Shown here: piece by piece, positions 1 to 64,000 of the stretch
Layout: every line of letters starts with the position of its first letter
How positions within the stretch are numbered: the first letter of the stretch is position 1
Assembly (NCBI RefSeq): GCF_003073375.1
Contig: NZ_CP029002.1
Location: 606,001 to 670,000, forward strand
Direction of reading: 5' to 3'
From: Lysinibacillus sp. 2017
GTDB taxonomy: Bacteria; Bacillota; Bacilli; Bacillales_A; Planococcaceae
Length of the DNA: 64,000 nucleotides
Program-made: the position numbers and the translations under genes
Notes under the pieces: model-generated
Told to the model about the DNA's origin: nothing
Databases searched by the model: none
The model's input: only the letters and a program-made list of their open reading frames with translations

Positions 1-1
1 A

Positions 2-3000
2 TTAGCGGATTATCAAAAGTTATTTGTAGATAATTATAAAGACGTGGAAAACATTTTATCTGCGGAGAAAGTTGTTACCCTTATTGCAGGTCTCGATGCA
101 AAAATTGCCTATAACACTGCGGAATATCGCACTAAAGTTGAAGATGCAAGAAAGGATTTCACAGCATTAACTCAAGAAAATCAACAACCCCTTGTCTACA
201 ATTTAACAAGACTAGTTGCAATCGAAGCAATCATCAAAGAGGTTAAAGAACTGGAGGGGCGAGTGGAAGATCCAACGGTAACGGTCAATCAAATTCCTAC
301 TATCGTAAACGACTATAATAACTCAAAATCAAATTATATTTTGACAGATGTAAAGGCTGAATTAGACAGTTGGAAATCAGCAGTTACAACGTCGGCTACA
401 GTCGAAAAGCAAATTCAAGCGATCTCAACTGAGCCATTTGCAAAAATGGGAACTAGTACGCCAGCTACGAAAAAGACAACAGTCGAAACTTTCGTTAAAA
501 ATGTGACGAATGCCCATAATGAATATAACAAGATTGCAACGCCAGGAGAAGGAAAAATTGATCCGAAAAAGCTTGTTCAAAGCAGTGAAAGAATCATCGC
601 CCTAAATAAAGTTGCAGAGTTAGCTAAAAATGTCGTTTCATTTTCTACTTATTCATCAAGTGATTCACAAGCAGTAGAGAATGTAGAAACAAACTTAAGT
701 ACTTTTGATTTAGGAAACGAAGCATATAATGTATTTACAACAGTTGAAAAACAAGATTTACAAAAATTAAAAGATTTCCTAATCGAATATTTAAAAGAAC
801 GAAAATCCGAGCAGGCAACCATTAAAGAAATTGATACTTTAATTGTTAGCTTAAAAACGAATGTAAAGATTGAAGATTTAGCAACTGCTCTAGAACTTTA
901 TAATTCTTTATCGAAAGAAGCAAAACCGTATGTTTCAGAATATACGTATTTACAAAACTTAGACAAAGAATATAAATCCGCTTTAAATGTTATAAACTCG
1001 ATTAATAACTTAAAACCAGAAGCGAAGGATTTCACGAGCAAAACAACATCAGCAAAAACTGCCTACGACAACTTAACAAGCACATTAAAATCTGCTGTAA
1101 GCAATTACACAACGCTTGAAAGCTTATTACCAATCGCAAACTTAATGCAAGACATCAATAAATTAAAAGCAACATCGACAACGTTCCGTACAGAATATGA
1201 AGCGGCAAGTTCGACATTCAAAACGTTAACAACGGGTGTATCTGCACCTGCTGAAGGAACAACAACGGACGATAAAGTATTAGCAGCGAAACAAGAATTA
1301 CTTGTTACGTATGGTCCAAAACTAGATGCATTCAAACTAGTATTGGATACCGCCGACACAATGATTGCCAGTATCACACAGTTAGGCACAAAAAAAGGTC
1401 AAGAGTTCATGGACCAGCTGACAGCTTTATCTGCACAATATAAAGCGCTCGACTCAGCGACAAAGAAAAATGTAACAAACGCAAAAACGTTAACTGACCT
1501 TGAAAAAGATTATAAGAGTACATTAAAGGTATTCAATTTAATCGAACAGTTACCAGCAAACAAAGATAAAAACTTTGCTTCAAAAGTAGTGGCTGCTGAA
1601 AAGGCGTATCAAAACTTAACGCAAAAGCAAAAAGATGATGTGTATAACTATAAAAAGCTACAAGATGTTTATAAGGCGGCAGATTTGATCGCCCGAATCG
1701 AAAAATTAAAAGTCGGGTCAAAAACATTTGATGCGGATTTATCGAAGCTTCGTTCAGAATATGATGCTTTATCTGCCGATGAAAAAGCGTTAGTGCATAA
1801 CGCTTCAAAATTAACAGAAGCGGAAGATAACCGTGTACTTGCTGAAAAAGTAGTCGCACTTATTAATGAAGCCGTACCGAATGCGGAACAATATATTGCC
1901 AAACTAACGGCAGCACGCGCAGCTTATAATGCGTTAGATGCTACTCAGAAAAAGCTTGTAACGAATATTAAAGACTTAACAACACATGAAAAAGCAGTAA
2001 AACCGGTCTTGAAATTAGATGATGACATCTTAAAACTAGATCCATCAAATGCTAAGACGTTTTTATCGAAATTTAAAAGTGCGGAAAAAGCATATGATAA
2101 GCTATCGATAACTGAGCGTGGTTTACTATTAAATGTGGAAAAATTCACAGGCGAATTACGTACAATTTATAAAGTAGCAGATGCGATTAATTCTGTGAAA
2201 GCTTCAAGCAAAACATTTGTAGCGGATGTGAAGGCTGCACGTGCACTATATGATGACTTATCACCAGAATACAAAGCACAAATTTCAAATTTATCGGTTT
2301 TAGAAAATCATGAGTTAAATGTTTTAGGTGGTCAAAAGGTAGATCAGCTGATTCAAGCACTTGGCTCAACAGAACCAACTCAATTTATTACGAAGGTAAA
2401 AGAGGCCCGTGTAGCTTTTAAAGCGTTAAGCTCTGCTAATAAAAAAGCGGTGACGTTAGAGGCTGAACTAAAAGCACAGGAAAAATACGTTAAGCCGGTT
2501 GAAAAAGTCATTACGGAAATTGAAGGCTTAACGAATCCGAAAAACAATTTAAGTAAGCAATTTGCAAAAGTAAATACATCGTTACAAAAATTAGATGACA
2601 AACAAAGATCGTATATTACGAACATAGAAAAATATTCGAACCTTTCAAATGTAACGCATGTCTACGATTTGATCGAAAAATTAAAGCCAAATGACCGTTA
2701 CTATCAAGGAAATCTAGCAGCAGCTAAGCTGTCATACGATAAATTATCACAAGATGAAAAATTAAAAGTTACGAATTACTACAAATTACAAGAGGCTCAA
2801 TTAAATGTAGATGAATCGCAAAATATTATTAGCATTATCGCGACATTATCATCAAAATCGAGCACGTATTTTGTAGACATCGAAAGAGCTTTAGCAGCTT
2901 ATAAAGAAATACCGTCAAGCTTGAAAAAACAAGTAACGAACTATGATAAGTTAAAGCAAGCTGAAAAAGATATGAAGGCTGTTAAAAAAGTCATCACTCA

Positions 3001-3148
3001 AATCGAAACGATTGATCCATCCGCTAAAACATATGCATCAAAAGCCAAATCAGCATTAAAAGCGTATCAAAAACTAACAGAAGAACAAAAAGATCTTGTG
3101 TCCAATTATGATCGCTTACAAAGCGCAGTAAATGAATTAAATTTATAG
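2..3148 (+). CDS. Partial helical-repeat surface protein (5' end outside window)
   Basis: The reading frame is open from the first bases of the window, and the residues before the first possible start (GTG at 44) still fit the repeat pattern. The gene therefore begins upstream and only its 3' part (about 1,048 codons) is seen. The visible protein is a chain of roughly 55-75-residue modules. The clearest, in the last ~600 residues, share a core like 'A..aYd.Ls..qK..V.Ny.kL...E', which suggests repeated three-helix bundles. It is rich in Lys, Ala, Thr and Asn and has no cysteine in the modules I read. No SLH domain, LPXTG motif or membrane segment lies in the visible part, so any signal peptide and wall anchor should be in the missing N-terminus. 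The SLH genes next door make an S-layer-associated role plausible. Function is otherwise unknown; an adhesin or spacer stalk is inference. Confidence 0.8.
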   Translation, partial: LADYQKLFVDNYKDVENILSAEKVVTLIAGLDAKIAYNTAEYRTKVEDARKDFTALTQENQQPLVYNLTRLVAIEAIIKEVKELEGRVEDPTVTVNQIPTIVNDYNNSKSNYILTDVKAELDSWKSAVTTSATVEKQIQAISTEPFAKMGTSTPATKKTTVETFVKNVTNAHNEYNKIATPGEGKIDPKKLVQSSERIIALNKVAELAKNVVSFSTYSSSDSQAVENVETNLSTFDLGNEAYNVFTTVEKQDLQKLKDFLIEYLKERKSEQATIKEIDTLIVSLKTNVKIEDLATALELYNSLSKEAKPYVSEYTYLQNLDKEYKSALNVINSINNLKPEAKDFTSKTTSAKTAYDNLTSTLKSAVSNYTTLESLLPIANLMQDINKLKATSTTFRTEYEAASSTFKTLTTGVSAPAEGTTTDDKVLAAKQELLVTYGPKLDAFKLVLDTADTMIASITQLGTKKGQEFMDQLTALSAQYKALDSATKKNVTNAKTLTDLEKDYKSTLKVFNLIEQLPANKDKNFASKVVAAEKAYQNLTQKQKDDVYNYKKLQDVYKAADLIARIEKLKVGSKTFDADLSKLRSEYDALSADEKALVHNASKLTEAEDNRVLAEKVVALINEAVPNAEQYIAKLTAARAAYNALDATQKKLVTNIKDLTTHEKAVKPVLKLDDDILKLDPSNAKTFLSKFKSAEKAYDKLSITERGLLLNVEKFTGELRTIYKVADAINSVKASSKTFVADVKAARALYDDLSPEYKAQISNLSVLENHELNVLGGQKVDQLIQALGSTEPTQFITKVKEARVAFKALSSANKKAVTLEAELKAQEKYVKPVEKVITEIEGLTNPKNNLSKQFAKVNTSLQKLDDKQRSYITNIEKYSNLSNVTHVYDLIEKLKPNDRYYQGNLAAAKLSYDKLSQDEKLKVTNYYKLQEAQLNVDESQNIISIIATLSSKSSTYFVDIERALAAYKEIPSSLKKQVTNYDKLKQAEKDMKAVKKVITQIETIDPSAKTYASKAKSALKAYQKLTEEQKDLVSNYDRLQSAVNELNL

Positions 3149-3188
3149 GAATAACTACTTGTGTTCCTGTAATAATTTGATAGTATGG

Positions 3189-3217
3189 AAGGAGTGTCTT
3201 AATGGACACTCCTTTTT
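3189..3217 (+). terminator. Rho-independent terminator of the repeat protein gene
   Basis: A perfect 10-bp stem (AAGGAGTGTC / GACACTCCTT) with a 6-nt loop is followed by a T-run, about 40 nt after the stop codon. Confidence 0.85.
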
Positions 3218-3386
3218 AAAATCGAATGACTAAACGCCTTTTGCTAAGTTTATAGCAAGAGGCTTATTTTTCTGTTTTAAAGAATGCTTTGCTTTTCATT
3301 GGGAATAAGTAAGGGTTCATGTAAAATAGACATACATAGTAAGCGACCAATCACTTGTTAGGGTTAGTGGAAAGGAGAGGTTGTAG

Positions 3387-4451
3387 ATGAAACGAATTTT
3401 AATAGCAGGATCCATGATTGCATTACTCATGCAACCAGCTCCTTCTGTTGCAGAGGCAGCAGCAACGACTCCAGTTTTTAAAGATTTAACGAGCACACAT
3501 TGGGCGGCTTCAACCATTTATGACTTAGTGAATTACGGGTATATGAAAGGTTATGAAGACGGCACATTTAAGCCAAATCAATTCACAACACGTGGGGAAG
3601 CGGTTGTCATTATTGCTCGAACAATGGGCATCGACTTAACAACCGATTACAAACCGAAATTTCAAGATGTAAATGAAACACATCCTTATTATAAAGTGAT
3701 TAGTAAATTGGCGGAAATCGGGGTTATTGCTGATGGAACTTACTTTTATCCAAACGCGCCTTTAAAACGCTCGGAAATTTCTAAAATTATCGCCCTTGCT
3801 TATGGGGTGGAAGTAGACAATCAAAACAAATCTGCGTTCAAGGATTTAGCGAGTAACTTCTGGGCAAAAGCTTATATTGAATCGTTAGCGGATGTAGAAA
3901 TTATCAAGGGCTTCACTGCAACTACTTTTGAGCCAAACCAATATGTAACACGTGCACAAATTGCTCTGTTAGCAAAGCGCGGTATGGCATTTAAAGGACA
4001 AGTTGAAAAATTAGAAGTTGCCTACGACTATTTACAAAAGGATTACATTTCGACGGTAAATGCTTATAAAGAGTGGGAAAATAAAATTCTAGTGTTAGTA
4101 AATGACATTCGCGTAAAAAATAATTTAGCAAAACTGGAGCTTGATCCACAGTTAACACAAATTGCGATTATTAAAGCGAAGGATATGGTGAAACGTAATT
4201 ACTTTGACCATTACTCTCCATTTTATGGCAACCCTTGGGATTTAGCGACACTATTTGATTATGAGTATACGAGCTTTGGCGAAAACATCGCGCGTAATTT
4301 TACAGCGCCAGAAGAAACAGTCACTGCTTGGATGGAGTCTCCGAAGCATCGCGCCAATATCCTGAAAAGTAGCTATACGCATATGGGCATCGGCATCGAA
4401 AAAGCTAAAAATGGAAAATATTATCTAGTTCAGGACTTTTCTAGTAAATAA
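3387..4451 (+). CDS. SLH-domain protein with C-terminal CAP (SCP/PR1-like) domain
   Basis: 354 aa. The ATG is preceded by AAGGAGAGG. Signal peptide about residues 1-26, cleaved near AEAAA. Three SLH domains follow (about 31-85, 91-150, 151-208) with the usual 'F.D....W....I..L......G...G.F.P...TR.E' pattern. They would bind pyruvylated secondary wall polymer and hold the protein at the cell surface. After a short helical linker, residues ~232-352 form a CAP domain: 'VNDIR..NNL..L.LD..L', 'HYSPFYGNPWD', 'FGENIAR' and 'W..SPKHRANIL' carry the conserved His and Glu of bacterial CAP proteins such as YkwD. The biochemical role of bacterial CAP domains is poorly known. It stands alone between two terminators. 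Confidence 0.93.
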   Translation: MKRILIAGSMIALLMQPAPSVAEAAATTPVFKDLTSTHWAASTIYDLVNYGYMKGYEDGTFKPNQFTTRGEAVVIIARTMGIDLTTDYKPKFQDVNETHPYYKVISKLAEIGVIADGTYFYPNAPLKRSEISKIIALAYGVEVDNQNKSAFKDLASNFWAKAYIESLADVEIIKGFTATTFEPNQYVTRAQIALLAKRGMAFKGQVEKLEVAYDYLQKDYISTVNAYKEWENKILVLVNDIRVKNNLAKLELDPQLTQIAIIKAKDMVKRNYFDHYSPFYGNPWDLATLFDYEYTSFGENIARNFTAPEETVTAWMESPKHRANILKSSYTHMGIGIEKAKNGKYYLVQDFSSK

Positions 4452-4524
4452 TTTGGAAGATACTAGTTTGTTATATTACAGTAGTATTACACATCAAAAC
4501 CAGAATATAAAAATACTCTACTTT

Positions 4525-4571
4525 AAACGCCATTTTTCTACTTTATGTAGTAAATTTGGTGTTTTCTGTTT
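4525..4571 (+). terminator. Terminator after the SLH-CAP gene
   Basis: Arms AAACGCCATTT and AAATTTGGTGTTT (one G-U pair) enclose an inner CTAC/GTAG stem and are followed by a T-rich tail ending in TTTTTTT. Confidence 0.65.
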
Positions 4572-4733
4572 TTTTAGCCATTTCATTGTATCTGTCACAT
4601 AAGTGAAAAGTTATACTGCAACAATATATGTTACCCTATTTATAGGTTAAATAAACAGAACCACATTAGAAAAAAAGCATCTGTTTATTCTCATTGTTTC
4701 TGGGAGACCTATTTGAAGGGAGTTTCAACTAAC

Positions 4734-5669
4734 TTGAAAAAACGAATTTTATTACCGATCTTTGCGGCCTTTATGATTTTCACAGGCGTAACGACGGATA
4801 CAAATACAGCAGAAGCAGCTTCAGTTGCTCAATTAACAGCAACAGCTTCAAACTATATCGGTGTTCCATACGTATACGGAGGAACAACAGCACGCGGACT
4901 GGATTGCTCAGGTTTTACTAAATTAGTATTTAATAAACTGGGGTATACGTTAAATCGTACATCTGCAGCACAATACAAACAAGGTACAGCCGTTTCGAAG
5001 GCCAACTTAAAAGCAGGGGATTTAGTGTTCTTTAGTACATCTGGTAGTGGCGTATCACATGTTGGTATTTCACTTGGCGGTTCTAAATTCATCCATGCGG
5101 GTGTAAGCACAGGTGTTACGGTTGCAAGCTTAAACACTTCTTACTGGTCACCTAAATATGTAGGGGCAAAACGTATCGCAAGCTTCAACAGTGGTACAGT
5201 TGTCGCAGCAGTAGACAATGCAGAAGTTAAGGATTCAGCAATCGACTTTAGCGTATATGCTTCTCGCGGCGAGGTAGCACTTCAATTAGCTAAAGCTTTA
5301 GGTCTTGATACATCAGATACAACTTCAGTATTCCCAGATGTGAAATCAACTTCAAAACATGCAGGTGCTGCAAAAGCCTTATATGAAATTGGCGTATTTT
5401 CAGGTGATGAAAACGGTAAATTCAATCCAGCCTCTCCATTAACACGTGCTCAAATGGCAAAAGTGTTAGTAGCTGCATTTAAATTAGAGCAACAACAATC
5501 GGCAGTAAACTTCACCGATGCTCCATCTACTCACTGGGCACATAATGATATTGCAACATTAGCTTCAAATGGCATTACAATTGGTCTTGGTAATGGTGAA
5601 TTTGGTGTTAATAACAACGTGAAATTAGTAGATTTAGCAACATTTATCACACGCGCTGAAAACAACTAA
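4734..5669 (+). CDS. NlpC/P60 cell-wall peptidase with C-terminal SLH domains
   Basis: 311 aa from TTG 4734, chosen because AAGGGAG lies 11 nt upstream and the protein then starts with a Lys-rich signal peptide (MKKRILLPIFAAFM...). A TTG at 4713 would place the RBS inside the gene. The signal is cleaved near AEAAS (~30). The NlpC/P60 domain follows directly (~35-150): catalytic Cys58 in 'LDCSGF', His in 'SHVGI' and a third polar residue in 'FIHAG'. The family cleaves D-gamma-glutamyl-meso-DAP (or Lys) peptide bonds in peptidoglycan. The C-terminus carries two SLH repeats (~175-311) for non-covalent wall anchoring. The same catalytic module occurs at 18692 (LysM-anchored) and at 20625 (no anchor), so this is one of three paralogues in 17 kb. 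Confidence 0.93.
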   Translation: MKKRILLPIFAAFMIFTGVTTDTNTAEAASVAQLTATASNYIGVPYVYGGTTARGLDCSGFTKLVFNKLGYTLNRTSAAQYKQGTAVSKANLKAGDLVFFSTSGSGVSHVGISLGGSKFIHAGVSTGVTVASLNTSYWSPKYVGAKRIASFNSGTVVAAVDNAEVKDSAIDFSVYASRGEVALQLAKALGLDTSDTTSVFPDVKSTSKHAGAAKALYEIGVFSGDENGKFNPASPLTRAQMAKVLVAAFKLEQQQSAVNFTDAPSTHWAHNDIATLASNGITIGLGNGEFGVNNNVKLVDLATFITRAENN

Positions 5670-5690
5670 TCAATAATCATAATCTAACCA

Positions 5691-5728
5691 AACTGCTAGC
5701 TTCTTAATTGAAGCTGGTGGTTTTTTTT
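5691..5728 (+). terminator. Terminator after the NlpC/P60-SLH gene
   Basis: AGCTTC / GAAGCT stem extended by further G-U pairs, 6-nt loop TTAATT, then eight T. Confidence 0.75.
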
Positions 5729-5756
5729 GTATAGGTAGGTATTTGTCTTTTAAATA

Positions 5757-6500
5757 TGGGGGTTAGGGAAGGGTATGGGGTTTTGACGGGCTTACCGCAT
5801 ATCAGCAGCAGGGTCACGTGGTACGTGTCCCTACTACTGATACTGTTGCGGTATGCTAGGCCCGTCAATCACAGCACAGTCCATTAAATATCTTTTAAAA
5901 AAGTGAGGCGCTGTTGCAAGCAAAGGCGCCATTCTTGGATTAAAGCGAATCCATTAGATTTGGAGGGGGGAAGTGAATTATCAGAGTTAATGGTTTTCTA
6001 ACATAGGGGCTAAGGAAGTGTATGGTAATTTGACGGGCTTACCGCATATCAGCAGCAGGGTCACGTGGTACGTGTCCCTACTACTGATACTGTTGCGGTA
6101 TGCTAGGCCCGTCAATCACAGCATAGTCCATTAAATGTCTTTTAAAAAAGGGGGGCGCTGTTGCAAGCAAAGGCGCCAATCTTGGAATAAAGCGAATCCA
6201 TTAGACTTGGAGGGGGGAAGTGAATTATCAGAGTTAATCGTTTTCTAACATAGTTGTTTGAAAGTGTTTCAGGTTTAGGTGGGCTGGGCGCCCAGAGTCG
6301 CAAAGATATGTTGCACATATCTGTACGACTCTTCTTTGCGCCTTGTGCTAGGCCCCCCAATCACAGACAGTCCATTAAATGTCTTTTAAAAGGGAGGCGC
6401 TGTTGCAAGCAAAGGCGCCATTTTTGGAATAAAGCGAATCCATTAGATTTGTGGAAAAGAGATTATCATGGTTTTACTTTTAATATAAATTGATGATTAA
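5757..6500 (+). repeat. Family A repeat cluster 1, three forward units
   Basis: Three tandem units with a period of about 247 bp. Main hairpins lie at 5785-5866, 6032-6113 and about 6279-6356. The first two share the 'ACCGCATATCAGCAGCAGGG' core closed by GACGGGC/GCCCGTC. The third has a different core (AGAGTCG...CGACTCT) closed by GTGGGC. Each is followed by a conserved linker (CAGTCCATTAAAT) and a second short GGCGC...GGCGCC hairpin. Open frames here follow the hairpins and are not credible genes. Confidence 0.9.
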
Positions 6501-6504
6501 ATCT

Positions 6505-6745
6505 ATATTAAAATGATTCTCCATATAAAAGGGCAGGTGCCGTAGCTTCATATAAAATGATTCGCGATATAAGAAAACAGGCGCCTTGCGATAGCATAGC
6601 GCCAATCCGTTTTTAAAAAATTTTTAAGAGATACACCTTGTATTGGCTGGCCTTACACACAGCACAAAGAACATTTGCAAAGACTCTGCATAGAGGCTTG
6701 TGAATGTGTGCTGCGTCAGCCAAATGACTATCCCCAATACGTTTA
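6505..6745 (-). repeat. Family A repeat, reverse unit facing the forward array
   Basis: The same two-hairpin layout read on the minus strand: GGCGCC/AGCGCC hairpin near 6580-6605, then the long hairpin at about 6642-6722 (GGCTGGC ... GTCAGCC, inner CACAGCAC/GTGTGCTG). It meets the forward units head to head across an AT-rich spacer (6450-6505). The remaining sequence to 6974 shows no gene. Confidence 0.85.
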
Positions 6746-6974
6746 TCGAAATTCAATCTGTAATGCTCATTTGACTATTAGGGCTTTCACCTGACTGCGA
6801 GGACTTACAGTATTAGACGAATTAAAGTTACCAAACATCGCTTTGGGAGTGTTTTAGCAAAAGTGCTGCATATAATTTACTAATTATCCTTAATGAGTTC
6901 AATTTTATGATAACTTCAAAGGAATACTAAAGTTCATATCGAATTTAATCTACAAAAGACGAGGTGAAGAAATA

Positions 6975-7451
6975 TTGAAAAAATTAATCTATTTATGCTT
7001 TGCAATTGTTTGTTTATCAGGTTGTTTTGCTGAAAATTATAGTGTTGGACACCCTATTACTAAATTAGAAGTAAATAAGTCAAAATATAATTTACAGCCC
7101 TCTCAAATAGGATGGAATACACAGGGAGATACGACTTCTTTGAAAGAAAATGATATTGAATCGCTATTAAGCAAATCTGAAAAAATTGTTGTAAGTAGTG
7201 GACAAATTTTAAAAATTACATTTGAAGATAGCATTGAAGATGAAGGGCAATATACTGATATTAAAATCAAAATTTCAGGAACTAAAAATGGTGATAAACA
7301 ATTATTATATGAAAGTGAAATAGAATCCAGTATGTTAGAAGAAATACATTCTTTTGCTGTCCCTACTGAAAAGGGTGAATACATTCTTGAAGTCGAATTT
7401 ACTTCAAATGGCAACTTTGCAGAATATATAGGAGATTTACACGTTGAATAA
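6975..7451 (+). CDS. Small predicted lipoprotein, function unknown
   Basis: 158 aa from TTG 6975, with GAGGTG 8 nt upstream. The N-terminus is a lipoprotein signal (MKKLIYLCFAIVCLSGC) with lipobox LSGC, so Cys17 would be lipidated and the protein held on the outer face of the membrane. The rest is hydrophilic, beta-rich and acidic. The C-terminal half ('I.ISGTKNGDK...ESEIESS', 'F.VPTEKGEYILEVEF.SNG') looks like a small extracellular beta-sandwich, but I do not recognise a named family. It is isolated among repeat units and has its own terminator, so no function can be read from context. It may be cargo stranded by repeat or IS activity. Confidence 0.75.
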   Translation: MKKLIYLCFAIVCLSGCFAENYSVGHPITKLEVNKSKYNLQPSQIGWNTQGDTTSLKENDIESLLSKSEKIVVSSGQILKITFEDSIEDEGQYTDIKIKISGTKNGDKQLLYESEIESSMLEEIHSFAVPTEKGEYILEVEFTSNGNFAEYIGDLHVE

Positions 7452-7502
7452 ACTATTCATTTTATTATAACGTTCCAAAATAAAAGTTCGGGGACAGTTT
7501 AA

Positions 7503-7545
7503 AAAGGCACGAAACGTTGATTTAACAACGTTTCGTGCCTTTTCT
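7503..7545 (+). terminator. Terminator after the lipoprotein gene
   Basis: A perfect 17-bp stem (AAAGGCACGAAACGTTG and its complement) with a 6-nt loop, flanked by an A-run and a T-run, so it could work in both directions. Confidence 0.85.
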
Positions 7546-7798
7546 TGGGAACATTTTTATACCCTGTTTTGTACAGATGGAAAAACAACAATAAAATTTA
7601 ACAGAGCCATTAGAAAAAAGAATTACTTCACCAGTAGCTTTACTAACCTTATAAAGGGAATTTGCGATATAAGAAAACAGGCGCCTTGCGATAGCATAGC
7701 GCCAATACAAATGCTACGATGTTCATGTACAATCGCACTCACTTAAAGATGTACACTTTTGCCTCACTTTCTAGCATACTAATCATGAGGTGATTAGT

Positions 7799-9085
7799 AT
7801 GTACATAACGCTAGATGTTCAAACGAATTTTGAAATTAATAGTCTTTCAGACTTACCAAAATTCAAACAGTTAATGGAGAATTTAAAAATGAAAATTAAC
7901 AAAAGCCAGTTGGCTAGAGAAATGGGTGTGGATCGACGTACAGTTGATAAGTACCTAAATGGATTTACACCAAAAGAAACAAAAGAAAAGGCATCTATTT
8001 TAGATGATTATTATGAGGTAATCGCTGCACTACTGTCGGAGGATTCAAAGCAGGTGTTTTATTACCGCCGTATACTTTGGCAATATTTAAAAGACAATCA
8101 CGGTTTAGAATGTGGTGCTTCTACATTCCGTCGCTATATCGCAAAGACACCCGAATTCGCAGCTTATTTTACAGATCAAATGCGTATTCCCTCACCGAAA
8201 GGTACGACAAGATTTGAAACACCACCAGGTCAACAGGCACAGTTTGATTGGAAGGAAAGCATTCCTTTTGAGACAAGTGATGGTGAAAAAGTAGAGGTAA
8301 ACGTAGGTGCGCTGGTTCTAGGGTATTCAAGATTCCGTATATTTACTCTGACATTGAGTAAAACACAAGATGTTTTGTTCTCATTTTTAACCGAAGCATT
8401 CGAAAAAATTGGGGGTGTTCCAAAAGAGATCGTAACTGATAACCCAAAAACAATTATGGATGTGGCACGAACAGAACAGTGTTCAGGAAAAATAAATAGC
8501 AGGTTCGCCGCTTTTGCGAAGGATTTTGACTTTAAGGTACGACCATGTATAGCACGGCGTCCTCGTACAAAAGGTAAAGTAGAAACACAGATGAAATTTA
8601 TTGATGAAATCCATGCATATCAAGGTCAATTGACCTTAGAAGAGCTCTATCATTTCATTGAAAAGTTAATGAATCGATTGAATCAATCTTTCCATCAAGG
8701 GTCAGGCAAAATACCCGTATTTGCTTTAGAAAAAGAAAAGAGCTCCCTACTTCCGCTACCCGCAGAAAAGATAAGGAACTCTTACCGTATCAAGCATCAG
8801 CTTGTACAAGTAAACACATCAAGTATGGTCTCCTACAAAGCCAACCAGTATTCAGTCCCCACTAAGTACATTGGCCAAAAAGTTGGGATACAAATACATG
8901 ATGATCAATTATGGATTTATTATAACATGGAGTGTATTGCACAGCATCTTATATCGAATCGAAAATTAAATATTCGTCCTTCAGATTATAAAGAAACCTT
9001 GCAAATTTCTGCACCTCGTTATCCAGACATTGATACTTTAGCGAAAAACAATCTAAAAGCTATTGGAGAGGTGTATGACACATGA
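7799..9085 (+). CDS. istA: IS21 transposase IstA
   Basis: 428 aa from ATG 7799, preferred over GTG 7790 because GAGGTG lies about 7 nt upstream of the ATG. A DNA-binding HTH stands near the N-terminus ('KINKSQLAREMGVDRRTVDKYLNG' region). The DDE integrase catalytic core follows, with 'AQFDWKE', 'IVTDNPKT' and 'KGKVE' supplying the D, D and E residues. The C-terminal part resembles the Mu-transposase-like beta domain of IstA. It catalyses strand transfer of the element together with IstB. Its end overlaps istB by 4 nt, the normal translational coupling in this family. No frameshift or internal stop, so it may be functional. Confidence 0.95.
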   Translation: MYITLDVQTNFEINSLSDLPKFKQLMENLKMKINKSQLAREMGVDRRTVDKYLNGFTPKETKEKASILDDYYEVIAALLSEDSKQVFYYRRILWQYLKDNHGLECGASTFRRYIAKTPEFAAYFTDQMRIPSPKGTTRFETPPGQQAQFDWKESIPFETSDGEKVEVNVGALVLGYSRFRIFTLTLSKTQDVLFSFLTEAFEKIGGVPKEIVTDNPKTIMDVARTEQCSGKINSRFAAFAKDFDFKVRPCIARRPRTKGKVETQMKFIDEIHAYQGQLTLEELYHFIEKLMNRLNQSFHQGSGKIPVFALEKEKSSLLPLPAEKIRNSYRIKHQLVQVNTSSMVSYKANQYSVPTKYIGQKVGIQIHDDQLWIYYNMECIAQHLISNRKLNIRPSDYKETLQISAPRYPDIDTLAKNNLKAIGEVYDT

Positions 9086-9840
9086 TACAGCAAACAAATT
9101 ATCAGCAACTTTTGAAGAACTTAGAGTATTTAAAATTAAAACAAATGGTTACACATTTAGATGAAGTCGTGGACTTCGGCATCCACAATCAAATGTCATT
9201 TATCGATACGTTGATTAAATTAACAAATTATGAAATTGATTTACGTGAACACAATATGATTCATGCGATGGTAAAAGTGGGTGCCTTCCCAAATCTAAAA
9301 GAGATAAAGGACTATGATTTCGACTTCCAACCGTCAATCAACCCGCAACAGATTCATGATTTTCTTACATTACGTTTTATTGAGAGTAATGAAAACATCG
9401 TATTTTTAGGCCCTAGTGGTGTGGGTAAGACCCATTTAGCCTCCGCTATCGGGATTGCGGCTGCAAAAAAACGTACAAGTACGTATTTTATAAAATGTCA
9501 TGATTTGATTCAGAACTTAAAAAGGGCTCGCCTAGAGAATCGTCTAGAGAGCCGCTTGAAGCATTACACAAAATATAGGTTACTTATTATCGATGAAATT
9601 GGTTATTTACCCATTGATCCGGAGGATGCAAAACTCTTCTTCCAGTTAATCGATATGCGTTATGAAAAACGAAGCACAATCTTTACAACAAACGCTAACT
9701 TTAAATCTTGGGACGAAGTGTTTCAGGAGCCTAAGTTAGCCAATGCGATTTTAGATCGCATTTTACATCACGCAACGGTTGTAACAATCATCGGTAATTC
9801 TTATCGTTTGAAAAACCATTTAGCTCCAGAAAGTGAGTAA
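9082..9840 (+). CDS. istB: IS21 helper ATPase IstB
   Basis: 252 aa, DnaC-like AAA+ ATPase. Walker A is 'GPSGVGKTHLA' (about residue 110) and Walker B is 'LLIIDEIGYLP'. The sensor region contains 'TTNANFKSWDEVF'. IstB oligomerises on DNA and directs IstA to target sites. ATG 9082 overlaps the end of istA (ATGATA across the TGA). Length is normal for the family. The terminal inverted repeat begins shortly after the stop. Confidence 0.96.
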   Translation: MIQQTNYQQLLKNLEYLKLKQMVTHLDEVVDFGIHNQMSFIDTLIKLTNYEIDLREHNMIHAMVKVGAFPNLKEIKDYDFDFQPSINPQQIHDFLTLRFIESNENIVFLGPSGVGKTHLASAIGIAAAKKRTSTYFIKCHDLIQNLKRARLENRLESRLKHYTKYRLLIIDEIGYLPIDPEDAKLFFQLIDMRYEKRSTIFTTNANFKSWDEVFQEPKLANAILDRILHHATVVTIIGNSYRLKNHLAPESE

Positions 9841-10039
9841 TTTTATACACAGTTAAGTGAGCGTTTTTGTACATAGATTAATTGACATTTGTACGCCAAT
9901 CCGTCTTTAAAAAATTTTTAAGAGATACACCTTGTATTGGCTGGCCTTACACACAGCACAAAGAACATTTGCAAAGACTCTGCATAGAGGCTTTGTGAAT
10001 GTGTGCTGCGCCAGCCAAATGACTAACCCCAATCTCGCT

Positions 10040-10850
10040 TTATTAGAAAAAAGAATTACTTCACCAGTAGCTTTACTAACCTTATAAAAGGAATTCTCCA
10101 TATAAAAAGACAGGCGCCTTGCGATAGCACAGCGCCTTCCTGATTTAAAAAGGTATGAAAAGATACACTTAATATGGGCGGCCTTACACAAAGCACGAAG
10201 AAAAGTCGCTTAGATTCGTGCAACGGATCTAGGTGACTTTGTGCTTAGCCGCTCAAACGATACACCCAAAAGAATTACTTAGACAGTAGCTTCATATAAA
10301 AGGAATTCGCAATATAAGAAAACAGGCGCCTTGCGATAGCATAGCGCCAATCTGTCTTTAAAAAAGTTTTAAAGAGATACACCTTGTATTGGCTGGCCCT
10401 TACACACAGCACAAAGAACATTTGCAAAGACTCTGCATAGAGGCTTTGTGAATGTGTGCTGCGCCAGCAAATGACAATCCCCAATCCCGCTTTATTAGAA
10501 AAAGAATTACTGCACCAGTAGCTTTACTAACCTTATAAAAGGAATTCTCCATATAAAAAGACAGGCGCCTTGCGATAGCATAGCGCCAATCCGTCTTTAA
10601 AAAAGTTTTAAAGAGATACACCTTGTATTGGCTGGCCTTACACACAGCACAAAGAACATTTGCAAAGACTCTGCATTGAGGCTTTGTGAATGTGTGCTGC
10701 GCCAGCCAAATGACTAACCCCAATCCCGCTTTATTAGAAAAAAGAATTACTTCACCAGTAGCTTTACTAACCTTATAAAAGGAATCCCCCATATAAAAGG
10801 ACAGGCGCCTTGGTGCTTAGCCGCCCAACTGGTACACCGTATCCCACTAT
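10040..10850 (-). repeat. Family A repeat cluster 1, three reverse units and a truncated fourth
   Basis: Units at about 10040-10260, 10265-10485 and 10490-10735, plus a truncated copy at 10740-10850 that jumps from the GGCGCC hairpin to the end of the long hairpin ('TTGGTGCTTAGCCGCC'). The second and third are nearly identical. The first has a different core with arms GGGCGGCC / GCCGCTC. Upstream flanks 'CACCAGTAGCTTTACTAACC' recur. Minus-strand reading frames here are repeat artefacts. Confidence 0.88.
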
Positions 10851-10873
10851 ATTAGAAGAAAGACAAGTGCAAC

Positions 10874-10919
10874 AAAAAAATCCCATCTAATTTTACAAAT
10901 GTAAAATAGATAGGATTTA
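10874..10919 (-). terminator. Terminator of the SLH glucosaminidase gene
   Basis: Arms AATCCCATCTAATTTTAC / GTAAAATAGATAGGATT with an AAAT loop. On the minus strand the stem is followed by a run of seven T. Confidence 0.85.
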
Positions 10920-10927
10920 ATGAATCG

Positions 10928-12931
10928 TTAATTCGCTGTAAATTTCTGTACTAAATCTGAACGTACCCAAACATACTCGCTAGGTGGGTTGGCGTCTGAT
11001 AATAGCTTGTACCAAACATAGCCATCTGAGCCTGTTGTTTCTTCAGTAATTACGACAGGATAACCGAATGAATTCGTTTCTCCAACATTTTTAGCTTTGT
11101 ACGTAAATACTTTTTCAGAGTTTGTTGTAGCTTCTGCACGCGTATTGACTAAGTCACCGTTATTTACGACGAACGCTAAGTTAGCTTGGTTGTAATCCTT
11201 TTTACCAAAGCGGTTGTCTAGACGGTACATATGACCCGCAATTTTACTACCCCAGAAAGGATCGGATGCATAGTGAACATTCAGACCAGATGTTTTATTA
11301 CCTGGAGCAGCGCCTTTTGCATATCCTCCTGATTGAGGTACATAGTTAAGGTTCACATATTGGTTTAAGAATGCCATAACACTATCATCACGTGAAGCAA
11401 AGGATGTACCTAGTGCTGTGTTGGCATCATAAACTTTAATACCGAAAATATTGTTTTTCTGCATTGAGTTTGTACTAATGCCGTAGTCACTTTCATGCAT
11501 AGCCGCAGCTAATATGAAGAGCGCATTCACATGATGGCTAGCTTCTACTTGTTTCAGTAAGGTACCCATACCGATTAAACGAGAATCAATTGGAGCATTT
11601 TTATAATTACCGCCCAATTGCTGGCGTTCCTCAAGCATTGTTGTAATGATGTGATCTAATTCTTCAGCTGTATAGTTTGATGGCTGACGAACCGATGCGA
11701 ATTGGAAGTACGAATAATTGGTGCCGACTTTATTTGTTAATAGGAAGTCGCTATAGAAGTTCACACCATCTTGACTGTAATAGTTGACTCCGGGTTTCAT
11801 AAAGGCTGGTGCCGCACTAACGACATATTCGCCAATATATTTTTCTGTTATATGGTTATAGAGTTTATGTGTTAAATAACCACCAGCAACATAATAATAG
11901 TTTTCCCCTTTGAGTAAACTTGAAGGAGTTAATGTCACTTCATCGATTTTTGCATAGCCTTTCGTATCGGCTAAGCGAACGATGGCGTACTTATCGTTAC
12001 TAGAATAGTATTTAAATTCATTGCCCTCAGCAGCGTATGTTAAAGCTGTTTTGAAGCTAGAGTCAGCGTAAATCGTTGTCGTATTTGCTGTTGTATCAGC
12101 AGCAGATGCTAAACCTGCTGGCATTTGAATAATTTTATCGCCTTTAAATATAAGGTTTAGTGAAGCTGCTTTTTGTGCAGCCGCTGCTTGCTCATAATTA
12201 TAGTAGATAGTTGGATTTTTTGTTACGACACCATTTGAAATTTTACCGATGTAATAATTTGACGGATTTGATACTGGTGGTGTAACAGGTGTTTCATTAT
12301 TTTGTTCTGCATTATATTTATCGATTGTTGTGTCCATTCGATATAAAAATGCAGCGGCTTGTGCGATTGTTGCAGAGCTTTTTGGTTCAAAATAAATACC
12401 CTTTGCTGTTAAGGATCCCGCAATAATATTGTAATAAACATTTGTCGCAACAGCAGATTTAAATTCACTACGAATTTTATCATTGTCTTTAAATGTTAGT
12501 GGGGCACCGTTTAGAGGAATCTTAGAATATACAAGTGCACGCTGTAATAATGCAGCCATTTGTTCGCGTGTAATTTTATCATTTGGACGGAAAGTACCAT
12601 CTGGATAACCGCTTAAAATGCTTGCCCCAGCAGCTGCTTGAATTTCGTTTGTACGCTCTTCATCAGCTTTTAAATCTTTAAATGTCATCGAATTCGATGC
12701 TGGTAAATCAAATGCTCGAGATAAATAAGAAGCAAATTCTCCACGAGTTACTGCACGATTCGGATTGTAATTGCCCTTTGCATCTGGACGAATTACATTT
12801 AAATCGGCCCAGTATGTAAGCCCTTCAGCCAAAGGATGGCCCTTTATATCATTGGCATGAGACGTTGTTTGCGTTGTGATGGACATCGTTACGAGCATAG
12901 CAATTGCAAAAACGACTATTTTTTTTATCAA
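10928..12931 (-). CDS. SLH-anchored N-acetylglucosaminidase (LytD-like autolysin)
   Basis: 667 aa, TTG start at 12931 with GAAGGGAGTG upstream. Signal peptide ~1-27. Three SLH domains (~30-75, ~82-140, ~145-200), the first somewhat divergent. A middle region (~215-410) of repeated short beta modules follows. The glucosaminidase domain (~440-600) has catalytic Glu480 in 'AMHESDYG' and 'NNIFGIKVYD', 'YASDPFWGSKIAGHMY' as in LytD/LytG enzymes that cut the GlcNAc-MurNAc bond. The C-terminal ~65 residues ('LVNTRAEATTNSEKV...', 'YVWVRSDLV') look like a bacterial SH3 module. Transcribed alone; divergent from the TetR gene. A near-match to a WalR box lies upstream (12963-12979). Confidence 0.93.
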   Translation of the reverse strand: MIKKIVVFAIAMLVTMSITTQTTSHANDIKGHPLAEGLTYWADLNVIRPDAKGNYNPNRAVTRGEFASYLSRAFDLPASNSMTFKDLKADEERTNEIQAAAGASILSGYPDGTFRPNDKITREQMAALLQRALVYSKIPLNGAPLTFKDNDKIRSEFKSAVATNVYYNIIAGSLTAKGIYFEPKSSATIAQAAAFLYRMDTTIDKYNAEQNNETPVTPPVSNPSNYYIGKISNGVVTKNPTIYYNYEQAAAAQKAASLNLIFKGDKIIQMPAGLASAADTTANTTTIYADSSFKTALTYAAEGNEFKYYSSNDKYAIVRLADTKGYAKIDEVTLTPSSLLKGENYYYVAGGYLTHKLYNHITEKYIGEYVVSAAPAFMKPGVNYYSQDGVNFYSDFLLTNKVGTNYSYFQFASVRQPSNYTAEELDHIITTMLEERQQLGGNYKNAPIDSRLIGMGTLLKQVEASHHVNALFILAAAMHESDYGISTNSMQKNNIFGIKVYDANTALGTSFASRDDSVMAFLNQYVNLNYVPQSGGYAKGAAPGNKTSGLNVHYASDPFWGSKIAGHMYRLDNRFGKKDYNQANLAFVVNNGDLVNTRAEATTNSEKVFTYKAKNVGETNSFGYPVVITEETTGSDGYVWYKLLSDANPPSEYVWVRSDLVQKFTAN

Positions 12932-12962
12932 AATTTCACACTCCCTTCATTCTCTTGTTATT

Positions 12963-13089
12963 TTAGCAATTTTTTAACAATAATAATAGGTACAATAATA
13001 ATAGACTTGCAAACTATTATTAGTAATAGTTGATATTAAACAAATTGGTCATATGAAAAATAAAAATAAATATTACTCTATAGTAATAT
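12963..13089. promoter_or_regulatory. Divergent control region with two palindromes, between the autolysin and TetR genes
   Basis: Two palindromes stand in the 300-bp divergent spacer. TAATAATAG-N9-CTATTATTA (12996-13022) is nearest the autolysin gene. ATATTACT-CTAT-AGTAATAT (13070-13089) is nearest the regulator. Both are suitable dimeric TetR operators, but binding is inference. TTAGCA-N5-TTAACA (12963-12979) is one mismatch from the WalR consensus, read toward the autolysin gene. Confidence 0.5.
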
Positions 13090-13231
13090 AATCAAACTAC
13101 CAAAAATAAGGTAAAATGTTATTTTTATGACAGAAACCTTTATTTTGAGAAAAAATTAATATATAATGAGTGTGAAATAATTGGTAATTACAGAGTACTA
13201 AACATCTAAAATAGAGATAGGGTGGAGAAGT

Positions 13232-13828
13232 ATGGCAAGAGGACGTCGAGTAAATTCAAGTGGAGAAAAGAGTAAAAAGTTATTATTAGAAAAGGCAGTT
13301 GAATTGTTTTCAATTCACGGATTTCATCAAACGAAAATTAGTGATATCGTAAAATCAGCAGATTTAACACAACCAACATTCTATTTGTACTTCCAGAGTA
13401 AAGAAACGTTATATAATGATTTGAATGAAAAGTTCCAAAATGAATTGATTGAAATTTTTGCAAAATCAAAAAATGAACAATCTAGTGAACCAAAAGCAAA
13501 AGAAGCCATCCAGGAAAATTTAAATCAAATTTTTGAATACTTTGTAGAAAATCCAAACTTAACAAAAATCGGTTTTTATGAATCGAGTCAATCTTCTGTA
13601 GTGAAACAATTGCTTGTTTCCAAAATAGAAAATGTGATTTCGAATGATTTGAAAGACTATCCAATCGTGCAACGTGTTGATAAAAATGTGCTTGCCGAGA
13701 GTTTAGTTGGTTCGATGGAACGTTTAACGTTAACGAAGCTATTAACGAAAAAAACAGCTCCACAACAATTAGCAAAAGAAATTAGTATGATTTATTTTGC
13801 TGAAGAACGCAATTTAGTTCATCAATAA
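13232..13828 (+). CDS. TetR/AcrR-family transcriptional regulator
   Basis: 198 aa; ATG with GGGTGGAG upstream. The N-terminal HTH (~15-60) fits the family well: 'LLLEKAVELFSIHGFHQTKISDIVKSADLTQPTFYLYFQSKETLY'. The ligand domain (~65-195) is all-helical and not assignable to a ligand class. It is divergent from the SLH glucosaminidase gene, with palindromes between them, so it may repress itself and that gene. A weakly similar arrangement (YxiF/FadR-like TetR beside lipid genes) is not seen here. Isolated gene with its own strong terminator. Confidence 0.9.
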   Translation: MARGRRVNSSGEKSKKLLLEKAVELFSIHGFHQTKISDIVKSADLTQPTFYLYFQSKETLYNDLNEKFQNELIEIFAKSKNEQSSEPKAKEAIQENLNQIFEYFVENPNLTKIGFYESSQSSVVKQLLVSKIENVISNDLKDYPIVQRVDKNVLAESLVGSMERLTLTKLLTKKTAPQQLAKEISMIYFAEERNLVHQ

Positions 13829-13849
13829 AATCCATAGCTTGTGAACATG

Positions 13850-13897
13850 AAAAGACTAGAAACGGGTCAGATGATATGACCTATTTCTAGTCTTTTT
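13850..13897 (+). terminator. Terminator of the TetR gene
   Basis: Long stem AAAAGACTAGAAAcGGGTCA / TGACCtATTTCTAGTCTTTT with a 7-nt loop and T-run. Confidence 0.88.
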
Positions 13898-13914
13898 TAT
13901 TAGTTCATTATATT

Positions 13915-14640
13915 TATTGAGGCGAGAGTCATAGCTAATCATCATCTAATAAGGATTCTAATAAAGGGTATCGTGTTTTGGTGGGCGCAGCACATGAGCA
14001 GCACAGCTTTGTTGCACAAATCTGCACGACTCATCTTTGTGCTACATGTTAGGCCCACCAATCAAAACGTAGTCCATCAAACCTTCTTTCATAAGGTGCG
14101 GCGCTAAAAAAGGCGCCGATTTCTAATAAAGTGCACCCATTAAATATAATGATGCAAAGGGATTGTCAAAGCTAACCATCATCTAATAAGGATTCTAATA
14201 AAGGGTATCGTGTTTTGTTGGGCGCAGCACATGAGCAGCACAGCTTTGTTGCACAAATCTGTACGACTCATCTTTGTGCTACGTGTTAGGCCCACCAATC
14301 AAAGCGTAGTCCATCAAACCTTCTCTCAAAAGGTGCGGCGCTAAAAAAGGCGCCGATTTCTAATAAAGGGCACCGATGAATATATTGATGGAAAGGTAAT
14401 GCATAGCTAAACTTCTTCTAATAAGGATTCTATTAAAGTGTATTGGGTTATGGCGGGCTGGGCGCCCAGAGTCCCAAAGCCATGTTGCACATGTCTATGC
14501 GACTCTTCTTTGCGCCTTGGGCTATGCCCACCATATCAAAGCACAGTCCACTAAATTTTCTCTAATAAGGTGCGGTGCTTGCAGTGGCAGGCACCGATTT
14601 CTAATAAAGTGCACCGATTGAATATTTTAGGATAAGCAAT
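13915..14640 (+). repeat. Family A repeat cluster 2, three forward units
   Basis: Period about 240 bp. Main hairpins at about 13977-14061 (TTGGTGGGC / GCCCACCAA), 14216-14300 and 14451-14541. The first two share a GCAGCACA...TGTGCT core. The third carries the AGAGTC...GACTCT core also seen at 6279 and 30695. Second hairpins read CGGCGC-N8-GCGCCG. The unit flank 'TTGTCAAAGCTAACCATCAT' precedes unit two. Confidence 0.88.
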
Positions 14641-14699
14641 CATCACGGTTTTGCTTTTTATGAATGGATGGCTAGCTATTTATTCTAGCCACTCTTTTT

Positions 14700-15440
14700 A
14701 AGGTATTTGCAATATATTTTTATGATTGATCATGTTAATTTTAAATAGAAACACCCGTACGAATAGCTTTCCCACCCTTATAAGAAAGATTCTCCAAATA
14801 CGAAAAAGGGCGCCTACCACTGTAAGCGCCCCACGTGAATACGAGTAAGTATAGTGGATTACACGTTTGTATTGGCGGGCCTTAACCAAGCACGAAGAAA
14901 ATTCGCAGAGACACTGCAAAGTGGCTTTGTGAATTTGTGCTTTGCCCGCCAAAACGGTACACCTGAATAACTACTTTAATAAAGAGCTAATTTACTGTGA
15001 CTTTGCCTAGTTTATAAGAAAGATTCTCCGAATACGAAAAAGGGCGCCTACCACTGTAAGCGCCCCACGTGAATACGAGTAAGTATAGTGGATTACACGT
15101 TGTATTGGCGAGCATTACACAAAGCACGAAGAAAATTCGCAGAGACACTGCAAAGTGACTTTGTGAATTTGTGCTTTGCCCGCCAAAATGGTACACCTGA
15201 ATAACCACTTTAATAAAGAGCTAATTTACTATGACTTTACCTATTTTATAAAAAGATTCTCCAAATACGAAAAAGGGCGCCTACCACTGTAAGCGCCCCA
15301 CGTGAATACGAGTAAATGTAGTGGAATATGCCTTTGTATTGGCGGGTCTTTCACGTAGCACAAAGGCGAGTCGTACAGACATGTGCAACATGGCTGTGCG
15401 GCTTGCGTGCGAAGAACCCTCCATATGATTATCCTTGAAT
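14700..15440 (-). repeat. Family A repeat cluster 2, three reverse units
   Basis: Main hairpins at about 14873-14952, 15105-15184 and 15338-15424. On the minus strand each is followed by GGGGCGC...GCGCCC and a TTTTT run (plus-strand GAAAAAGGGCGCC). The third core is the CACAAAGGCGAGTCG type of cluster 4. These units lie next to the 3' end of the minus-strand protease gene, as the forward ones lie next to the 3' end of the TetR gene. Confidence 0.88.
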
Positions 15441-15477
15441 AGCCTCTAAATTAGAAGACCCATTCTCTTTTTTAACT

Positions 15478-16851
15478 TTATTTCGAAACAGTAGTGATGT
15501 GCAAGTATGCACCTTGTTTTAATGATTTACCCGTACTATTTTTAATACGAGGTTGAATAACAAGCATATATTCTTTTCCAGCTGTTAACGTATCTTTAGG
15601 TGTAACCAGTAGCTTTTGCCCATCTTGTTTCACCGTAGCTTCCACTGCATTACTTCCAAGTTCAATTAATTGAACAGAATGTGGGTCGATACTTGCAGCG
15701 AGCTGTTTTGAAAAGGTAATTGTAAAAGTTTTAGTTAAAGCGACATTTTTCAAACTAGCTAGCTCTTTTGAATTTGAAAGTCCTGCTGCAATCGCATCAA
15801 AATGTGCTTGATATAAAGGGTTTGCTGTTGTTTTTACATTAGGATTTACACCGATATGGTTAATTTCTGTACCATTCGGACCGTAAAAATGACCGACTGT
15901 TAATTTTAAATAGCTTCCATCTTCCAGTTCATAAAATGCTTGCATCGCACCTTTACCATACGTCGTTTGTCCGTATAAGGTTGCCGCCTTTTGATCTAGT
16001 AACGCCGCAGCAGTCATTTCAGAGGCACTTGCGCTTGATTTGTTAACTAATACCTTCGTATTTTCAGGGAAGGTTGTCGATTGCTTTAAGGCATGAACGA
16101 TTGTTGTGCCAGTAGCTTCTTTTAATTTGTAAGCATTTTTAGCATTGGGGAACATGCCGATAATTTGCTCAGAAGCGGTTACATAACCACCACCGTTATT
16201 TTGTAAATCTAAAATAAACGAAGTCGCTCCTTGATTTTTCAATTGTTGAACGGCTTTTGACAGTAAGCTAGTTGCATCATTTGAAAAAGAGCTAAGTGAA
16301 ATGTAACCTACATTTCCGTAAAGTAATTTCGAAGAGCTATTCGGTAAAGAAAAAGCTTTACGTGTTAACGTTTTCGTTAAGATAGAACCATCTTCGTGTA
16401 AAATGGTTAATGTCACAGACGTGTTTTCTTTCCCTGTAATACGAGAAGAAGCTTGATCGAGTGTTAAAGCGGTTGTAGATGTACCATCCACCGCTGTAAT
16501 AATATCGCCCGTTTTCAAACCACCATTTTTTGCGCTACCTCCGTCGATTAAGTCCGTAATTTTAATGCCACTGTCCACTTTTTCAATGACAATCCCAATG
16601 CCTACTGAAGTTAAGTCGACTGCATTTAAAAAGGAATTAAATTCGTCTGCTGTAAAATAGGTTGAGTACGGATCGAGCATATTCATTAGCTCAGGAATAG
16701 TCGTTGCGTTATTGATCGTCCCCTCAACATCACCAACATAATTTTCCTTTACGATCTGCTTCGCCTCATCTAATGGCGATGCAAATACGCTAAAAGGAAG
16801 TGCTAAGCATAAAATGAAAAAAAGCATCGTAGCTAGCTGTTTTTTTATCAT
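15478..16851 (-). CDS. Secreted S41 (CtpA-like) carboxy-terminal processing protease with Ig-like tail
   Basis: 457 aa; ATG with GAGGTGA upstream. Signal peptide ~1-24 (cleaved near VFASP). A short N-terminal region ('YSTYFTADEF') is typical of CtpA/B. The PDZ domain (~80-160) includes 'GIGIVIE...I.DLIDGGSAKNGGLKTGDIITAVDG'. The S41 core (~175-345) has catalytic Ser in 'KSSASASEMTAAAL' and Lys in 'YGKGAMQ'. Instead of the peptidoglycan-binding domain common in Bacillus CtpB, the last ~80 residues ('FTITFSKQLAASIDPHSVQLIELG...', 'L.AGKEYMLVI.P.IKN.TGK.L') form an SbsA-type Ig-like domain found in surface proteins. Substrate unknown. Single gene. Confidence 0.92.
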   Translation of the reverse strand: MIKKQLATMLFFILCLALPFSVFASPLDEAKQIVKENYVGDVEGTINNATTIPELMNMLDPYSTYFTADEFNSFLNAVDLTSVGIGIVIEKVDSGIKITDLIDGGSAKNGGLKTGDIITAVDGTSTTALTLDQASSRITGKENTSVTLTILHEDGSILTKTLTRKAFSLPNSSSKLLYGNVGYISLSSFSNDATSLLSKAVQQLKNQGATSFILDLQNNGGGYVTASEQIIGMFPNAKNAYKLKEATGTTIVHALKQSTTFPENTKVLVNKSSASASEMTAAALLDQKAATLYGQTTYGKGAMQAFYELEDGSYLKLTVGHFYGPNGTEINHIGVNPNVKTTANPLYQAHFDAIAAGLSNSKELASLKNVALTKTFTITFSKQLAASIDPHSVQLIELGSNAVEATVKQDGQKLLVTPKDTLTAGKEYMLVIQPRIKNSTGKSLKQGAYLHITTVSK

Positions 16852-17013
16852 GAGTTCACCTCTTCGAATTTGTAAGTAATAAAGTAGTAAATGAATTTTG
16901 TTGATTAGGTCATGTATGTAAGTTTATAAAATCCACTTGGAAATGTCCATTTTTTGTCATGATTTCTAAAATAATTATTATATTCAAAGCAGCGACAATT
17001 AAGAAGACGCTAT

Positions 17014-17056
17014 TAAAAAAAGGGCATTGAATGTATTTTTCCATTCAATGCCCTTT
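17014..17056 (-). terminator. Terminator of brnQ
   Basis: A perfect 15-bp stem (AAAGGGCATTGAATG and complement) with an 8-nt loop. The plus-strand A-run at 17014-17020 gives the T-tail on the minus strand. Confidence 0.88.
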
Positions 17057-17073
17057 ACATAATTTATGAAAGA

Positions 17074-18396
17074 TTATTTGTTACGTTTAGCAAGATACAT
17101 AAAGTAGCCGATTACACCACCGATTAAAGCGGGGACAACCCAAGCAATTCCTTGGTCATAAAACGGGAAGATTGATAGGAAATTGTCGTAAGCTTCAATT
17201 TTATAGCCAGCTTGTTTAATGCCGTCATATAGAGCAATAAAACCTGTAAAGATTAACGCCATGCCATACACGCTAGGTGCATGGTTGAATAGGTTACCGA
17301 ATAAAGCGAAAATCATCAATACGATCGCAATTGGATAAATCGCTACTAATACAGGTAATGAAATGTTAATCAAATCAGCTAATCCAAAGTTTGAAACACC
17401 GAAACTAAATAGCGCGAAAATGACTAAGTACGCTTGATAAGAAATTTTCGGGAAGATTTTATGGAAGAACGTTGCGTTCGCAGATAATAATCCAACCGAA
17501 GTTGTTAAACAAGCTAAAATAATAACCGCAGATAAAATAATGTTACCTGCTTGACCAAAAAGTTGCTGTGCTGCAAGGGAAATGATTGTCCCTCCATCAT
17601 CATGGAAACCAATGGCAGTCGTACTTGTTACACCGATATAACCTAGAGAAATATAAACAAAGGCTAAACCTAATGCCGCAACAATACCAGCGAAAATTGT
17701 AATTTTAATTTGAGCTGCTTTTTCTGTTACACCACGTGCGACTAATGATTGTATGATAACGATCCCAAATACTAATGAAGCCAGCACATCCATCGTTAAG
17801 TAACCTTGGATAAACGATTCACCGAATGCATTGTCGATATAAGTTCCTTGCGCTTCACCAACTTCACCCAGTGGCGTAATAATGGCTTTAATTGTAAGCA
17901 AGCAAATAACGATAAGTAGGGCAGGCGTTAAAATCTTACCTACACGGTCAACGATTTTCGTTGGATTATAAGCCAAGTAGAATGTGAAACTAAAGAAAAT
18001 AAGTGTTGTGATGAGTAATGGAATCCAACTTTCTTGTGTTGCTTCTGATAAGAATGGGGCAACACCAATTGAATAAGAAACGGCACCTGTACGAGGTATC
18101 GCAAAGAATGGTCCAATTGATAAATAAATAATAGAAGTAAAAATAATCCCGAAATATGGATTAATACGTCCCGCCAAAACTTCTAAATCTCCACCATTTT
18201 TCGCTACGGCGATTATCCCTAAAAGAGGTAAGCCTACCCCTGTAATTAAAAATCCTAGCATCGACCAGACAATATTTTCACCCGCCATCTGACCTAACTG
18301 TGGTGGAAATATGATATTTCCTGCACCTAAAAATAACGCAAATAACATGAAACCTACTGCGATATTCTCGCGGAAAAAACCTTTACTGCTCTTCAT
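17074..18396 (-). CDS. brnQ: Branched-chain amino acid permease, LIVCS family
   Basis: 440 aa, start ATG 18396 with AAAGGAG upstream. About twelve membrane segments. The N-terminus 'FMLFALFLGAGNIIFPPQLGQ' and 'GPFFAIPRTGAVSYSIGVAPFL' are hallmark BrnQ motifs, and 'LACLTTSVGLLSANATFF' is a family signature. It imports Ile, Leu and Val with a cation (Na+ or H+) across the cytoplasmic membrane. No T-box or other leader is visible in the 290 bp upstream. Transcribed alone. Its neighbours are unrelated wall enzymes. Confidence 0.96.
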   Translation of the reverse strand: MKSSKGFFRENIAVGFMLFALFLGAGNIIFPPQLGQMAGENIVWSMLGFLITGVGLPLLGIIAVAKNGGDLEVLAGRINPYFGIIFTSIIYLSIGPFFAIPRTGAVSYSIGVAPFLSEATQESWIPLLITTLIFFSFTFYLAYNPTKIVDRVGKILTPALLIVICLLTIKAIITPLGEVGEAQGTYIDNAFGESFIQGYLTMDVLASLVFGIVIIQSLVARGVTEKAAQIKITIFAGIVAALGLAFVYISLGYIGVTSTTAIGFHDDGGTIISLAAQQLFGQAGNIILSAVIILACLTTSVGLLSANATFFHKIFPKISYQAYLVIFALFSFGVSNFGLADLINISLPVLVAIYPIAIVLMIFALFGNLFNHAPSVYGMALIFTGFIALYDGIKQAGYKIEAYDNFLSIFPFYDQGIAWVVPALIGGVIGYFMYLAKRNK

Positions 18397-18691
18397 ATTG
18401 AACTAAACTCCTTTATATTTGAAAATACTAAAATTTCTAAAAACTTAAACTGTTCACAAGGGATTATTCTATCATAAAAATATTAAACTTCAAACAGTAG
18501 TTGTTGTAAAAAAGAAAGTAATCGTCAGAATTTAAGTACTTTCGCCAGAATTCTTTCAAATACTACTTAAAAACGGTTATTACTGCATTTTCACAAAAGA
18601 ATCGACCAAATGGCATGTTGATAAGCAGGTAGATTGTTAAGTAAAATGGGTATAGAGTATAAGTTTCACAGATAAGGAAGGAGTTTTCAAA

Positions 18692-19696
18692 ATGAAAAAT
18701 GTATGGAAAACTATAATTGCAGGTGCCGTAATTTCATCGATATTAGTAACTTCTGCAAATGTCGAAGCCGCATCGTATACCGTGCAAAAAGGAGATACAT
18801 TGACTAAAATTGCGAAAGCTCACAACACGACAGCACAGCAGCTGAAACAATTGAATAAACTAACAGGCGACTTGATCTACACAAACCAAAAGCTGGTTGT
18901 CGCATCAATGAATCATACGACGAGCCCCAATAAGGTTGAAGAAAAGAAAACCGAAGATAACAAAGTCGAAGTGAGCAAATCCATTACCCATACTGTCGTA
19001 AAAGGGGACAACCTCACAAACATCGCGAAAAAGTATAATACAACCATTGTTCTTCTAAAACAATGGAACAAACTGAAAACGGATGCGCTATTTGTTGGCC
19101 AAAAGCTAACAATTGAACAACCAACAAGTGCGGTAGCTCCAGCCATTCCAACTAAAGAAACGACAAAACCGAATACAGTGGTGAAAGAAGAAATAATCGA
19201 ATCTACAGTAGCAGATAAGGTAGAGGCGGTTATCGAATTTAATGAAACTGCCGATGAAAAGATTGCTAAAGTGCTAGCAAGTGAAAAAGAGATTACAGCA
19301 ACGATTAGTAATGAGACCGCTTCAAAATATGGACAACTCCTTCAAATCGCACAGCAATCGCTTGGCATTCCATATAAATATGGAGGAACGACAATCGAAG
19401 GCTTTGACTGCAGCGGCTTCGTCAACTTTGTATATAACGCAGTCGGCATCGAGCAAACAAGAAAAAGTAGTTTAATGTATTTTGAGCAAGACACAACAAA
19501 AGTAAAAGACCCTGTCCCTGGTGACCTAGTATTCTTCAAAAATACATTCATACCAAACATTTCACATATGGGTATTTATATAGGAAACAACCAATTCATT
19601 CACGCGGGTTCAACAGGCATCGCAATCGGCGACGTTACGACAAAATACTGGTCAGAACGCTTCGTCGCATTTAAACGATTGAACTCTATTAAATAA
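18692..19696 (+). CDS. LysM-NlpC/P60 peptidoglycan endopeptidase (LytE/LytF-like)
   Basis: 334 aa; ATG with AAGGAAGGAG. Signal peptide ~1-27 (cleaved near VEAAS). LysM1 (~28-72, 'YTVQKGDTLTKIAKAHNTT...LKQLNKL') and LysM2 (~98-142, 'HTVVKGDNLTNIAKKYNTT...LKQWNKL') bind the glycan strands. A Thr/Glu-rich linker follows, then the NlpC/P60 domain (~213-334) with catalytic Cys240 in 'FDCSGF' and His in 'SHMGIYIG' and 'FIHAG'. It would cut stem peptides during growth or cell separation, like B. subtilis LytE, CwlS and LytF. Terminated immediately downstream. Confidence 0.95.
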   Translation: MKNVWKTIIAGAVISSILVTSANVEAASYTVQKGDTLTKIAKAHNTTAQQLKQLNKLTGDLIYTNQKLVVASMNHTTSPNKVEEKKTEDNKVEVSKSITHTVVKGDNLTNIAKKYNTTIVLLKQWNKLKTDALFVGQKLTIEQPTSAVAPAIPTKETTKPNTVVKEEIIESTVADKVEAVIEFNETADEKIAKVLASEKEITATISNETASKYGQLLQIAQQSLGIPYKYGGTTIEGFDCSGFVNFVYNAVGIEQTRKSSLMYFEQDTTKVKDPVPGDLVFFKNTFIPNISHMGIYIGNNQFIHAGSTGIAIGDVTTKYWSERFVAFKRLNSIK

Positions 19697-19703
19697 ATCA
19701 TAG

Positions 19704-19751
19704 AAAGCCATTTGATGAGTAATGAAGATTACTTATCAAATGGCTTTTAAT
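19704..19751 (+). terminator. Terminator of the LysM-NlpC/P60 gene
   Basis: A perfect 20-bp stem with a GAAG loop (AAAGCCATTTGATGAGTAAT and complement), ending in a short T-run. Confidence 0.88.
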
Positions 19752-19814
19752 ATGGAGATAACGGGATCATCACCATAAGTTGGGGAGAATATCATTTTAG
19801 TATTCAAAGGGATT

Positions 19815-19990
19815 CCTTTTCAATTAAGTCCGTTCTGCTACGCTACGGGGGACGCTTTCCTGGGGGCGTGGCTCCATCTAACTTATAGCTTGCCTTTACG
19901 GCGGCAAGCTACAAGTGGATATTCCGCGCACGCTTAATCCCCAAGGAGTCGCCCCCTGCGCTCCGCGTCACTCTATTTGGAATGGAAAAT
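19815..19990 (+). repeat. Family B interspersed repeat, copy 1
   Basis: GC-rich island in an AT-rich gap: 'AAGTCCGTTCTGC', 'GGGGGACGCTTTCC', 'GGCTCCA', a variable internal hairpin (AGCTTGCC...GGCAAGCT), then 'AAGGAGTCGCCCCCTGC'. Further copies lie at 26200 (forward) and 26535 (reverse). This resembles a dispersed element I associate with Bacillaceae genomes. The flanking 19990-20150 shows nothing recognisable. Confidence 0.7.
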
Positions 19991-20154
19991 TTTTTCGAAT
20001 AAGGTGTTTTGGATAAGGTTTATTCGATAAAGTATCTTTTATAAAAGCGAAACTAGTTTAATAGAAAGTATGTTAATCATAAATAAAACAATGGCATTCA
20101 CTTTCATTTCAATTATAAGATATTATTCCGGTCAATCCCCGCCGCCTCGCGAAA

Positions 20155-20300
20155 GCGCAAGCGGTATGATTAAACGCTTTTTAACTTTGTAAAAAGTACA
20201 ACACATTGTATTGGCGGGCCTTGCATACGGCATTAAAGACAGTAGTATGGACACGTACCACGTGACCATAATGCGGTCATGCCATAGCACGCCAATAGCT
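20155..20300 (-). repeat. Family A repeat, single degraded reverse unit
   Basis: Hairpin at about 20213-20295. Its inner part, GGACACGTACCACGTGACC, is the reverse complement of the core of the units at 5785 and 37611, but arms and flanks are degraded (GGCGGGCC ... GCACGCCAAT). The second hairpin reads CCGCCTCGCGAAAGCGCAAGCGG. Confidence 0.7.
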
Positions 20301-20518
20301 AGATATCCTCTTTTAACGGACCTTGTTAGTGAATTCCCCTTTGATTGTGCCTCTTTATTCGTAACATTACCTCTATAAATATTACAAATGTTACAAAATT
20401 AACTTTAAATAGGATTAATATTACAATAAATTACACTTTAGTAAGGTTATTATAGGTTTGAAAACCCTTATTTACGGGGATTATATATATTTGTATGTAA
20501 ATTACAATAAAGTATTTA

Positions 20519-20535
20519 TGTAACTTTATTGTTAC
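20519..20535 (+). promoter_or_regulatory. Candidate WalR (YycF) box upstream of the NlpC/P60 gene
   Basis: TGTAAC-TTTAT-TGTTAC matches the published TGTWAH-N5-TGTWAH consensus at all positions, about 90 bp before the start of a cell-wall hydrolase gene, the usual type of WalRK target. The surrounding 20350-20560 is AT-rich with many TTACA/TGTAA half-sites. Function is inferred. Confidence 0.5.
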
Positions 20536-20624
20536 GCAACTGTAATGTTATAAAGTGGAATATCGTGTTAATCTAATAACAGTTAAGTTTTCAGAAAATT
20601 AATTGAGATGTTTGGAGGAACACG

Positions 20625-21170
20625 ATGAACTACTTTAAATTAATACGTAATACAGTACTAACTTTGGCAGCAGCGTTCGTCATTTTCTTCATGCCCGTAC
20701 ATGAAAATGAAGCTTCTGCATCATCAAATAATTACTCAGTCGAAAAGTTAAATCAAATTACTTCAAAATATATCGGCGTTCGCTATTCATACGGTGGAAC
20801 TTCTGCAAGTGGCTTTGACTGCTCAGGTTATGTTCGCCAAGTATATAAAGAATTAGGCATTACTTCATTAGATCGTACTTCTTCAGGTATGTATGGACAA
20901 GGTACAGCCATTAAGAAAAGTGAATTACAAGCAGGCGACTTAGTATTCTTCAATACATCAGGTAGCCGCGTATCACACGTTGGGATTTACATCGGATCAG
21001 GGAAGTTTATCCATGCTTCTACAAGTAAAGGTGTAATTAAAACAGACATTAACGACAAATATTACTGGGGTAATAAATTCGTAGGCGCTAAACGTGTCGC
21101 AAGTTTCTCATCATCAGCTGTAGCAGTTGACGATCAAAGCGATGTAGACAACACTCCAGAAGGTGAATAA
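20625..21170 (+). CDS. Secreted NlpC/P60 peptidase without wall-binding domain
   Basis: 181 aa; ATG with TTTGGAGG upstream. Signal peptide ~1-33 (near ASASS). A single NlpC/P60 domain fills the rest (~38-158): 'YGGTSASGFDCSGY' with catalytic Cys66, 'SHVGIYIG' His and 'FIHASTSKGV'. The C-terminal tail is short and acidic (DDQSDVDNTPEGE). It closely resembles the catalytic domain at 4734 but has no SLH or LysM anchor, so it may be released or act close to the membrane. Long AT-rich upstream region with a candidate WalR box. Confidence 0.93.
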   Translation: MNYFKLIRNTVLTLAAAFVIFFMPVHENEASASSNNYSVEKLNQITSKYIGVRYSYGGTSASGFDCSGYVRQVYKELGITSLDRTSSGMYGQGTAIKKSELQAGDLVFFNTSGSRVSHVGIYIGSGKFIHASTSKGVIKTDINDKYYWGNKFVGAKRVASFSSSAVAVDDQSDVDNTPEGE

Positions 21171-21197
21171 TACATAGCATAATACACACTACTATTC

Positions 21198-21236
21198 AAA
21201 TCCTCTACCTTTATAAAAGGGTGGAGGATTTTTTAT
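21198..21236 (+). terminator. Terminator of the NlpC/P60 gene
   Basis: AATCCTCTACCTTT / AAGGGTGGAGGATT stem (G-U tolerated), ATAA loop, TTTTTT tail. Confidence 0.85.
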
Positions 21237-21319
21237 GTGTTGAACGGAAAGGGAAGTCGATTATCGCTTAAAAAATGTTTATATAAGCGCGTAGGTACAC
21301 ACTCAATTTCCTCTCTACG

Positions 21320-21368
21320 ACAAAAAAAGCGCATTACCTTGAGTTATCTACTCCAAGTAATGCGCTAA
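21320..21368 (-). terminator. Terminator of the secA2-slaP operon
   Basis: AGCGCATTAC(C)TT / AAGTAATGCGCT stem with one bulge. The plus-strand A-run at 21322-21328 gives the minus-strand T-tail just after slaP. Confidence 0.8.
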
Positions 21369-21406
21369 ATTTATGTGATTTTTCCCGTATAGCCGGATTT
21401 ATTAAA

Positions 21407-22309
21407 CTATTGTGGTACGCGAGCAGTCCAGCGAGATAGATCAATACCTTCTGCTGTCACTAACTCAGCAGGGAAGATGAATGTCCAAGGTTTTGTTGTG
21501 TTCGGTTGAACGGTTAACACGGGGTTCAATTTAAATGAACCCTTCGCAACGATTTCACCACGAGCATCTACAATTTCAAGTGGTAATTGTGCTAAGTTGA
21601 TCGCTTTATCATGACCGTTACGGATGAAGATCGACGCGTGCATGCTGCCATCTTCATTTAGTTTTGCTTGTAAACCAGTAAAGTTTACTTCTGTTTTACC
21701 TAACTTCGGTAAAGTTTTCACGATTTCAGCTAGTTTTTCTTGCTCTGATTTTGGTAATTGTTTTTTCCAAGTATCATCAAGGTCTAATTGGTGACCACGT
21801 AATGATAATAAGTTAAATGAAATTTTCCAGCCTTCTTCAGGTACATCTTCCACATTAATAGATGATTTAGGGAATGTGAAGATCCAAGGACGTGCACTTT
21901 CAGCTGGAATCACTCCTAATTCTTTAAAGTCGAAGTAGTGTGAAGCTACACGGTTATCGTCTTTATCTAAAATTAATAATTCGATGTCACCAAGTTCGAT
22001 GGCTTCTGCTAGTGAAGAACGGAAAAAGGCTTTTACGTTCCAAGAACCGTTCATTGTTGGTTCGATATTAATCGCAGATAATGATAATTGATTTGGCTTT
22101 AATGGCGCTAAATCATTTGCTAAGAAGTTAAATACATATTTTTGTTCTTGTGGCACATTCCATTCTGGGTGGAATGATAATTTTGTGTCAACATCACGAT
22201 TTGCATCTTTTTTAGAAGTTTTGGCAGATGATTTTACAACCGAAGCTGAATCAACGGCACTATCTTTCCCGACTTTATCGCCTTTTTTAAATAAATCAAA
22301 TAATCCCAT
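21407..22309 (-). CDS. slaP: Accessory Sec system S-layer assembly protein SlaP
   Basis: 300 aa. No signal peptide; the start 'MGLFDLFKKGDK' is followed by a Lys/Ser-rich linker (~10-40), so it is cytosolic. Two tandem SLAP-type domains follow (~42-160 and ~178-300), each with a 'L.....I.....G...V.AF.R......I.L....L.ILD..' pattern and ending in '..PWIFTFP' or '..PWTFIFP'. In Bacillus anthracis SlaP works with SecA2 to export the S-layer proteins Sap and EA1. ATG 22309 lies 3 nt after the secA2 stop, so the two are one operon. Together they imply that the SLH proteins of this window are possible clients. Confidence 0.93.
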   Translation of the reverse strand: MGLFDLFKKGDKVGKDSAVDSASVVKSSAKTSKKDANRDVDTKLSFHPEWNVPQEQKYVFNFLANDLAPLKPNQLSLSAINIEPTMNGSWNVKAFFRSSLAEAIELGDIELLILDKDDNRVASHYFDFKELGVIPAESARPWIFTFPKSSINVEDVPEEGWKISFNLLSLRGHQLDLDDTWKKQLPKSEQEKLAEIVKTLPKLGKTEVNFTGLQAKLNEDGSMHASIFIRNGHDKAINLAQLPLEIVDARGEIVAKGSFKLNPVLTVQPNTTKPWTFIFPAELVTAEGIDLSRWTARVPQ

Positions 22310-22312
22310 TTT

Positions 22313-24673
22313 CTATTCCTCCGTATTTAACTTAAGATTTCTCATGAATGTAACAAGCTCTTCTACGATTTTGCGACGAAGCTCTTGATAGTTTTTGCCG
22401 AACATTTCTAAGCCTTCACGTTGGTAAATACGCATTGGATCTTCTTGTTGGTAGTGACGTAAGCCAATACCTTCTTTTAAGTGCGCCATTTGTTCTAAGT
22501 GACGTACCCACGTTTGATCGATGAAGCCAAGCATTACTTTTGGAATAACGGCCATCATTTGTTCGTTTTCTTCGAAGCTTTCGATCACTTCCGCAAGTTC
22601 TTTAATTGCTGGATCCATTGCCTCTAACATTTTTTTCACTTTTGTTTCTTCACGGTTAACTGTGACTGGTGTTAAAAATAGGGAATTCACTGTGCGTTCC
22701 ATTTTGTCGAAATCCCATTCAAGAACGTTTATGTCTTCAGATGCATTATCACGTACTGCGAAGTCGATTGTTTCGTTCATCATGGTGATGAGTAAAGCAA
22801 GTAACTCTTCGTTACGTAATACGCGGTCACGTAAGTTGTAAATAACGCGACGTTGGTCGTTAATAACATCATCTAATTTTAAGTTGTATTCACGCATTGA
22901 GAAGTGTGCACCTTCTACGATGCGTTGCGTACGTTCGATTAGCTCATTGACTTCTTTATTTTCAATACGACCGATTTCGGTAGCCGTCATTTTTTTACGG
23001 AATTTTTCTACATCATCTTTGGCGAAACGTTTGAACATATCGTCTTCGATTGACAGGATGAATTGCGTTTCACCTGGGTCACCTTGACGTCCAGAACGAC
23101 CGCGTAATTGGTTGTCGATACGACGAGATTCGTGTTTTTCCGTACCGATTACGAAAAGACCGCCAAGTGCATCTACACCATCGCCTAATACGATATCCGT
23201 ACCACGGCCTGCCATGTTTGTCGCAACGGTAATACGATTTTTTTGACCTGCTCCAGAAATTAATTCCACTTCTTGTTCTACCGTTTTGGCATTTAAAAGT
23301 TGGAAATCTAAGCCGTATTTTTTTAAGTAACTTGCGACTTTTTCTGACTGTAAAATAGAAGTTGTACCGATTAATACGGGCTGACCATTTTCGTGACGAC
23401 GCAGCGCTTCTTGTGCTACGTATTCATATTTTTGCTCAATCTTTTCAAATACCATATCCGTTTGGTCGATACGACGACGCGGACGGTTTGTTGGAATTTG
23501 AAGTACGCGCATGCCGTAAACTTCTAAAATTTCATTTTCTTGTGTCTTCGCAGTACCTGTCATCCCTGATAATTTCGGGTACATACGGAAATAGTTTTGA
23601 ATGGTAACTTGTGCTTGTGCTTTGTTTTCTTCAGTGATCGTCACTTCTTCTTTTGCTTCGATCGCTTGGTGTAAACCGTCTGAAAGTGAACGTCCTTCCA
23701 TAATACGGCCCGTGAACATATCGACTAATTCGATTTTGTCCTCACGTACGATGTAATCTACGTCACGCTCGAACATTACGTGTGCACGAACGGCTTGAAT
23801 GACATAGTGATAAAGTGTTTGGTGCTCTAAATCATAAAGATTGTCGACACCAAAGGCAGCTTCTACTTTTTCAATCCCTTGATCTGTTAGTGAAGTTGCT
23901 TTTGTTTCATCATCAAAATCGTAATCTTCATCAATTTTGAAGCGTTTTGCTAGCATGGCTGCAATACGGTGCAATTCTTCATTAGCCCCCATTTTACCTG
24001 CAATAATTAACGGCGTTTTTGCCTCGTCAATTAACACAGAGTCGACTTCATCGATAATCGCGAAGTGGTAAGGACGCTGAACTTTATCACCGATTGTGTG
24101 TGCCATATTATCACGTAAGTAGTCGAATCCGAATTCAGTTCCGACACCATATGTAATATCTGCATTGTAGGCTTCTTTTTTCGCGTCTGGCTCCATCATT
24201 GGTACGTTCAGACCAACTGTTAATCCTAAGAAACGGTGGATTTGACCGATTAATTCAAAGTCACGTTTTGCTAAGTAATCATTAACAGTAATAACGTGAA
24301 CACCTTTACCTTCTAATGCACGTACATAAGACGGTAGGGAAGCGACTAATGTTTTCCCTTCGCCAGTAGGCATTTCGGCGATGTTTCCTTCTGTTAATAC
24401 TAGACCACCAATTAACTGAACGTCGAAATGGCGCATGTTTAATACACGTTTAGAAGCCTCACGAACAACTGCAAATGCGTCAGGGATAATTGCAATTAAT
24501 TCTTCGCCGTTCTCTAAACGTTCTTTAAATTTAAAAGTCATACTTTGAAGCTCTTCATCCGACATTGGGCTGTAAGTCGCTTCAAGTCTATTAATCTGCT
24601 CTACCGTTTTATAATATCTTTTTAGCTCTCGAGCACTCGTTTGTTCTTTGTTACGATTAAAAATTGAGAACAT
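22313..24673 (-). CDS. secA2: Accessory preprotein translocase ATPase SecA2
   Basis: 786 aa. Start taken as ATG 24673 (MFSIFNRNKE), which has AAAGGAGAG 7 nt upstream; an upstream GTG at 24718 has no RBS. SecA architecture: NBD1 with Walker A 'MPTGEGKTLVA' and DEAD-type 'IIDEVDSVLIDEAKTP', preprotein-binding region, NBD2 with 'TNMAGRGTDIVLG', 'GTEKHESRRIDNQLRGRSGRQGDPG', then the helical scaffold/wing. The protein stops about 50 residues earlier than housekeeping SecA and lacks the C-terminal Cys-rich zinc motif, typical of SecA2. Pairing with slaP identifies it as the S-layer type. A -35 TTGATA / -10 TATATT promoter may drive it (24705-24734). Confidence 0.96.
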   Translation of the reverse strand: MFSIFNRNKEQTSARELKRYYKTVEQINRLEATYSPMSDEELQSMTFKFKERLENGEELIAIIPDAFAVVREASKRVLNMRHFDVQLIGGLVLTEGNIAEMPTGEGKTLVASLPSYVRALEGKGVHVITVNDYLAKRDFELIGQIHRFLGLTVGLNVPMMEPDAKKEAYNADITYGVGTEFGFDYLRDNMAHTIGDKVQRPYHFAIIDEVDSVLIDEAKTPLIIAGKMGANEELHRIAAMLAKRFKIDEDYDFDDETKATSLTDQGIEKVEAAFGVDNLYDLEHQTLYHYVIQAVRAHVMFERDVDYIVREDKIELVDMFTGRIMEGRSLSDGLHQAIEAKEEVTITEENKAQAQVTIQNYFRMYPKLSGMTGTAKTQENEILEVYGMRVLQIPTNRPRRRIDQTDMVFEKIEQKYEYVAQEALRRHENGQPVLIGTTSILQSEKVASYLKKYGLDFQLLNAKTVEQEVELISGAGQKNRITVATNMAGRGTDIVLGDGVDALGGLFVIGTEKHESRRIDNQLRGRSGRQGDPGETQFILSIEDDMFKRFAKDDVEKFRKKMTATEIGRIENKEVNELIERTQRIVEGAHFSMREYNLKLDDVINDQRRVIYNLRDRVLRNEELLALLITMMNETIDFAVRDNASEDINVLEWDFDKMERTVNSLFLTPVTVNREETKVKKMLEAMDPAIKELAEVIESFEENEQMMAVIPKVMLGFIDQTWVRHLEQMAHLKEGIGLRHYQQEDPMRIYQREGLEMFGKNYQELRRKIVEELVTFMRNLKLNTEE

Positions 24674-24704
24674 AATTTTACTCTCCTTTAAATTGGTCGA
24701 CTTT

Positions 24705-24734
24705 AATATAGTAGACACTCAATTATTTTATCAA
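24705..24734 (-). promoter_or_regulatory. Candidate SigA promoter of secA2-slaP
   Basis: On the minus strand TTGATA, an 18-nt spacer and TATATT, ending about 30 nt before the chosen ATG. The rest of the 355-bp divergent gap to tagO is AT-rich without other structure. Confidence 0.4.
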
Positions 24735-24938
24735 ATTTTGAGCGTTATGACTACCTGACAATAGGGAAAACATAGGAATTTTAGAAATAAATTGGATGAA
24801 AACATAACAAAAAGTTGATATTTATTTGATACAAAATTTAATTTTGGAAAAATACTATTAAAAAATCGATAGAAAATGATGTTGAACAACCTGGAAATTT
24901 ACTTGAAGGATTTATATCTATATTTTATGAAGTGTTCA

Positions 24939-24947
24939 TGCTATACT
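24939..24947 (+). promoter_or_regulatory. Candidate extended -10 promoter of tagO
   Basis: TGCTATACT, an extended -10 motif (TGn followed by a TATAAT-like hexamer), 83 bp before the tagO ATG. No convincing -35. Confidence 0.4.
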
Positions 24948-25029
24948 TACCTTGAATAAAAATGTATACGTATTTGCTTTCTATAGAAGTGAATGAAGCA
25001 AATAGATTACGCAATTAAGGAGGACAGAC

Positions 25030-26091
25030 ATGATTTATGTGTCTTTAATTGTGGCATTTATTGCCGCTATTGTACTTACTCCGCTAGTGAAACGATTAGC
25101 GTTTCGTATTGGCGCTGTAGATGCCCCAAACTATCGAAAAGTCCATGCTCGCATTATGCCGCGACTGGGTGGATTAGCAATTTATCTTGCGTTCATGATT
25201 GGTATTATATTTTTGAAAGTTGTCACAAATTTCCAAAGTGATTATTTATATGCGATTTTAGCTGCGGCTACAATCATTGTTATAACAGGTATCGTTGATG
25301 ATATGCGCGAAATCTCTGCAAAGGCAAAAATGTTAGGTCAGCTCGTTGCTGCCTGTATCGTAGTTTTTGTCGGAGGTATTCAAATTGACGTCATTAACTT
25401 ACCATTCGGTGCAGGCGAGCTTGTATTCGGTTGGGTAGGTATCCCATTAACAATTATTTGGATTGTAGGGATCACAAACGCGATTAATTTAATTGACGGT
25501 TTAGATGGCTTAGCTGCCGGTGTATCTACAATTGCTTTAATAACATTAGCTGTCATGGCAATGCTTATGGGGAACGGGATTGTTATTGCGATGGCTGCAA
25601 TTTTAGCTGCTGGAACAATTGGGTTCTTATTCTACAACTTCCACCCAGCAAAAATTTTCATGGGGGATACGGGCGCTTTATTTTTAGGATTTATGATTTC
25701 AGTGCTTGCACTATTAGGATTCAAAAACCTTGCAGTGATTTCATTCGTCATTCCAGTAATCATTTTAGGTGTTCCAATTTCAGATACATTCTTCGCGATT
25801 GTTCGTCGTTTACGTATGAAGAAAAAATGGTCTGATCCAGACAAATCACATTTACATCACCGTTTATTAGATATTGGATTCTCGCATCGTCAAACGGTTT
25901 TAATTATTTATGCAATGGCATCTGTGTTTGGGATTGTTTCGATTCTATTCTCAATGTCAACAGTATGGGGCGCAATCCTCATTATCACTGTATTACTTGT
26001 AGCAATTGAGTTACTTGTAGAAGTTATCGGCCTCGCTGGTAAAAACTATAAGCCACTACTCAACTTATTAACAAGAAATCATAACGATTAA
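25030..26091 (+). CDS. tagO: Undecaprenyl-phosphate GlcNAc-1-phosphate transferase TagO
   Basis: 353 aa; ATG with AAGGAGG. About ten membrane helices, MraY/WecA family. Signature motifs: 'VDAPNYRKVHARIMPRLGG', 'GIVDDMREISAKAKMLGQ', 'NAINLIDGLDGLAAGVS' with the catalytic Asp cluster, 'FMGDTGALFLGF' and 'DKSHLHHRLLD', the His-rich loop of the WecA branch. It transfers GlcNAc-1-P to undecaprenyl phosphate, the first step of teichoic acid or secondary wall polymer synthesis, on the cytoplasmic face. Since SLH proteins bind such polymers, it supports the same surface as the SecA2/SLH genes. Same general neighbourhood (LCP, yvyE, degSU) as in B. subtilis. Confidence 0.95.
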   Translation: MIYVSLIVAFIAAIVLTPLVKRLAFRIGAVDAPNYRKVHARIMPRLGGLAIYLAFMIGIIFLKVVTNFQSDYLYAILAAATIIVITGIVDDMREISAKAKMLGQLVAACIVVFVGGIQIDVINLPFGAGELVFGWVGIPLTIIWIVGITNAINLIDGLDGLAAGVSTIALITLAVMAMLMGNGIVIAMAAILAAGTIGFLFYNFHPAKIFMGDTGALFLGFMISVLALLGFKNLAVISFVIPVIILGVPISDTFFAIVRRLRMKKKWSDPDKSHLHHRLLDIGFSHRQTVLIIYAMASVFGIVSILFSMSTVWGAILIITVLLVAIELLVEVIGLAGKNYKPLLNLLTRNHND

Positions 26092-26096
26092 CATTC

Positions 26097-26132
26097 ACCG
26101 CCCACCGCGAATATGGTGGGCGGTTTTATTTT
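26097..26132 (+). terminator. Terminator of tagO
   Basis: A perfect 10-bp GC-rich stem (ACCGCCCACC / GGTGGGCGGT), 8-nt loop, T-run. Confidence 0.9.
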
Positions 26133-26194
26133 TTGGTTTTTGGATTAATCATGGTGGATTAAAGAAATATATATTATTTTGAATTTCTCTATAA

Positions 26195-26345
26195 TAAAGT
26201 CCGTTGATTTCCATTACGAGGGGGACGCTTTCCACGGGCGGGGCCAATCCTCCTCGTCGCTATGCTCCTGCGGTGTATCGGCTGTCCCGCTTTTCCCGTA
26301 GGAGTCGCCACCTCTTCATTCCAATCAACTCAATCTAAATCAATG
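26195..26345 (+). repeat. Family B interspersed repeat, copy 2
   Basis: 'AAGTCCGTTGATTTCC', 'GGGGGACGCTTTCC', 'CGGGCGGGGCCAATCC', variable middle, then 'CCCGTAGGAGTCGCC' and 'CAATCAACTC'. Forward orientation, facing copy 3. Confidence 0.7.
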
Positions 26346-26534
26346 GATATCTCAGTGAAAAATAAACATTCTCAATATATTATTGAGACGACTTTGAGTT
26401 TTAAATTAGTTTCTCTATGAATGAAGTGAAGATTCAGTAGAACATTTATTTAAGAATTCATACAAGACGATAAATGTCTTTTGATATTAGTCTTTATCAA
26501 CAAATAAAATCTATACGCGAATAATATGCTTTGT

Positions 26535-26685
26535 GAATTGATTGTAGTGTAGGCGGCGACTTCTGCGGGAACAGCGCGGGCGGAAAATCCACTTATTTCA
26601 GGACACGTCCTGAAATAAGTTAGTTGGAGCCGTGCCCGCGAAACGCGTCCGCCGAAACGGAAATCAATTCCATTGTACAACAAAA
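26535..26685 (-). repeat. Family B interspersed repeat, copy 3 (inverted)
   Basis: 'GGCGGCGACTTCTGCGGGAA' ... internal hairpin ACTTATTTCAGGAC/GTCCTGAAATAAGT ... 'CGCGTCCGCC' ... 'GGAAATCAA'. It is the reverse complement of copy 2 in its ends, but the central hairpin is different. The 190 bp between copies 2 and 3 contain nothing recognisable. Confidence 0.7.
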
Positions 26686-26724
26686 AACCACAAATTTGAC
26701 TGAGGTCAAATTTATGGTTTTTAA
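26683..26724 (-). terminator. Terminator of the LCP gene
   Basis: AAAAACCACAAATTTGAC / GTCAAATTTATGGTTTTT stem with TGAG loop. A- and T-runs are part of the stem, so it may act in both directions. Confidence 0.8.
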
Positions 26725-26751
26725 AACGCGATAGCCATCAATCACTAAAAT

Positions 26752-27804
26752 CTATTGCACGCTATCCTCATCATCACTAGCATTTGATGCTGAGCTTGAT
26801 GAAGAGTCTGTGCTTGAAAGATCTGTTGAATCTGGAATTAAGCCTAAGTGACTTTGTAATACTTGTTTCATTTCTTCTAAATCTCCGTTATCTAATTTGT
26901 AATAATATGTGCCTGTTGACATATCGTTATAGCCTTTTAATGAAAGCGTATCGATACGAGGCATACCGTTTGTTAAATAACTGAAGAATGATTTCATTTC
27001 TTTGAAAGACATATCTGTTTTCATGTTATTACCGACTGCTTCAAGAATATCATCGTATTTGGTAATCGATGTGAATGAAGAAGCTTTGCTGGCAATGGCT
27101 TTAATAACTTCTTGCTGACGTTTACCACGTTCAATGTCACTATCTTGCTTACGTGTACGTGCGAATGCAAGTGCTTCACGTCCATTTAATTCTTGGAAGC
27201 CTGGGTCTAATTTAACCGTACGTTTATCGTTTTCATCTAATTCATTTAACTTGTAAGGGACATCTACTTCAACACCGCCAAGAGCATCAACAATATCGAT
27301 AAATGCTTCAAAGTTTAAACGGAAATAATAGTCTACTGGAATTTCAAATAATTCTTCAACGGTTTCGATTGTTGCTAATGTACCACCGAAAGCATGAGCA
27401 TGCGTGATTTTGTCTTCGTCCCTAATGTAAGGAATGTAAACATATGAATCACGAGGAATACTTACTAGTTTTACTGTTTTTGTTTTATTGTTTAATGTTG
27501 CAAGTAATAATGCATCAGAACGCGAATTGTCGGCACCTTGACCACGTTTTTCGCTATCGTCAACACCGACAAATAGAATGGAAACATTGTCAGTAGCTGC
27601 CTCGGCTTTTACATCACGTTGTTCGGAGATTTCTCGTTCTTCGATTTCTTCATAAGCGACACCCGCAGCGTGTTCGGCTTTTTTCGTTAAATAAACGCCA
27701 TAAGCAGTTGCGCATATCATTACGGAAGCAGCGAGTAATAATACTACCTTTAAAAACAGCTTAAACTTCGAAGATCCCTTCTTCTTTGCTTTTTTATTTT
27801 CCAT
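26752..27804 (-). CDS. lytR: LytR-CpsA-Psr (LCP) family wall polymer ligase
   Basis: 350 aa; ATG with GAGGAG upstream. A cytoplasmic Lys-rich start, one membrane helix (~17-38), then the extracellular LCP domain (~75-260). It shows 'ILFVGVDDSEKRG....RSDALLLATLN', 'VKLVSIPRDSYVYIP', 'KITHAHAFGG', 'ALGGVEVDVPY' and 'ALAFARTRKQDSDIERGKRQQEVI', with the conserved Asp and Arg residues that bind the polyprenyl pyrophosphate substrate. LCP enzymes attach teichoic acid or other glycopolymers to peptidoglycan. The tail is Ser/Asp-rich and disordered. Position beside tagO and yvyE matches B. subtilis lytR (tagU), which faces the other way from tagO. Confidence 0.94.
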   Translation of the reverse strand: MENKKAKKKGSSKFKLFLKVVLLLAASVMICATAYGVYLTKKAEHAAGVAYEEIEEREISEQRDVKAEAATDNVSILFVGVDDSEKRGQGADNSRSDALLLATLNNKTKTVKLVSIPRDSYVYIPYIRDEDKITHAHAFGGTLATIETVEELFEIPVDYYFRLNFEAFIDIVDALGGVEVDVPYKLNELDENDKRTVKLDPGFQELNGREALAFARTRKQDSDIERGKRQQEVIKAIASKASSFTSITKYDDILEAVGNNMKTDMSFKEMKSFFSYLTNGMPRIDTLSLKGYNDMSTGTYYYKLDNGDLEEMKQVLQSHLGLIPDSTDLSSTDSSSSSASNASDDEDSVQ

Positions 27805-27916
27805 TAAAATTCTCCTCTAAGTTAGGAATTGTCTATCTGTTTATCATGAATTTTAAGATAAGTTTGCAATCTTATTTATTATACTACTATCTACTTATGT
27901 CGTAAATTGAAAAATG

Positions 27917-28552
27917 CTATTTGCGTAGAAATTCGATAAATAGCGCTTCTTCGTTCGTAGTAATCGCTTGACCATTCGTTAATTCTGTTATCCATGAGAC
28001 GAATTCTGTTTCTTTTTCCTTTAAAACGGAAACAAAAATTTCAACATTTTCTGCGTATTCAATGCTGCGTAATGTAAATTCAGAAGCGCGAATTTCATTT
28101 TCTAATTTTCCGAGCCAAATATAATCAATCTTCACTTTCATTACATAATGTAATTTGCGTTCGACAACTTGTGCAGCGGCAATGCCTTCTGTTGTGGCTT
28201 TTCCGTAAGCACGGACTAATCCGCCTCCACCAAGTTTGATGCCCCCGAAATAACGGGTAACAACAACTACTGTGTCTTTTAACCCTTGTTTCTTTAAAAC
28301 TTCTAACATAGGGACGCCAGCAGTGCCACTAGGTTCCCCATCATCATTGGCTTTTTGAATATGATCATGTTCACCAATCATATAGCATGAGCAATTATGC
28401 GTAGCGTTTGCATGTAACTTTTTAATTTTACTAATAAATAGTAATGCTTCTTCTTCTGTTTCGGCACGTTCTACATAGGTAAGAAAACGAGATTTAGATA
28501 GGATAATTTCTGATTCACCGTATCCTTTGACGGTGAAATAGTTATTTCTCAT
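27917..28552 (-). CDS. yvyE: YigZ/IMPACT family protein YvyE
   Basis: 211 aa; ATG with AAGGAG upstream. The N-terminal IMPACT/YigZ domain (~18-125) carries 'SRFLTYVERAETEEEA', 'HNCSCYMIG', 'DDGEPSGTAGVPMLEVL' and 'VVVVTRYFGGIKLGGGGLVRAYGKA', all family hallmarks. The C-terminal DUF1949-type ferredoxin-like domain is at ~140-205. Cytosolic; suggested to bind nucleic acid or affect translation, but biochemistry is unsettled. Divergent from degS, as in B. subtilis. Confidence 0.94.
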   Translation of the reverse strand: MRNNYFTVKGYGESEIILSKSRFLTYVERAETEEEALLFISKIKKLHANATHNCSCYMIGEHDHIQKANDDGEPSGTAGVPMLEVLKKQGLKDTVVVVTRYFGGIKLGGGGLVRAYGKATTEGIAAAQVVERKLHYVMKVKIDYIWLGKLENEIRASEFTLRSIEYAENVEIFVSVLKEKETEFVSWITELTNGQAITTNEEALFIEFLRK

Positions 28553-28629
28553 TAAATTTTCTCCTTATATTTACAATAATAGACTTATTTTGTAGTTACA
28601 ATATATCTTAAAAAATGATTTAATAATGT

Positions 28630-28635
28630 TATAAT
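28630..28635 (+). promoter_or_regulatory. Possible -10 of the degSU promoter
   Basis: A perfect TATAAT, 79 bp before the degS ATG. The -35 region is weak (CTTAAA at optimal spacing), as expected if an activator were needed. Confidence 0.35.
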
Positions 28636-28713
28636 AGGTATGTACTATATTAGTAGGAAAATGAAAAAAAAGATAGAATTAGATTAACATTCAATTGACG
28701 AGGAGTGAGGACC

Positions 28714-29877
28714 ATGTTTCCAAATGATCGCATTGATATCGCCTCGCTAGACGTAATTTTTAATCGAATGTTAGAAACGATAACGAATTCTAAAGATGAT
28801 ATTTTTATTATAAGCGAACAAAGTCGTAGAAGCTTTGAAGATATGCAACAGGAGCTAGAAGTTATACGTCAAGAAATTTCGATTACGATTGATGAAAGCG
28901 ATAATTTAGAAAAGCTTTTACAACTGTCTAGACATCGACTTGTCATCGTAAGTAAAAATTTCACGGAGCATTCGGAGGAACAAATTCGAGCTGCTTATGA
29001 AAATACGAACAATTTGCAATTAAAAGTATCACTTTGTCGTGAACGTGAAAAACAATTACGGGATAAGCGTGATGATTTAGAAAGACGATTACGTGCTCTT
29101 TATGATACGATTGAAAGAGCAGATCATATCGTCAATCAAGTAAATGTTGTCATTAGTTTTTTGACAACGGACTTAAAACAAGTAGGCGCTGCATTAGAGC
29201 AAGCGAAAATCAAACAGGATTTTGGTATTCGTATTATTGCTTCTCAAGAAGAAGAGAGAAAACGTTTATCAAGAGAAATTCATGATGGTCCTGCTCAAAT
29301 GATGGCAAATGTCCTCATGCGATCGAATTTAATCGATCGCACGTTTAGAGAGAAAGGTGCAGAAGCGGCACTTCAAGAAATTAGTGATTTAAAAGTAAGT
29401 GTGCGTAATGCATTGTCTGAAGTGCGTCGAATTATTTATGATTTGCGACCTATGGCACTCGACGACTTAGGCATTGGACCTACATTGAAAAAGTATTTAT
29501 CTACTATTATGGAATACAACCCAGGCGTCGATATTCAGTTTATGACGTACAATAACGAACGCCGAATATCCTCGGATTATGAGGTAGCAATCTTCCGTTT
29601 AGTGCAAGAAAGTGTTAATAATGCATTAAAACATGGAAAGGCGCATCAAATAATTGTAAAACTTGAGTGGTTACGTGACGAAATAAATGTTGTCGTAAAA
29701 GATGACGGTAAAGGTTTCGATACGGGAAATATTCGAGAAGGAGCATTTGGCCTCGTTGGTATGAAAGAAAGAATTGACTTGCTAAAAGGTTTTATAGACA
29801 TTACTAGTACGATCGGTAAAGGAACCGTCATAATGATGAAAGTACCTTTACAAACAGAAGATGAAGAATTATTGTAA
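28714..29877 (+). CDS. degS: Cytosolic sensor histidine kinase DegS
   Basis: 387 aa from ATG 28714 with GAGGAGTGAGG upstream; GTG 28705 overlaps the RBS and is rejected. No membrane segment. The N-terminal long coiled coil (~20-165) is the DegS sensor region. HisKA_3 follows, with 'QEEERKRLSREIHDGPAQMMAN' and phosphoacceptor His190. The HATPase domain has 'QESVNNALKHGKA', 'DDGKGFD' and 'GLVGMKERIDLL'. DegS phosphorylates DegU; the pair controls exoenzymes, competence and motility. A 22-nt gap to degU implies one operon. All catalytic motifs intact. Confidence 0.97.
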   Translation: MFPNDRIDIASLDVIFNRMLETITNSKDDIFIISEQSRRSFEDMQQELEVIRQEISITIDESDNLEKLLQLSRHRLVIVSKNFTEHSEEQIRAAYENTNNLQLKVSLCREREKQLRDKRDDLERRLRALYDTIERADHIVNQVNVVISFLTTDLKQVGAALEQAKIKQDFGIRIIASQEEERKRLSREIHDGPAQMMANVLMRSNLIDRTFREKGAEAALQEISDLKVSVRNALSEVRRIIYDLRPMALDDLGIGPTLKKYLSTIMEYNPGVDIQFMTYNNERRISSDYEVAIFRLVQESVNNALKHGKAHQIIVKLEWLRDEINVVVKDDGKGFDTGNIREGAFGLVGMKERIDLLKGFIDITSTIGKGTVIMMKVPLQTEDEELL

Positions 29878-29899
29878 TAGACCATTAGGGGGTATTTAA

Positions 29900-30574
29900 A
29901 TGACGAAAATTATTATTGTAGATGACCATCAATTATTCCGTGAAGGAGTAAAACGTATTTTAGATTTTGAAGATTCATTTGAAGTTGTGGCAGAGGGCGA
30001 TGACGGTACGGATGTAGTCAACTTATACGAAAAAAACATTCCAGATGTTGTTTTAATGGATATTAATATGCCAGGTAGAAACGGCGTTGAAGCAACAGCA
30101 GATCTAATTGCTGAATATCCAGACGCAAAAGTGATGATGTTATCAATTCACGATGACGAATCTTACGTAACACATGCATTAAAATCAGGTGCACTTGGTT
30201 ACATGTTAAAAGAAATGGATGCAGACGAAATCGTTGAAGCTATCAAAGTAGTTTCAAATGGTGGTTCATACTTACATCCAAAAGTAACGAAAAACTTAGT
30301 TGCGGAATTCCGTCGTTTATCAGAACATGAAAACAAAGGAAACTTCCACCAAACAGAAATCCGTCGTCCATTCCACTTATTAACGAAGCGTGAATGTGAA
30401 GTATTACAATTACTTACAGATGGTCAATCGAACCGTACAATTGGTGAAACATTATTCATCTCAGAAAAAACGGTTAAAAATCATGTATCAAGTATTTTAC
30501 AAAAAATGAACGTAAACGACCGTACACAAGCGGTAGTAACAGCTATCAAAAATGGCTGGGTTGAAGTTCGTTAA
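29900..30574 (+). CDS. degU: Response regulator DegU
   Basis: 224 aa; ATG with AGGGGG upstream. The receiver domain (1-~120) has acidic pocket DD8-9, phosphorylation site Asp54 in '[10 protein letters not shown]', Ser in 'MLSIHDD' and Lys in 'YMLKEMD'. The C-terminal LuxR-type HTH (~155-220) reads '[41 protein letters not shown]'. It binds promoters of degradative enzymes, comK and, in B. subtilis, the fla/che and flgM control regions. Its target flgM lies 8 kb downstream here. It ends in a strong terminator, after which the largest repeat cluster begins. Confidence 0.97.
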
Positions 30575-30589
30575 TCTATTAAAATCCGA

Positions 30590-30628
30590 GCAGGGGCATT
30601 GTATTCGTACAATGTCTCTGCTTTTTTT
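30590..30628 (+). terminator. Terminator of degSU
   Basis: GCAGGGGCATTGTA / TACAATGTCTCTGC stem with TTCG tetraloop and seven T. Confidence 0.92.
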
Positions 30629-30639
30629 ATTGTCTTGGG

Positions 30640-31635
30640 GGATTGTCAGAGCTAGTCATCTTCTGATAGAGATGTTATTAAAGTGTATTGGGTTTTGGCA
30701 GGCTGGGCGCCCAGAGTCGCAAAGATATGTTGCACATATCTGTACGACTCTTCTTTGCGCCTTGGGCTAGGCCTGCCAAATCATAGGCTAATCCATTATG
30801 CCTTTGCATGTATTCAGGGGCGGCGCTGTTGGCGAGCAAAGGCGCCGTTTTTCTTTGAAGCGAGTCCGTTGAATTTTGTGAGTTGAAGGGATTGTCAGAG
30901 CTAGTCATCTTCTGATAGAGATGTTATAAAAGTGTATTGGGTTTTGGCAGGCTGGGCGCCCAGAGTCGCAAAGATATGTTGCACATATCTGTACGACTCT
31001 TCTGTGCGCCTTGTGCTAGGCCTGCCAAATTAAAGTGTAATCCATTATGCCTTTGCATGTATTCAGGGGCGGCGCTGTTGGCGAGCAAAGGCGCCGTTTT
31101 TCTTTGAACGAGTCCTTTGAATTTGGTAGGTTGAAGGGATTGACAGAGCTAGTTATTTTCTAATAGAGATGTTATGAAAGTGTATCGTGTATTGGCAGGC
31201 TGGGCGCCCAGAGTCGCAAAGATATGTTGCACATATCTGTACGACTCTTCTGTGCGCCTTGGGCTAGGCCTGCCAAATCAAAGTGTAATCCATTATGCCT
31301 TTGCATGTATTCGGGTGCGGCGCTGTTGACGAGCAAAGGCGCCGTTTTCTTTGAAGCGAGTCCGTTGAATTTGGTAGGTTGAAGGGATTGTCAGAGCTAG
31401 TCATTTTCTAATAGAGATGTTATGAAAATGTATCGAGTTTTGGCAGGCTGGGCGCCCAGAGTCGCAAAGATATGTTGCACATATCTGTACGACTCTTCTG
31501 TGCGCCTTGTGCTAGGCCTGCCAAATCAAAGTGTAATCCATTATGCCTTTGCATGTATTCACGGGCGGCGCTGTTGACGAGCAAAGGCGCCGTTTACTTT
31601 TAAAGTGAGTCCGTTGAATTAAGTGTGAAAGGGAC
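30640..31635 (+). repeat. Family A repeat cluster 4, four forward units
   Basis: Period 248-249 bp. Main hairpins at 30695-30779, 30944-31028, 31192-31276 and 31440-31524, all closed by TTGGCAGGC / GCCTGCCAA with the core AGAGTCGcaaAGATATGT-TGC-ACATATCTgtaCGACTCT. The linker is 'GTAATCCATTATGCCTTTGC'. The second hairpin (CGGCGC...GGCGCCG) is followed by TTTTTCTTT, a terminator-like arrangement. Each unit is preceded by 'TTGTCAGAGCTAGTCAT...CTAATAGAG' or a close variant, which has promoter-like spacing. Confidence 0.92.
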
Positions 31636-31800
31636 TGTCACAGATTCTCTTTTTGTAAAGGGATGAATATATGGATAGATAGGGTTCAATAGTTGTCAAC
31701 GCCTTCATATTCTATAATGGCAGGATTGCCTTTTCTACTAAAACTCTAGATAAATGAGTTCACAGTATTTAGATGTTAAATAAATAGACTGTGATAAACC
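31636..31800. other. Junction segment between inverted repeat arrays (cluster 4)
   Basis: Non-repeat, AT-rich spacer. From about 31740 it contains 'CTAGATAAATGAGTTCACAG' and, further on, 'GCATAGGAATGATTATCTAT', both also present in the junction of cluster 5 at 38118-38220. No gene seen. Confidence 0.7.
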
Positions 31801-32920
31801 CTCTAACCAACTGCATAGGAATGATTATCTATATAAAAAGACTGGCGCCTTGCCCGCACAGCGCCAGCACGTGAATACAAGCAAAGGGAAATGGATACAC
31901 CTTGAATGGGCGGGCCTTACATACAGCACAAAGAACATTCGCAGAGACTCTTGCAAAGAGGCTTTGTAAATGTGTGCTGCGCCCGCCCAAACGAAATACC
32001 CGAATCACCACTATAACAAAGGATGAATTCACTATGATAATACCTACTTATAAGCTTGCGTGCGAAGAACCTGCCAAATGACTACACCCGAATAACCACT
32101 TTAATAAAAGGCAGATTCACTGAACTGTATCTTTCTCAACTTTATAAGGGAGATTCGATAAATTTAGAAGACTGGCGCCTACCACTGTAAGCGCCAGCAC
32201 GTGAATATAAGTAAAAGGAAAATGGATACACCTTATATTGGCAGGTCTTTCACGAAGCACAAAGGCGAGTCGTACAGACATGTGCAACATGGCTGTGCGG
32301 CTTGCGTGCGAAGAGCCTGCCAAATGACTATGCCCGAATAACCACTTTAATAAAAGGCGGATCCACTTGAACTTATCTTTCTCTACTTTATAAAAAGATT
32401 CGTCTAATAAAAAGACTGGCGCCTACCACTGTAAGCGCCAGCACGTGAATACAAGCAAAAGGAAAATGGATACACCAAGTATTGGCAGGTCTTTCACGAA
32501 GCACAAAGGCGAGTCGTACAGACATGTGCAACATGGCTGTGCGGCTTGCGTGCGAAGAACCTGCCAAATGACTATGCCCGAATCACCACTTTAGTAAAAG
32601 GCAGATTCACTGAACTGTATCTTTCTCAACTTTATAAAAGGTTCTCCTAATAAACCCACTGGCGCCTTGCCCTGCACAGCGCCAGCACGTGAATACAAGC
32701 AAAAGGAAAATGGATACACCAAGTATTGGCAGGTCTTTCACGAAGCACAAAGGCGAGTCGCACAGACATGTGCAACATGACTGTGCGGCTTGCGTGCGAA
32801 GAACCTGCCAAAAAGACTACGCCTGAATAACCTTTTCATTAGAAGACTGAAAGAGGCTTTGTGAATGTGTGCTGCGCCCGCCCAAACGAAACACCCGAAT
32901 CATCTCTTAATTTAACCCCC
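31800..32920 (-). repeat. Family A repeat cluster 4, four reverse units plus two fragments
   Basis: Main hairpins at 31907-31989 (TGGGCGGGC / GCCCGCCCA), 32239-32323, 32482-32567 and 32725-32811 (TTGGCAGG / CCTGCCAA, core CACAAAGGCGAGTCG...). Second hairpins read CTGGCGC...GCGCCAG followed by a T-rich stretch on the minus strand. Half-hairpin fragments lie at about 32050-32095 (GCTTGCGTGCGAAGAACCTG) and 32848-32900 (AGAGGCTTTGTGAATGTGTG). From 32920 to 33086 there is only the upstream region of the next gene. Confidence 0.9.
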
Positions 32921-33086
32921 TATTCCAGTAGCTTTAACAACTACACCCGAAACGTATTTTTTAGAACAATGCAACATCTCCCTGGATTGTGCGTCTTATA
33001 GGAAGTGAATGTGAACGGACAAGGAAGTGTCATCGAATTTTAATTCGTTGTGTGCTAAAATGTTTTGCAGGAGGGTTTGTAAAATT

Positions 33087-33605
33087 ATGAAAAAATGGTT
33101 AGTAGCTGTAATGGCAGTTTTTGTATTAGCGGCTTGTGGAAACGAGGAAAAAGAAGCATCACCCAAAGAATTACAAAGCACAATTGATGATGGAACAGTT
33201 GGATTTGAAATTTTAGGTGACTCGATTCAAGAAGTGGCAAATGTTCCAGAGAACGAAAAAAACGAAATTTTATCTGCATTTAATGACTATATTACAGCCT
33301 TTAATGAAGAAGATTTAGAACGTTATAAACAAATTATTTCAAAAAATGCAAAAGGCTTTAAATATGAAGAAGATGTCCAAGCGGTAGCGGAAGTGTTCGA
33401 ACAATACGATGTTAGCCGAGTGGCGGAGGATGTCACGATTGTAAAGTATGAGGACAACGAAGCACAGGTGTTTTCTAATTTAAAAACGGAAACAAAAGAA
33501 ATTGAAACCGGTGCAGAGCTTTCGGGAGCGGGTCGACAAGTAACTGTTTTAGTCAAAGAAGACACGTGGAAAGTTTCAAGCATTTATTATATTGGTAGCG
33601 AATAA
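33087..33605 (+). CDS. Predicted lipoprotein with NTF2-like domain
   Basis: 172 aa from ATG 33087, with GCAGGAGGG about 8 nt upstream; a longer frame from 33027 would bury this RBS. Lipobox 'VLAACG' makes Cys17 the lipid-modified residue. After a charged linker, residues ~60-170 form an alpha+beta domain of the SnoaL/NTF2 (DUF4440-like) type: 'ILSAFNDYITAFNEEDLERYKQIIS', later strands 'DVTIVKYEDNEAQVFSNLKTE' and a terminal 'TVLVKEDTWKVSSIYYIG'. Such domains bind small ligands or act as scaffolds; no catalytic residues can be assigned. Single gene with its own terminator, upstream of degV. Confidence 0.82.
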   Translation: MKKWLVAVMAVFVLAACGNEEKEASPKELQSTIDDGTVGFEILGDSIQEVANVPENEKNEILSAFNDYITAFNEEDLERYKQIISKNAKGFKYEEDVQAVAEVFEQYDVSRVAEDVTIVKYEDNEAQVFSNLKTETKEIETGAELSGAGRQVTVLVKEDTWKVSSIYYIGSE

Positions 33606-33633
33606 TTGAGTGGAATTGATTCAATTCAAAGAG

Positions 33634-33669
33634 ACGTCCCTAGCATGCATATGCCAGGACGTTTTTTTC
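33634..33669 (+). terminator. Terminator of the NTF2-like lipoprotein gene
   Basis: ACGTCC / GGACGT outer stem with inner GCAT/ATGC pairing, followed by TTTTTTT. Confidence 0.75.
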
Positions 33670-33767
33670 ATATAATAAGAGAGGGATGGACATCTATTGC
33701 GATTGTAGAATATCGTTCACAATTACATAGAGATACGTTACACTAGTGAACATAGGAGTGTGGGGAA

Positions 33768-34613
33768 ATGATAAAAACAGCAGTTGTAACAGATAGTACA
33801 GCCTATTTAACGCTTGAAGAACGAAAAGCGTACAATATTCATATGATTCCTTTGGGAGTTAATATTGAAGGAACGGTTTATGATGAAGAAGTGACAATTA
33901 CAGCTACTGAATTTTATGATCGTGTACGTGGGGCAAAGGAATTTCCGAAAACAACCATGCCACCGATTGGAAAATTCGTTGAGCTTTTTGAAAAGCTAGC
34001 AACAGATTATGATGAAATCGTAACGATCCATTTATCAAGCGGTATTAGCGGTACATTTGAAGGCGCGGTACAAGCAGGTAAAATGGTAGAAAATATAAAC
34101 GTGTATGCATTTGATTCAGAAGTGGCAGCTTATTTACAAGGCATGTATGTAAAAGAAGCGGCAAAAAAAGCTGCAGAGGGTGCATCGGGTCTAGAAATAC
34201 TCGCACATTTAGAGGAACTGAAAACATCGATGGAGGACTATATTATTGTCGATGATTTACAGCATTTACAACGAGGTGGTCGACTATCGGCTGCAGCAGC
34301 TCTTATTGGCGGATTACTTCAAGTGAAGCCAGTATTAACTTTCCAAGATAAAGTCATTGTGCCGTTTGAAAAAATCCGCACACGTAAAAAGGCTTTGCGT
34401 CGAGTAGAAGAACAGCTTGCAAAAGCAGTTGAAAAATACGGTGCATTACAAGCAACAATCATTCATGCCAACTGTGAAGAAGAGGCGCGCGAATGGATGA
34501 ATAGCTTATCTGAACAATATCCAACCGTAGATATTACACTAAGCTACTTTGGTCCAGTTGTAGGTACACACTTAGGTGAAGGTGCCATTGCCATGGGTTG
34601 GTTAAAAAACTAA
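33768..34613 (+). CDS. DegV family fatty-acid-binding protein
   Basis: 281 aa; ATG with AGGAGTGTGGGG. 'TAVVTDSTAYL' at the N-terminus, 'TTMPPIGKFVELFEKLATDYDEIVTIHLSSGISGTFEGAV' with the Ser residues that hold the fatty-acid carboxylate, 'DDLQHLQRGGRLSAAAALIGGLLQVKPVL' and C-terminal 'VVGTHLGEGAIAMGW' define DegV/FakB-type proteins. They present fatty acids to the kinase FakA for phospholipid synthesis. Homologue of YviA at the same locus in B. subtilis. Single gene between two terminators. Confidence 0.94.
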   Translation: MIKTAVVTDSTAYLTLEERKAYNIHMIPLGVNIEGTVYDEEVTITATEFYDRVRGAKEFPKTTMPPIGKFVELFEKLATDYDEIVTIHLSSGISGTFEGAVQAGKMVENINVYAFDSEVAAYLQGMYVKEAAKKAAEGASGLEILAHLEELKTSMEDYIIVDDLQHLQRGGRLSAAAALIGGLLQVKPVLTFQDKVIVPFEKIRTRKKALRRVEEQLAKAVEKYGALQATIIHANCEEEAREWMNSLSEQYPTVDITLSYFGPVVGTHLGEGAIAMGWLKN

Positions 34614-34628
34614 ATTAGACATTCAGAG

Positions 34629-34668
34629 ACAGTCACTACGATATTTTAGGGGTAGTGGCTGTTTTTTG
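34629..34668 (+). terminator. Terminator of the DegV gene
   Basis: ACAGTCACTAC / GTAGTGGCTGT stem (one G-U), 12-nt loop, TTTTTT. Confidence 0.85.
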
Positions 34669-34711
34669 ATTTTAATAGATATAAAAATTCATATCAAAAG
34701 GAGACGAACTA

Positions 34712-36130
34712 ATGATCAAGCAACGATCCAAGCACTACAAACTATCAAAACTCCGCCAATTCAAGACTTACCGAGGCTTCCTCATCGAACCTGCCATCAG
34801 AAATTTCTTCACAGGCCGCATTTGGCAACGCAGTCACACCCCATTCCCACAATCAAAAATTGAAACCTATATCACGCGCGGCTATTTCGAAGTTGTGCCA
34901 GCTGTCCTAACGAAACCCAAACTAAGCTGCAGGCGCTGTCACAATGAAACTCGTCAAAAATTTGTCGCCTTCCACTGTGCAAAATGTAAGAGTACCTGCT
35001 ATTACTGTCGCCACTGCATCACGATGGGGCGGATGTGTAGCTGTGATGAATTGCTACTATGGAAATCCAAAGAAACTCCACTCGCACAACCTACGCCGAA
35101 CTTTACTTGGGCGGGTCAACTAACCACACAGCAAGAAAAAGCCGCGAAAGAGTTAACAGAAAACCTCATCCGAAATCGCCATCATCTTGTGTCAGCTGTA
35201 TGTGGTGCTGGAAAAACAGAAATCCTTTTTGCCGCCATTCACCAATCACTACTAGCAGGAAAACGTGTCTGTGTCGCAACACCACGAACGGATGTTGTGC
35301 TCGAACTGTTTCCGAGGTTTCAACAAGTTTTCCAAAACATCATTCTTCATGCCTATTATGGCAATGCCCCGCAGCAACAAGGATTCGCGCAACTCGTGCT
35401 CGCTACGACGCATCAGCTATACCGATTTGAAAACGCGTTTGATGTGATGATTGTTGACGAGGCAGATGCCTTTCCTTATACATTCGATGAAGCTTTACAG
35501 CGCGCGGTTTTAAAGGCCAAAACCTCTGATGCTCCCATCGCATTTGTCACCGCAACCCCATCTCAAAAGCTACTCACCCAACAGTCCAAACAAAACTGGG
35601 GCTATTCCTTTATCGCACGTCGTTTCCATGGCTTTCCACTACCTGTCCCAAAATTCCAATCGCTATGGCGTTACGAAAAAGCCTTTCAAAAGGGGGAAAT
35701 CCCACCAAAACTCCTGCGTTGGCTCGAACAACGACTTCAGAATAACGAGCCATTTCTCCTATTCTTCCCAACAATTGAACTCATGGAACTGGCAACACCG
35801 CTATTTCAACACTATGATTCCTCCATTGAAAGCGTGCATGCCGAAGACCCAAACCGAAAAGAAAAAGTCGTACAGCTCAGAAATGAAGAGCGAAAGGGGC
35901 TGTTAACGACCTCCATTTTAGAGCGCGGCATTACGATCAAAAATGTTCAAGTAGCGGTCATCGGTGCAGAAAATCCCGTTTTTACGTCGAGCGCATTGAT
36001 TCAAATTAGCGGACGTGTTGGGCGGAATATAGCTTTTCCTGATGGTGATATAACATTTTTTCATCACGGATTGACGTTAGAAATGGATGTAGCGCGAAAA
36101 AAGATTTTGGAGATGAACCAGTATGAATAA
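34712..36130 (+). CDS. comFA: Competence DNA-uptake helicase ComFA
   Basis: 472 aa; ATG with AAAAGGAG. The N-terminal zinc module has paired CxxC groups ('CRRCHNE', 'HCAKCKSTCYYCRHC', 'GRMCSCDELL'). A DEAD-box-type helicase follows: Walker A 'SAVCGAGKTEIL', Walker B 'VMIVDEADAFPY', motif III 'FVTATPS', motif VI-like 'QISGRVGRN'. ComFA sits at the inner face of the membrane and helps drive single-stranded DNA import during transformation. The gene is unusually CAA/CCA/ACC-rich compared with its neighbours. comFC follows with an 8-nt overlap. comFB, which lies between them in B. subtilis, is absent. No stop or frameshift. Confidence 0.96.
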   Translation: MIKQRSKHYKLSKLRQFKTYRGFLIEPAIRNFFTGRIWQRSHTPFPQSKIETYITRGYFEVVPAVLTKPKLSCRRCHNETRQKFVAFHCAKCKSTCYYCRHCITMGRMCSCDELLLWKSKETPLAQPTPNFTWAGQLTTQQEKAAKELTENLIRNRHHLVSAVCGAGKTEILFAAIHQSLLAGKRVCVATPRTDVVLELFPRFQQVFQNIILHAYYGNAPQQQGFAQLVLATTHQLYRFENAFDVMIVDEADAFPYTFDEALQRAVLKAKTSDAPIAFVTATPSQKLLTQQSKQNWGYSFIARRFHGFPLPVPKFQSLWRYEKAFQKGEIPPKLLRWLEQRLQNNEPFLLFFPTIELMELATPLFQHYDSSIESVHAEDPNRKEKVVQLRNEERKGLLTTSILERGITIKNVQVAVIGAENPVFTSSALIQISGRVGRNIAFPDGDITFFHHGLTLEMDVARKKILEMNQYE

Positions 36131-36728
36131 AACAATTACCCACTGCTTACTATGCGAGCGAGAGCTACAAATTCGCTTTGGCTGGAAGGAACTACTTGTA
36201 AAAACATTGCCACAAACGATTTGCCCACGTTGTGAAGAGCGCTTTGAACGCATCGAACAGCAACGTGAAAAAGAGATCATTTCGCTTTATCACTATAATG
36301 AAGCAATGAAGGATTTTTTACATCGCTATAAGTTTTTACATGATGTTTATCTAGCACATACATTCAACCAAATACTCCACGAGCACCTAAAAAATGAAAC
36401 CTACACGATCGTCCCCATCCCCATGCATCCAGATAACTTGAAAATTAGAACGTTTGCACATGTCGAAGAGCTATTAAAAGCCGCCAATATTCGATTCGAA
36501 CAACATTTAACAAAGCTTTCAAAAGAGCAGCAAGCCTTAAAATCCCGCGAAGAGCGACTGCAAACCCCACAGCTATTTGATGCAATCGATTCAGCAACTA
36601 TTAAAGGAAAGAGTATTTTATTAATTGACGATATTTTTACAACAGGTACAACGATGCGACATGCCGAAAAAGTACTGAAGCAAGCAGGAGCTAAGGACGT
36701 GTGCGGAATTACATTAATCCATGGTTGA
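36123..36728 (+). CDS. comFC: Competence protein ComFC (phosphoribosyltransferase-like)
   Basis: 201 aa. ATG 36123 lies inside the end of comFA (8-nt overlap). N-terminal zinc-finger pairs 'CLLCERELQ' and 'CPRCEERF'. 'YHYNEAMKDFLHRYKFLHD' and 'VPIPMHP' are typical of the ComFC/GntX family. The PRPP-binding loop is 'ILLIDDIFTTGTTM' near residue 165. It works with ComFA in DNA uptake. Translationally coupled to comFA. Confidence 0.95.
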   Translation: MNKTITHCLLCERELQIRFGWKELLVKTLPQTICPRCEERFERIEQQREKEIISLYHYNEAMKDFLHRYKFLHDVYLAHTFNQILHEHLKNETYTIVPIPMHPDNLKIRTFAHVEELLKAANIRFEQHLTKLSKEQQALKSREERLQTPQLFDAIDSATIKGKSILLIDDIFTTGTTMRHAEKVLKQAGAKDVCGITLIHG

Positions 36729-36841
36729 AAAATAGGGAATTTCACTCATATCTGAAAAAGTAACAAAGTTGTCAATGAAAAATTGGTCACGTTATGTATA
36801 ATGAATGTAGAGTATTTTCGGACGAATAAGGGGGAGGACCA

Positions 36842-37252
36842 ATGGCTGAGTTAAGAAATTGCCCGATGTGTGATGATTTTTTCAATTACACGGGATTACG
36901 CGAAGTTTGTCATAATTGTGCGCAAAAAGAAGAAGATATGTACCAAGTTGTGTACCGTTTTTTACGTAAACGTGAAAACCGTGCAGCGAATGTTGATCGT
37001 ATTATCGAGGCAACGGGTGTTGAAAAGGATTTACTTTACAAGTGGGTACGAAAAGGGCGTTTACACCCAGCTGTATTCCCAAGCTTAGGTTATCCATGTG
37101 ATAACTGCGGGCATTTAACAACGAAGGGCAAGCTTTGTGATAACTGCCAAAGTGAGCTCAAATCAGATTTACGTACATTTGAAGCGGCAAAGGAATTCCG
37201 TCAAGATGTGGTGCGCCGTGATCGTGGGACATACCATTCAGAAAAAAAATAA
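36842..37252 (+). CDS. yvyF: Flagellar-operon zinc-finger protein YvyF
   Basis: 136 aa; ATG with GGGGGAGGA. 'CPMCDDFFNYTGLREVCHNC' and 'CDNCGHLTTKGKLCDNCQ' form two zinc ribbons around a small HTH-like helical part ('VDRIIEATGVEKDLLYKWVRKGRL'). Matches the TIGR03826/YvyF family, present in front of flgM in many Bacillales. A regulatory role in flagellar gene expression is suspected. Here it is cut off from flgM by a terminator and a 1-kb repeat cluster. Confidence 0.93.
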   Translation: MAELRNCPMCDDFFNYTGLREVCHNCAQKEEDMYQVVYRFLRKRENRAANVDRIIEATGVEKDLLYKWVRKGRLHPAVFPSLGYPCDNCGHLTTKGKLCDNCQSELKSDLRTFEAAKEFRQDVVRRDRGTYHSEKK

Positions 37253-37265
37253 TCATTGTAGCAGG

Positions 37266-37302
37266 CGAAGTCTTATAAATAGGACTTCGTTTTTATTTTT
37301 AG
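37266..37302 (+). terminator. Terminator of yvyF
   Basis: CGAAGTC / GACTTCG stem with a 10-nt loop, followed by a T-rich tail. Confidence 0.7.
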
Positions 37303-37319
37303 TAAAATTAGATAAGTAG

Positions 37320-38045
37320 CGGTAGTCAATATTAATAAAGATGTTATTAAAGTGTATCGAGTATTGGCAGGCTGGGCGCCCAGATTCGCAAAGATATGTT
37401 GCACATATCTGTACGACTCTTTTTTGTGCCTTGTGCTAGGCCTGCCAAATCAAAGTGTAATCCATTCTACTTTTGCATGTATTCAGGGGCGGCGCTGTTG
37501 ACGAGCAAAGGCGCCGTTTTTCTTTGAAGCGAGTCCGTTGAATTTTGTGAGCAAGGGGATTGTCAGAGCTGGTCAAATTCTAATAAATATTCTATTAAGG
37601 TGTTTCATTTTTGGCAGGCGACCGCATATCAGCAGCAGGGTCACGTGGTACGTGTCCCTACTACTGATACTGTTGCGGTGTGCTAGGCCTGCCAAATCAA
37701 AGTGTAATCCATTATGCCTTTGCATGAATTCAGGGGCGGCGCTGTTGGCGAGCAAAGGCGCCGTTTACTTTTAAAGCGAGTCCGTTGAATTTTGTGAGCA
37801 AGGGGATTGTCAGAGCTGGTCAAATTCTAATAAATATTCTATTAAGGTGTTTCATTTTTGGCAGGCGACCGCATATCAGCAGCAGGGTCACGTGGTACGT
37901 GTCCCTACTACTGATACTGTTGCGGTATGCTAGGCCTGCCAAATCAAAGTGTAATCCATTATGCCTTTGCATATATTCAGGGGCGGCGCTGTTGACGAGC
38001 GAAGGCGCCGTTTTTCTTTAAAGCGAGTCCGTTGAATTTGGTAGA
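37320..38045 (+). repeat. Family A repeat cluster 5, three forward units
   Basis: Main hairpins at 37364-37448 (AGAGTCG-type core with one change, AGATTCG), 37611-37695 and 37859-37942. The last two have the ACCGCATATCAGCAGCAGGG core otherwise seen in cluster 1, but closed by TTGGCAGGC / GCCTGCCAA instead of GACGGGC / GCCCGTC. Units two and three are almost identical over 248 bp. Confidence 0.92.
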
Positions 38046-38220
38046 GCAAGGGGATTGTTACATCTATTCCTTTTATAAAGGGATGATTAGGCTGTATTAG
38101 TTGGCATTGCCTTATCTTCTAAATCTCTAGATAAATGAGTTCACAGTATTTTGATGTTAAATAATTACACTGTGATAATCCTTCTGACCAACCGCATAGG
38201 AATGATTATCTATATAAACC
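38046..38220. other. Junction segment between inverted repeat arrays (cluster 5)
   Basis: An AT-rich spacer sharing 'CTAGATAAATGAGTTCACAG' and 'GCATAGGAATGATTATCTAT' with the junction of cluster 4. No gene seen. Confidence 0.7.
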
Positions 38221-38440
38221 GACTGGCGCCTTGCCCCGCACAGCGCCAGCACGTGAATACAAGCAAAAGGAAAATGGATACACCTTGAATGGGAGGGCCT
38301 AACACACAGCACAAAGAACATTCGCAGAGACTCTTGCAAAGAGGCTTTGTGAATGTGTGCTGCGCCCGCCCAAACGAAACACCCGAATCACCACCGTAAT
38401 AAAGGGCGAATTCACTGTGACTTTCCCTACTATATAAAAA
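38220..38440 (-). repeat. Family A repeat cluster 5, single reverse unit
   Basis: Second hairpin CTGGCGCC...GGCGCCAG-type at 38221-38250. Main hairpin at about 38289-38372 (TGGGAGGGC / GCCCGCCCA, one arm mismatch), nearly the same as the unit at 31907. It lies just before the flgM promoter. Confidence 0.88.
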
Positions 38441-38505
38441 TTTGACCATATAAGAAAAATTCACCAGATACGACAGCTAAATTGCCCATTTTTCAAAAGA
38501 AATCA

Positions 38506-38532
38506 TAAACAATTTTCTGATACAACCGAAAT
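38506..38532 (+). promoter_or_regulatory. Candidate SigD promoter of the flgM operon
   Basis: TAAA-N15-ACCGAAAT, close to the SigD consensus TAAA-N15-GCCGATAA, 43 bp before flgM. B. subtilis flgM also has a SigD-dependent promoter. Confidence 0.55.
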
Positions 38533-38574
38533 ATATTGTAGACAGAGGATTTAATTGAGGGGAGGCCTATTAAG

Positions 38575-38835
38575 ATGAAGATTAATCCAATTGGTATACA
38601 AGCCATTCAATCCTACAAAAATCAAACACGTGTTGCCAAAAGTGAAAATACGTCAAAAACATTTGCGGATCATATCGAAATTTCTTCAAAAGCAAAAGAA
38701 ATGCAGTCAACGTCAACGTATGCAAACGAACGCGCGGAACGCATGAAAAAGTTGAAGGAAGACATTGATTCAGGGAATTACAAAGTAGATGCCAAACAAG
38801 TTGCAGCAGATATGCTGAAGTACTATCGCCGTTAA
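38575..38835 (+). CDS. flgM: Anti-sigma-D factor FlgM
   Basis: 86 aa; ATG with GGGGAGG. Begins 'MKINPIGIQAIQSYKNQ', the usual FlgM start. The SigD-binding C-terminal half has 'RAERMKKLKEDIDSGNYKVDAKQVAADMLKYY'. It binds and inhibits SigD until the hook is complete. First gene of flgM-flgN-flgK-flgL. Small spacing (36 nt) to flgN. Confidence 0.95.
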   Translation: MKINPIGIQAIQSYKNQTRVAKSENTSKTFADHIEISSKAKEMQSTSTYANERAERMKKLKEDIDSGNYKVDAKQVAADMLKYYRR

Positions 38836-38871
38836 TTCCTAAAATAATAGTTAAGTAAGGGAGAGCTCCGT

Positions 38872-39381
38872 ATGATGTCGATTGAAAAAATCGTAGCAAC
38901 GCTGGAAAAGCTAGAAAAAATGCATAAAAGTCTACTCGAATTAGCGATTGCTAAGACAGAATATATCAAGCTTGGCGATATGGAAAAGTTAGATCAGCAA
39001 ATCAAAAACGAGCAAGCCCATGTAGCAGCGATTGATACACTTGAGCAACAGCGTCAGTTGATGGTAACGGATTACCTACGAGCAAAAGGAATTGCTTTCA
39101 CTGACATACCAACTGTAGCTGAGTTGATCGAAGCTGCTGAAGATTCGGAATCAAAGGAAGCATTAGCAAGCGTGAGAAACCGTCTAGTCGACTTACTCGG
39201 AAAACTAAAAACACAAAATGATTTAAATCAAAAAATGGTATTTAACTCATTACAATTTGTCAATATTACACTCGATTCGATGCGACCACAGCGTCAAAAC
39301 CAGCAGTTCAACTACTCCGGTGCAGAAGTTCGAGGTAATTCAGAAGTCGCTCGAAAATCATTTAACGAATTTAAAGCCTAA
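38872..39381 (+). CDS. flgN: Flagellar export chaperone FlgN (YvyG)
   Basis: 169 aa; start ATG 38872 with AAGGGAGAG upstream. All-helical FlgN family: 'IVATLEKLEKMHKSLLELAIAKTEYIKLGDMEKLDQQIKNEQ...' and a second helix pair 'LVDLLGKLKTQNDLNQKMVFNSLQFVNITLDSM'. It chaperones the hook-filament junction proteins FlgK and FlgL encoded just downstream. Followed by a terminator-like hairpin, so some transcription may stop before flgK. Confidence 0.92.
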   Translation: MMSIEKIVATLEKLEKMHKSLLELAIAKTEYIKLGDMEKLDQQIKNEQAHVAAIDTLEQQRQLMVTDYLRAKGIAFTDIPTVAELIEAAEDSESKEALASVRNRLVDLLGKLKTQNDLNQKMVFNSLQFVNITLDSMRPQRQNQQFNYSGAEVRGNSEVARKSFNEFKA

Positions 39382-39389
39382 ACGCATGT

Positions 39390-39430
39390 AAGAAAACGCA
39401 TGCAGCGAGTTGTACATGCGTTTTCTTATT
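39390..39430 (+). terminator. Hairpin terminator between flgN and flgK
   Basis: AAGAAAACGCATG / CATGCGTTTTCTT perfect 13-bp stem with a 12-nt loop. The T-run is within the stem. It may attenuate rather than block flgK transcription. Confidence 0.65.
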
Positions 39431-39490
39431 GTTTAGTTATGGCTTTTGCTACATAACTTTATCAAACTATAAAAAGGGAGGCCCAAAAAC

Positions 39491-41047
39491 ATGCGCTCAA
39501 CATTTATGGGACTTGAAGCAAGTAAACGCGGACTTTATACACAACAATCGGCCCTTTATACAACAGGCCATAACATTTCAAATGCCAACACAGATGGCTA
39601 CACACGCCAACGCGTTAACATGGAAACAACACCAGGTTATCCGGGTTCAGGCTTAAACTCACCAACAACAGCAGGGCATATCGGTACAGGTGTAGAAGCA
39701 CAATCGGTTCAACGTATTCGCGACCAATTCGTAGACCGCCAATTCCGTCAAGAGACGAACAAATTAGGTTACTGGGAAGCGACAACACGAACAATTTCTC
39801 AAATGGAAGATGTAATGTCTGAACCTTCTGAGTTTGGGGTCAACCAAGCTTTCACAGATTTTTGGAAAGCAATGGAGGATATAAACACCAATCCAAAAGA
39901 CACAGCAGCACGACAAGTGTTGATTTCGAGAGGTCAATCGTTAGCGGAATCATTCAATTACATGGATACGCAGTTAAAGTTAATCCAAGGGAATATCGGA
40001 AACGAAATTGACGTAACTACTCAAAAAGCAAACAATATATTAAAACAAATCGCAGAACTAAATAAGCAAATTATATCAGTTGAGCCAAATGGCTACATGC
40101 CAAATGATTTATATGATGCACGTGACGTTTTACTCGATCAACTAAATGACATCATGCCAGTATCTGTTTCATACGAAAAATCAGGTGGTAACGCATTAGC
40201 AATCGCTGAAGGTAGTATGACGGTAACGTATAAAGCGTATCCAGATGGCGAGGAATTTACGTTAGTTCAAGGTAGAGAATATGCTACTATCAATGCCATG
40301 GATAACAAGGGCGGACCAGTTGATGGTGATGTAGATGAGACTGATACAAATAGCTACTATTCATTCGCTGGTTTAGCAATTTCAGCTATCGGCTATCCAC
40401 CAACAGCAACAGTAGATGTATCTGTTCAATACGCAAACATGGAGCCAAGCAAAGGTAGTCTTAACGGATTAATTGATTCTTATGGCTATACGGAAGGCAC
40501 TAATACTAAAGGGATTTACCCAGAAATGCTTTCTCAGCTTGATAACTTAGCAAAAGAATTTATTACTGTATTCAATGAACAGCATTCAAAAGGTTATGAC
40601 ATTGGCGATCCATCCACACAGGGAACAGCTTTCTTCTCGGGTGACTCAGCAAGATCATTTGGCGTACTTATTACAGAGCCGAAAAAAGTAGCTGCATCAA
40701 GTGCAACGGGTGAAGAAGGTAACAACAAAAATATGTTGGAGCTCGCAAAACTTCAATCAGCGGTTCAAAAAGAACTACAAGGCGGTACATTCCAATCATT
40801 CTACAAATCATTAATTGGTGATTTAGCCGTTAAAGGTCAACAAGCAGTGACATTAGAGTACAACTCCGGCACATTACGCCTACAAATCGAAAAAAACCGA
40901 GCATCTCACAATTCTGTATCACTAGATGAAGAGATGACAAACATGATTACATTCCAACAAGCATACAACGCCAACGCACGTATGATTACCGTAATCGACG
41001 AAACATTAGACAAAATCATCAACGGCATGGGCCGCGTAGGATTATAA
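39491..41047 (+). CDS. flgK: Hook-filament junction protein FlgK (HAP1)
   Basis: 518 aa; ATG with AAAGGGAGG. The N-terminal flagellar rod domain is 'STFMGLEASKRGLYTQQSALYTTGHNISNANTDGYTRQRV'. The C-terminal conserved helix has 'SVSLDEEMTNMITFQQAYNANARMITVIDETLDKIINGMG'. The central region (~200-400) is the variable surface part. Secreted through the flagellar export apparatus, it caps the hook before filament growth. 44 nt before flgL, same operon. Confidence 0.97.
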   Translation: MRSTFMGLEASKRGLYTQQSALYTTGHNISNANTDGYTRQRVNMETTPGYPGSGLNSPTTAGHIGTGVEAQSVQRIRDQFVDRQFRQETNKLGYWEATTRTISQMEDVMSEPSEFGVNQAFTDFWKAMEDINTNPKDTAARQVLISRGQSLAESFNYMDTQLKLIQGNIGNEIDVTTQKANNILKQIAELNKQIISVEPNGYMPNDLYDARDVLLDQLNDIMPVSVSYEKSGGNALAIAEGSMTVTYKAYPDGEEFTLVQGREYATINAMDNKGGPVDGDVDETDTNSYYSFAGLAISAIGYPPTATVDVSVQYANMEPSKGSLNGLIDSYGYTEGTNTKGIYPEMLSQLDNLAKEFITVFNEQHSKGYDIGDPSTQGTAFFSGDSARSFGVLITEPKKVAASSATGEEGNNKNMLELAKLQSAVQKELQGGTFQSFYKSLIGDLAVKGQQAVTLEYNSGTLRLQIEKNRASHNSVSLDEEMTNMITFQQAYNANARMITVIDETLDKIINGMGRVGL

Positions 41048-41090
41048 TAAACAACTTAGACTAGACAACTAGAAAGAAGGATATTTCAAC

Positions 41091-41978
41091 ATGCGCGTTA
41101 CACAATCAATGCTATCGAGCAATTTGCTTCGAAACCTGAATACAAGCTACACCAAGATGAGTAAACTCCAAGAACAAATTGAATCAGGGAGCATTATTAG
41201 TCGCCCATCTGATGACCCAGTAGTCGCAGTAAAAGGAATGGGCTATCGCGTAGATATAGATAAAATCGAACAATATCAGCGTAATATTGGAGAAGTAAAC
41301 ACATGGATCGATACAACGGATGATGCATTAGATCAAGTTGGTACATCGTTAATTCGTGTGCAAGAATTAGTGACACAAGCAGCAAATGATTCGAATACGG
41401 ATGATGAACGTAAAAAAATCGAAGCTGAAATTGATCAAATTCAACAACAAATCCGAGATATCGCTAATACGAAAGTCGGAGAAAACTATATTTTTTCAGG
41501 GACAAATACGAATACACCACTTTATACGGATACAAAAGCAGGTACTATGCAAACTGGTACAGGTTTGGCAGAAACAATTACAATTAATGTGTTTGACGGT
41601 GTAACAATGCAAGTAAATATCGAAGGAGAGGACTTTTTTTCAAAAATCGATACAATGATGACAGATGTATCGAATGCATTAAAAAAAACAGATTCTTCAG
41701 GCCAAGAAATTGGCGATTTACTTAATAGAATTCAAGGACAATCTAATGTAGTATTAGAACAACGTGCAGTTGTTGGTGCAAGACAAAATCGTGCAGAGTT
41801 AATGGCAAACCGCCTATCTATGCAGGAAATCAATGTAACAAAGCAGATGTCTAATAACGAAGACACAGATTACTCAAAAGCAATTACAGAAATGACAACA
41901 GCCGAATCAATCCACCAAGCCTCTCTTTCGGTTGGTGCTAAAATTATTCAACAGACTTTAGTAGATTTCATCCGTTAA
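41091..41978 (+). CDS. flgL: Hook-filament junction protein FlgL (HAP3), copy 1
   Basis: 295 aa; ATG with AGAAAGAAGG. N-terminal flagellin-like helix 'MRVTQSMLSSNLLRNLNTSY', then 'ISRPSDDPVVAVKGMGYRVDIDKIEQYQRNIGEVNTWIDTTDDALDQVGT'. C-terminal helix 'MSNNEDTDYSKAITEMTTAESIHQASLSVGAKIIQQTLVDFIR'. Normal length for FlgL (~300 aa). Its last codons form part of a perfect 18-bp stem (41955-41996). A second copy follows. Confidence 0.95.
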   Translation: MRVTQSMLSSNLLRNLNTSYTKMSKLQEQIESGSIISRPSDDPVVAVKGMGYRVDIDKIEQYQRNIGEVNTWIDTTDDALDQVGTSLIRVQELVTQAANDSNTDDERKKIEAEIDQIQQQIRDIANTKVGENYIFSGTNTNTPLYTDTKAGTMQTGTGLAETITINVFDGVTMQVNIEGEDFFSKIDTMMTDVSNALKKTDSSGQEIGDLLNRIQGQSNVVLEQRAVVGARQNRAELMANRLSMQEINVTKQMSNNEDTDYSKAITEMTTAESIHQASLSVGAKIIQQTLVDFIR

Positions 41979-41996
41979 GATGAAATCTACTAAAGT
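41955..41996 (+). terminator. 18-bp hairpin overlapping the flgL copy 1 stop codon
   Basis: ACTTTAGTAGATTTCATC-cgttaa-GATGAAATCTACTAAAGT, with the stop codon in the loop. No U-tract follows, so it may stabilise the 3' end rather than terminate. The same hairpin ends flgL copy 2. Confidence 0.6.
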
Positions 41997-42133
41997 TCAA
42001 TAAATAACGTAACCCATAAATAATACAAAGTTCTATTCGTGAAGTGGCAAAACACATTCAACATTAGATCATACATCCAGAAACCACAGTGTTTACACCA
42101 TTTCAAAATTTCTATTTTGAAAGGGGAATGGCA

Positions 42134-43129
42134 ATGCGCGTTACACAATCGATGTTATCAAGCAATATGCTTCGAAATTTAAATAATAGCTATAATAAAA
42201 TGGCAAAATATCAAAATATGTTAGAGTCAGGGATGAAGATTTCTCGACCATCTGATGATCCAGTCGTAGCGGTAAAAGGCATGGGTTACCGAGTAGAGTT
42301 AGATAAAAATGTGCAGTATCAACGTAATATGGATCAAGCACATTCTTGGTTAGACTCAACAGATGAATCATTAGATCAAGTCGGCACTGTTCTTATTCGC
42401 GTAAAAGAATTAATCGTCCAAGCAGCGAATGATACGAACACTAAGGAAGAACGTGAAAAAGTACTTGGTGAAATTAAACAACTTCGTGAACATGTACAAG
42501 ACTTAGGAAACACAAAAGTCGGAGAAAACTATATTTTTTCAGGTACGAAAACAGGAAGTCCATTATTCGTAAATAATCCAGACCTAACAATTGGTGGAAA
42601 AATACTGAATGAAACAGAATTGGGAACTTTAGCAACTTCTACAGCTACATCACCAGTAGCTGGTCAAAAGTCAGTAGAAATCAATGTTTTCGATGGAATA
42701 ACAGTACAAGTAAATACGGATGGTATGAAATTATTCAATGATATTGATGGCTATTTAAAAGGTGTGGAAGACTTATTAAACCGTCATAATACAATGACAC
42801 CAGACGATGAAGCAACGGGTCAAGAAATCGGTGACTTACTAGGTGTATCGGGAAGTGGTTCGTCGGCAACAGTACAATTTTTAGACGGTATTACTGAAAA
42901 AGTATTAGAAGTACGTGCTACAGTAGGTGCACGCCAAAACCGTCTTGAATTAATGGAAAATCGTTTATCGATGCAAGAAATCAACGTCACAAAGCAAATG
43001 TCTATTAATGAAGACACTGACTATTCGAAAACGATTACCGACATGGTAACAGCCGAATCCATCCACCAAGCAGCATTGTCTGTAGGAGCAAAAATTATTC
43101 AGCAAACTTTAGTAGATTTCATCCGTTAA
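42134..43129 (+). CDS. FlgL paralogue, copy 2
   Basis: 331 aa from ATG 42134 with AAGGGG 7 nt upstream (ATG 42128 is too close to the RBS). Ends and core match copy 1 closely: 'MRVTQSMLSSNMLRNLNNSYNKMAK', 'ISRPSDDPVVAVKGMGYRVELDKNVQYQRNMD', 'VGENYIFSGTKTGSPLF' and 'MQEINVTKQMSINEDTDYSKTITDMVTAESIHQAALSVGAKIIQQTLVDFIR'. The middle (~150-260) is longer and diverged. This is a tandem duplication of the junction protein; it could form a two-layer junction or a variant used under other conditions. The 110-bp spacer has no clear promoter. Intact. Confidence 0.93.
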   Translation: MRVTQSMLSSNMLRNLNNSYNKMAKYQNMLESGMKISRPSDDPVVAVKGMGYRVELDKNVQYQRNMDQAHSWLDSTDESLDQVGTVLIRVKELIVQAANDTNTKEEREKVLGEIKQLREHVQDLGNTKVGENYIFSGTKTGSPLFVNNPDLTIGGKILNETELGTLATSTATSPVAGQKSVEINVFDGITVQVNTDGMKLFNDIDGYLKGVEDLLNRHNTMTPDDEATGQEIGDLLGVSGSGSSATVQFLDGITEKVLEVRATVGARQNRLELMENRLSMQEINVTKQMSINEDTDYSKTITDMVTAESIHQAALSVGAKIIQQTLVDFIR

Positions 43130-43451
43130 GATGAAATCTACTAAAGTTCTGTACCGAAAGCGAAGCGGCAGGTACAAACGTTTTTAGAGAATGAAGATTT
43201 CATCCGTTAAGATGAAATCTACTAAAGTTCTGTACCGAAAGCGAAGCGGCAGGTACAAACGTTTTTAGAGATGAAAGATTTCATCCGTTAAGGTGAAATC
43301 TACTAAAGTTCTGTACCGAAAGCGAAGCGGCAGGTACAAACGTTTATAGAGAATGAAGATTTCATCCGTTAAGATGAAATCTACTAAAGTTCTGTACCGA
43401 AAGCGAAGCGGCAGGTACAAACGTTTTTAGAGAATGAAGATTTCATTCGCT
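43106..43451 (+). repeat. 81-bp tandem repeat built from the flgL copy 2 3' end
   Basis: Four full 81-bp units start at 43115, 43196, 43277 and 43358, and a fifth partial one at 43439. Each holds AGATTTCATC...GATGAAATCT (the end of flgL, including 'TTTCATCCGTTAA') and a second hairpin TGTACC...GGTACA. The first unit is the real gene end; stem 43106-43147 contains the stop codon. Units differ by a few bases only. The T-rich 'CGTTTTTAGAG' ends each. Confidence 0.95.
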
Positions 43452-43522
43452 AGAATCCATAAAACAAATACAAAGCGTTTGGACATGCTCCAAACGCTTT
43501 TACTCTAAAGGGAGGGACAAGG

Positions 43523-44089
43523 ATGCGATTCCCGCAAATACAAATTAATACAACCGATATAAAAATGGACTATACGATTACTAAGCCATTTCAGCGTATC
43601 GAACAGCCACAAGCTAACTTAAATATTGAACAACCAGCAGCAACGCTAGAAATTAATACGACAAATGCACGACTTGATATTAACATGGACCAAATGTGGC
43701 GTGATTTAGGTATGAAGCCAACAGGTGAATTTATTAAAGAATATGCACAAATGGGACGACAAGAATCACTAAAAGGGATTTCTCGTCGTGTAAGTGAAGG
43801 CGAACAAATGATGAATAGTGCTGGTAAAGGTCAAGGCCGAGGAACGATTCAAGGAATTGCCAAGCAAAACCATGGCCCGCATCGTGTAGGTCCATTCAAT
43901 ATTAAATTTATCCCATCGATTGGCTCGGTTGATGTCAACATTACACCAGGTACAACAGATGTGAACATTACGCGCAATGCACCGAAAATTGACGTTCAAG
44001 TGAACAAACCGAGAATGGACTTCACTTACGGTAAAGTAAGTGGCAAAATGATTGTAAGGCCAGATGTTGAGATTGATGTACGCGGCTAA
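43523..44089 (+). CDS. yviE: DUF6470 family protein YviE
   Basis: 188 aa; ATG with AAAGGGAGG. Begins 'MRFPQIQINTTDIKMDYTI' and is built of short beta repeats ('IEQPQANLNIEQPAATLEINTTNARLDINMDQ', 'VDVNITPGTTDVNITRNAPKIDVQVNKPRMDF') around a helical middle ('YAQMGRQESLKGISRRVSEGEQMMN'). Known only from the flagellar locus between flgL and fliW; function unknown. 14 nt before fliW, so co-transcribed with fliW and csrA. Confidence 0.92.
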   Translation: MRFPQIQINTTDIKMDYTITKPFQRIEQPQANLNIEQPAATLEINTTNARLDINMDQMWRDLGMKPTGEFIKEYAQMGRQESLKGISRRVSEGEQMMNSAGKGQGRGTIQGIAKQNHGPHRVGPFNIKFIPSIGSVDVNITPGTTDVNITRNAPKIDVQVNKPRMDFTYGKVSGKMIVRPDVEIDVRG

Positions 44090-44103
44090 AAGGAGAGAAA
44101 CAC

Positions 44104-44547
44104 ATGAACATTGAAACAAAATTTTTAGGCGAAGTCGAAATCCAAGAAACTGAAATACTTACATTTGAAAATGGATTACCAGGATTCCCAAATAACAAAA
44201 AATATATCCTTTTAGGTTTAGATGCAGATTTACCGATTGCTCTCTTACAATCTACAGAAGAAGCATCATTAGGCTTTGTCGTAGCGTACCCATTTGCATT
44301 CAAAAAGGATTATGCATTTGACTTAAGTGAAGAAGACAAAACAGAATTAAAGCTAGTCGACGAAAAAGACGTAGCTGTTTATACAGTACTGACATTAAAA
44401 GAAAACTTCCCAGAATCAACAATGAATTTACTAGCGCCAATCATTCTTAATACGAAAGAAAAGCTAGGGAAACAAATTGTATTGCAAGATAGCGGACAAT
44501 ATCCATTACGCCATCAAGTAGGAGTAGCTGAAGGAAGTGTAAAATAA
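44104..44547 (+). CDS. fliW: Flagellar assembly factor FliW
   Basis: 147 aa; ATG with AAAAGGAG. 'FLGEVEIQETEILTFENGLPGFPNNKKYILLGLDADLPIALLQSTEEASLGFVVAYPF' is the FliW signature. FliW binds CsrA and frees hag mRNA; it also binds flagellin, so flagellin levels feed back on translation. It abuts csrA with no gap. The whole loop partner set (fliW, csrA, hag) is present here. Confidence 0.96.
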   Translation: MNIETKFLGEVEIQETEILTFENGLPGFPNNKKYILLGLDADLPIALLQSTEEASLGFVVAYPFAFKKDYAFDLSEEDKTELKLVDEKDVAVYTVLTLKENFPESTMNLLAPIILNTKEKLGKQIVLQDSGQYPLRHQVGVAEGSVK

Positions 44548-44769
44548 ATGCTTGTATTATCTCGTAAAAAAGGTGAATCGATTATGATTGGCGACCACGT
44601 TGAAGTGAAGGTCATCGCAGTCGATGGCGATCAAGTAAAGCTTGGCATCGTCGCACCAAAATCAGTGAAGGTTCATCGTTCAGAAGTATTTGAATCGATT
44701 CAACAACAAAACAAAGAAGCACTAGAAGTTGCGCCGGATTTTGTGAAAAACTTAAAGCTGAAAAAGTAA
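44548..44769 (+). CDS. csrA: Carbon storage/translation regulator CsrA
   Basis: 73 aa. ATG 44548 follows the fliW stop directly. '[48 protein letters not shown]' is canonical, with the RNA-binding L4/R44-type residues present. CsrA dimers bind GGA loops in the hag leader (see 45862-45909) and block its ribosome binding site. Terminated just downstream. Confidence 0.97.
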
Positions 44770-44777
44770 ATTAAAAT

Positions 44778-44817
44778 ACGCCCTGTAGTCATTTTTTTAA
44801 CTACAGGGCGTTTATTT
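44778..44817 (+). terminator. Terminator of the fliW-csrA operon
   Basis: ACGCCCTGTAG / CTACAGGGCGT perfect 11-bp stem with a 12-nt loop, T-rich tail. Confidence 0.9.
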
Positions 44818-44874
44818 TATATAGAAAACAACTAGTAGATTTTGGTGAGTAGTTTATCATAGAGATATATGTGT

Positions 44875-44975
44875 GACCAATTAGGCTATGATGAAAAGGC
44901 TATAACAAAGAAAGTATCGACAAAGAAGGCTATGATCGCCAAGGGTATAACCGCGCAGGTGAATATAAAGTTTAA
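44875..44975 (+). pseudogene. Remnant of a Gly-Tyr repeat protein
   Basis: After removal of a one-base frameshift near 44897 the sequence reads DQLGYDEK / GYNKESIDKEGYDRQGYNRAGEYKV and a stop. This is a repeating 'GYD..GYN' tail seen in some surface or structural proteins. No start or upstream part is found. A GCTAC/GGTAGC hairpin with T-run (44981-45010) follows, as after a real gene end. Confidence 0.45.
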
Positions 44976-45213
44976 GTGAAGGGCTACTCGAGTTTGGGTA
45001 GCTTTTTTATTTTGAATAAATATAGGAAAACCTACTCTAAGAGATCTAAAAATGGGTGAACTACCAAATAATACTGCCAATAAAAAAGTGTTGACATCAT
45101 TATATTACTGTAATGGAAGAAATTTTATTATAAATAATGAGTACTATATAGAAATTATTACCTCTTGTCCCATGGATAGAAATCCAGACACTTACATGGA
45201 AGCAGGAATAACT

Positions 45214-45761
45214 ATGAAAATTTAACATAATGTCTCAGATCTGAATACGCATCGTAATTTGTACTTCAATAATACGAATGCGAACGGCGCTAGAAAAGTT
45301 GTCACCAGGTTACAACATTAACCGTGCTGGTGACGACGCAGAAGGCTTAGCAATATCAGAAAAAATGCGCGGACAAATTCGCGGCTTTAAACATGGCGAC
45401 AAAAATGCACAGGACGGCATTTCGCTATAGCGAGCGCAGGTGGGCCAAGTTATATTACATATCGGGCAAATAGTGACTAAAATGTAACGGTGATGAATCC
45501 ATTAGATTTTCGATAAAGCCATTTCAATCTTATCAGATCAACGTGCTTATTTAGGCGCGATGCAAAATTGATTAGAATATACAATAAATAATATAGGCAC
45601 AACATCAGACAACTTAACAGCGGCAGAATCCCGCATTCGAGATACGGATATGGCAGCTGAAATGATGAACTTCACGAAGCAAAATATTTTGATGCAGGCG
45701 GCACAAAGTATACTTGCCAAGCAATCAACAACCACAAGGCGTATTACAACTTTTAGGCTAA
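45214..45761 (+). pseudogene. Degraded flagellin gene copy
   Basis: Same start as Hag (MKI*HNVS.LNTHRNL) but with TAA at codon 4, a frameshift near 45288, then '[32 protein letters not shown]' and a stop. The central region is deleted. The C-terminus '[46 protein letters not shown]' is preceded by a TGA and ends in another frameshift. The coding meaning is lost. It lies immediately upstream of intact hag, so it is a former tandem flagellin. Confidence 0.93.
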
Positions 45762-45796
45762 TAAAAAATAATTTAAAAAATAATTTAAAAAACTAT

Positions 45797-45822
45797 TAAA
45801 CATTCCGATTCGCTAACGATAT
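45797..45822 (+). promoter_or_regulatory. Candidate SigD promoter of hag
   Basis: TAAA-N14-AACGATAT, resembling TAAA-N14/16-GCCGATAA, about 90 bp before the hag ATG; this gives a leader long enough for the CsrA hairpin. Confidence 0.55.
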
Positions 45823-45861
45823 ATATAGTGTAAAGCAGAGGGACAACCTCAGCTAAGCTTT

Positions 45862-45909
45862 CCCACAAGGATGTGGGTCAAACAAAAACAATTCAAGGAG
45901 GAATTCCAA
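45862..45909 (+). promoter_or_regulatory. CsrA-binding leader of hag (two GGA sites)
   Basis: CCCACA-AGGA-TGTGGG (45862-45877) is a perfect 6-bp stem presenting GGA in the loop, the standard CsrA target. The second site, CAAGGAGGAATTCC, is the ribosome binding site itself just before the ATG at 45910. The arrangement matches the two-site hag leader described in B. subtilis, where CsrA blocks translation until FliW binds CsrA. Confidence 0.75.
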
Positions 45910-47052
45910 ATGAGAATTCAACATAACATTTCGGCTTTAAACACACACCGTAACCTTGGTTTCAACAACGCTCAAGCGTCTAAAAACCTAGAAAAATTAT
46001 CTTCAGGTTACAAAATCAACCGTGCTGGCGATGACGCTGCAGGTTTAGCAATCTCTGAAAAAATGCGTGGACAAATCCGTGGTCTTGATATGGCGACTAA
46101 AAACGCAAACGACTCTATCTCTCTTATCCAAACAGCTGAGGGTGCATTAAACGAAACACACGCAATCCTACAACGTATGCGTGAATTAGCAGTACAATCT
46201 GCCAACGATACAAACGTTCAAGAAGACCGTGAAGCAATTCAAAAAGAGGTTGAACAATTAAAACAAGAAATCACTCGTATTTCTACAGATACAGAGTTCA
46301 ACACTCAAAAATTACTTGATGGTTCTTTCGGTAAAGGACCAGCAGGTGAAAAAGTATTCCACATCGGTGCAAACTCTAAACAATCTATCGACTTAGGTAT
46401 CAGTGATACAAGTACTTCAGCTTTAGGTCTTGCTTCAGGTGTAACAGCAGCTTCAGGTATAACAGCACAAACTACTGAAGGAGTAAACGTTACACACTTT
46501 AATAAAGGATCGGAAGTATTAGCAAGCGGCTGGTATGCAGATGACCTTTCTACAGCGGCTGTAACAGCAGCTTCAGGCGCTGGCCTGCCTGGTACTGCAG
46601 CTTCAGGTGCAAAAGCTGGTGATAGCTTTACTTCTGGTGGTGTTAAGTACACATTTAAAGAACAACAATTGGCTGAAGATGCTGGTTTCTATACTTCTGG
46701 TGGTAGCTTAACTACAAAAGCTGCTTCAGGTGAAAGAGTTGAAGCAGGCGGTATTAACTTAACAACTCAAAAAGGTGCAGATGCAGCGATTACTGCGATT
46801 GATAAATCGTTAAGTAAAATATCTGATACTCGTTCTAACCTAGGTGCTGTTCAAAACCGTTTAGAACACACAATCAACAACCTTGGTGCAACTTCAGAAA
46901 ACTTAACAGCTGCTGAATCACGTATCCGTGATACAGACATGGCTGCTGAGATGATGAACTTCACGAAGAACAACATCTTAATGCAAGCTGCTCAATCTAT
47001 GCTTGCACAAGCAAATCAACAGCCACAAGGCGTTCTTCAATTATTAGGTTAA
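45910..47052 (+). CDS. hag: Flagellin Hag
   Basis: 380 aa from ATG 45910 with CAAGGAGGA 7-8 nt upstream; an in-frame ATG at 45871 lies inside the CsrA hairpin and is rejected. Conserved N-terminal D0/D1 (1-~135: '[18 protein letters not shown]...[28 protein letters not shown]') and C-terminal D1/D0 (~300-380: '[50 protein letters not shown]'). The middle (~165-290) is longer than in short Bacillus flagellins and holds four 'AASG' motifs rich in Ser/Thr, possible glycosylation targets for the downstream Maf/leg system. Exported, polymerises into the filament. Confidence 0.97.
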
Positions 47053-47079
47053 TAGTAGAATTTATAATAGAATTTTTTG

Positions 47080-47114
47080 AAAACGTATTCCTGTGTGGGA
47101 ATACGTTTTTTCTT
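47080..47114 (+). terminator. Terminator of hag
   Basis: AAAACGTATTCC / GGAATACGTTTT perfect 12-bp stem, TGTGTG loop, TTTTTT tail. Confidence 0.9.
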
Positions 47115-47137
47115 TATGTTATTATTGTACTATCCAT

Positions 47138-47163
47138 TTAATACTATGTATTTTTGCCGATAT
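47138..47163 (+). promoter_or_regulatory. Candidate SigD promoter of the glycosylation operon
   Basis: TTAA-N14-GCCGATAT: the -10 is a near-perfect SigD element, 47 bp before the next gene. It would tie the glycosylation genes to late flagellar expression. Confidence 0.6.
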
Positions 47164-47209
47164 AATAATAGAAACGATAAATAAATGGTATATGAAACGA
47201 GGTATTCAT

Positions 47210-47560
47210 ATGGAACAACAACTGATTACTGATACAAAGGAATCCTATTATCTATATGCATCAGGTATTGCACAAGGCTGTAATCAAATTGCTAATGATT
47301 TACGAACAGGTCAAATAGAGAATGCATTAAACAGCATTGCTAATCTAGCAGAGGGAATAGAATGGTTATTAAATGTTGAACAAATATTAGCTCAGCATAA
47401 CTTGAAAATCCGCAGTAGGATTATGGAAGCTAATGAATTTTTAATGGAAGTTAATGATGCTCTAATTCAAAATGATACTATCACGGTAGCCGATTTATTT
47501 GAGTATGAAATTCAGCCATTATTCGATAGTGCAAGTGAATGGGCTTTTCAGGAGCAATAG
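47210..47560 (+). CDS. Small helical protein of unknown function, first gene of the glycosylation operon
   Basis: 116 aa from ATG 47210 with CGAGG 9 nt upstream; a longer frame from 47093 would start before the candidate SigD promoter and is rejected. Predicted all-helical and acidic: 'GIAQGCNQIANDLRTGQIENALNSIANLAEGIEWLLNVEQILAQHN' and 'IMEANEFLMEVNDALIQNDTITVADLFEYEIQPLFDSASEWAF'. No signal peptide. I do not recognise a family. Its size and helix content resemble flagellar export chaperones (FliS/FliT type), and it is placed between hag and maf, but that role is inference. 10 nt to maf, so co-transcribed. Confidence 0.75.
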   Translation: MEQQLITDTKESYYLYASGIAQGCNQIANDLRTGQIENALNSIANLAEGIEWLLNVEQILAQHNLKIRSRIMEANEFLMEVNDALIQNDTITVADLFEYEIQPLFDSASEWAFQEQ

Positions 47561-47570
47561 GGGGAGAAAT

Positions 47571-49424
47571 ATGATACTTGTAAATAATCGTATTTTATTA
47601 AGAAACATTAATCCTAATACTTATAAAAAAATAGTTGCGCTAGAGTCGATTGAACAACGACTAGCTAAAATTGTACCTTCTAAAAGAGGTGTTGCGACTT
47701 TGTATGTAGAAAGAGATGGAAATAATAATTATGTACATAGTAAATATGATCCTCTTCGAGAAATCCCTTCTATTTACAATGGCATTAAAGATTTAAGTAA
47801 TTATGAACATATATTATTTATCGGTACAGGATTAGGCTATCATATTGTAGATGTTTTGGAAAAGTACCCACATATAAAAATATCCATTTATGAGATGGAT
47901 TTAGAAATTTTAGAAACATTTTTAGCAACTCAAGATTTGAGTAAATTTAAACAAGAACGATTTAAAGAAATCTTTACAATACCTACTGATATTCAGGATA
48001 TGGAGAAATTTTTTGATCGTTATACAAGAAAATCAATTGATGTTATTTTACCATTTACAAATACATTTTATAAAGAAGAAATAAATGATTTTAGTGAAAA
48101 AGTCGTTACGAATTTAAAAAAGAAAAAAGACTCTCTTGGTACGAATGCAGCATTCCAACAAAGATGGATTATTAATTCGATAATTAATGCACCTAAAGTT
48201 ATGACTACACCGAATATATTATTAAGTGAGAATAATGCTGATTTTGCAGGGAAACCAGTCATTTTGGTTTCGGCGGGACCTTCACTTTCATTTGACTTAG
48301 AAGTTATTCGTCGAATAAAAGAAGAGGGAAGAGCTTATGTTTTTGCTGTTGGATCAGCAGTTAATGCTTTAATTACAGCTAACATTATGCCGGATGCATT
48401 TTTTACTTATGACCCTACAGAAGCAAACCAAATAGTTGCAAAGGCGATTAAAGATAATAAATTTAATATCCCAATTGTTTTTGGGAGCTCTGTTGGTTTT
48501 GAAACTTTACATAATTATCCTGGTAAGATGGTGCATTTTATTACAAGTCAGGATACATTGGCAGAGCATTTATTAAAGCCACCATCAGAAATTGTCGTTT
48601 CAGACTCGCCATCAGTTGCTGTCATGACTTTACAAATTCTTTTTAAATTAAAGATGCAGCCTATTATTTTAGCTGGACAAAATTTGGGTTATTTAAATGA
48701 TACATTTTATGCAGAGGAAATTAAATATGTAAATATGGAAAATAAAATTAGTGAACGGCAAATAAAAGATGCCATTAAAGTGAAGGACGTTTATGGCAAT
48801 GAAATGTTGACTAATGAATCTTATTTGAGTATGAAAGAGACTTTAGAAATTTTTATACGGAAAAATCCACATATCCCAGTCATTAATACGACAAAAAAAG
48901 GAGCTTATATTGAGGGTACAAATTTTGAAGAATTGGAAAGTGTCTTGGAAACAAAGTTAAAAAATCAAAATGTCGTACAGCAACTTTTTGGAAAATTAGA
49001 GAGTGAATATTCTATGGAAGCTACAAAAGAAAATTACAAAATTTTGGAAGATAGCTTTGATGTAATGTGGGAGAATTTGCAAAGAGTCCTTGAAAAAATT
49101 GAAGTCATTCAAAATACGCATAAATTAGGGATGTATAAAAATATTCAGAAACAGCTTGTAGATTTCGATCTAGAGTTTAGACAAGTAAAATATACACTTT
49201 TCTATGATACTATTATTATTCCTATTGTACGTGTACAGCATGAGCAGTTTGTTAAACGTTCAATTGAAGTGCAGGCTACTTCAAGTCTTCAAAAGAAAAC
49301 AGAGTTATTTATTGAAATTTTTGGAAGCTTTGTAAAAACGATTTTAGCAGCAGTAGTGTATGTGCAACCAGCATTTCAAGAATTAAAGAAAAGTGAAATT
49401 TTCAATGAAAAGGATAATGGATAA
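47571..49424 (+). CDS. Motility accessory factor Maf (DUF115), flagellin glycosyltransferase
   Basis: 617 aa from ATG 47571 with AGGGGGAG. The central MptE/DUF115 domain (~225-400) shows 'GKPVILVSAGPSLSFDLEVIRRIKEEGRAYVFAVGSAVNALITANIMPDAFFTYDPT' and 'VVSDSPSVAVMTLQILFKLKMQPIILAGQNLGY'. An N-terminal domain (~1-200) and a C-terminal helical region are typical of Maf proteins. Maf enzymes transfer pseudaminic or legionaminic acid from the CMP-sugar onto flagellin Ser/Thr in the cytosol before export. Directly followed (1-nt overlap, TAATG) by the sugar-synthesis genes, so acceptor, transferase and donor pathway are clustered. Confidence 0.93.
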   Translation: MILVNNRILLRNINPNTYKKIVALESIEQRLAKIVPSKRGVATLYVERDGNNNYVHSKYDPLREIPSIYNGIKDLSNYEHILFIGTGLGYHIVDVLEKYPHIKISIYEMDLEILETFLATQDLSKFKQERFKEIFTIPTDIQDMEKFFDRYTRKSIDVILPFTNTFYKEEINDFSEKVVTNLKKKKDSLGTNAAFQQRWIINSIINAPKVMTTPNILLSENNADFAGKPVILVSAGPSLSFDLEVIRRIKEEGRAYVFAVGSAVNALITANIMPDAFFTYDPTEANQIVAKAIKDNKFNIPIVFGSSVGFETLHNYPGKMVHFITSQDTLAEHLLKPPSEIVVSDSPSVAVMTLQILFKLKMQPIILAGQNLGYLNDTFYAEEIKYVNMENKISERQIKDAIKVKDVYGNEMLTNESYLSMKETLEIFIRKNPHIPVINTTKKGAYIEGTNFEELESVLETKLKNQNVVQQLFGKLESEYSMEATKENYKILEDSFDVMWENLQRVLEKIEVIQNTHKLGMYKNIQKQLVDFDLEFRQVKYTLFYDTIIIPIVRVQHEQFVKRSIEVQATSSLQKKTELFIEIFGSFVKTILAAVVYVQPAFQELKKSEIFNEKDNG

Positions 49425-50419
49425 TGAAAATTTTAGTAACAGGAGCTGATGGTTTCATCGGCTCTCACTTAACAGAGCAACTAATCCGTGAAGGTCACGA
49501 TGTTCGCGCATTTTGCTATTACAATTCATTTAATTCATGGGGTTGGCTAGATAATGCACCTCAGGATATTAAATCACAACTAGATGTATTTACAGGTGAT
49601 ATTCGTGATCCATTCGGTGTGAAGGAAGCGATGAAGGGATGTACACATGTGTTGAACTTAGCGGCGCTTATTGCGATTCCTTATTCATACCATTCACCAG
49701 CGACCTATATCGACACGAATATTAACGGGACACTGAATGTTGTTCAAGCTGCACGTGAACTTGGTGTCGAAAAAGTTGTGCATACGTCTACGAGTGAAGT
49801 GTATGGTACAGCGCTATATGTTCCAATTGATGAGGATCATCCGTTACAAGGTCAATCACCATATTCAGCATCAAAAATTGGCGCAGACCAAATGGCATTA
49901 TCATTTTATCGTTCATTTGATACACCAGTTTCAATTATTCGTCCGTTTAACACATATGGTCCACGTCAATCAGCGCGTGCCGTTATTCCGACAATTATTA
50001 GTCAGCTAGCGAATGGCAAGGAAACGATTAAACTTGGTGCAGTAAGCCCGACACGTGATTTCAATTATGTGAAAGATACAGTTCAAGGCTTTATTTCAGT
50101 TATGAACTCGGAGAAATCAATTGGTGAGGTTATCAATATTGGCTCAAATTATGAAGTATCAATCGGTGAAACAGCTGAAATAATTGCCGATATAATGTGT
50201 GTTAATTTAAAAATTGAAACAGATGAGCAGCGCCTGCGCCCAGAAAAAAGTGAGGTAGAGCGTCTTTGGGCTGCGAATCAAAAGGCGAAGGATTTACTTG
50301 GTTGGGAACCACAATTTGGTGGCAAAGAAGGCTTCCGTCGTGGTTTAGAGGAAACAATTGAATGGTTTACTAATATGAAAAATTTATCTCAATATAAGGC
50401 AGATGTATATAATATATGA
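49424..50419 (+). CDS. legB: NAD-dependent sugar 4,6-dehydratase, LegB-like
   Basis: 331 aa. Extended SDR fold: 'ILVTGADGFIGSHLTEQL' binds NAD; 'TSTSEVYG' and 'YSASKIGAD' hold the Ser/Glu and Tyr-x3-Lys catalytic residues of 4,6-dehydratases. 'RPFNTYGPRQSARAVIPTII' and 'SPTRDFNYVKDT' contact the nucleotide sugar. In the Campylobacter legionaminate route LegB acts on GDP-GlcNAc; the ptmE-like gene at 56724 argues for the same substrate here. 4-nt overlap with legC. Confidence 0.9.
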   Translation: MKILVTGADGFIGSHLTEQLIREGHDVRAFCYYNSFNSWGWLDNAPQDIKSQLDVFTGDIRDPFGVKEAMKGCTHVLNLAALIAIPYSYHSPATYIDTNINGTLNVVQAARELGVEKVVHTSTSEVYGTALYVPIDEDHPLQGQSPYSASKIGADQMALSFYRSFDTPVSIIRPFNTYGPRQSARAVIPTIISQLANGKETIKLGAVSPTRDFNYVKDTVQGFISVMNSEKSIGEVINIGSNYEVSIGETAEIIADIMCVNLKIETDEQRLRPEKSEVERLWAANQKAKDLLGWEPQFGGKEGFRRGLEETIEWFTNMKNLSQYKADVYNI

Positions 50420-51561
50420 ATGAGCAATGGATGCAATTTGTAGAACAAGTCAAAGGAATGTATGGAAAAGACTTTGTGCCTTTACATGAACCAACATTTA
50501 ATGAAAAAGAGCTAGAATATTTAACAGATTGTGTGAAAACGGGCTGGGTGTCTTCAGTAGGTGCGTATGTCACACGTTTTGAAGAGGATTTAGCGAAATT
50601 TATTGGCGTAAAACGTGCTGTTGCGGTTGTCAATGGCACAGCGGCATTGCATATTGCATTAAAGGTAGTGGGGGTAAAGGCGGACGACGAAGTGCTAATG
50701 CCGTCGCTTACTTTTATTGCAACAGCCAATGCAGTGAGCTACTGTGGAGCAATCCCTCATTTTATTGATGTACACGAAGATACATTAGGTGTGGATCCAT
50801 TTAAACTAGAAGTTTATTTAAATGACATTGCAGAAGTAAGAAATGGTGAGCTATTTAATAAGCAAACAAATCGCCGCATCAAAGCACTTGTACCCATGCA
50901 TACATTTGGTCATGCGGTACATGTAGATATGCTAGTTGAATTAGCGGAGAAATATCACTTAGCGTTAGTAGAAGATGCTGCGGAATCTTTAGGTACGTAT
51001 TATAAAGGAAAACACACAGGCAGCTTTGGTAAGGTCAATGCAATGAGCTTCAATGGCAATAAAATCATTACTACCGGTGGCGGTGGTGCGATTCTAACAG
51101 ATGATGAAGCATTAGCAGATTATGCAAAGCATTTGACGACAACAGCGAAAGTCCCTCATAAGTGGGAATATGTGCATGATGAAATCGGCTATAATTACCG
51201 TATGCCGAATATTAATGCTGCACTTGGTTGTGCACAGCTTGAAAAAATCGCTGAATTCTTAGATCAGAAAAAACAACTGACAGCTAAATATGAACAATTA
51301 ATTGCTGAGTTAGAAGGAGTTCGTTTATTCGAGCAACCTGACCATAGTAACAGCAATTATTGGCTGCAAACTTTGGTGTTAGATGAATCGTTAAATCGTG
51401 ATGAGGTACTGGCATTTTTAAATGAGCATGGTGTGATGAGTCGTCCGATTTGGCAGCCGATGCATGAGCTTGAGATGTATAAAGCTGGTCCGATGATGGA
51501 TTTAATGGTAACGGATATGTTGAAGAAACGTATTGTTAATATTCCGAGTACGCCATTATAA
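50416..51561 (+). CDS. legC: LegC-family PLP aminotransferase
   Basis: 381 aa. DegT/DnrJ/EryC1 fold: 'LTDCVKTGWVSSVGAYVTRFEEDLAKFIGVKRAVAVVNGTAALHIALK', 'LVEDAAESLGTYYKGKHTG' (Asp for PLP ring nitrogen), and 'SFNGNKIITTGGGGAIL' with the PLP-linking Lys in the NGNK form typical of the LegC subgroup. It aminates the 4-keto sugar at C4. ATG overlaps the legB stop by 4 nt. 67 nt to legG with a fresh RBS. Confidence 0.92.
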   Translation: MNEQWMQFVEQVKGMYGKDFVPLHEPTFNEKELEYLTDCVKTGWVSSVGAYVTRFEEDLAKFIGVKRAVAVVNGTAALHIALKVVGVKADDEVLMPSLTFIATANAVSYCGAIPHFIDVHEDTLGVDPFKLEVYLNDIAEVRNGELFNKQTNRRIKALVPMHTFGHAVHVDMLVELAEKYHLALVEDAAESLGTYYKGKHTGSFGKVNAMSFNGNKIITTGGGGAILTDDEALADYAKHLTTTAKVPHKWEYVHDEIGYNYRMPNINAALGCAQLEKIAEFLDQKKQLTAKYEQLIAELEGVRLFEQPDHSNSNYWLQTLVLDESLNRDEVLAFLNEHGVMSRPIWQPMHELEMYKAGPMMDLMVTDMLKKRIVNIPSTPL

Positions 51562-51628
51562 ATTATACTATATTATGAAATAGTCATATCTGTAGGTATG
51601 ATTTTATAAGTTATAAGGAGATATTCAG

Positions 51629-52786
51629 ATGCAAAAGAAAAAAATTTGTGTCGTTACTGGTACAAGAGCAGAATATGGATTATTAAAAAGAATTATTAAA
51701 TTGATTCAAGTTGAAGATAAATTACAGTTGCAATTATTAGTAACGGGTATGCATTTATCTTCAGAATTTGGCTATACAGTAAATGAGATTGTTGAAGATG
51801 GATTTGAGATTAATGAAAGAGTAGAAATTCTACTTTCAAGCGATACTTCTGTAGGAATGGCTAAATCGGTTGCTTTAGGCATTTTAGAATTTTCGACTGT
51901 TTTTGATCGTATGAAACCAGATATTATTGTTATTTTAGGGGATCGTTTTGAAATGCTAGCGGTTGCTCAAACTGCTTTGTTTTTAAAGATTCCACTTGCA
52001 CATATATCAGGTGGGGAAATTACTGAGGGTGCGATTGATGACGTGATTAGACATTCTATTACTAAAATGAGTCATATTCATTTCCCGGCAAATGAAGAAT
52101 ATCGTAATCGAATTATTCAGTTAGGTGAGCAGCCTCACCTCGTATTTAATGTTGGAGATCCAGGAGTAGAGAATATAAAAAAAATGGATTTCCTAACAAA
52201 AAAAGAATTAGAACAGTTCTTTAATATGTCTATAGAGAAAATGTTTATTGTCACATATCATCCAACTACTTTGCAAACAGATGACGCTAGCAGACAAATT
52301 AAACAATTACTAAAAGCGATAGACTACTTTAAGGACTATAACGTAATTATTACAAAAGGGAATGCAGATTCAGAAGGAAGAATGATTAATGAAATCATAG
52401 ATGAGTATGCATTATTGAATCATGAACGAGTAAAAGTATATACATCGTTAGGCAGCCTAAGGTATTTAAGTACATTAAAGTATGCAAAAGCCGTTATCGG
52501 TAATTCATCAAGTGGCATAGTAGAAGCACCAATTTTAGAAATACCGACAGTAAATATTGGAAATCGTCAACTAGGACGTGCTAAAAGCAATACAATTATA
52601 GATTGTGAGAATGATAGTAGAAGTATTATACATGCAATTAGTCGAGCAGTTGAACCTGGTTTTATAGAGAGCTTCAAAGAGCTAGATTTGCAATATGATG
52701 GCGATTCTACTTCAGAAGATATTGTTCGTATTCTGAAAAATATAGATTTAAAGAATATTATACAAAAGAAATTTTACGATAAGTGA
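51629..52786 (+). CDS. legG: Hydrolysing NDP-sugar 2-epimerase, LegG/NeuC family
   Basis: 385 aa; ATG with TAAGGAGA. 'CVVTGTRAEYGLLKRII', 'ILGDRFEMLAVAQTALFLKIPLAHISGGEITEGAIDDVIRHSITKMSHIHFPANEEYRNRIIQLGE' and 'GNSSSGIVEAPILEIPTVNIGNRQLGR' define the NeuC/NnaA/LegG group. It would remove the nucleotide and invert C2, giving 2,4-diacetamido-2,4,6-trideoxy-mannose, the precursor for LegI. More AT-rich than legB/legC. A DegT-like gene follows after 10 nt. Confidence 0.93.
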   Translation: MQKKKICVVTGTRAEYGLLKRIIKLIQVEDKLQLQLLVTGMHLSSEFGYTVNEIVEDGFEINERVEILLSSDTSVGMAKSVALGILEFSTVFDRMKPDIIVILGDRFEMLAVAQTALFLKIPLAHISGGEITEGAIDDVIRHSITKMSHIHFPANEEYRNRIIQLGEQPHLVFNVGDPGVENIKKMDFLTKKELEQFFNMSIEKMFIVTYHPTTLQTDDASRQIKQLLKAIDYFKDYNVIITKGNADSEGRMINEIIDEYALLNHERVKVYTSLGSLRYLSTLKYAKAVIGNSSSGIVEAPILEIPTVNIGNRQLGRAKSNTIIDCENDSRSIIHAISRAVEPGFIESFKELDLQYDGDSTSEDIVRILKNIDLKNIIQKKFYDK

Positions 52787-52796
52787 GGTGAACCTT

Positions 52797-53855
52797 ATGG
52801 AGATACGTGTTGGTGGAGATTTTGAATTATCGATAGAGCAATTAGTAGAAGCACCAAAATCTTTATTTGAAAATTTTCTACCTATGCACCTCAATTATAT
52901 TTGGACTGATATTGGTCGTTCAGCAATTTTACTAGCGCTTATGGATATTGAAAAGAAACCTAGCAAGAAAGTTGTTCATTTACCAACATATATATGTGAT
53001 GCAGTAAAGCAGCCATTCAAAGAACGTAATTATGAGATTAAATATTATTCATTAGGCAAAACATTAAATAATCAATCACATTTGCCTCTTGTTCAAGATG
53101 GGGAAGTTTTTTTATTTGCGCACTACTTTGGGCATCAAAATAAGCTCGTTATTGATTGGCTAAACTCATTATCAAACAGAAATTTTTTTATTATTGAGGA
53201 TTATGTTCAATCATCCTTAAGTTCATTTAGAAATAATATCAGCGACTATGAAATATTTAGTTTTCGTAAATTTACACCGCAAATTGATGGAGCTTTATTG
53301 GTAAGTAAAAATCCAATTGAAGCTGAGTTAGAACAACCTAACAAAACCTTTTTAGAAAATCAATTAAAGGGGAAAATAATTCGGAATTGGACAGACAAAA
53401 GTGAATATTTTATTGATGAATTAAAGAATAGTGAAGCTTCTTTAAATAATAAAGTTACAACAAAGTCTATTTCATCTATTTCGAAGTATATAATGGAACG
53501 TCTTGATTTTACATTTATCAAAAATAAGCGTGTTGAAAATTGGCGATATTTGTTTAGCGAGTTGGAAAAATATCGTTTTTTCGACCGAAAAGTATTACCA
53601 CTATTTAGTTTGCTGGCAAAAGATGAAGTTCCTTTAGGATTTGCCGTTCAAATTAAAGAAAATAGAGATAATTTAAGGTTGTTCTTAATTGAAAAAAATA
53701 TATTTTGTCCAGTTCATTGGCCGTTAAGCTTTCTCTTAAATGAAGAAGATGAACAATTGAGCAACAGCGTATTAACCATTCCGATAGATCAACGATTGGG
53801 AATGAGGGAAATAGATTATATAGTGGAATGTTTAAAACAATATTATGGAGGATAA
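52797..53855 (+). CDS. DegT-like PLP-fold protein of unknown role
   Basis: 352 aa from ATG 52797 with GTGAGGTG 7 nt upstream (GTG 52788 lies on the RBS). Diverged aminotransferase fold type I: 'WTDIGRSAILLAL', 'VVHLPTYICDAV', 'FFIIEDYVQSSLSS' (Asp for PLP) and 'SFRKFTPQIDGALLV', where Lys could bind PLP. The C-terminal part 'CPVHWPL...LTIPIDQRLGMREIDYIVE' is like the DegT family. It is not LegC, which is already present. Such 'S.RK..P..DG' proteins often lie in glycan clusters beside FemAB/GNAT-like genes, as here (54929). It might add an amino group or amino-acid derivative to the sugar; this is inference. AT-rich. Confidence 0.7.
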   Translation: MEIRVGGDFELSIEQLVEAPKSLFENFLPMHLNYIWTDIGRSAILLALMDIEKKPSKKVVHLPTYICDAVKQPFKERNYEIKYYSLGKTLNNQSHLPLVQDGEVFLFAHYFGHQNKLVIDWLNSLSNRNFFIIEDYVQSSLSSFRNNISDYEIFSFRKFTPQIDGALLVSKNPIEAELEQPNKTFLENQLKGKIIRNWTDKSEYFIDELKNSEASLNNKVTTKSISSISKYIMERLDFTFIKNKRVENWRYLFSELEKYRFFDRKVLPLFSLLAKDEVPLGFAVQIKENRDNLRLFLIEKNIFCPVHWPLSFLLNEEDEQLSNSVLTIPIDQRLGMREIDYIVECLKQYYGG

Positions 53856-53858
53856 GTT

Positions 53859-54932
53859 ATGGAAACGTATATTATAGCAGAAGCAGGAGTAAACCATAAT
53901 GGCGATATGAATACTGCAAAAAAATTAATAGATATCGCAAAAAATGCAGGAGCTAATGCCGTTAAATTTCAAACGTTTATTAGTGAGGAAGTTATTAGTA
54001 CATATGCACCGAAAGCTGAATATCAAATTTCTAATACAGGTAATGATGAAAGCCAATTAGAAATGGTTAAAAAGTTAGAATTGACGTTTGAGGATTTTAG
54101 AAAACTAAAAGCGTATTGTGAAGGAATAGAAATTGAATTTTTATCGACACCATTTGATTTGCCAAGCGTAGACTTTTTATTAAAGGAATTACAGTTGAAA
54201 ACAATAAAAATTCCATCTGGTGAAATTACAAATGCGCCATATTTATTAAAAGTTGCTCAGTATAAACCTCAAATTATTTTATCAACAGGAATGTCAACTT
54301 TAGCAGAAATCCAGGATGCTTTAGGAGTGCTTGCATTTGGCTTACTTGGATTAGAAAATCCTTCTATAGAAAACTTTAAAATTGCTTATAATACGGTAGA
54401 AGGACAACAGCTTTTGAAGCAGCATGTTTCGTTATTACATTGTACGACTGAATATCCCGCTCCTGTTGAGGAAGTAAATTTAAATGCTATGGACACAATG
54501 AAAAATGCATTTCTACTTCCGATAGGTTACTCAGACCATACTGAGGGAAATGCCGTCTCTATTGCAGCTGTTGCGAAGGGTGCAACGATTATTGAAAAGC
54601 ATATTACGTATGATAAAAATGCACAGGGACCCGATCATAGAGCATCATCAGAGCCAGAAGAATTTACACAATTAGTAACTTCGATTCGAGCAATAGAAAG
54701 CGCACTGGGAAATGGTGTGAAAATACCTTCAACTTCAGAGATTAAAAATATAGCAATCGCTAGAAAGAGTATTGTTGCTAAAACGAATATAGAAGTAGAT
54801 GAAACATTAACAATGGAAAATATTGCTGTTAAAAGACCAGGTACAGGTATTTCACCAATGTATTATTGGGAGATACAAGGCTTCAAAACAGTTAAGAACT
54901 TTGATAAAGATGAGGAGATACGTCTACAATGA
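53859..54932 (+). CDS. legI: N,N'-diacetyllegionaminate synthase, LegI/NeuB family
   Basis: 357 aa; ATG with ATGGAGGA 6-7 nt upstream. NeuB TIM barrel: 'IIAEAGVNHNGDMNTAKKLIDIAKNAGANAVKFQTF', 'EFLSTPFD', 'IKIPSGEITNAPYLLKVAQ', 'IILSTGMSTL', 'LLHCTTEYPAP' and 'IGYSDHTEGNAVSIAAVAKGATIIEKHITYDKNAQGPDHRAS'. The C-terminal antifreeze-like SAF domain is at ~295-357. Condenses the C6 sugar with phosphoenolpyruvate to a nine-carbon nonulosonic acid. Legionaminate rather than sialate is favoured by legB/legC in the operon. 4-nt overlap with the next gene. Confidence 0.93.
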   Translation: METYIIAEAGVNHNGDMNTAKKLIDIAKNAGANAVKFQTFISEEVISTYAPKAEYQISNTGNDESQLEMVKKLELTFEDFRKLKAYCEGIEIEFLSTPFDLPSVDFLLKELQLKTIKIPSGEITNAPYLLKVAQYKPQIILSTGMSTLAEIQDALGVLAFGLLGLENPSIENFKIAYNTVEGQQLLKQHVSLLHCTTEYPAPVEEVNLNAMDTMKNAFLLPIGYSDHTEGNAVSIAAVAKGATIIEKHITYDKNAQGPDHRASSEPEEFTQLVTSIRAIESALGNGVKIPSTSEIKNIAIARKSIVAKTNIEVDETLTMENIAVKRPGTGISPMYYWEIQGFKTVKNFDKDEEIRLQ

Positions 54933-55924
54933 TTGTGGATTTTGAAAAGGCTGTTGATATTTATAATAGAATTGATATAAATGAAAAAACATTTTACTAT
55001 GATCCAAGCTACATTGAAGCAAGTAGTTTGGATTCGGAAAACTTAAAGTCGATTTTTTTTGCTAAAGAAGAGAATGGCCAATTTTTTTATCATGCAGCAT
55101 TAATCGGAGAAGTAGGCTTTGAGGGTTATAGAGATTTACAAACACCGTATGGATACGGGGGTCCTTTAATTTCAGGAAGTACTAACTTTAAAGAAACGGT
55201 AATCCAAGAATATATTACTTGGTGTAATAAGAATAGAATATTAGTAGAATTTATTCGCTTTCATCCATTAGTTAAAAATGATCAGCACTATTATGGTGAA
55301 GTATTAACAAATAGAGATACAGTTGCAATTAATCTAGAAATAGAGGACATATTCCGTAGTTTTAGCACAAGAGTAAAAACAGCCATTAGAGCGGCCAAAA
55401 AAAGTAGTGTTCAAATTATTAGCTCGAAGGAATCTCAATATGTAGATAAATTTTATGAGATATATACGGAACTGATGAATGAAAAACAAACATCGGATGA
55501 ATATTTTTTTAGTAAGAATTATATAAAGGATTTGCTAGATTGTGATAATGTATATTTATTTAATGCGTTAACAGAGAATAACGAAATAGTAGGTTCTTCA
55601 ATATTTATGCTTTGCGATGGAATAGCAGATTACCATTTATCTGCAACAACAAACTTAGGCAGAATGTTAAATATAAGTCATATACTAATTTATAAATTTG
55701 CTGAATATGCAAAGGAACAGGGAGCAAAAAAATTATATTTAGGCGGGGGTACGGATAATTCATCAGCAAATTCTCTTTTATTTTTCAAAAAAGGTTTTTC
55801 AAAGAAAATGTATCCGTTTTTAATTGGTTATAAGATTTTTAATCAAATAAAGTATGATGAATATAAAAAAATACATTTGACTGAAATAGGTTATTTAACA
55901 AATCGAATATTATTTTATCGTTAA
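54929..55924 (+). CDS. FemAB/GNAT-like acyltransferase in the legionaminate operon
   Basis: 331 aa; ATG overlaps the legI stop by 4 nt. Two-lobed GNAT/FemAB-like fold: 'LQTPYGYGGPLI' in the first lobe, 'IEDIFRSFSTRVKTAIRAAKKSSVQI', and the second lobe 'YDYxx'-type region 'GIADYHLSATTNLGRMLNISHILIYKFAEYAKEQGAKKLYLGGGT....SLLFFKKGFSKK', which fits Acetyltransf_6 (BioF2-like) proteins. No membrane segment. LegH, the hexapeptide-repeat N-acetyltransferase of the known pathway, is not present in the window. This protein may replace it or add a different acyl group, but that is inference. Very AT-rich. Confidence 0.72.
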   Translation: MIVDFEKAVDIYNRIDINEKTFYYDPSYIEASSLDSENLKSIFFAKEENGQFFYHAALIGEVGFEGYRDLQTPYGYGGPLISGSTNFKETVIQEYITWCNKNRILVEFIRFHPLVKNDQHYYGEVLTNRDTVAINLEIEDIFRSFSTRVKTAIRAAKKSSVQIISSKESQYVDKFYEIYTELMNEKQTSDEYFFSKNYIKDLLDCDNVYLFNALTENNEIVGSSIFMLCDGIADYHLSATTNLGRMLNISHILIYKFAEYAKEQGAKKLYLGGGTDNSSANSLLFFKKGFSKKMYPFLIGYKIFNQIKYDEYKKIHLTEIGYLTNRILFYR

Positions 55925-55994
55925 GACTAAATTTTATTAGACTGAACAAGGGATAATGTTAATTAATTAGTAAAATAGGAAGGAGAGTTTTATT

Positions 55995-56663
55995 ATGGCT
56001 TGGAATGAAGTGTGGGAAGAGATTTTTAAAGAAAAGGAATGGGGGAAATATCCACCTGAAGAGTTAGTTAGATTTGTTGCCAGAAATTTTTATTCAGCAC
56101 CAAATAGAAGAGACATAAAAATTTTAGAATTAGGTTGTGGACCAGGGGCAAACGTATGGTATATCTCAAGAGAGGGATTTACTGTTTATGGAATTGAAGG
56201 CTCAGCTACAGCAGTTAAAAGAGCAAATTTAAGACTTAATGAAGAAGTTATTGGATGGAGTGGGGAAATTATTCAAGGTGATTTTAGTCAATTACCATAT
56301 GAAGGTGATTTTTTTGATGCTGTAATCGACAATGAAGCTATCTATGTTAATTCATTTGAAGACTCTAAAAAAATATTCTCAGAAGTACATAGGGTATTAA
56401 AACCAAACGGAAAAGTTTTTAGTAAAACTTTTGCTACAGGAAGCTGGGGAGATCAAACGGGAACTAATGTGGGTTACAATGAATGGATTGTTGCTGAAGG
56501 TCCACTAAAAGGAACTGGAAATTGTCGATTCAGTAGTGAAGAAGATATTCAAGAATTGTTATTAGGATTTAAATTGGAAGGAATTGAGTATCAGAAAGTA
56601 AGCTATGGAAATTTGGAACACGAAGTGAAGGAATGGATTGTAGTAGCTAAAAAAGAAGTCTAA
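55995..56663 (+). CDS. Class I SAM-dependent methyltransferase
   Basis: 222 aa; ATG with AGGAAGGAG. SAM-binding motif I 'ILELGCGPGANVWYISREGFTVYGIEGS', motif II region 'DFFDAVIDNEAIYVNS', and post-motif 'EVHRVLKPNGKVFSKTF'. Typical Methyltransf_11/25 protein. Placed between legI-acyltransferase and the ptmE-like gene, it may O- or N-methylate the nonulosonic acid; N- and O-methylated legionaminate derivatives are known from flagellins. Substrate not readable from sequence. Own RBS and a 70-nt gap; AT-rich. Confidence 0.85.
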   Translation: MAWNEVWEEIFKEKEWGKYPPEELVRFVARNFYSAPNRRDIKILELGCGPGANVWYISREGFTVYGIEGSATAVKRANLRLNEEVIGWSGEIIQGDFSQLPYEGDFFDAVIDNEAIYVNSFEDSKKIFSEVHRVLKPNGKVFSKTFATGSWGDQTGTNVGYNEWIVAEGPLKGTGNCRFSSEEDIQELLLGFKLEGIEYQKVSYGNLEHEVKEWIVVAKKEV

Positions 56664-56723
56664 CAAAAGTAGAAACTAGATGTAAGCAGGTGCATAATTA
56701 TTTATAATTACAAAAAAGTTATA

Positions 56724-57746
56724 GTGAAGTTTTCATCTACTCTATTTGAAACAATGAAAACGATTGATGAGAGTGCACTACAATTTGCAGTAGTAGTAGA
56801 TGAAACAGGTAAATTACTAGGAACAGTTACAGATGGCGATATTCGTCGTGGTATTTTGCGCGGTGAGGGGTTGGATGTAAAGGTTGGTTCTATTATGAAT
56901 ACGAAGCCAATTAGTGCAAAGAGCGGTTTAAGCGCGGCAAAGTATAAGCAGTTTATGAAAAAAAATAAGTTAAAGCAATTGCCACTTGTCAATGACTTGA
57001 ATGAAGTGGTGGATATTTTATTTATTGATAAATTTGAGATATCTACAAATAAAAATCAAGTTATTTTAATGCTGGGTGGATTAGGGACAAGATTACGCCC
57101 GCTCACAAATGAAATTCCAAAGCCAATGTTACGTGTTGGTAATAAACCAATTGTGGAAACGATTGTGGATGGCTTTAAGCTATATGGCTATACAAACTTT
57201 ATTTTTTCTGTGAATTATAAAAAAGAAGTTATTCAAAATTATTTTCGAAATGGAGAAGCATTCGGAATTACAATTGAGTACATAGAAGAGCAAAAGCGTA
57301 TGGGGACGGCAGGTGCCCTGTCATTAATCGAAAATCGTCCAACAGAGCCATTTTTTGTAATGAATGGGGACTTATTGACGCAGGTGAATTTTGATCAATT
57401 GATGCAGTTTCATATTGAGCAAGGTGCGGCTGCGACAATGTGCGTGCGGGAGTATGAGTATCAAATTCCTTATGGTGTTATTGAAACGAATGGTACCGAT
57501 TTGACGGCAATCAAGGAAAAGCCGATTCATCGTAGCTTTGTCAATGCAGGTATTTATGTGTTGAGCCCAGAGGTGTTTGATTATATTCCTTCTGATGTAT
57601 TTTACGATATGCCGACCTTGTTTGAAAAATTAATTGAGCAGGAGAAAAAAACATCTGTTTTCCCGATTCATGAGTATTGGTTGGATATTGGGCAGATGGA
57701 TGATTTTAATCGTGCAAATGAGAAGTATAAGGAGCTTTTAGTATGA
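56724..57746 (+). CDS. ptmE: CBS-nucleotidyltransferase, PtmE-like (GlcN-1-P guanylyltransferase)
   Basis: 340 aa from GTG 56724. Two CBS motifs (~5-110: 'SALQFAVVVDETGKLLGTVTDGDIRRGILRG', 'LKQLPLVNDLNEVVDILFIDK') followed by a nucleotidyltransferase ('VILMLGGLGTRLRPLTNEIPKPMLRVGNKPIVETIV', 'MNGDLLTQVNFDQL', 'HEYWLDIGQMDDF'). In Campylobacter PtmE makes GDP-glucosamine for legionaminate. The frame is open upstream, and 'NYKKVIV' before the GTG looks like the usual N-terminus of homologues, so translation may start at a non-standard ATT (56697 or 56700) behind AGGTG at 56688. 4-nt overlap with legF. Confidence 0.88.
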   Translation: MKFSSTLFETMKTIDESALQFAVVVDETGKLLGTVTDGDIRRGILRGEGLDVKVGSIMNTKPISAKSGLSAAKYKQFMKKNKLKQLPLVNDLNEVVDILFIDKFEISTNKNQVILMLGGLGTRLRPLTNEIPKPMLRVGNKPIVETIVDGFKLYGYTNFIFSVNYKKEVIQNYFRNGEAFGITIEYIEEQKRMGTAGALSLIENRPTEPFFVMNGDLLTQVNFDQLMQFHIEQGAAATMCVREYEYQIPYGVIETNGTDLTAIKEKPIHRSFVNAGIYVLSPEVFDYIPSDVFYDMPTLFEKLIEQEKKTSVFPIHEYWLDIGQMDDFNRANEKYKELLV

Positions 57747-58420
57747 AGCCAAAAATTTTAGCAATCATTCCTGCACGTGGTGGCTCGAAGGGTGTACCGC
57801 GTAAAAATATTCGCAATTTAGCCGGCAAGCCTTTAATTGCATGGACAATAGAAGAAGCAAAAAAATCAAAATATATTGATCGACTTATTCTTTCATCTGA
57901 GGATGATGAAATTATTGACGTAGCAAAACAATATGGCTGCGAGGTACCATTTAAACGTCCTTTAGAGCTAGCGCAGGATGATACACCCGGTATTGAACCA
58001 GTGTTGCATGCAATTGAGCAATGTCCTGGATATGATTATGTTGTATTATTACAGCCTACTTCACCTCTTAGAACGGGGGAGGATATTGACGGCTGTATTG
58101 AAACGCTACTAGCTAGTGATGGAGACTTTTGTCTGTCGGTGACAGAGCCAGAGAAATCGCCTTATTGGATGTATACGTTAGATGATGACAAGATGGTGCC
58201 TTTGTTACCGCAGGATAAATTAATTGTGAGACGGCAGGATTTGCCAAAAGTTTATGCGCTTAATGGTGCGGTTTATGTGGGAAAAAGAAGTAGTCTAATT
58301 GAAGAACAGTCATTTTTAACACAAAATACATTGGCATTTGTAATGAATCAAATAAATTCAATAGATATAGATTCAGAACTTGATTTAGGGTATTGTGAAT
58401 TTTTAATAAGAGCGAGGTAA
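57743..58420 (+). CDS. legF: CMP-legionaminic acid synthetase, LegF/NeuA family
   Basis: 225 aa; ATG overlaps the ptmE-like stop by 4 nt, TAAGGAG upstream. 'ILAIIPARGGSKGVPRKNIRNLAGKPLIAWTIEEA' (CTP binding), 'SSEDDEIIDVAKQYG', 'VLLQPTSPLRTGEDID' and 'VYALNGAVYVGKR' mark the CMP-NeuAc/Leg synthetase family. It activates the nonulosonic acid with CTP to form the CMP-sugar that Maf uses. Closes the intact part of the pathway; downstream genes are broken. Confidence 0.93.
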   Translation: MKPKILAIIPARGGSKGVPRKNIRNLAGKPLIAWTIEEAKKSKYIDRLILSSEDDEIIDVAKQYGCEVPFKRPLELAQDDTPGIEPVLHAIEQCPGYDYVVLLQPTSPLRTGEDIDGCIETLLASDGDFCLSVTEPEKSPYWMYTLDDDKMVPLLPQDKLIVRRQDLPKVYALNGAVYVGKRSSLIEEQSFLTQNTLAFVMNQINSIDIDSELDLGYCEFLIRAR

Positions 58421-58424
58421 TTGA

Positions 58425-59522
58425 ATGTCTTATAACCAAGAAATAATACTACCAGCCCATCCTAATATTTATAATGGAAATAATGAAAGAACATATCGAA
58501 TTGAATATTCTATTCCTCAAATTGGAACAAATGAACAAACCGGAATTGTGTTATTTGTACCTGGTTTTGGTGGAAATATTGATTCTAAAGTTTATAAAAA
58601 AATGCGAGAAGAGTTTGCAGATAAATATAATTTAGTTACTGTTGAATGTGAATTTTTTGGAAGTAAATTTATGCAGGGGGATGATGGATTTTCTTATTCA
58701 CTTAATGGATTAGAAAAAACATTATCAGAAGATCATTTCGAAACACTTAGAATGGATCCAAGTAAACTATATGAAATAGTAGGAGATTACTCTATTCAAT
58801 TACCTTGTTAAGCTTCAATCGAAGAAACTGAAAATGAATTTGTAGATATGAGCTATATGCAAGCTATTGATAATATAACGACCATCGAAGCTGTAAAACT
58901 TATTCTTACTGAAAATAATTTAGTTTTTAATGAGCGTAAAATTATCGGATATGGGCATTCTCAAGGTGCATATATATTGCATCTTGCAAATAAGTTAGCA
59001 CCACATTTATTTACCTATATAGTGGACAATTCGGCTTGGGTAAATCCTGTGTATTTGTCTAGTAATCGGTATTTAAGCAAAGGTATAGGAAAAGCAGTTT
59101 TTGCAATAGAATATGATTATATGGCAAAAGCGTACTTAAAGGATAAAAACTCGCTTTCATTACATAAGATTTATAAGGCATTCAAAAATGGAGCATATAT
59201 TTATTCAGTTTTAGGAACAACAGATAATTTAGTTGATGTGAAAGACAAAAAAACTGCTATAGCCAATTTAAAGCATGCTAAATTTGAATTAATCGATGCC
59301 AAAAGAGTAGATGGCGAAATCTTCAAATCGACGAATCACGGTTTGGATGCTGATTTCTTGAAGCTATTCGATTACGTCATGCAAAAAGTACCTGCACATC
59401 AAAATAAGAATAAATTTGTTCAGAATTATATATATGCTAGTTCACAAACTCAAATAGCTGTAAATTATTCAACTGCGTTACCTTTGTTTCAGTTTGTAAA
59501 TAATGAAGCATACAGAGATTAG
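58425..59522 (+). pseudogene. DUF2920-family alpha/beta-hydrolase, interrupted by one stop codon
   Basis: One continuous frame of 365 codons except for a single TAA at codon 129 (58809-58811). N-terminal piece: 'TYRIEYSIPQIG....GIVLFVPGFGGNIDSKVYKKMREEF' (oxyanion-loop-like VPGFGG). C-terminal piece: 'SYMQAIDNITTIEAVKLILTENN', nucleophile elbow 'GYGHSQGAYILHLANKLAPHLFTYIVDNSAWVNP', and a likely catalytic His in 'KSTNHGLDADFLKLF'. DUF2920 proteins are the '617 family' of Campylobacter flagellar glycosylation loci; function unknown. Removing the stop would restore a full-length protein, so this is a recent loss, a strain variant, or a sequencing error. Confidence 0.85.
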
Positions 59523-60277
59523 TCAATGGGATGTAGTGGAGTTGCATCGGCAAATAGAACTAGCAAATTTTCAAAGAGGTAATTGTTCTTCTAATGAAAT
59601 TGAAGATGAGTGCTTCAAAAATATGATTAAAGGAAATTCAGTTTTGAATAAATTGTTTAGCTGAGTTCAAGTTGGGACACAGGATAAGAACTATAATATT
59701 TCTTTTAATTTTTCAGCTACTTAGCATACTGATTATTTACATGAAAAATTAGATAAGTGCCATAGTTTCGGGATTTTGGAGAAATTATTAAAGTTAGATG
59801 AAATTACTGTTGAAAATATTATTTTAGTTTGCTAGGCGATGGTACATATCCTTCGATTTATAAAACAAAGGCTGATATACTTTTGCAACGAAAAAGATGG
59901 ACAACGTTCGTAATAGTAGGAAAGCGCTTAACCATATGAGCAGGGAAACCTGTGAGCCACTATGGCAGCGTTTTGATGGGAATTATTGCGGGACAAGTCA
60001 GCTGTAATGATATCTATTATTCAACGAATTTAAATGTAGCCAAAAAATTTGCAAAGGATATTTTAGGAACATTATGCGGTGCACCCTATATTTTCATGGA
60101 TATGGTATGGGTACCACTTGAAACATATAACCGAAATACACTCATATACATGGCATTGCATCATTTTGGGCAAGTGATCTTTATTAATCACAAAGCAATG
60201 CGGATAAAATTTGTGAAATCATAAGGGAACCGGGAAGTGTTTATTATACGTGGAAGGAAGAAGAAGTAGATTTATAA
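59503..60277 (+). pseudogene. Degraded gene of unknown family after the DUF2920 gene
   Basis: Protein-like stretches in shifting frames. 'MKHTEISQWDVVELHRQIELANFQRGNCSSNEIEDECFKN...LFS' (59503-59664) runs into TGA, then 'VQVGTQDKNYNISFNFSAT' TAG, 'HTDYLHEKLDKC....ENIILVC' TAG, then 'GDGTYPSIYKTKADILLQRKRW' to TGA. A longer open piece follows ('AGKPVSHYGSVLMGIIAGQVSCNDIYYSTNLNVAKKFAKDILG...', ~59940-60200), and after a frameshift 'ADKICEIIREPGSVYYTWKEEEVDL' stops at 60277. At least five disruptions. It was probably one gene of ~250 aa, start overlapping the DUF2920 end. I do not recognise the family. Confidence 0.65.
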
Positions 60278-60290
60278 ATAACATAAAATA

Positions 60291-60338
60291 AAAATCGCAG
60301 GCAGAGAAATTTTGAATTTCTCACCTGCGATTTTTTAT
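60291..60338. terminator. Bidirectional terminator between the convergent gene ends
   Basis: AAAATCGCAGGc-GAGAAATT / AATTTCTC-aCCTGCGATTTT stem with a small loop and A/T runs on both sides. It serves the glycosylation operon (+) and the giant surface protein gene (-). Confidence 0.88.
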
Positions 60339-60389
60339 ATAATCACTAACACATATTGATTCAAACAGTATTAGTAAATTGTTAATGAC

Positions 60390-63300
60390 TTAAGGTGTGC
60401 TTGGAAAATCTTTAATTTGATTTGTTGGAACGAATTTAAATAAAGGATTAGAAGAACTAATCGTAATATCCGTAACGTCTTTAATCGTAATTGTAAACTC
60501 AAGTGGTATATTTGATAGTTCTTGGAATGTAAGGGTAAACGAATTTACTGCTGTTATTCCAGGTGTTACCCCAATATTAATTTCGTTACTATAAACTGAG
60601 ACGTCACTAATTGTATTTGATTTTACAATATCTACAGTTGAAGAAACGTTCATTGTAAAAGTAAATAATATTTCTGAAATTCCTTCCCCTGGCTCTTGAG
60701 CAACATATGTGATTGTATTAGCATCAACTGGCTCAAAGACAATATCAAAATCAGGTGTTACTTTTACAACAAAAGTTCGTTGTATGCCATTTGGCGAAGT
60801 GAATGTTATTGTTTCTTCTCCAACACCTAGTGCATAAATTTCATTGCCTTCAATTCGTAAAATACTAGAGTTTTCATTTAATGTGTTTGTTGAAAGAATC
60901 GACCAGCCAAGCTCATCTAAAATGTTCTTTTTCAGTATTGTTGCAGGAGTTGTATCAAATTTTCCTGTATATAATACTTTTTTGTTATCTAATGTTGCTG
61001 TAATAGCAATCATTTCAGAAGAAGAACCAAACACAGTATTTCCATCTACATAAACATTTTCATTTGGCGCAATAACTTGTGCATTAGTCAATGTAGATCC
61101 TGCAGTTATTGGTAATGGCATTGTAGAGAATAAATCTGCAGCTTCTGTAATAATATAAGAATTTGTTCCGTCTTCCTCTACCGTAATAGCAATATACTGA
61201 TTGTCATTTACTTTATACATGCCTGTGCCAACCGCTTTAGTAATCCATTCATTCGCTTCAAATTTTACGACATCCGTACCATCGACAAATGTTCCAGATG
61301 TATATGAAGCTCCCTTAGAAAGTGGGGTAGCTACAAATTCTGTCGGTACATTTGGATCTGTATTTTCTACTACTTCATAAATTGTCCCGTTAAACGTATA
61401 AGAAGCAGGATATTTTGTGTTTTTATCAGCATATAAAATGGATGTTTCGCCATCTTTAGCTACTTGTAAGCCTTTAACATTTGTCACTTCACCAGCAACC
61501 GTAGTAGCCTCATAAACTTTTGGTACTTTCGCAGAGAAAGTGTTGTTAGGTTGATCAATTTCGGCTTGAACGGTTAATATTTTGTAGCCCACATCGCCCT
61601 TGACGATAAAGATTGTTTCTTCCGTATCTTCAAATGAAATGTCTAAACCTGTTACACCAATTTTAGCGTATGCATTGCCAACTTTTTTGATGATTTCTGG
61701 CTGGAATTTAAACGCATCATAGCCAACTGTTTGTTTAAATGGTGCGAACGAATAGCTATAATCATCATTTACTGTTAATTCATAAAGTGCTTTTTTACCG
61801 TTAGCATCCTTAATAATTAACTTAGATGTGCCAATTTCCCCTGGATATACAGTGATTTCGCCATTTACGAGTTTAACTACGCCTTGTTTTGATGTAAACA
61901 CATCATTATTTGGCATTGTAATATCGGTTGGATATAAGCCGAGTGTACCTGTATAGAATTTTGATGATGGAATTTCTGTCGTTATACGTTTTGTACCATT
62001 ATCGTCTGTTACAGTTACTTTGACTTGAATAGCACTTGTACCATCAGAAATCGTCATCGTTGTAGAACCTACAGTAATCGGTTCAATCGTAGCTGTTGTA
62101 CCTATATATTTGATTTTAGCTACTGCTGAAGTTGTCACCAATTCTGACGGAGATGCATTTAAAATATTTTTTAAATCAAATGCTTCTGCTACTAATTCTT
62201 CAGAAAGTATCGTGCCGTCTGTATTGACTGTTATACGGAATGTACGTGTGCCATCAATAGTCACAGTCTCAGTACCAAAGCCAATTGCAGTAATTTGATT
62301 TGCATTCGCAGTTAATACAGTGCTACTAGTTGGGACTGATACAACTCCTAGTAATGTCATTGTAATTTTTTCGTCCGCTGGTAGTAGAATATTATTCGTT
62401 TTCTTCGCAACTAATTTGTGTAGCTCACCATTAATTGGTACAACTTTAGAGCCTTCTTTTAAAGCAAATAACGTTGTTCCTACTACTCGGAATATACCAT
62501 CTGCTTCGATAGCTGTTAACTCTGCAGTTAATGGTGTCATATCTAATGTCAATTTTGCAATTGTTGGTGTTAAAACTAGTTTCCCGTTTTGGTTTTCAAC
62601 TAGAACATGAACAATCGTCGTATTTACACCATCTGTAATCGTTACTTGTGCTTCTCCAGCGTATTTTGCTTGTAGAATAACTTTGCTATTTGCAGGTATG
62701 TCAGTGTCCGTCACAATGGATGCTTCCACTACTCCAGCTCCTGTAATCGCAGCAATTGTTGTTTTAGTGATTGTACTTAGGCCTAAGTCAGTAGCGGTAA
62801 TACCCTCAGCTTCTACTGGTGCACTTATAGCTAAATTGTACAAGCCCTCTGCATTTTTTGTTACTTCTACTGTATAAACTTCTGAACCAACTTCAATCGT
62901 AGAAATACCTACTTGTTGAGCAAAGATACGTTTACCATCTACTTTAATACTTGTACCTGATAAAACAGTTACATTGTTAGTGAATGTGTGATCGACTACA
63001 TCATATTGAATAGCAAATGTTTGATCTGATTTACGTGTTATCTCAATATTCATTAATGCGTTATATGCACCTATGTTAGTAGTAGCTACGCCTTTACCAG
63101 CATGTGTAGCATAAATAGTATTGTTACGAATTTCTACGAAGTTTGTTGTCCATGCTGCACCTGTAAGCTGATCATTTGAATCTAATTGTTTACGTGCGAT
63201 ATCAGTTACTAGTGTTGCGCCATTTTTTGTAACGATTGTTGCAAATTGTGTACCGTTTGAAGCGACAACATCAGATGTGCCGTTATTCATTCCGTAAATG

Positions 63301-64000
63301 TATAGCTCTGTGTTATCACTATTGTATACCGCTTCAACAGATGTACCGTTTACGCTTATATGTGTAATTTTATCTAAATCAACATCATTAGCTGTAATTA
63401 TTGCTAAGTTGTGTGCTGATTTTTTCGCGTTATATAAGCCAGTTGTTGTATTTTGTGATACGACAACAGATGTAGCGCTTGTATCAGCGCCATAAAGAGT
63501 TGAACCTGTTGATGTTGCGTAGTATTTACCATTGTAAGCACGTGCATCAGTTGCCATTGTTGTTGTTAGTTGTGCATCGCTAACTTCATAAGTTACTGGT
63601 GTACTTGTAATTTTTAAGTTGCCGCTTACAGATTCGACTTTAATGTTTACTAATCCAACAATTACGCCATTTTGTTCTAATGCGACAGATGTTGTCCCAA
63701 CTTTTTTTGCGTTAATTGTTAAACCGGCGTTTGTTACTGTTATTTCAGCAACTTCTGGGTCAAATTCGTTTGCAAGTGTAATTGGATTCGTTGTTGTGGA
63801 TAAGCCAATATCAGCAAATTTCAAACTATCAACAGTTGCTTGAGGAGTTGCTAAAATTGTGCCATCTTGTCCGTGTATAACATTAAACGCAACATCTTTT
63901 GTTCCATTTGTAAATGTAATGACTGCATTACCAGCAGTAGCGCCTGCATAAACAATCAGTTTGCCGTTATTAACTTCTGCAAGTACAGCATTTGCATTTG
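60390..64000 (-). CDS. Partial giant surface protein with bacterial Ig-like repeats (5' end outside window)
   Basis: The frame stays open to the right edge of the window. The first possible start inside (TTG 63824) has no RBS, and the codons beyond it ('TGNAVITFTNGTKDVAFNVIHGQDGTILATPQ', in pieces) continue the repeat pattern, so only the C-terminal ~1,200 residues are visible. They are built of repeated ~60-90-residue beta modules of the Big_2-like type: 'AVITFTNGTKDVAFNV', 'AQVTITDGVNTTIVHVLVENQNGKL', 'GSTTMTISDGTSAIQVKVTVTDDNG', 'GVGEETITFTSPNGIQRTFVVKVTPD'. Thr/Val/Ala/Asn-rich, Cys-free in the parts read. No LPXTG or membrane helix at the C-terminus ('FKFVPTNQIKDFPSTP'). An N-terminal signal and SLH anchor would be expected outside the window. 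Likely S-layer or adhesin-like protein and possible SecA2 client (inference). Confidence 0.88.
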   Translation of the reverse strand, partial: NANAVLAEVNNGKLIVYAGATAGNAVITFTNGTKDVAFNVIHGQDGTILATPQATVDSLKFADIGLSTTTNPITLANEFDPEVAEITVTNAGLTINAKKVGTTSVALEQNGVIVGLVNIKVESVSGNLKITSTPVTYEVSDAQLTTTMATDARAYNGKYYATSTGSTLYGADTSATSVVVSQNTTTGLYNAKKSAHNLAIITANDVDLDKITHISVNGTSVEAVYNSDNTELYIYGMNNGTSDVVASNGTQFATIVTKNGATLVTDIARKQLDSNDQLTGAAWTTNFVEIRNNTIYATHAGKGVATTNIGAYNALMNIEITRKSDQTFAIQYDVVDHTFTNNVTVLSGTSIKVDGKRIFAQQVGISTIEVGSEVYTVEVTKNAEGLYNLAISAPVEAEGITATDLGLSTITKTTIAAITGAGVVEASIVTDTDIPANSKVILQAKYAGEAQVTITDGVNTTIVHVLVENQNGKLVLTPTIAKLTLDMTPLTAELTAIEADGIFRVVGTTLFALKEGSKVVPINGELHKLVAKKTNNILLPADEKITMTLLGVVSVPTSSTVLTANANQITAIGFGTETVTIDGTRTFRITVNTDGTILSEELVAEAFDLKNILNASPSELVTTSAVAKIKYIGTTATIEPITVGSTTMTISDGTSAIQVKVTVTDDNGTKRITTEIPSSKFYTGTLGLYPTDITMPNNDVFTSKQGVVKLVNGEITVYPGEIGTSKLIIKDANGKKALYELTVNDDYSYSFAPFKQTVGYDAFKFQPEIIKKVGNAYAKIGVTGLDISFEDTEETIFIVKGDVGYKILTVQAEIDQPNNTFSAKVPKVYEATTVAGEVTNVKGLQVAKDGETSILYADKNTKYPASYTFNGTIYEVVENTDPNVPTEFVATPLSKGASYTSGTFVDGTDVVKFEANEWITKAVGTGMYKVNDNQYIAITVEEDGTNSYIITEAADLFSTMPLPITAGSTLTNAQVIAPNENVYVDGNTVFGSSSEMIAITATLDNKKVLYTGKFDTTPATILKKNILDELGWSILSTNTLNENSSILRIEGNEIYALGVGEETITFTSPNGIQRTFVVKVTPDFDIVFEPVDANTITYVAQEPGEGISEILFTFTMNVSSTVDIVKSNTISDVSVYSNEINIGVTPGITAVNSFTLTFQELSNIPLEFTITIKDVTDITISSSNPLFKFVPTNQIKDFPSTP

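What the first reader, a model, noticed from the sequence alone, without database searches (positions are those of the whole stretch)
5757..38440. Family A: about 27 two-hairpin intergenic units that may be small transcription units
Units of 220-250 bp recur in five places (5757-10850, 13915-15440, 20155-20300, 30640-32920, 37320-38440). Each has an ~80-85-nt near-perfect hairpin, a conserved ~45-nt linker ('TCCATTA', 'GCATGTATTCA') and a second GGCGC...GCGCC hairpin, in many copies followed by a T-run in unit orientation. Several are preceded by 'TTGTCAGAGCTAGTCAT...CTAATAGAG', which has promoter-like spacing. Promoter-like flank, structured body and terminator-like end would fit tandem small-RNA genes; a MITE-like or hairpin-DNA element is the alternative. 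I know of no named family that fits.
Basis: partly seen in the sequence, partly recalled or inferred. Interest (0 to 1): 0.82.

Follow-up and report, generated by a model that had tools for sequence, protein, structure and literature searches.

The report
Two-armed arrays of mobile DNA hairpins
The repeats are real: they are non-coding, probably mobile DNA elements whose long bulged hairpin has kept its shape while its sequence changed, and in this bacterium they have grown into face-to-face arrays at many sites, with no sign so far that they are small-RNA genes.

Summary
In detail: a covariance model finds 27 complete hairpin-1 copies in the window, at the five stated places. The fetched parts of this genome hold 194 unit hits in 28 clusters. 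All 23 clusters with both orientations are convergent. In the 22 clusters with typed hairpins in both arms, one arm holds only A-type and the other only B-type hairpins, around a conserved centre. The fold is conserved: 25 of 29 pairs show two-sided changes. All five window sites are empty in the two nearest held relatives, and the related single ~600-bp element shows ~6-bp target duplications. So these are recently inserted, MITE-like composite repeats. The small-RNA reading is not supported: promoters are at chance level in the cluster scanned, the T-run is not conserved, and mismatches do not favour G-U as in an RNA (32:27, against 32:0 in RNase P). My best mechanism is a DNA hairpin recognised in trans, with arms growing by tandem duplication. 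The mobilising enzyme is unknown. Transcription was not measured. Closest known kinds are pneumococcal BOX and Bacillus cereus bcr repeats.

The parts
5757..6422 (+). Cluster 1, A arm: three units; hairpin 1 at 5781-5869, 6028-6116, 6274-6361; hairpin 2 at 5907-5930, 6154-6177, 6396-6419
6423..6576 (.). Cluster 1, centre (second centre type)
6577..10850 (-). Cluster 1, B arm: hairpin 1 at 6642-6725, 9936-10020, 10173-10258, 10388-10473, 10627-10711; interrupted by a small ORF that reads like a lipoprotein (6975-7451; by eye, no Pfam match) and an IS21-type istA/istB pair (7790-9840) that separates one unit's hairpin 2 (7680-7703) from its hairpin 1 (9936-10020)
13915..14598 (+). Cluster 2, A arm: hairpin 1 at 13976-14062, 14213-14299, 14448-14535
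14599..14805 (.). Cluster 2, centre
14806..15447 (-). Cluster 2, B arm: hairpin 1 at 14871-14954, 15104-15188, 15338-15426
19828..19975 (-). Module 3: second long hairpin of the single composite element (z -5.2 for 19820-19985)
20140..20163 (-). Hairpin 2 of the single composite element (read by eye from the sequence)
20210..20297 (-). Hairpin 1 of the single composite element; subtype like that of relatives G002/G015
30640..31594 (+). Cluster 4, A arm: four A1 units, 248-249 bp spacing; hairpin 1 at 30693-30780, 30942-31029, 31190-31277, 31438-31525
31595..31840 (.). Cluster 4, centre (commonest centre type)
31841..32907 (-). Cluster 4, B arm: hairpin 1 at 31906-31991 (B2, next to the centre), 32237-32325, 32481-32569, 32725-32813 (B1); partial copies at 32054-32099 and 32850-32907
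37320..38012 (+). Cluster 5, A arm: hairpin 1 at 37362-37449 (A1), 37609-37696 and 37856-37943 (A2)
38013..38221 (.). Cluster 5, centre (commonest centre type)
38222..38440 (-). Cluster 5, B arm: one B2 unit, hairpin 1 at 38289-38374

Best explanation
These are non-coding, MITE-like composite repeats. The unit is a bulged ~85-nt hairpin, a spacer of about 36-42 nt and a short G+C hairpin. SHOWN: the hairpin is conserved in structure in the genus and matched in four more genera (one of them by a single weak match). In the relatives' loci that I looked at it sits mostly as single elements. In this genome it forms polar two-armed arrays, A units facing B units around a conserved centre, in intergenic sites that are empty in relatives wherever I compared, with one exception. 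INFERRED: the fold is kept at the DNA level, as an extruded or single-strand hairpin, because a trans-acting recombinase or transposase recognises its shape; the two arms act like the two ends of a mobile element; and each arm then grows or shrinks by tandem duplication and loss of units. The elements are not dedicated small-RNA genes. The enzyme has not been found.
For: Structure: 115 distinct hairpins, 87.8% of cells paired, 25 of 29 pairs with two-sided change; shuffles average 19.4 and slid controls give 8-15. Spread: 15 of 16 genomes of the genus, own included; 23 of 151 family genomes and 5 of 19 genera; Lysinibacillus composti by name. Architecture: 23 of 23 two-orientation clusters convergent; A in one arm and B in the other in 22 of 22 clusters typed in both arms (12 of 154 units typed with up to 3 mismatches, partial units untyped); centre conserved. 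Mobility: yvyF-flgM site empty in 15 of 15 congeners; window clusters 1-4 have short gaps in G002 and G015, with no model hit in 79.6 kb; six further own sites empty in one relative each. The single ~600-bp form has perfect 6-bp duplications in 5 of 13 copies, against 2 of 156 cross pairs. One orthologous array carries 1, 2 or 3 B-like units in five species. DNA level: G-U to C-A is 32:27 in relatives, against 32:0 for RNase P sense and 2:18 for its antisense.
Against: No transposase was found. In 69 loci the recurrent ORF groups that I viewed (top 14) were the repeats themselves, orthologous neighbours, or common families in 3-4 places, and this genome has no PF01797 match. Target duplications were measured only for the single ~600-bp form in relatives, and with 7-mers only 1 of 13 is perfect (permutation p 0.002); for the arrays, whose exact ends I could not fix, none was measured. 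The own-genome strand test is skewed the other way (G-U 18, C-A 64), which could reflect a few subtypes copied many times or pressure on the opposite strand. Two-sided changes can also arise by template-switch repair of palindromes without selection. One own array site (2.93 Mb) holds a single unit in G010 at the syntenic place, so not every site is species-specific. In B. cereus about half of the bcr copies lie in transcripts, so transcription here would be no surprise.
Confidence: 0.6

Rival explanations
1. Tandem small-RNA genes: each unit has a promoter, a structured body and a terminator.
For: Strong covariation. A T-run follows hairpin 2 in 87 of 92 A units and 34 of 56 B units of this genome. 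Hairpin1-hairpin2 spacing is nearly constant.
Against: Promoter-like matches at chance level in the one cluster scanned. T-run in 0 of 10 G002/G015 units, 4 of 11 in G173 and 10 of 18 in G003. No G-U preference. No Rfam match at gathering score. Arms face each other head-on in 23 of 23 clusters.
Confidence: 0.13
2. Selfish MITE-like repeat whose hairpins have no function; the covariation arises by template-switch (palindrome) correction and by swapping of whole inner hairpins.
For: Empty sites and duplications. Hairpin subtypes mix within clusters while flanks track the cluster slightly more than the subtype (78 units, small differences). Loops of some relatives carry nested structured inserts.
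Against: Correction should make the stem perfect, yet the 3'-side unpaired stretches stay. Hairpin1-hairpin2 distance has medians of 36-42 nt in all six groups.
Confidence: 0.17
3. REP/RAYT-like or IS200/IS605-derived elements moved by a Y1 (HUH) transposase acting on single-stranded hairpins.
For: Bulged hairpins at element ends, intergenic dispersal, DNA-level signature.
Against: No PF01797 match in this genome, which has the most copies, nor in G010, G002 and G015; 9 of 16 genomes have one. The related single form makes target duplications, unlike Y1 elements (recalled).
Confidence: 0.05
4. Domesticated chromosomal or mRNA-end element: multi-hairpin terminator, mRNA stabiliser or replication-linked site kept for the host.
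For: Arrays lie between genes, often just after a terminator-like hairpin (by eye). All array matches seen lie at 273-950 kb and 2.93-3.26 Mb of a 3.74-Mb chromosome whose record starts at dnaA (those searches scored 40 of 53 and 40 of 46 candidate regions).
Against: Absent from the same sites in the nearest relatives. The single subtype is spread over the whole chromosome.
Confidence: 0.05

Closest known systems
BOX elements of Streptococcus pneumoniae (passages read, PMC3049150)
   Same: Intergenic composite repeats with predicted stem-loops and a variable number of a tandem inner module; TIR and target duplications on insertion; module number varies between strains.
   Different: BOX elements are 67-637 bp with one array of boxB. 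Here whole units are repeated in two arms that face each other, clusters reach about 3.4 kb, and each arm has its own hairpin class. No sequence relation was tested.
bcr1-bcr18 repeats of the Bacillus cereus group (passages read, PMC3446304 and PMC6542083)
   Same: 100-400-bp intergenic repeats, some MITE-like, some with conserved secondary structure; up to 130 bcr1 copies per genome.
   Different: The passages seen do not describe convergent two-armed tandem arrays. bcr mobility is tied there to TTTAT motifs; about 6-bp duplications are seen here for the single form. No sequence relation was tested.
REP / BIME / REPIN palindromes (start of the abstract of PMC3733652; otherwise recalled)
   Same: Extragenic palindromes, inverted pairs and clusters.
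   Different: REPs are 20-40 bp with a terminal tag and (recalled) a Y1 transposase; the unit here is about 165-250 bp and this genome has no PF01797 match.
Integron attC arrays (recalled)
   Same: Arrays of imperfect hairpins with conserved extrahelical bases and variable sequence.
   Different: No recurrent ORF family beside units (an integrase was not sought by name); two facing arms rather than one array.

Membership tests
MITE (non-autonomous DNA transposon) | Short, non-coding, dispersed in many intergenic copies | tested here: met
   28 clusters, 194 unit hits in the fetched stretches; whole multi-unit clusters of 0.6-3.4 kb are long for a MITE
MITE (non-autonomous DNA transposon) | Insertion polymorphism or empty sites | tested here: met
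MITE (non-autonomous DNA transposon) | Target-site duplication | tested here: inconclusive
   Met for the single ~600-bp form in relatives (5 of 13 perfect 6-mers); not measured for the arrays
MITE (non-autonomous DNA transposon) | Terminal inverted repeats shared with an autonomous transposon | tested here: inconclusive
   TIR-like ends seen by eye in an alignment of 11 copies; no autonomous partner found
REP/RAYT | Y1 transposase in the genome, REPs 20-40 bp | tested here: not met
   No PF01797 match in the own genome; unit far longer
Small-RNA gene | Own promoter and conserved terminator | tested here: not met
   (promoter scan covers consensus sigma-70 in one cluster only)
Small-RNA gene | Stable discrete transcript | not testable with these tools
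   no RNA data held
Described Rfam family | Match above gathering score | tested here: not met
   None in the whole window. Permissive search of 7 loci gave 7 sub-threshold matches, the best GlmZ_SraJ at E 0.022 and 24.5 bits against 60 needed
BOX-like composite repeat | Variable number of tandem modules between ends | tested here: met
   a similar working plan, not evidence of descent
BOX-like composite repeat | boxA/boxB/boxC sequence | not tested
   no BOX model was compared

The most novel reading that the evidence does not exclude
A new class of bacterial mobile element whose ends are defined by the shape of a folded DNA strand rather than by a fixed sequence: two arrays of bulged hairpins of different classes (A and B) face each other and are read in trans by an unidentified enzyme, and the arrays themselves are what is copied around the origin-proximal part of the chromosome.
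Probability: 0.2. Interest if true: 0.8.

Novelty: new variant of a known kind. Interest (0 to 1): 0.55.

Why it matters
Most bacterial MITEs and REPs are short and scattered (recalled). Here a structure-conserved hairpin has expanded to about 190 unit hits in polar, convergent arrays within one genome, while congeners hold none to a few dozen copies, mostly single in the loci I looked at. That gives a natural series of unit numbers for studying how non-coding repeats spread and amplify, and for asking whether a DNA hairpin's shape is selected. The G-U versus C-A test with an RNase P control offers a simple way to tell RNA-level from DNA-level conservation in other repeat families.

Tried and rejected
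Small-RNA genes: rejected as the leading reading. Y1/RAYT mobiliser: rejected for this genome. Autonomous partner: sought among ORFs of 69 loci and with a 5' end pattern in six genomes. Of the 22 places found, 12 kept hairpin 1 near the end; the other 10 were truncated or had altered hairpins, at least four of them with a nested structured insert. I did not run an ORF search on those 22, so a partner there is not fully excluded. Plasmids and phages: no match for the array unit or for module 3. The first pattern gave no match in genome contigs or viral contigs (near relatives may be left out of those collections). A second pattern in genome contigs gave eight Lysinibacillus composti stretches, each with one model match. 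Literature searches found no description of this repeat (listings only; passages of four papers).

The first RNase P control had four loci in the wrong orientation and was redone. In one search the printed gap was blank for three loci lying on the other strand; for those, absence rests on the nhmmer table and the flgM distance. The TSD count uses 13 of the 35 rows: left out were two G013 copies, whose ends were found, and 20 own-genome loci, whose 5' end scores were 23 or less against 26-65 in the 13 used. In one row (L132) I moved the boundary by one base, and the test allows shifts of up to two bases. The own-genome model search stopped at 150 scored candidates, the family search at 29 per genome with stricter filters, and the own-genome DNA searches scored 40 of 53, 40 of 46 and 40 of 78 candidate regions, so copy numbers and places are lower bounds. 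A2 used 80 of the 192 sources then held (191 loci and the window, many overlapping). Hairpin 2 was found in 109 of 127 units with a perfect-stem rule, and a few picks look spurious. The second possible fold of hairpin 1 was seen but not tested column by column. The orientation count (A arm on the origin side in 17 of 22 typed clusters) was made by eye.
Full report
WHAT IS THERE. The window is bases 606001-670000 of a complete 3.74-Mb chromosome whose record begins with dnaA, dnaN, recF, gyrB and gyrA (named by eye from the translations). A DNA search of the own genome with one A unit found 136 matches, with a B unit 84; these scored 40 of 53 and 40 of 46 candidate regions. In 19 fetched stretches around array sites plus the window, nhmmer gave 28 clusters with 194 unit hits, 154 of them longer than 140 bases. 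At least two more copies lie outside those stretches (316.8 and 602.8 kb).

ARCHITECTURE. Twenty-three of the 28 clusters have units in both orientations, and all 23 are convergent. The other five are one half of window cluster 1 (split off by inserted genes), two lone copies of the single subtype, one single array-type unit and one one-armed array. Hairpin 1 falls into two groups of subtypes, A (A1, A2, A3, A4) and B (B1, B2, B3, B4). In 22 of 22 clusters with typed hairpins in both arms, one arm is all A and the other all B; the left arm of the 293-kb cluster had no typed hairpin. Of 154 units, 12 were typed with up to 3 mismatches; 40 partial units were not typed. A2 and B2 tend to sit next to the centre, with A1 and B1 outside. 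The centre is conserved among clusters in about three types (by eye). So the cluster as a whole is a repeated, polar object and not a loose pile of units.

STRUCTURE. On 25 diverse hairpins, 86% of paired cells are standard and 19 of 29 pairs show change on both sides, against 11.2 in shuffles and 4-8 in slid controls. On 115 distinct hairpins the figures are 87.8% and 25 of 29, against 19.4 in shuffles and 8-15 in slid controls; this second alignment was fitted to the model and leans towards it. Eleven window hairpins folded as DNA have z-scores of -3.0 to -8.2, with 0 or 1 of 200 shuffles as good. Unpaired stretches on the 3' side are kept. Hairpin 2 was found in 109 of 127 units, at medians of 36-42 nt from hairpin 1 in six groups, within a search window of 20-90 nt.

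RNA OR DNA. If a fold is kept as RNA, G-U pairs should be tolerated and C-A mismatches not. RNase P from the 16 genomes of the genus shows this: 32 G-U to 0 C-A cells on the sense strand, 2 to 18 on the antisense. Hairpin 1 from relatives gives 32 to 27 (74 distinct), with no strand preference; own copies give 18 to 64 (41 distinct), a skew against the unit strand. Promoter-like sites in the largest window cluster are at chance level (3 found, 3.8 expected). The T-run after hairpin 2 is common in this genome (A 87 of 92, B 34 of 56) but occurs in 0 of 10 (G002/G015), 4 of 11 (G173), 10 of 18 (G003), 2 of 4 (G010) and 11 of 28 (other) units of relatives. The small-RNA reading therefore lacks its own predicted marks, although transcription was not measured.

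DISTRIBUTION. R2 matches 15 of 16 genomes of the genus: own 150 (the scoring cap), G010 44, G003 42, G011 33, G005 20, G015 18, G002 12, G007 10, others 1-4, G014 none. In the family it matches 23 of 151 genomes in 5 of 19 genera; one genus rests on a single match at E 2e-4. A pattern scan names one host, Lysinibacillus composti DSM 24785. A DNA query, which is less sensitive than the model, finds none in 45 genomes outside the genus and none in the plasmid or phage collections.

MOBILITY. In the yvyF-flgM gap (window cluster 5), 15 of 15 congeners lack the array. In G002 and G015 the other window sites have shorter gaps: cluster 1 about 300 bp against 5255 here, cluster 2 237-369 against about 1830-1960, cluster 4 320-325 against 2457; the 20.2-kb site has 364 against 699 in G015. 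R2 has no hit in those 79.6 kb. The 20.2-kb site has no hit in 15 congeners. Six more own clusters are absent at the syntenic site of one relative each, where the gap is 40-179 bp. Against this, the own 2.93-Mb array site holds a single unit in G010, and one element is shared by G002 and G015.

THE SINGLE FORM. In G002, G015 and G013 the unit is the left part of a ~600-bp element: TIR-like end, hairpin 1, hairpin 2, spacer, a second long hairpin (module 3), TIR-like end (11 copies). The window's 19.8-20.3-kb copy is of this kind (module 3 z -5.2), and a 501-bp query finds 57 matches spread over the own chromosome, some of them to array hairpins only. Among 13 copies with readable ends, 5 have a perfect 6-bp duplication, against 2 of 156 mismatched pairs; none of 20,000 permutations reached the observed sum. 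With 7-mers it is 1 of 13 against 0 of 156, permutation p 0.002.

ARRAY GROWTH. At one orthologous site beside a gene that reads like an acyl-CoA ligase (label recalled, not searched), five congeners carry a related array with different unit numbers: three B-like units in G001, two in G006, one each in G008, G012 and G009. A unit in the opposite orientation is found in G006, G008 and G012; in G001 its hairpin is altered and in G009 it is missing (the last two by eye). This fits tandem duplication and loss within an arm.

MECHANISM. Shown: conserved structure, insertion into sites empty in relatives, unit-number difference, polar two-armed layout. Inferred: recognition of the folded DNA by a trans-acting enzyme, arms serving as the two ends, growth by recombination between tandem units. 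A Y1 transposase is unlikely, since this genome has no PF01797 match. Among the recurrent ORF groups viewed beside 69 loci, none stands out: they are the repeats themselves, orthologous neighbours, or common families such as response regulators in 3-4 places.

KNOWN KINDS. The nearest published kinds of which I read passages are BOX and bcr repeats. The resemblance is in plan and behaviour; sequence relation to them was not tested. The convergent two-class arrays are not described in the passages seen. I rate this as a new variant of a known kind.

Noticed in passing
window 7680-9935: An IS21-type istA/istB pair lies inside a unit, between its hairpin 2 and hairpin 1; the same IS end sequence borders another array at 775 kb (L034, by eye), so arrays may be insertion targets.
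   Followed up: partly
own chromosome, 273-950 kb and 2.93-3.26 Mb: All array matches seen lie in these two zones around the origin (dnaA at the start of the record), while single ~600-bp elements are spread over the whole chromosome (not all candidate regions were scored).
   Followed up: partly
arrays listed: The A arm is on the origin side in 17 of 22 typed clusters (counted by eye).
   Followed up: no
L230, L240, L241, L243, L229, L021: In relatives the loop of hairpin 1 or of module 3 holds a nested structured cassette with a motif like TGCGACGAAAGCGTAGCGACAGGAGCA next to variable stems, apparently another repeat family that inserts into hairpins.
   Followed up: partly
L173, L174: In genome G173 the unit lies inside a larger element with AGAGGCTGGGACA-like inverted ends (by eye).
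   Followed up: no
L054, L055, L056, L059: A different, apparently unrelated structured insert (TTTAAGCCCCGGGCGGAAGTC...) lies just upstream of flgM in four congeners.
   Followed up: no
window 6975-7451: A lone ORF that reads like a lipoprotein, without a Pfam match, sits inside the B arm of cluster 1.
   Followed up: no
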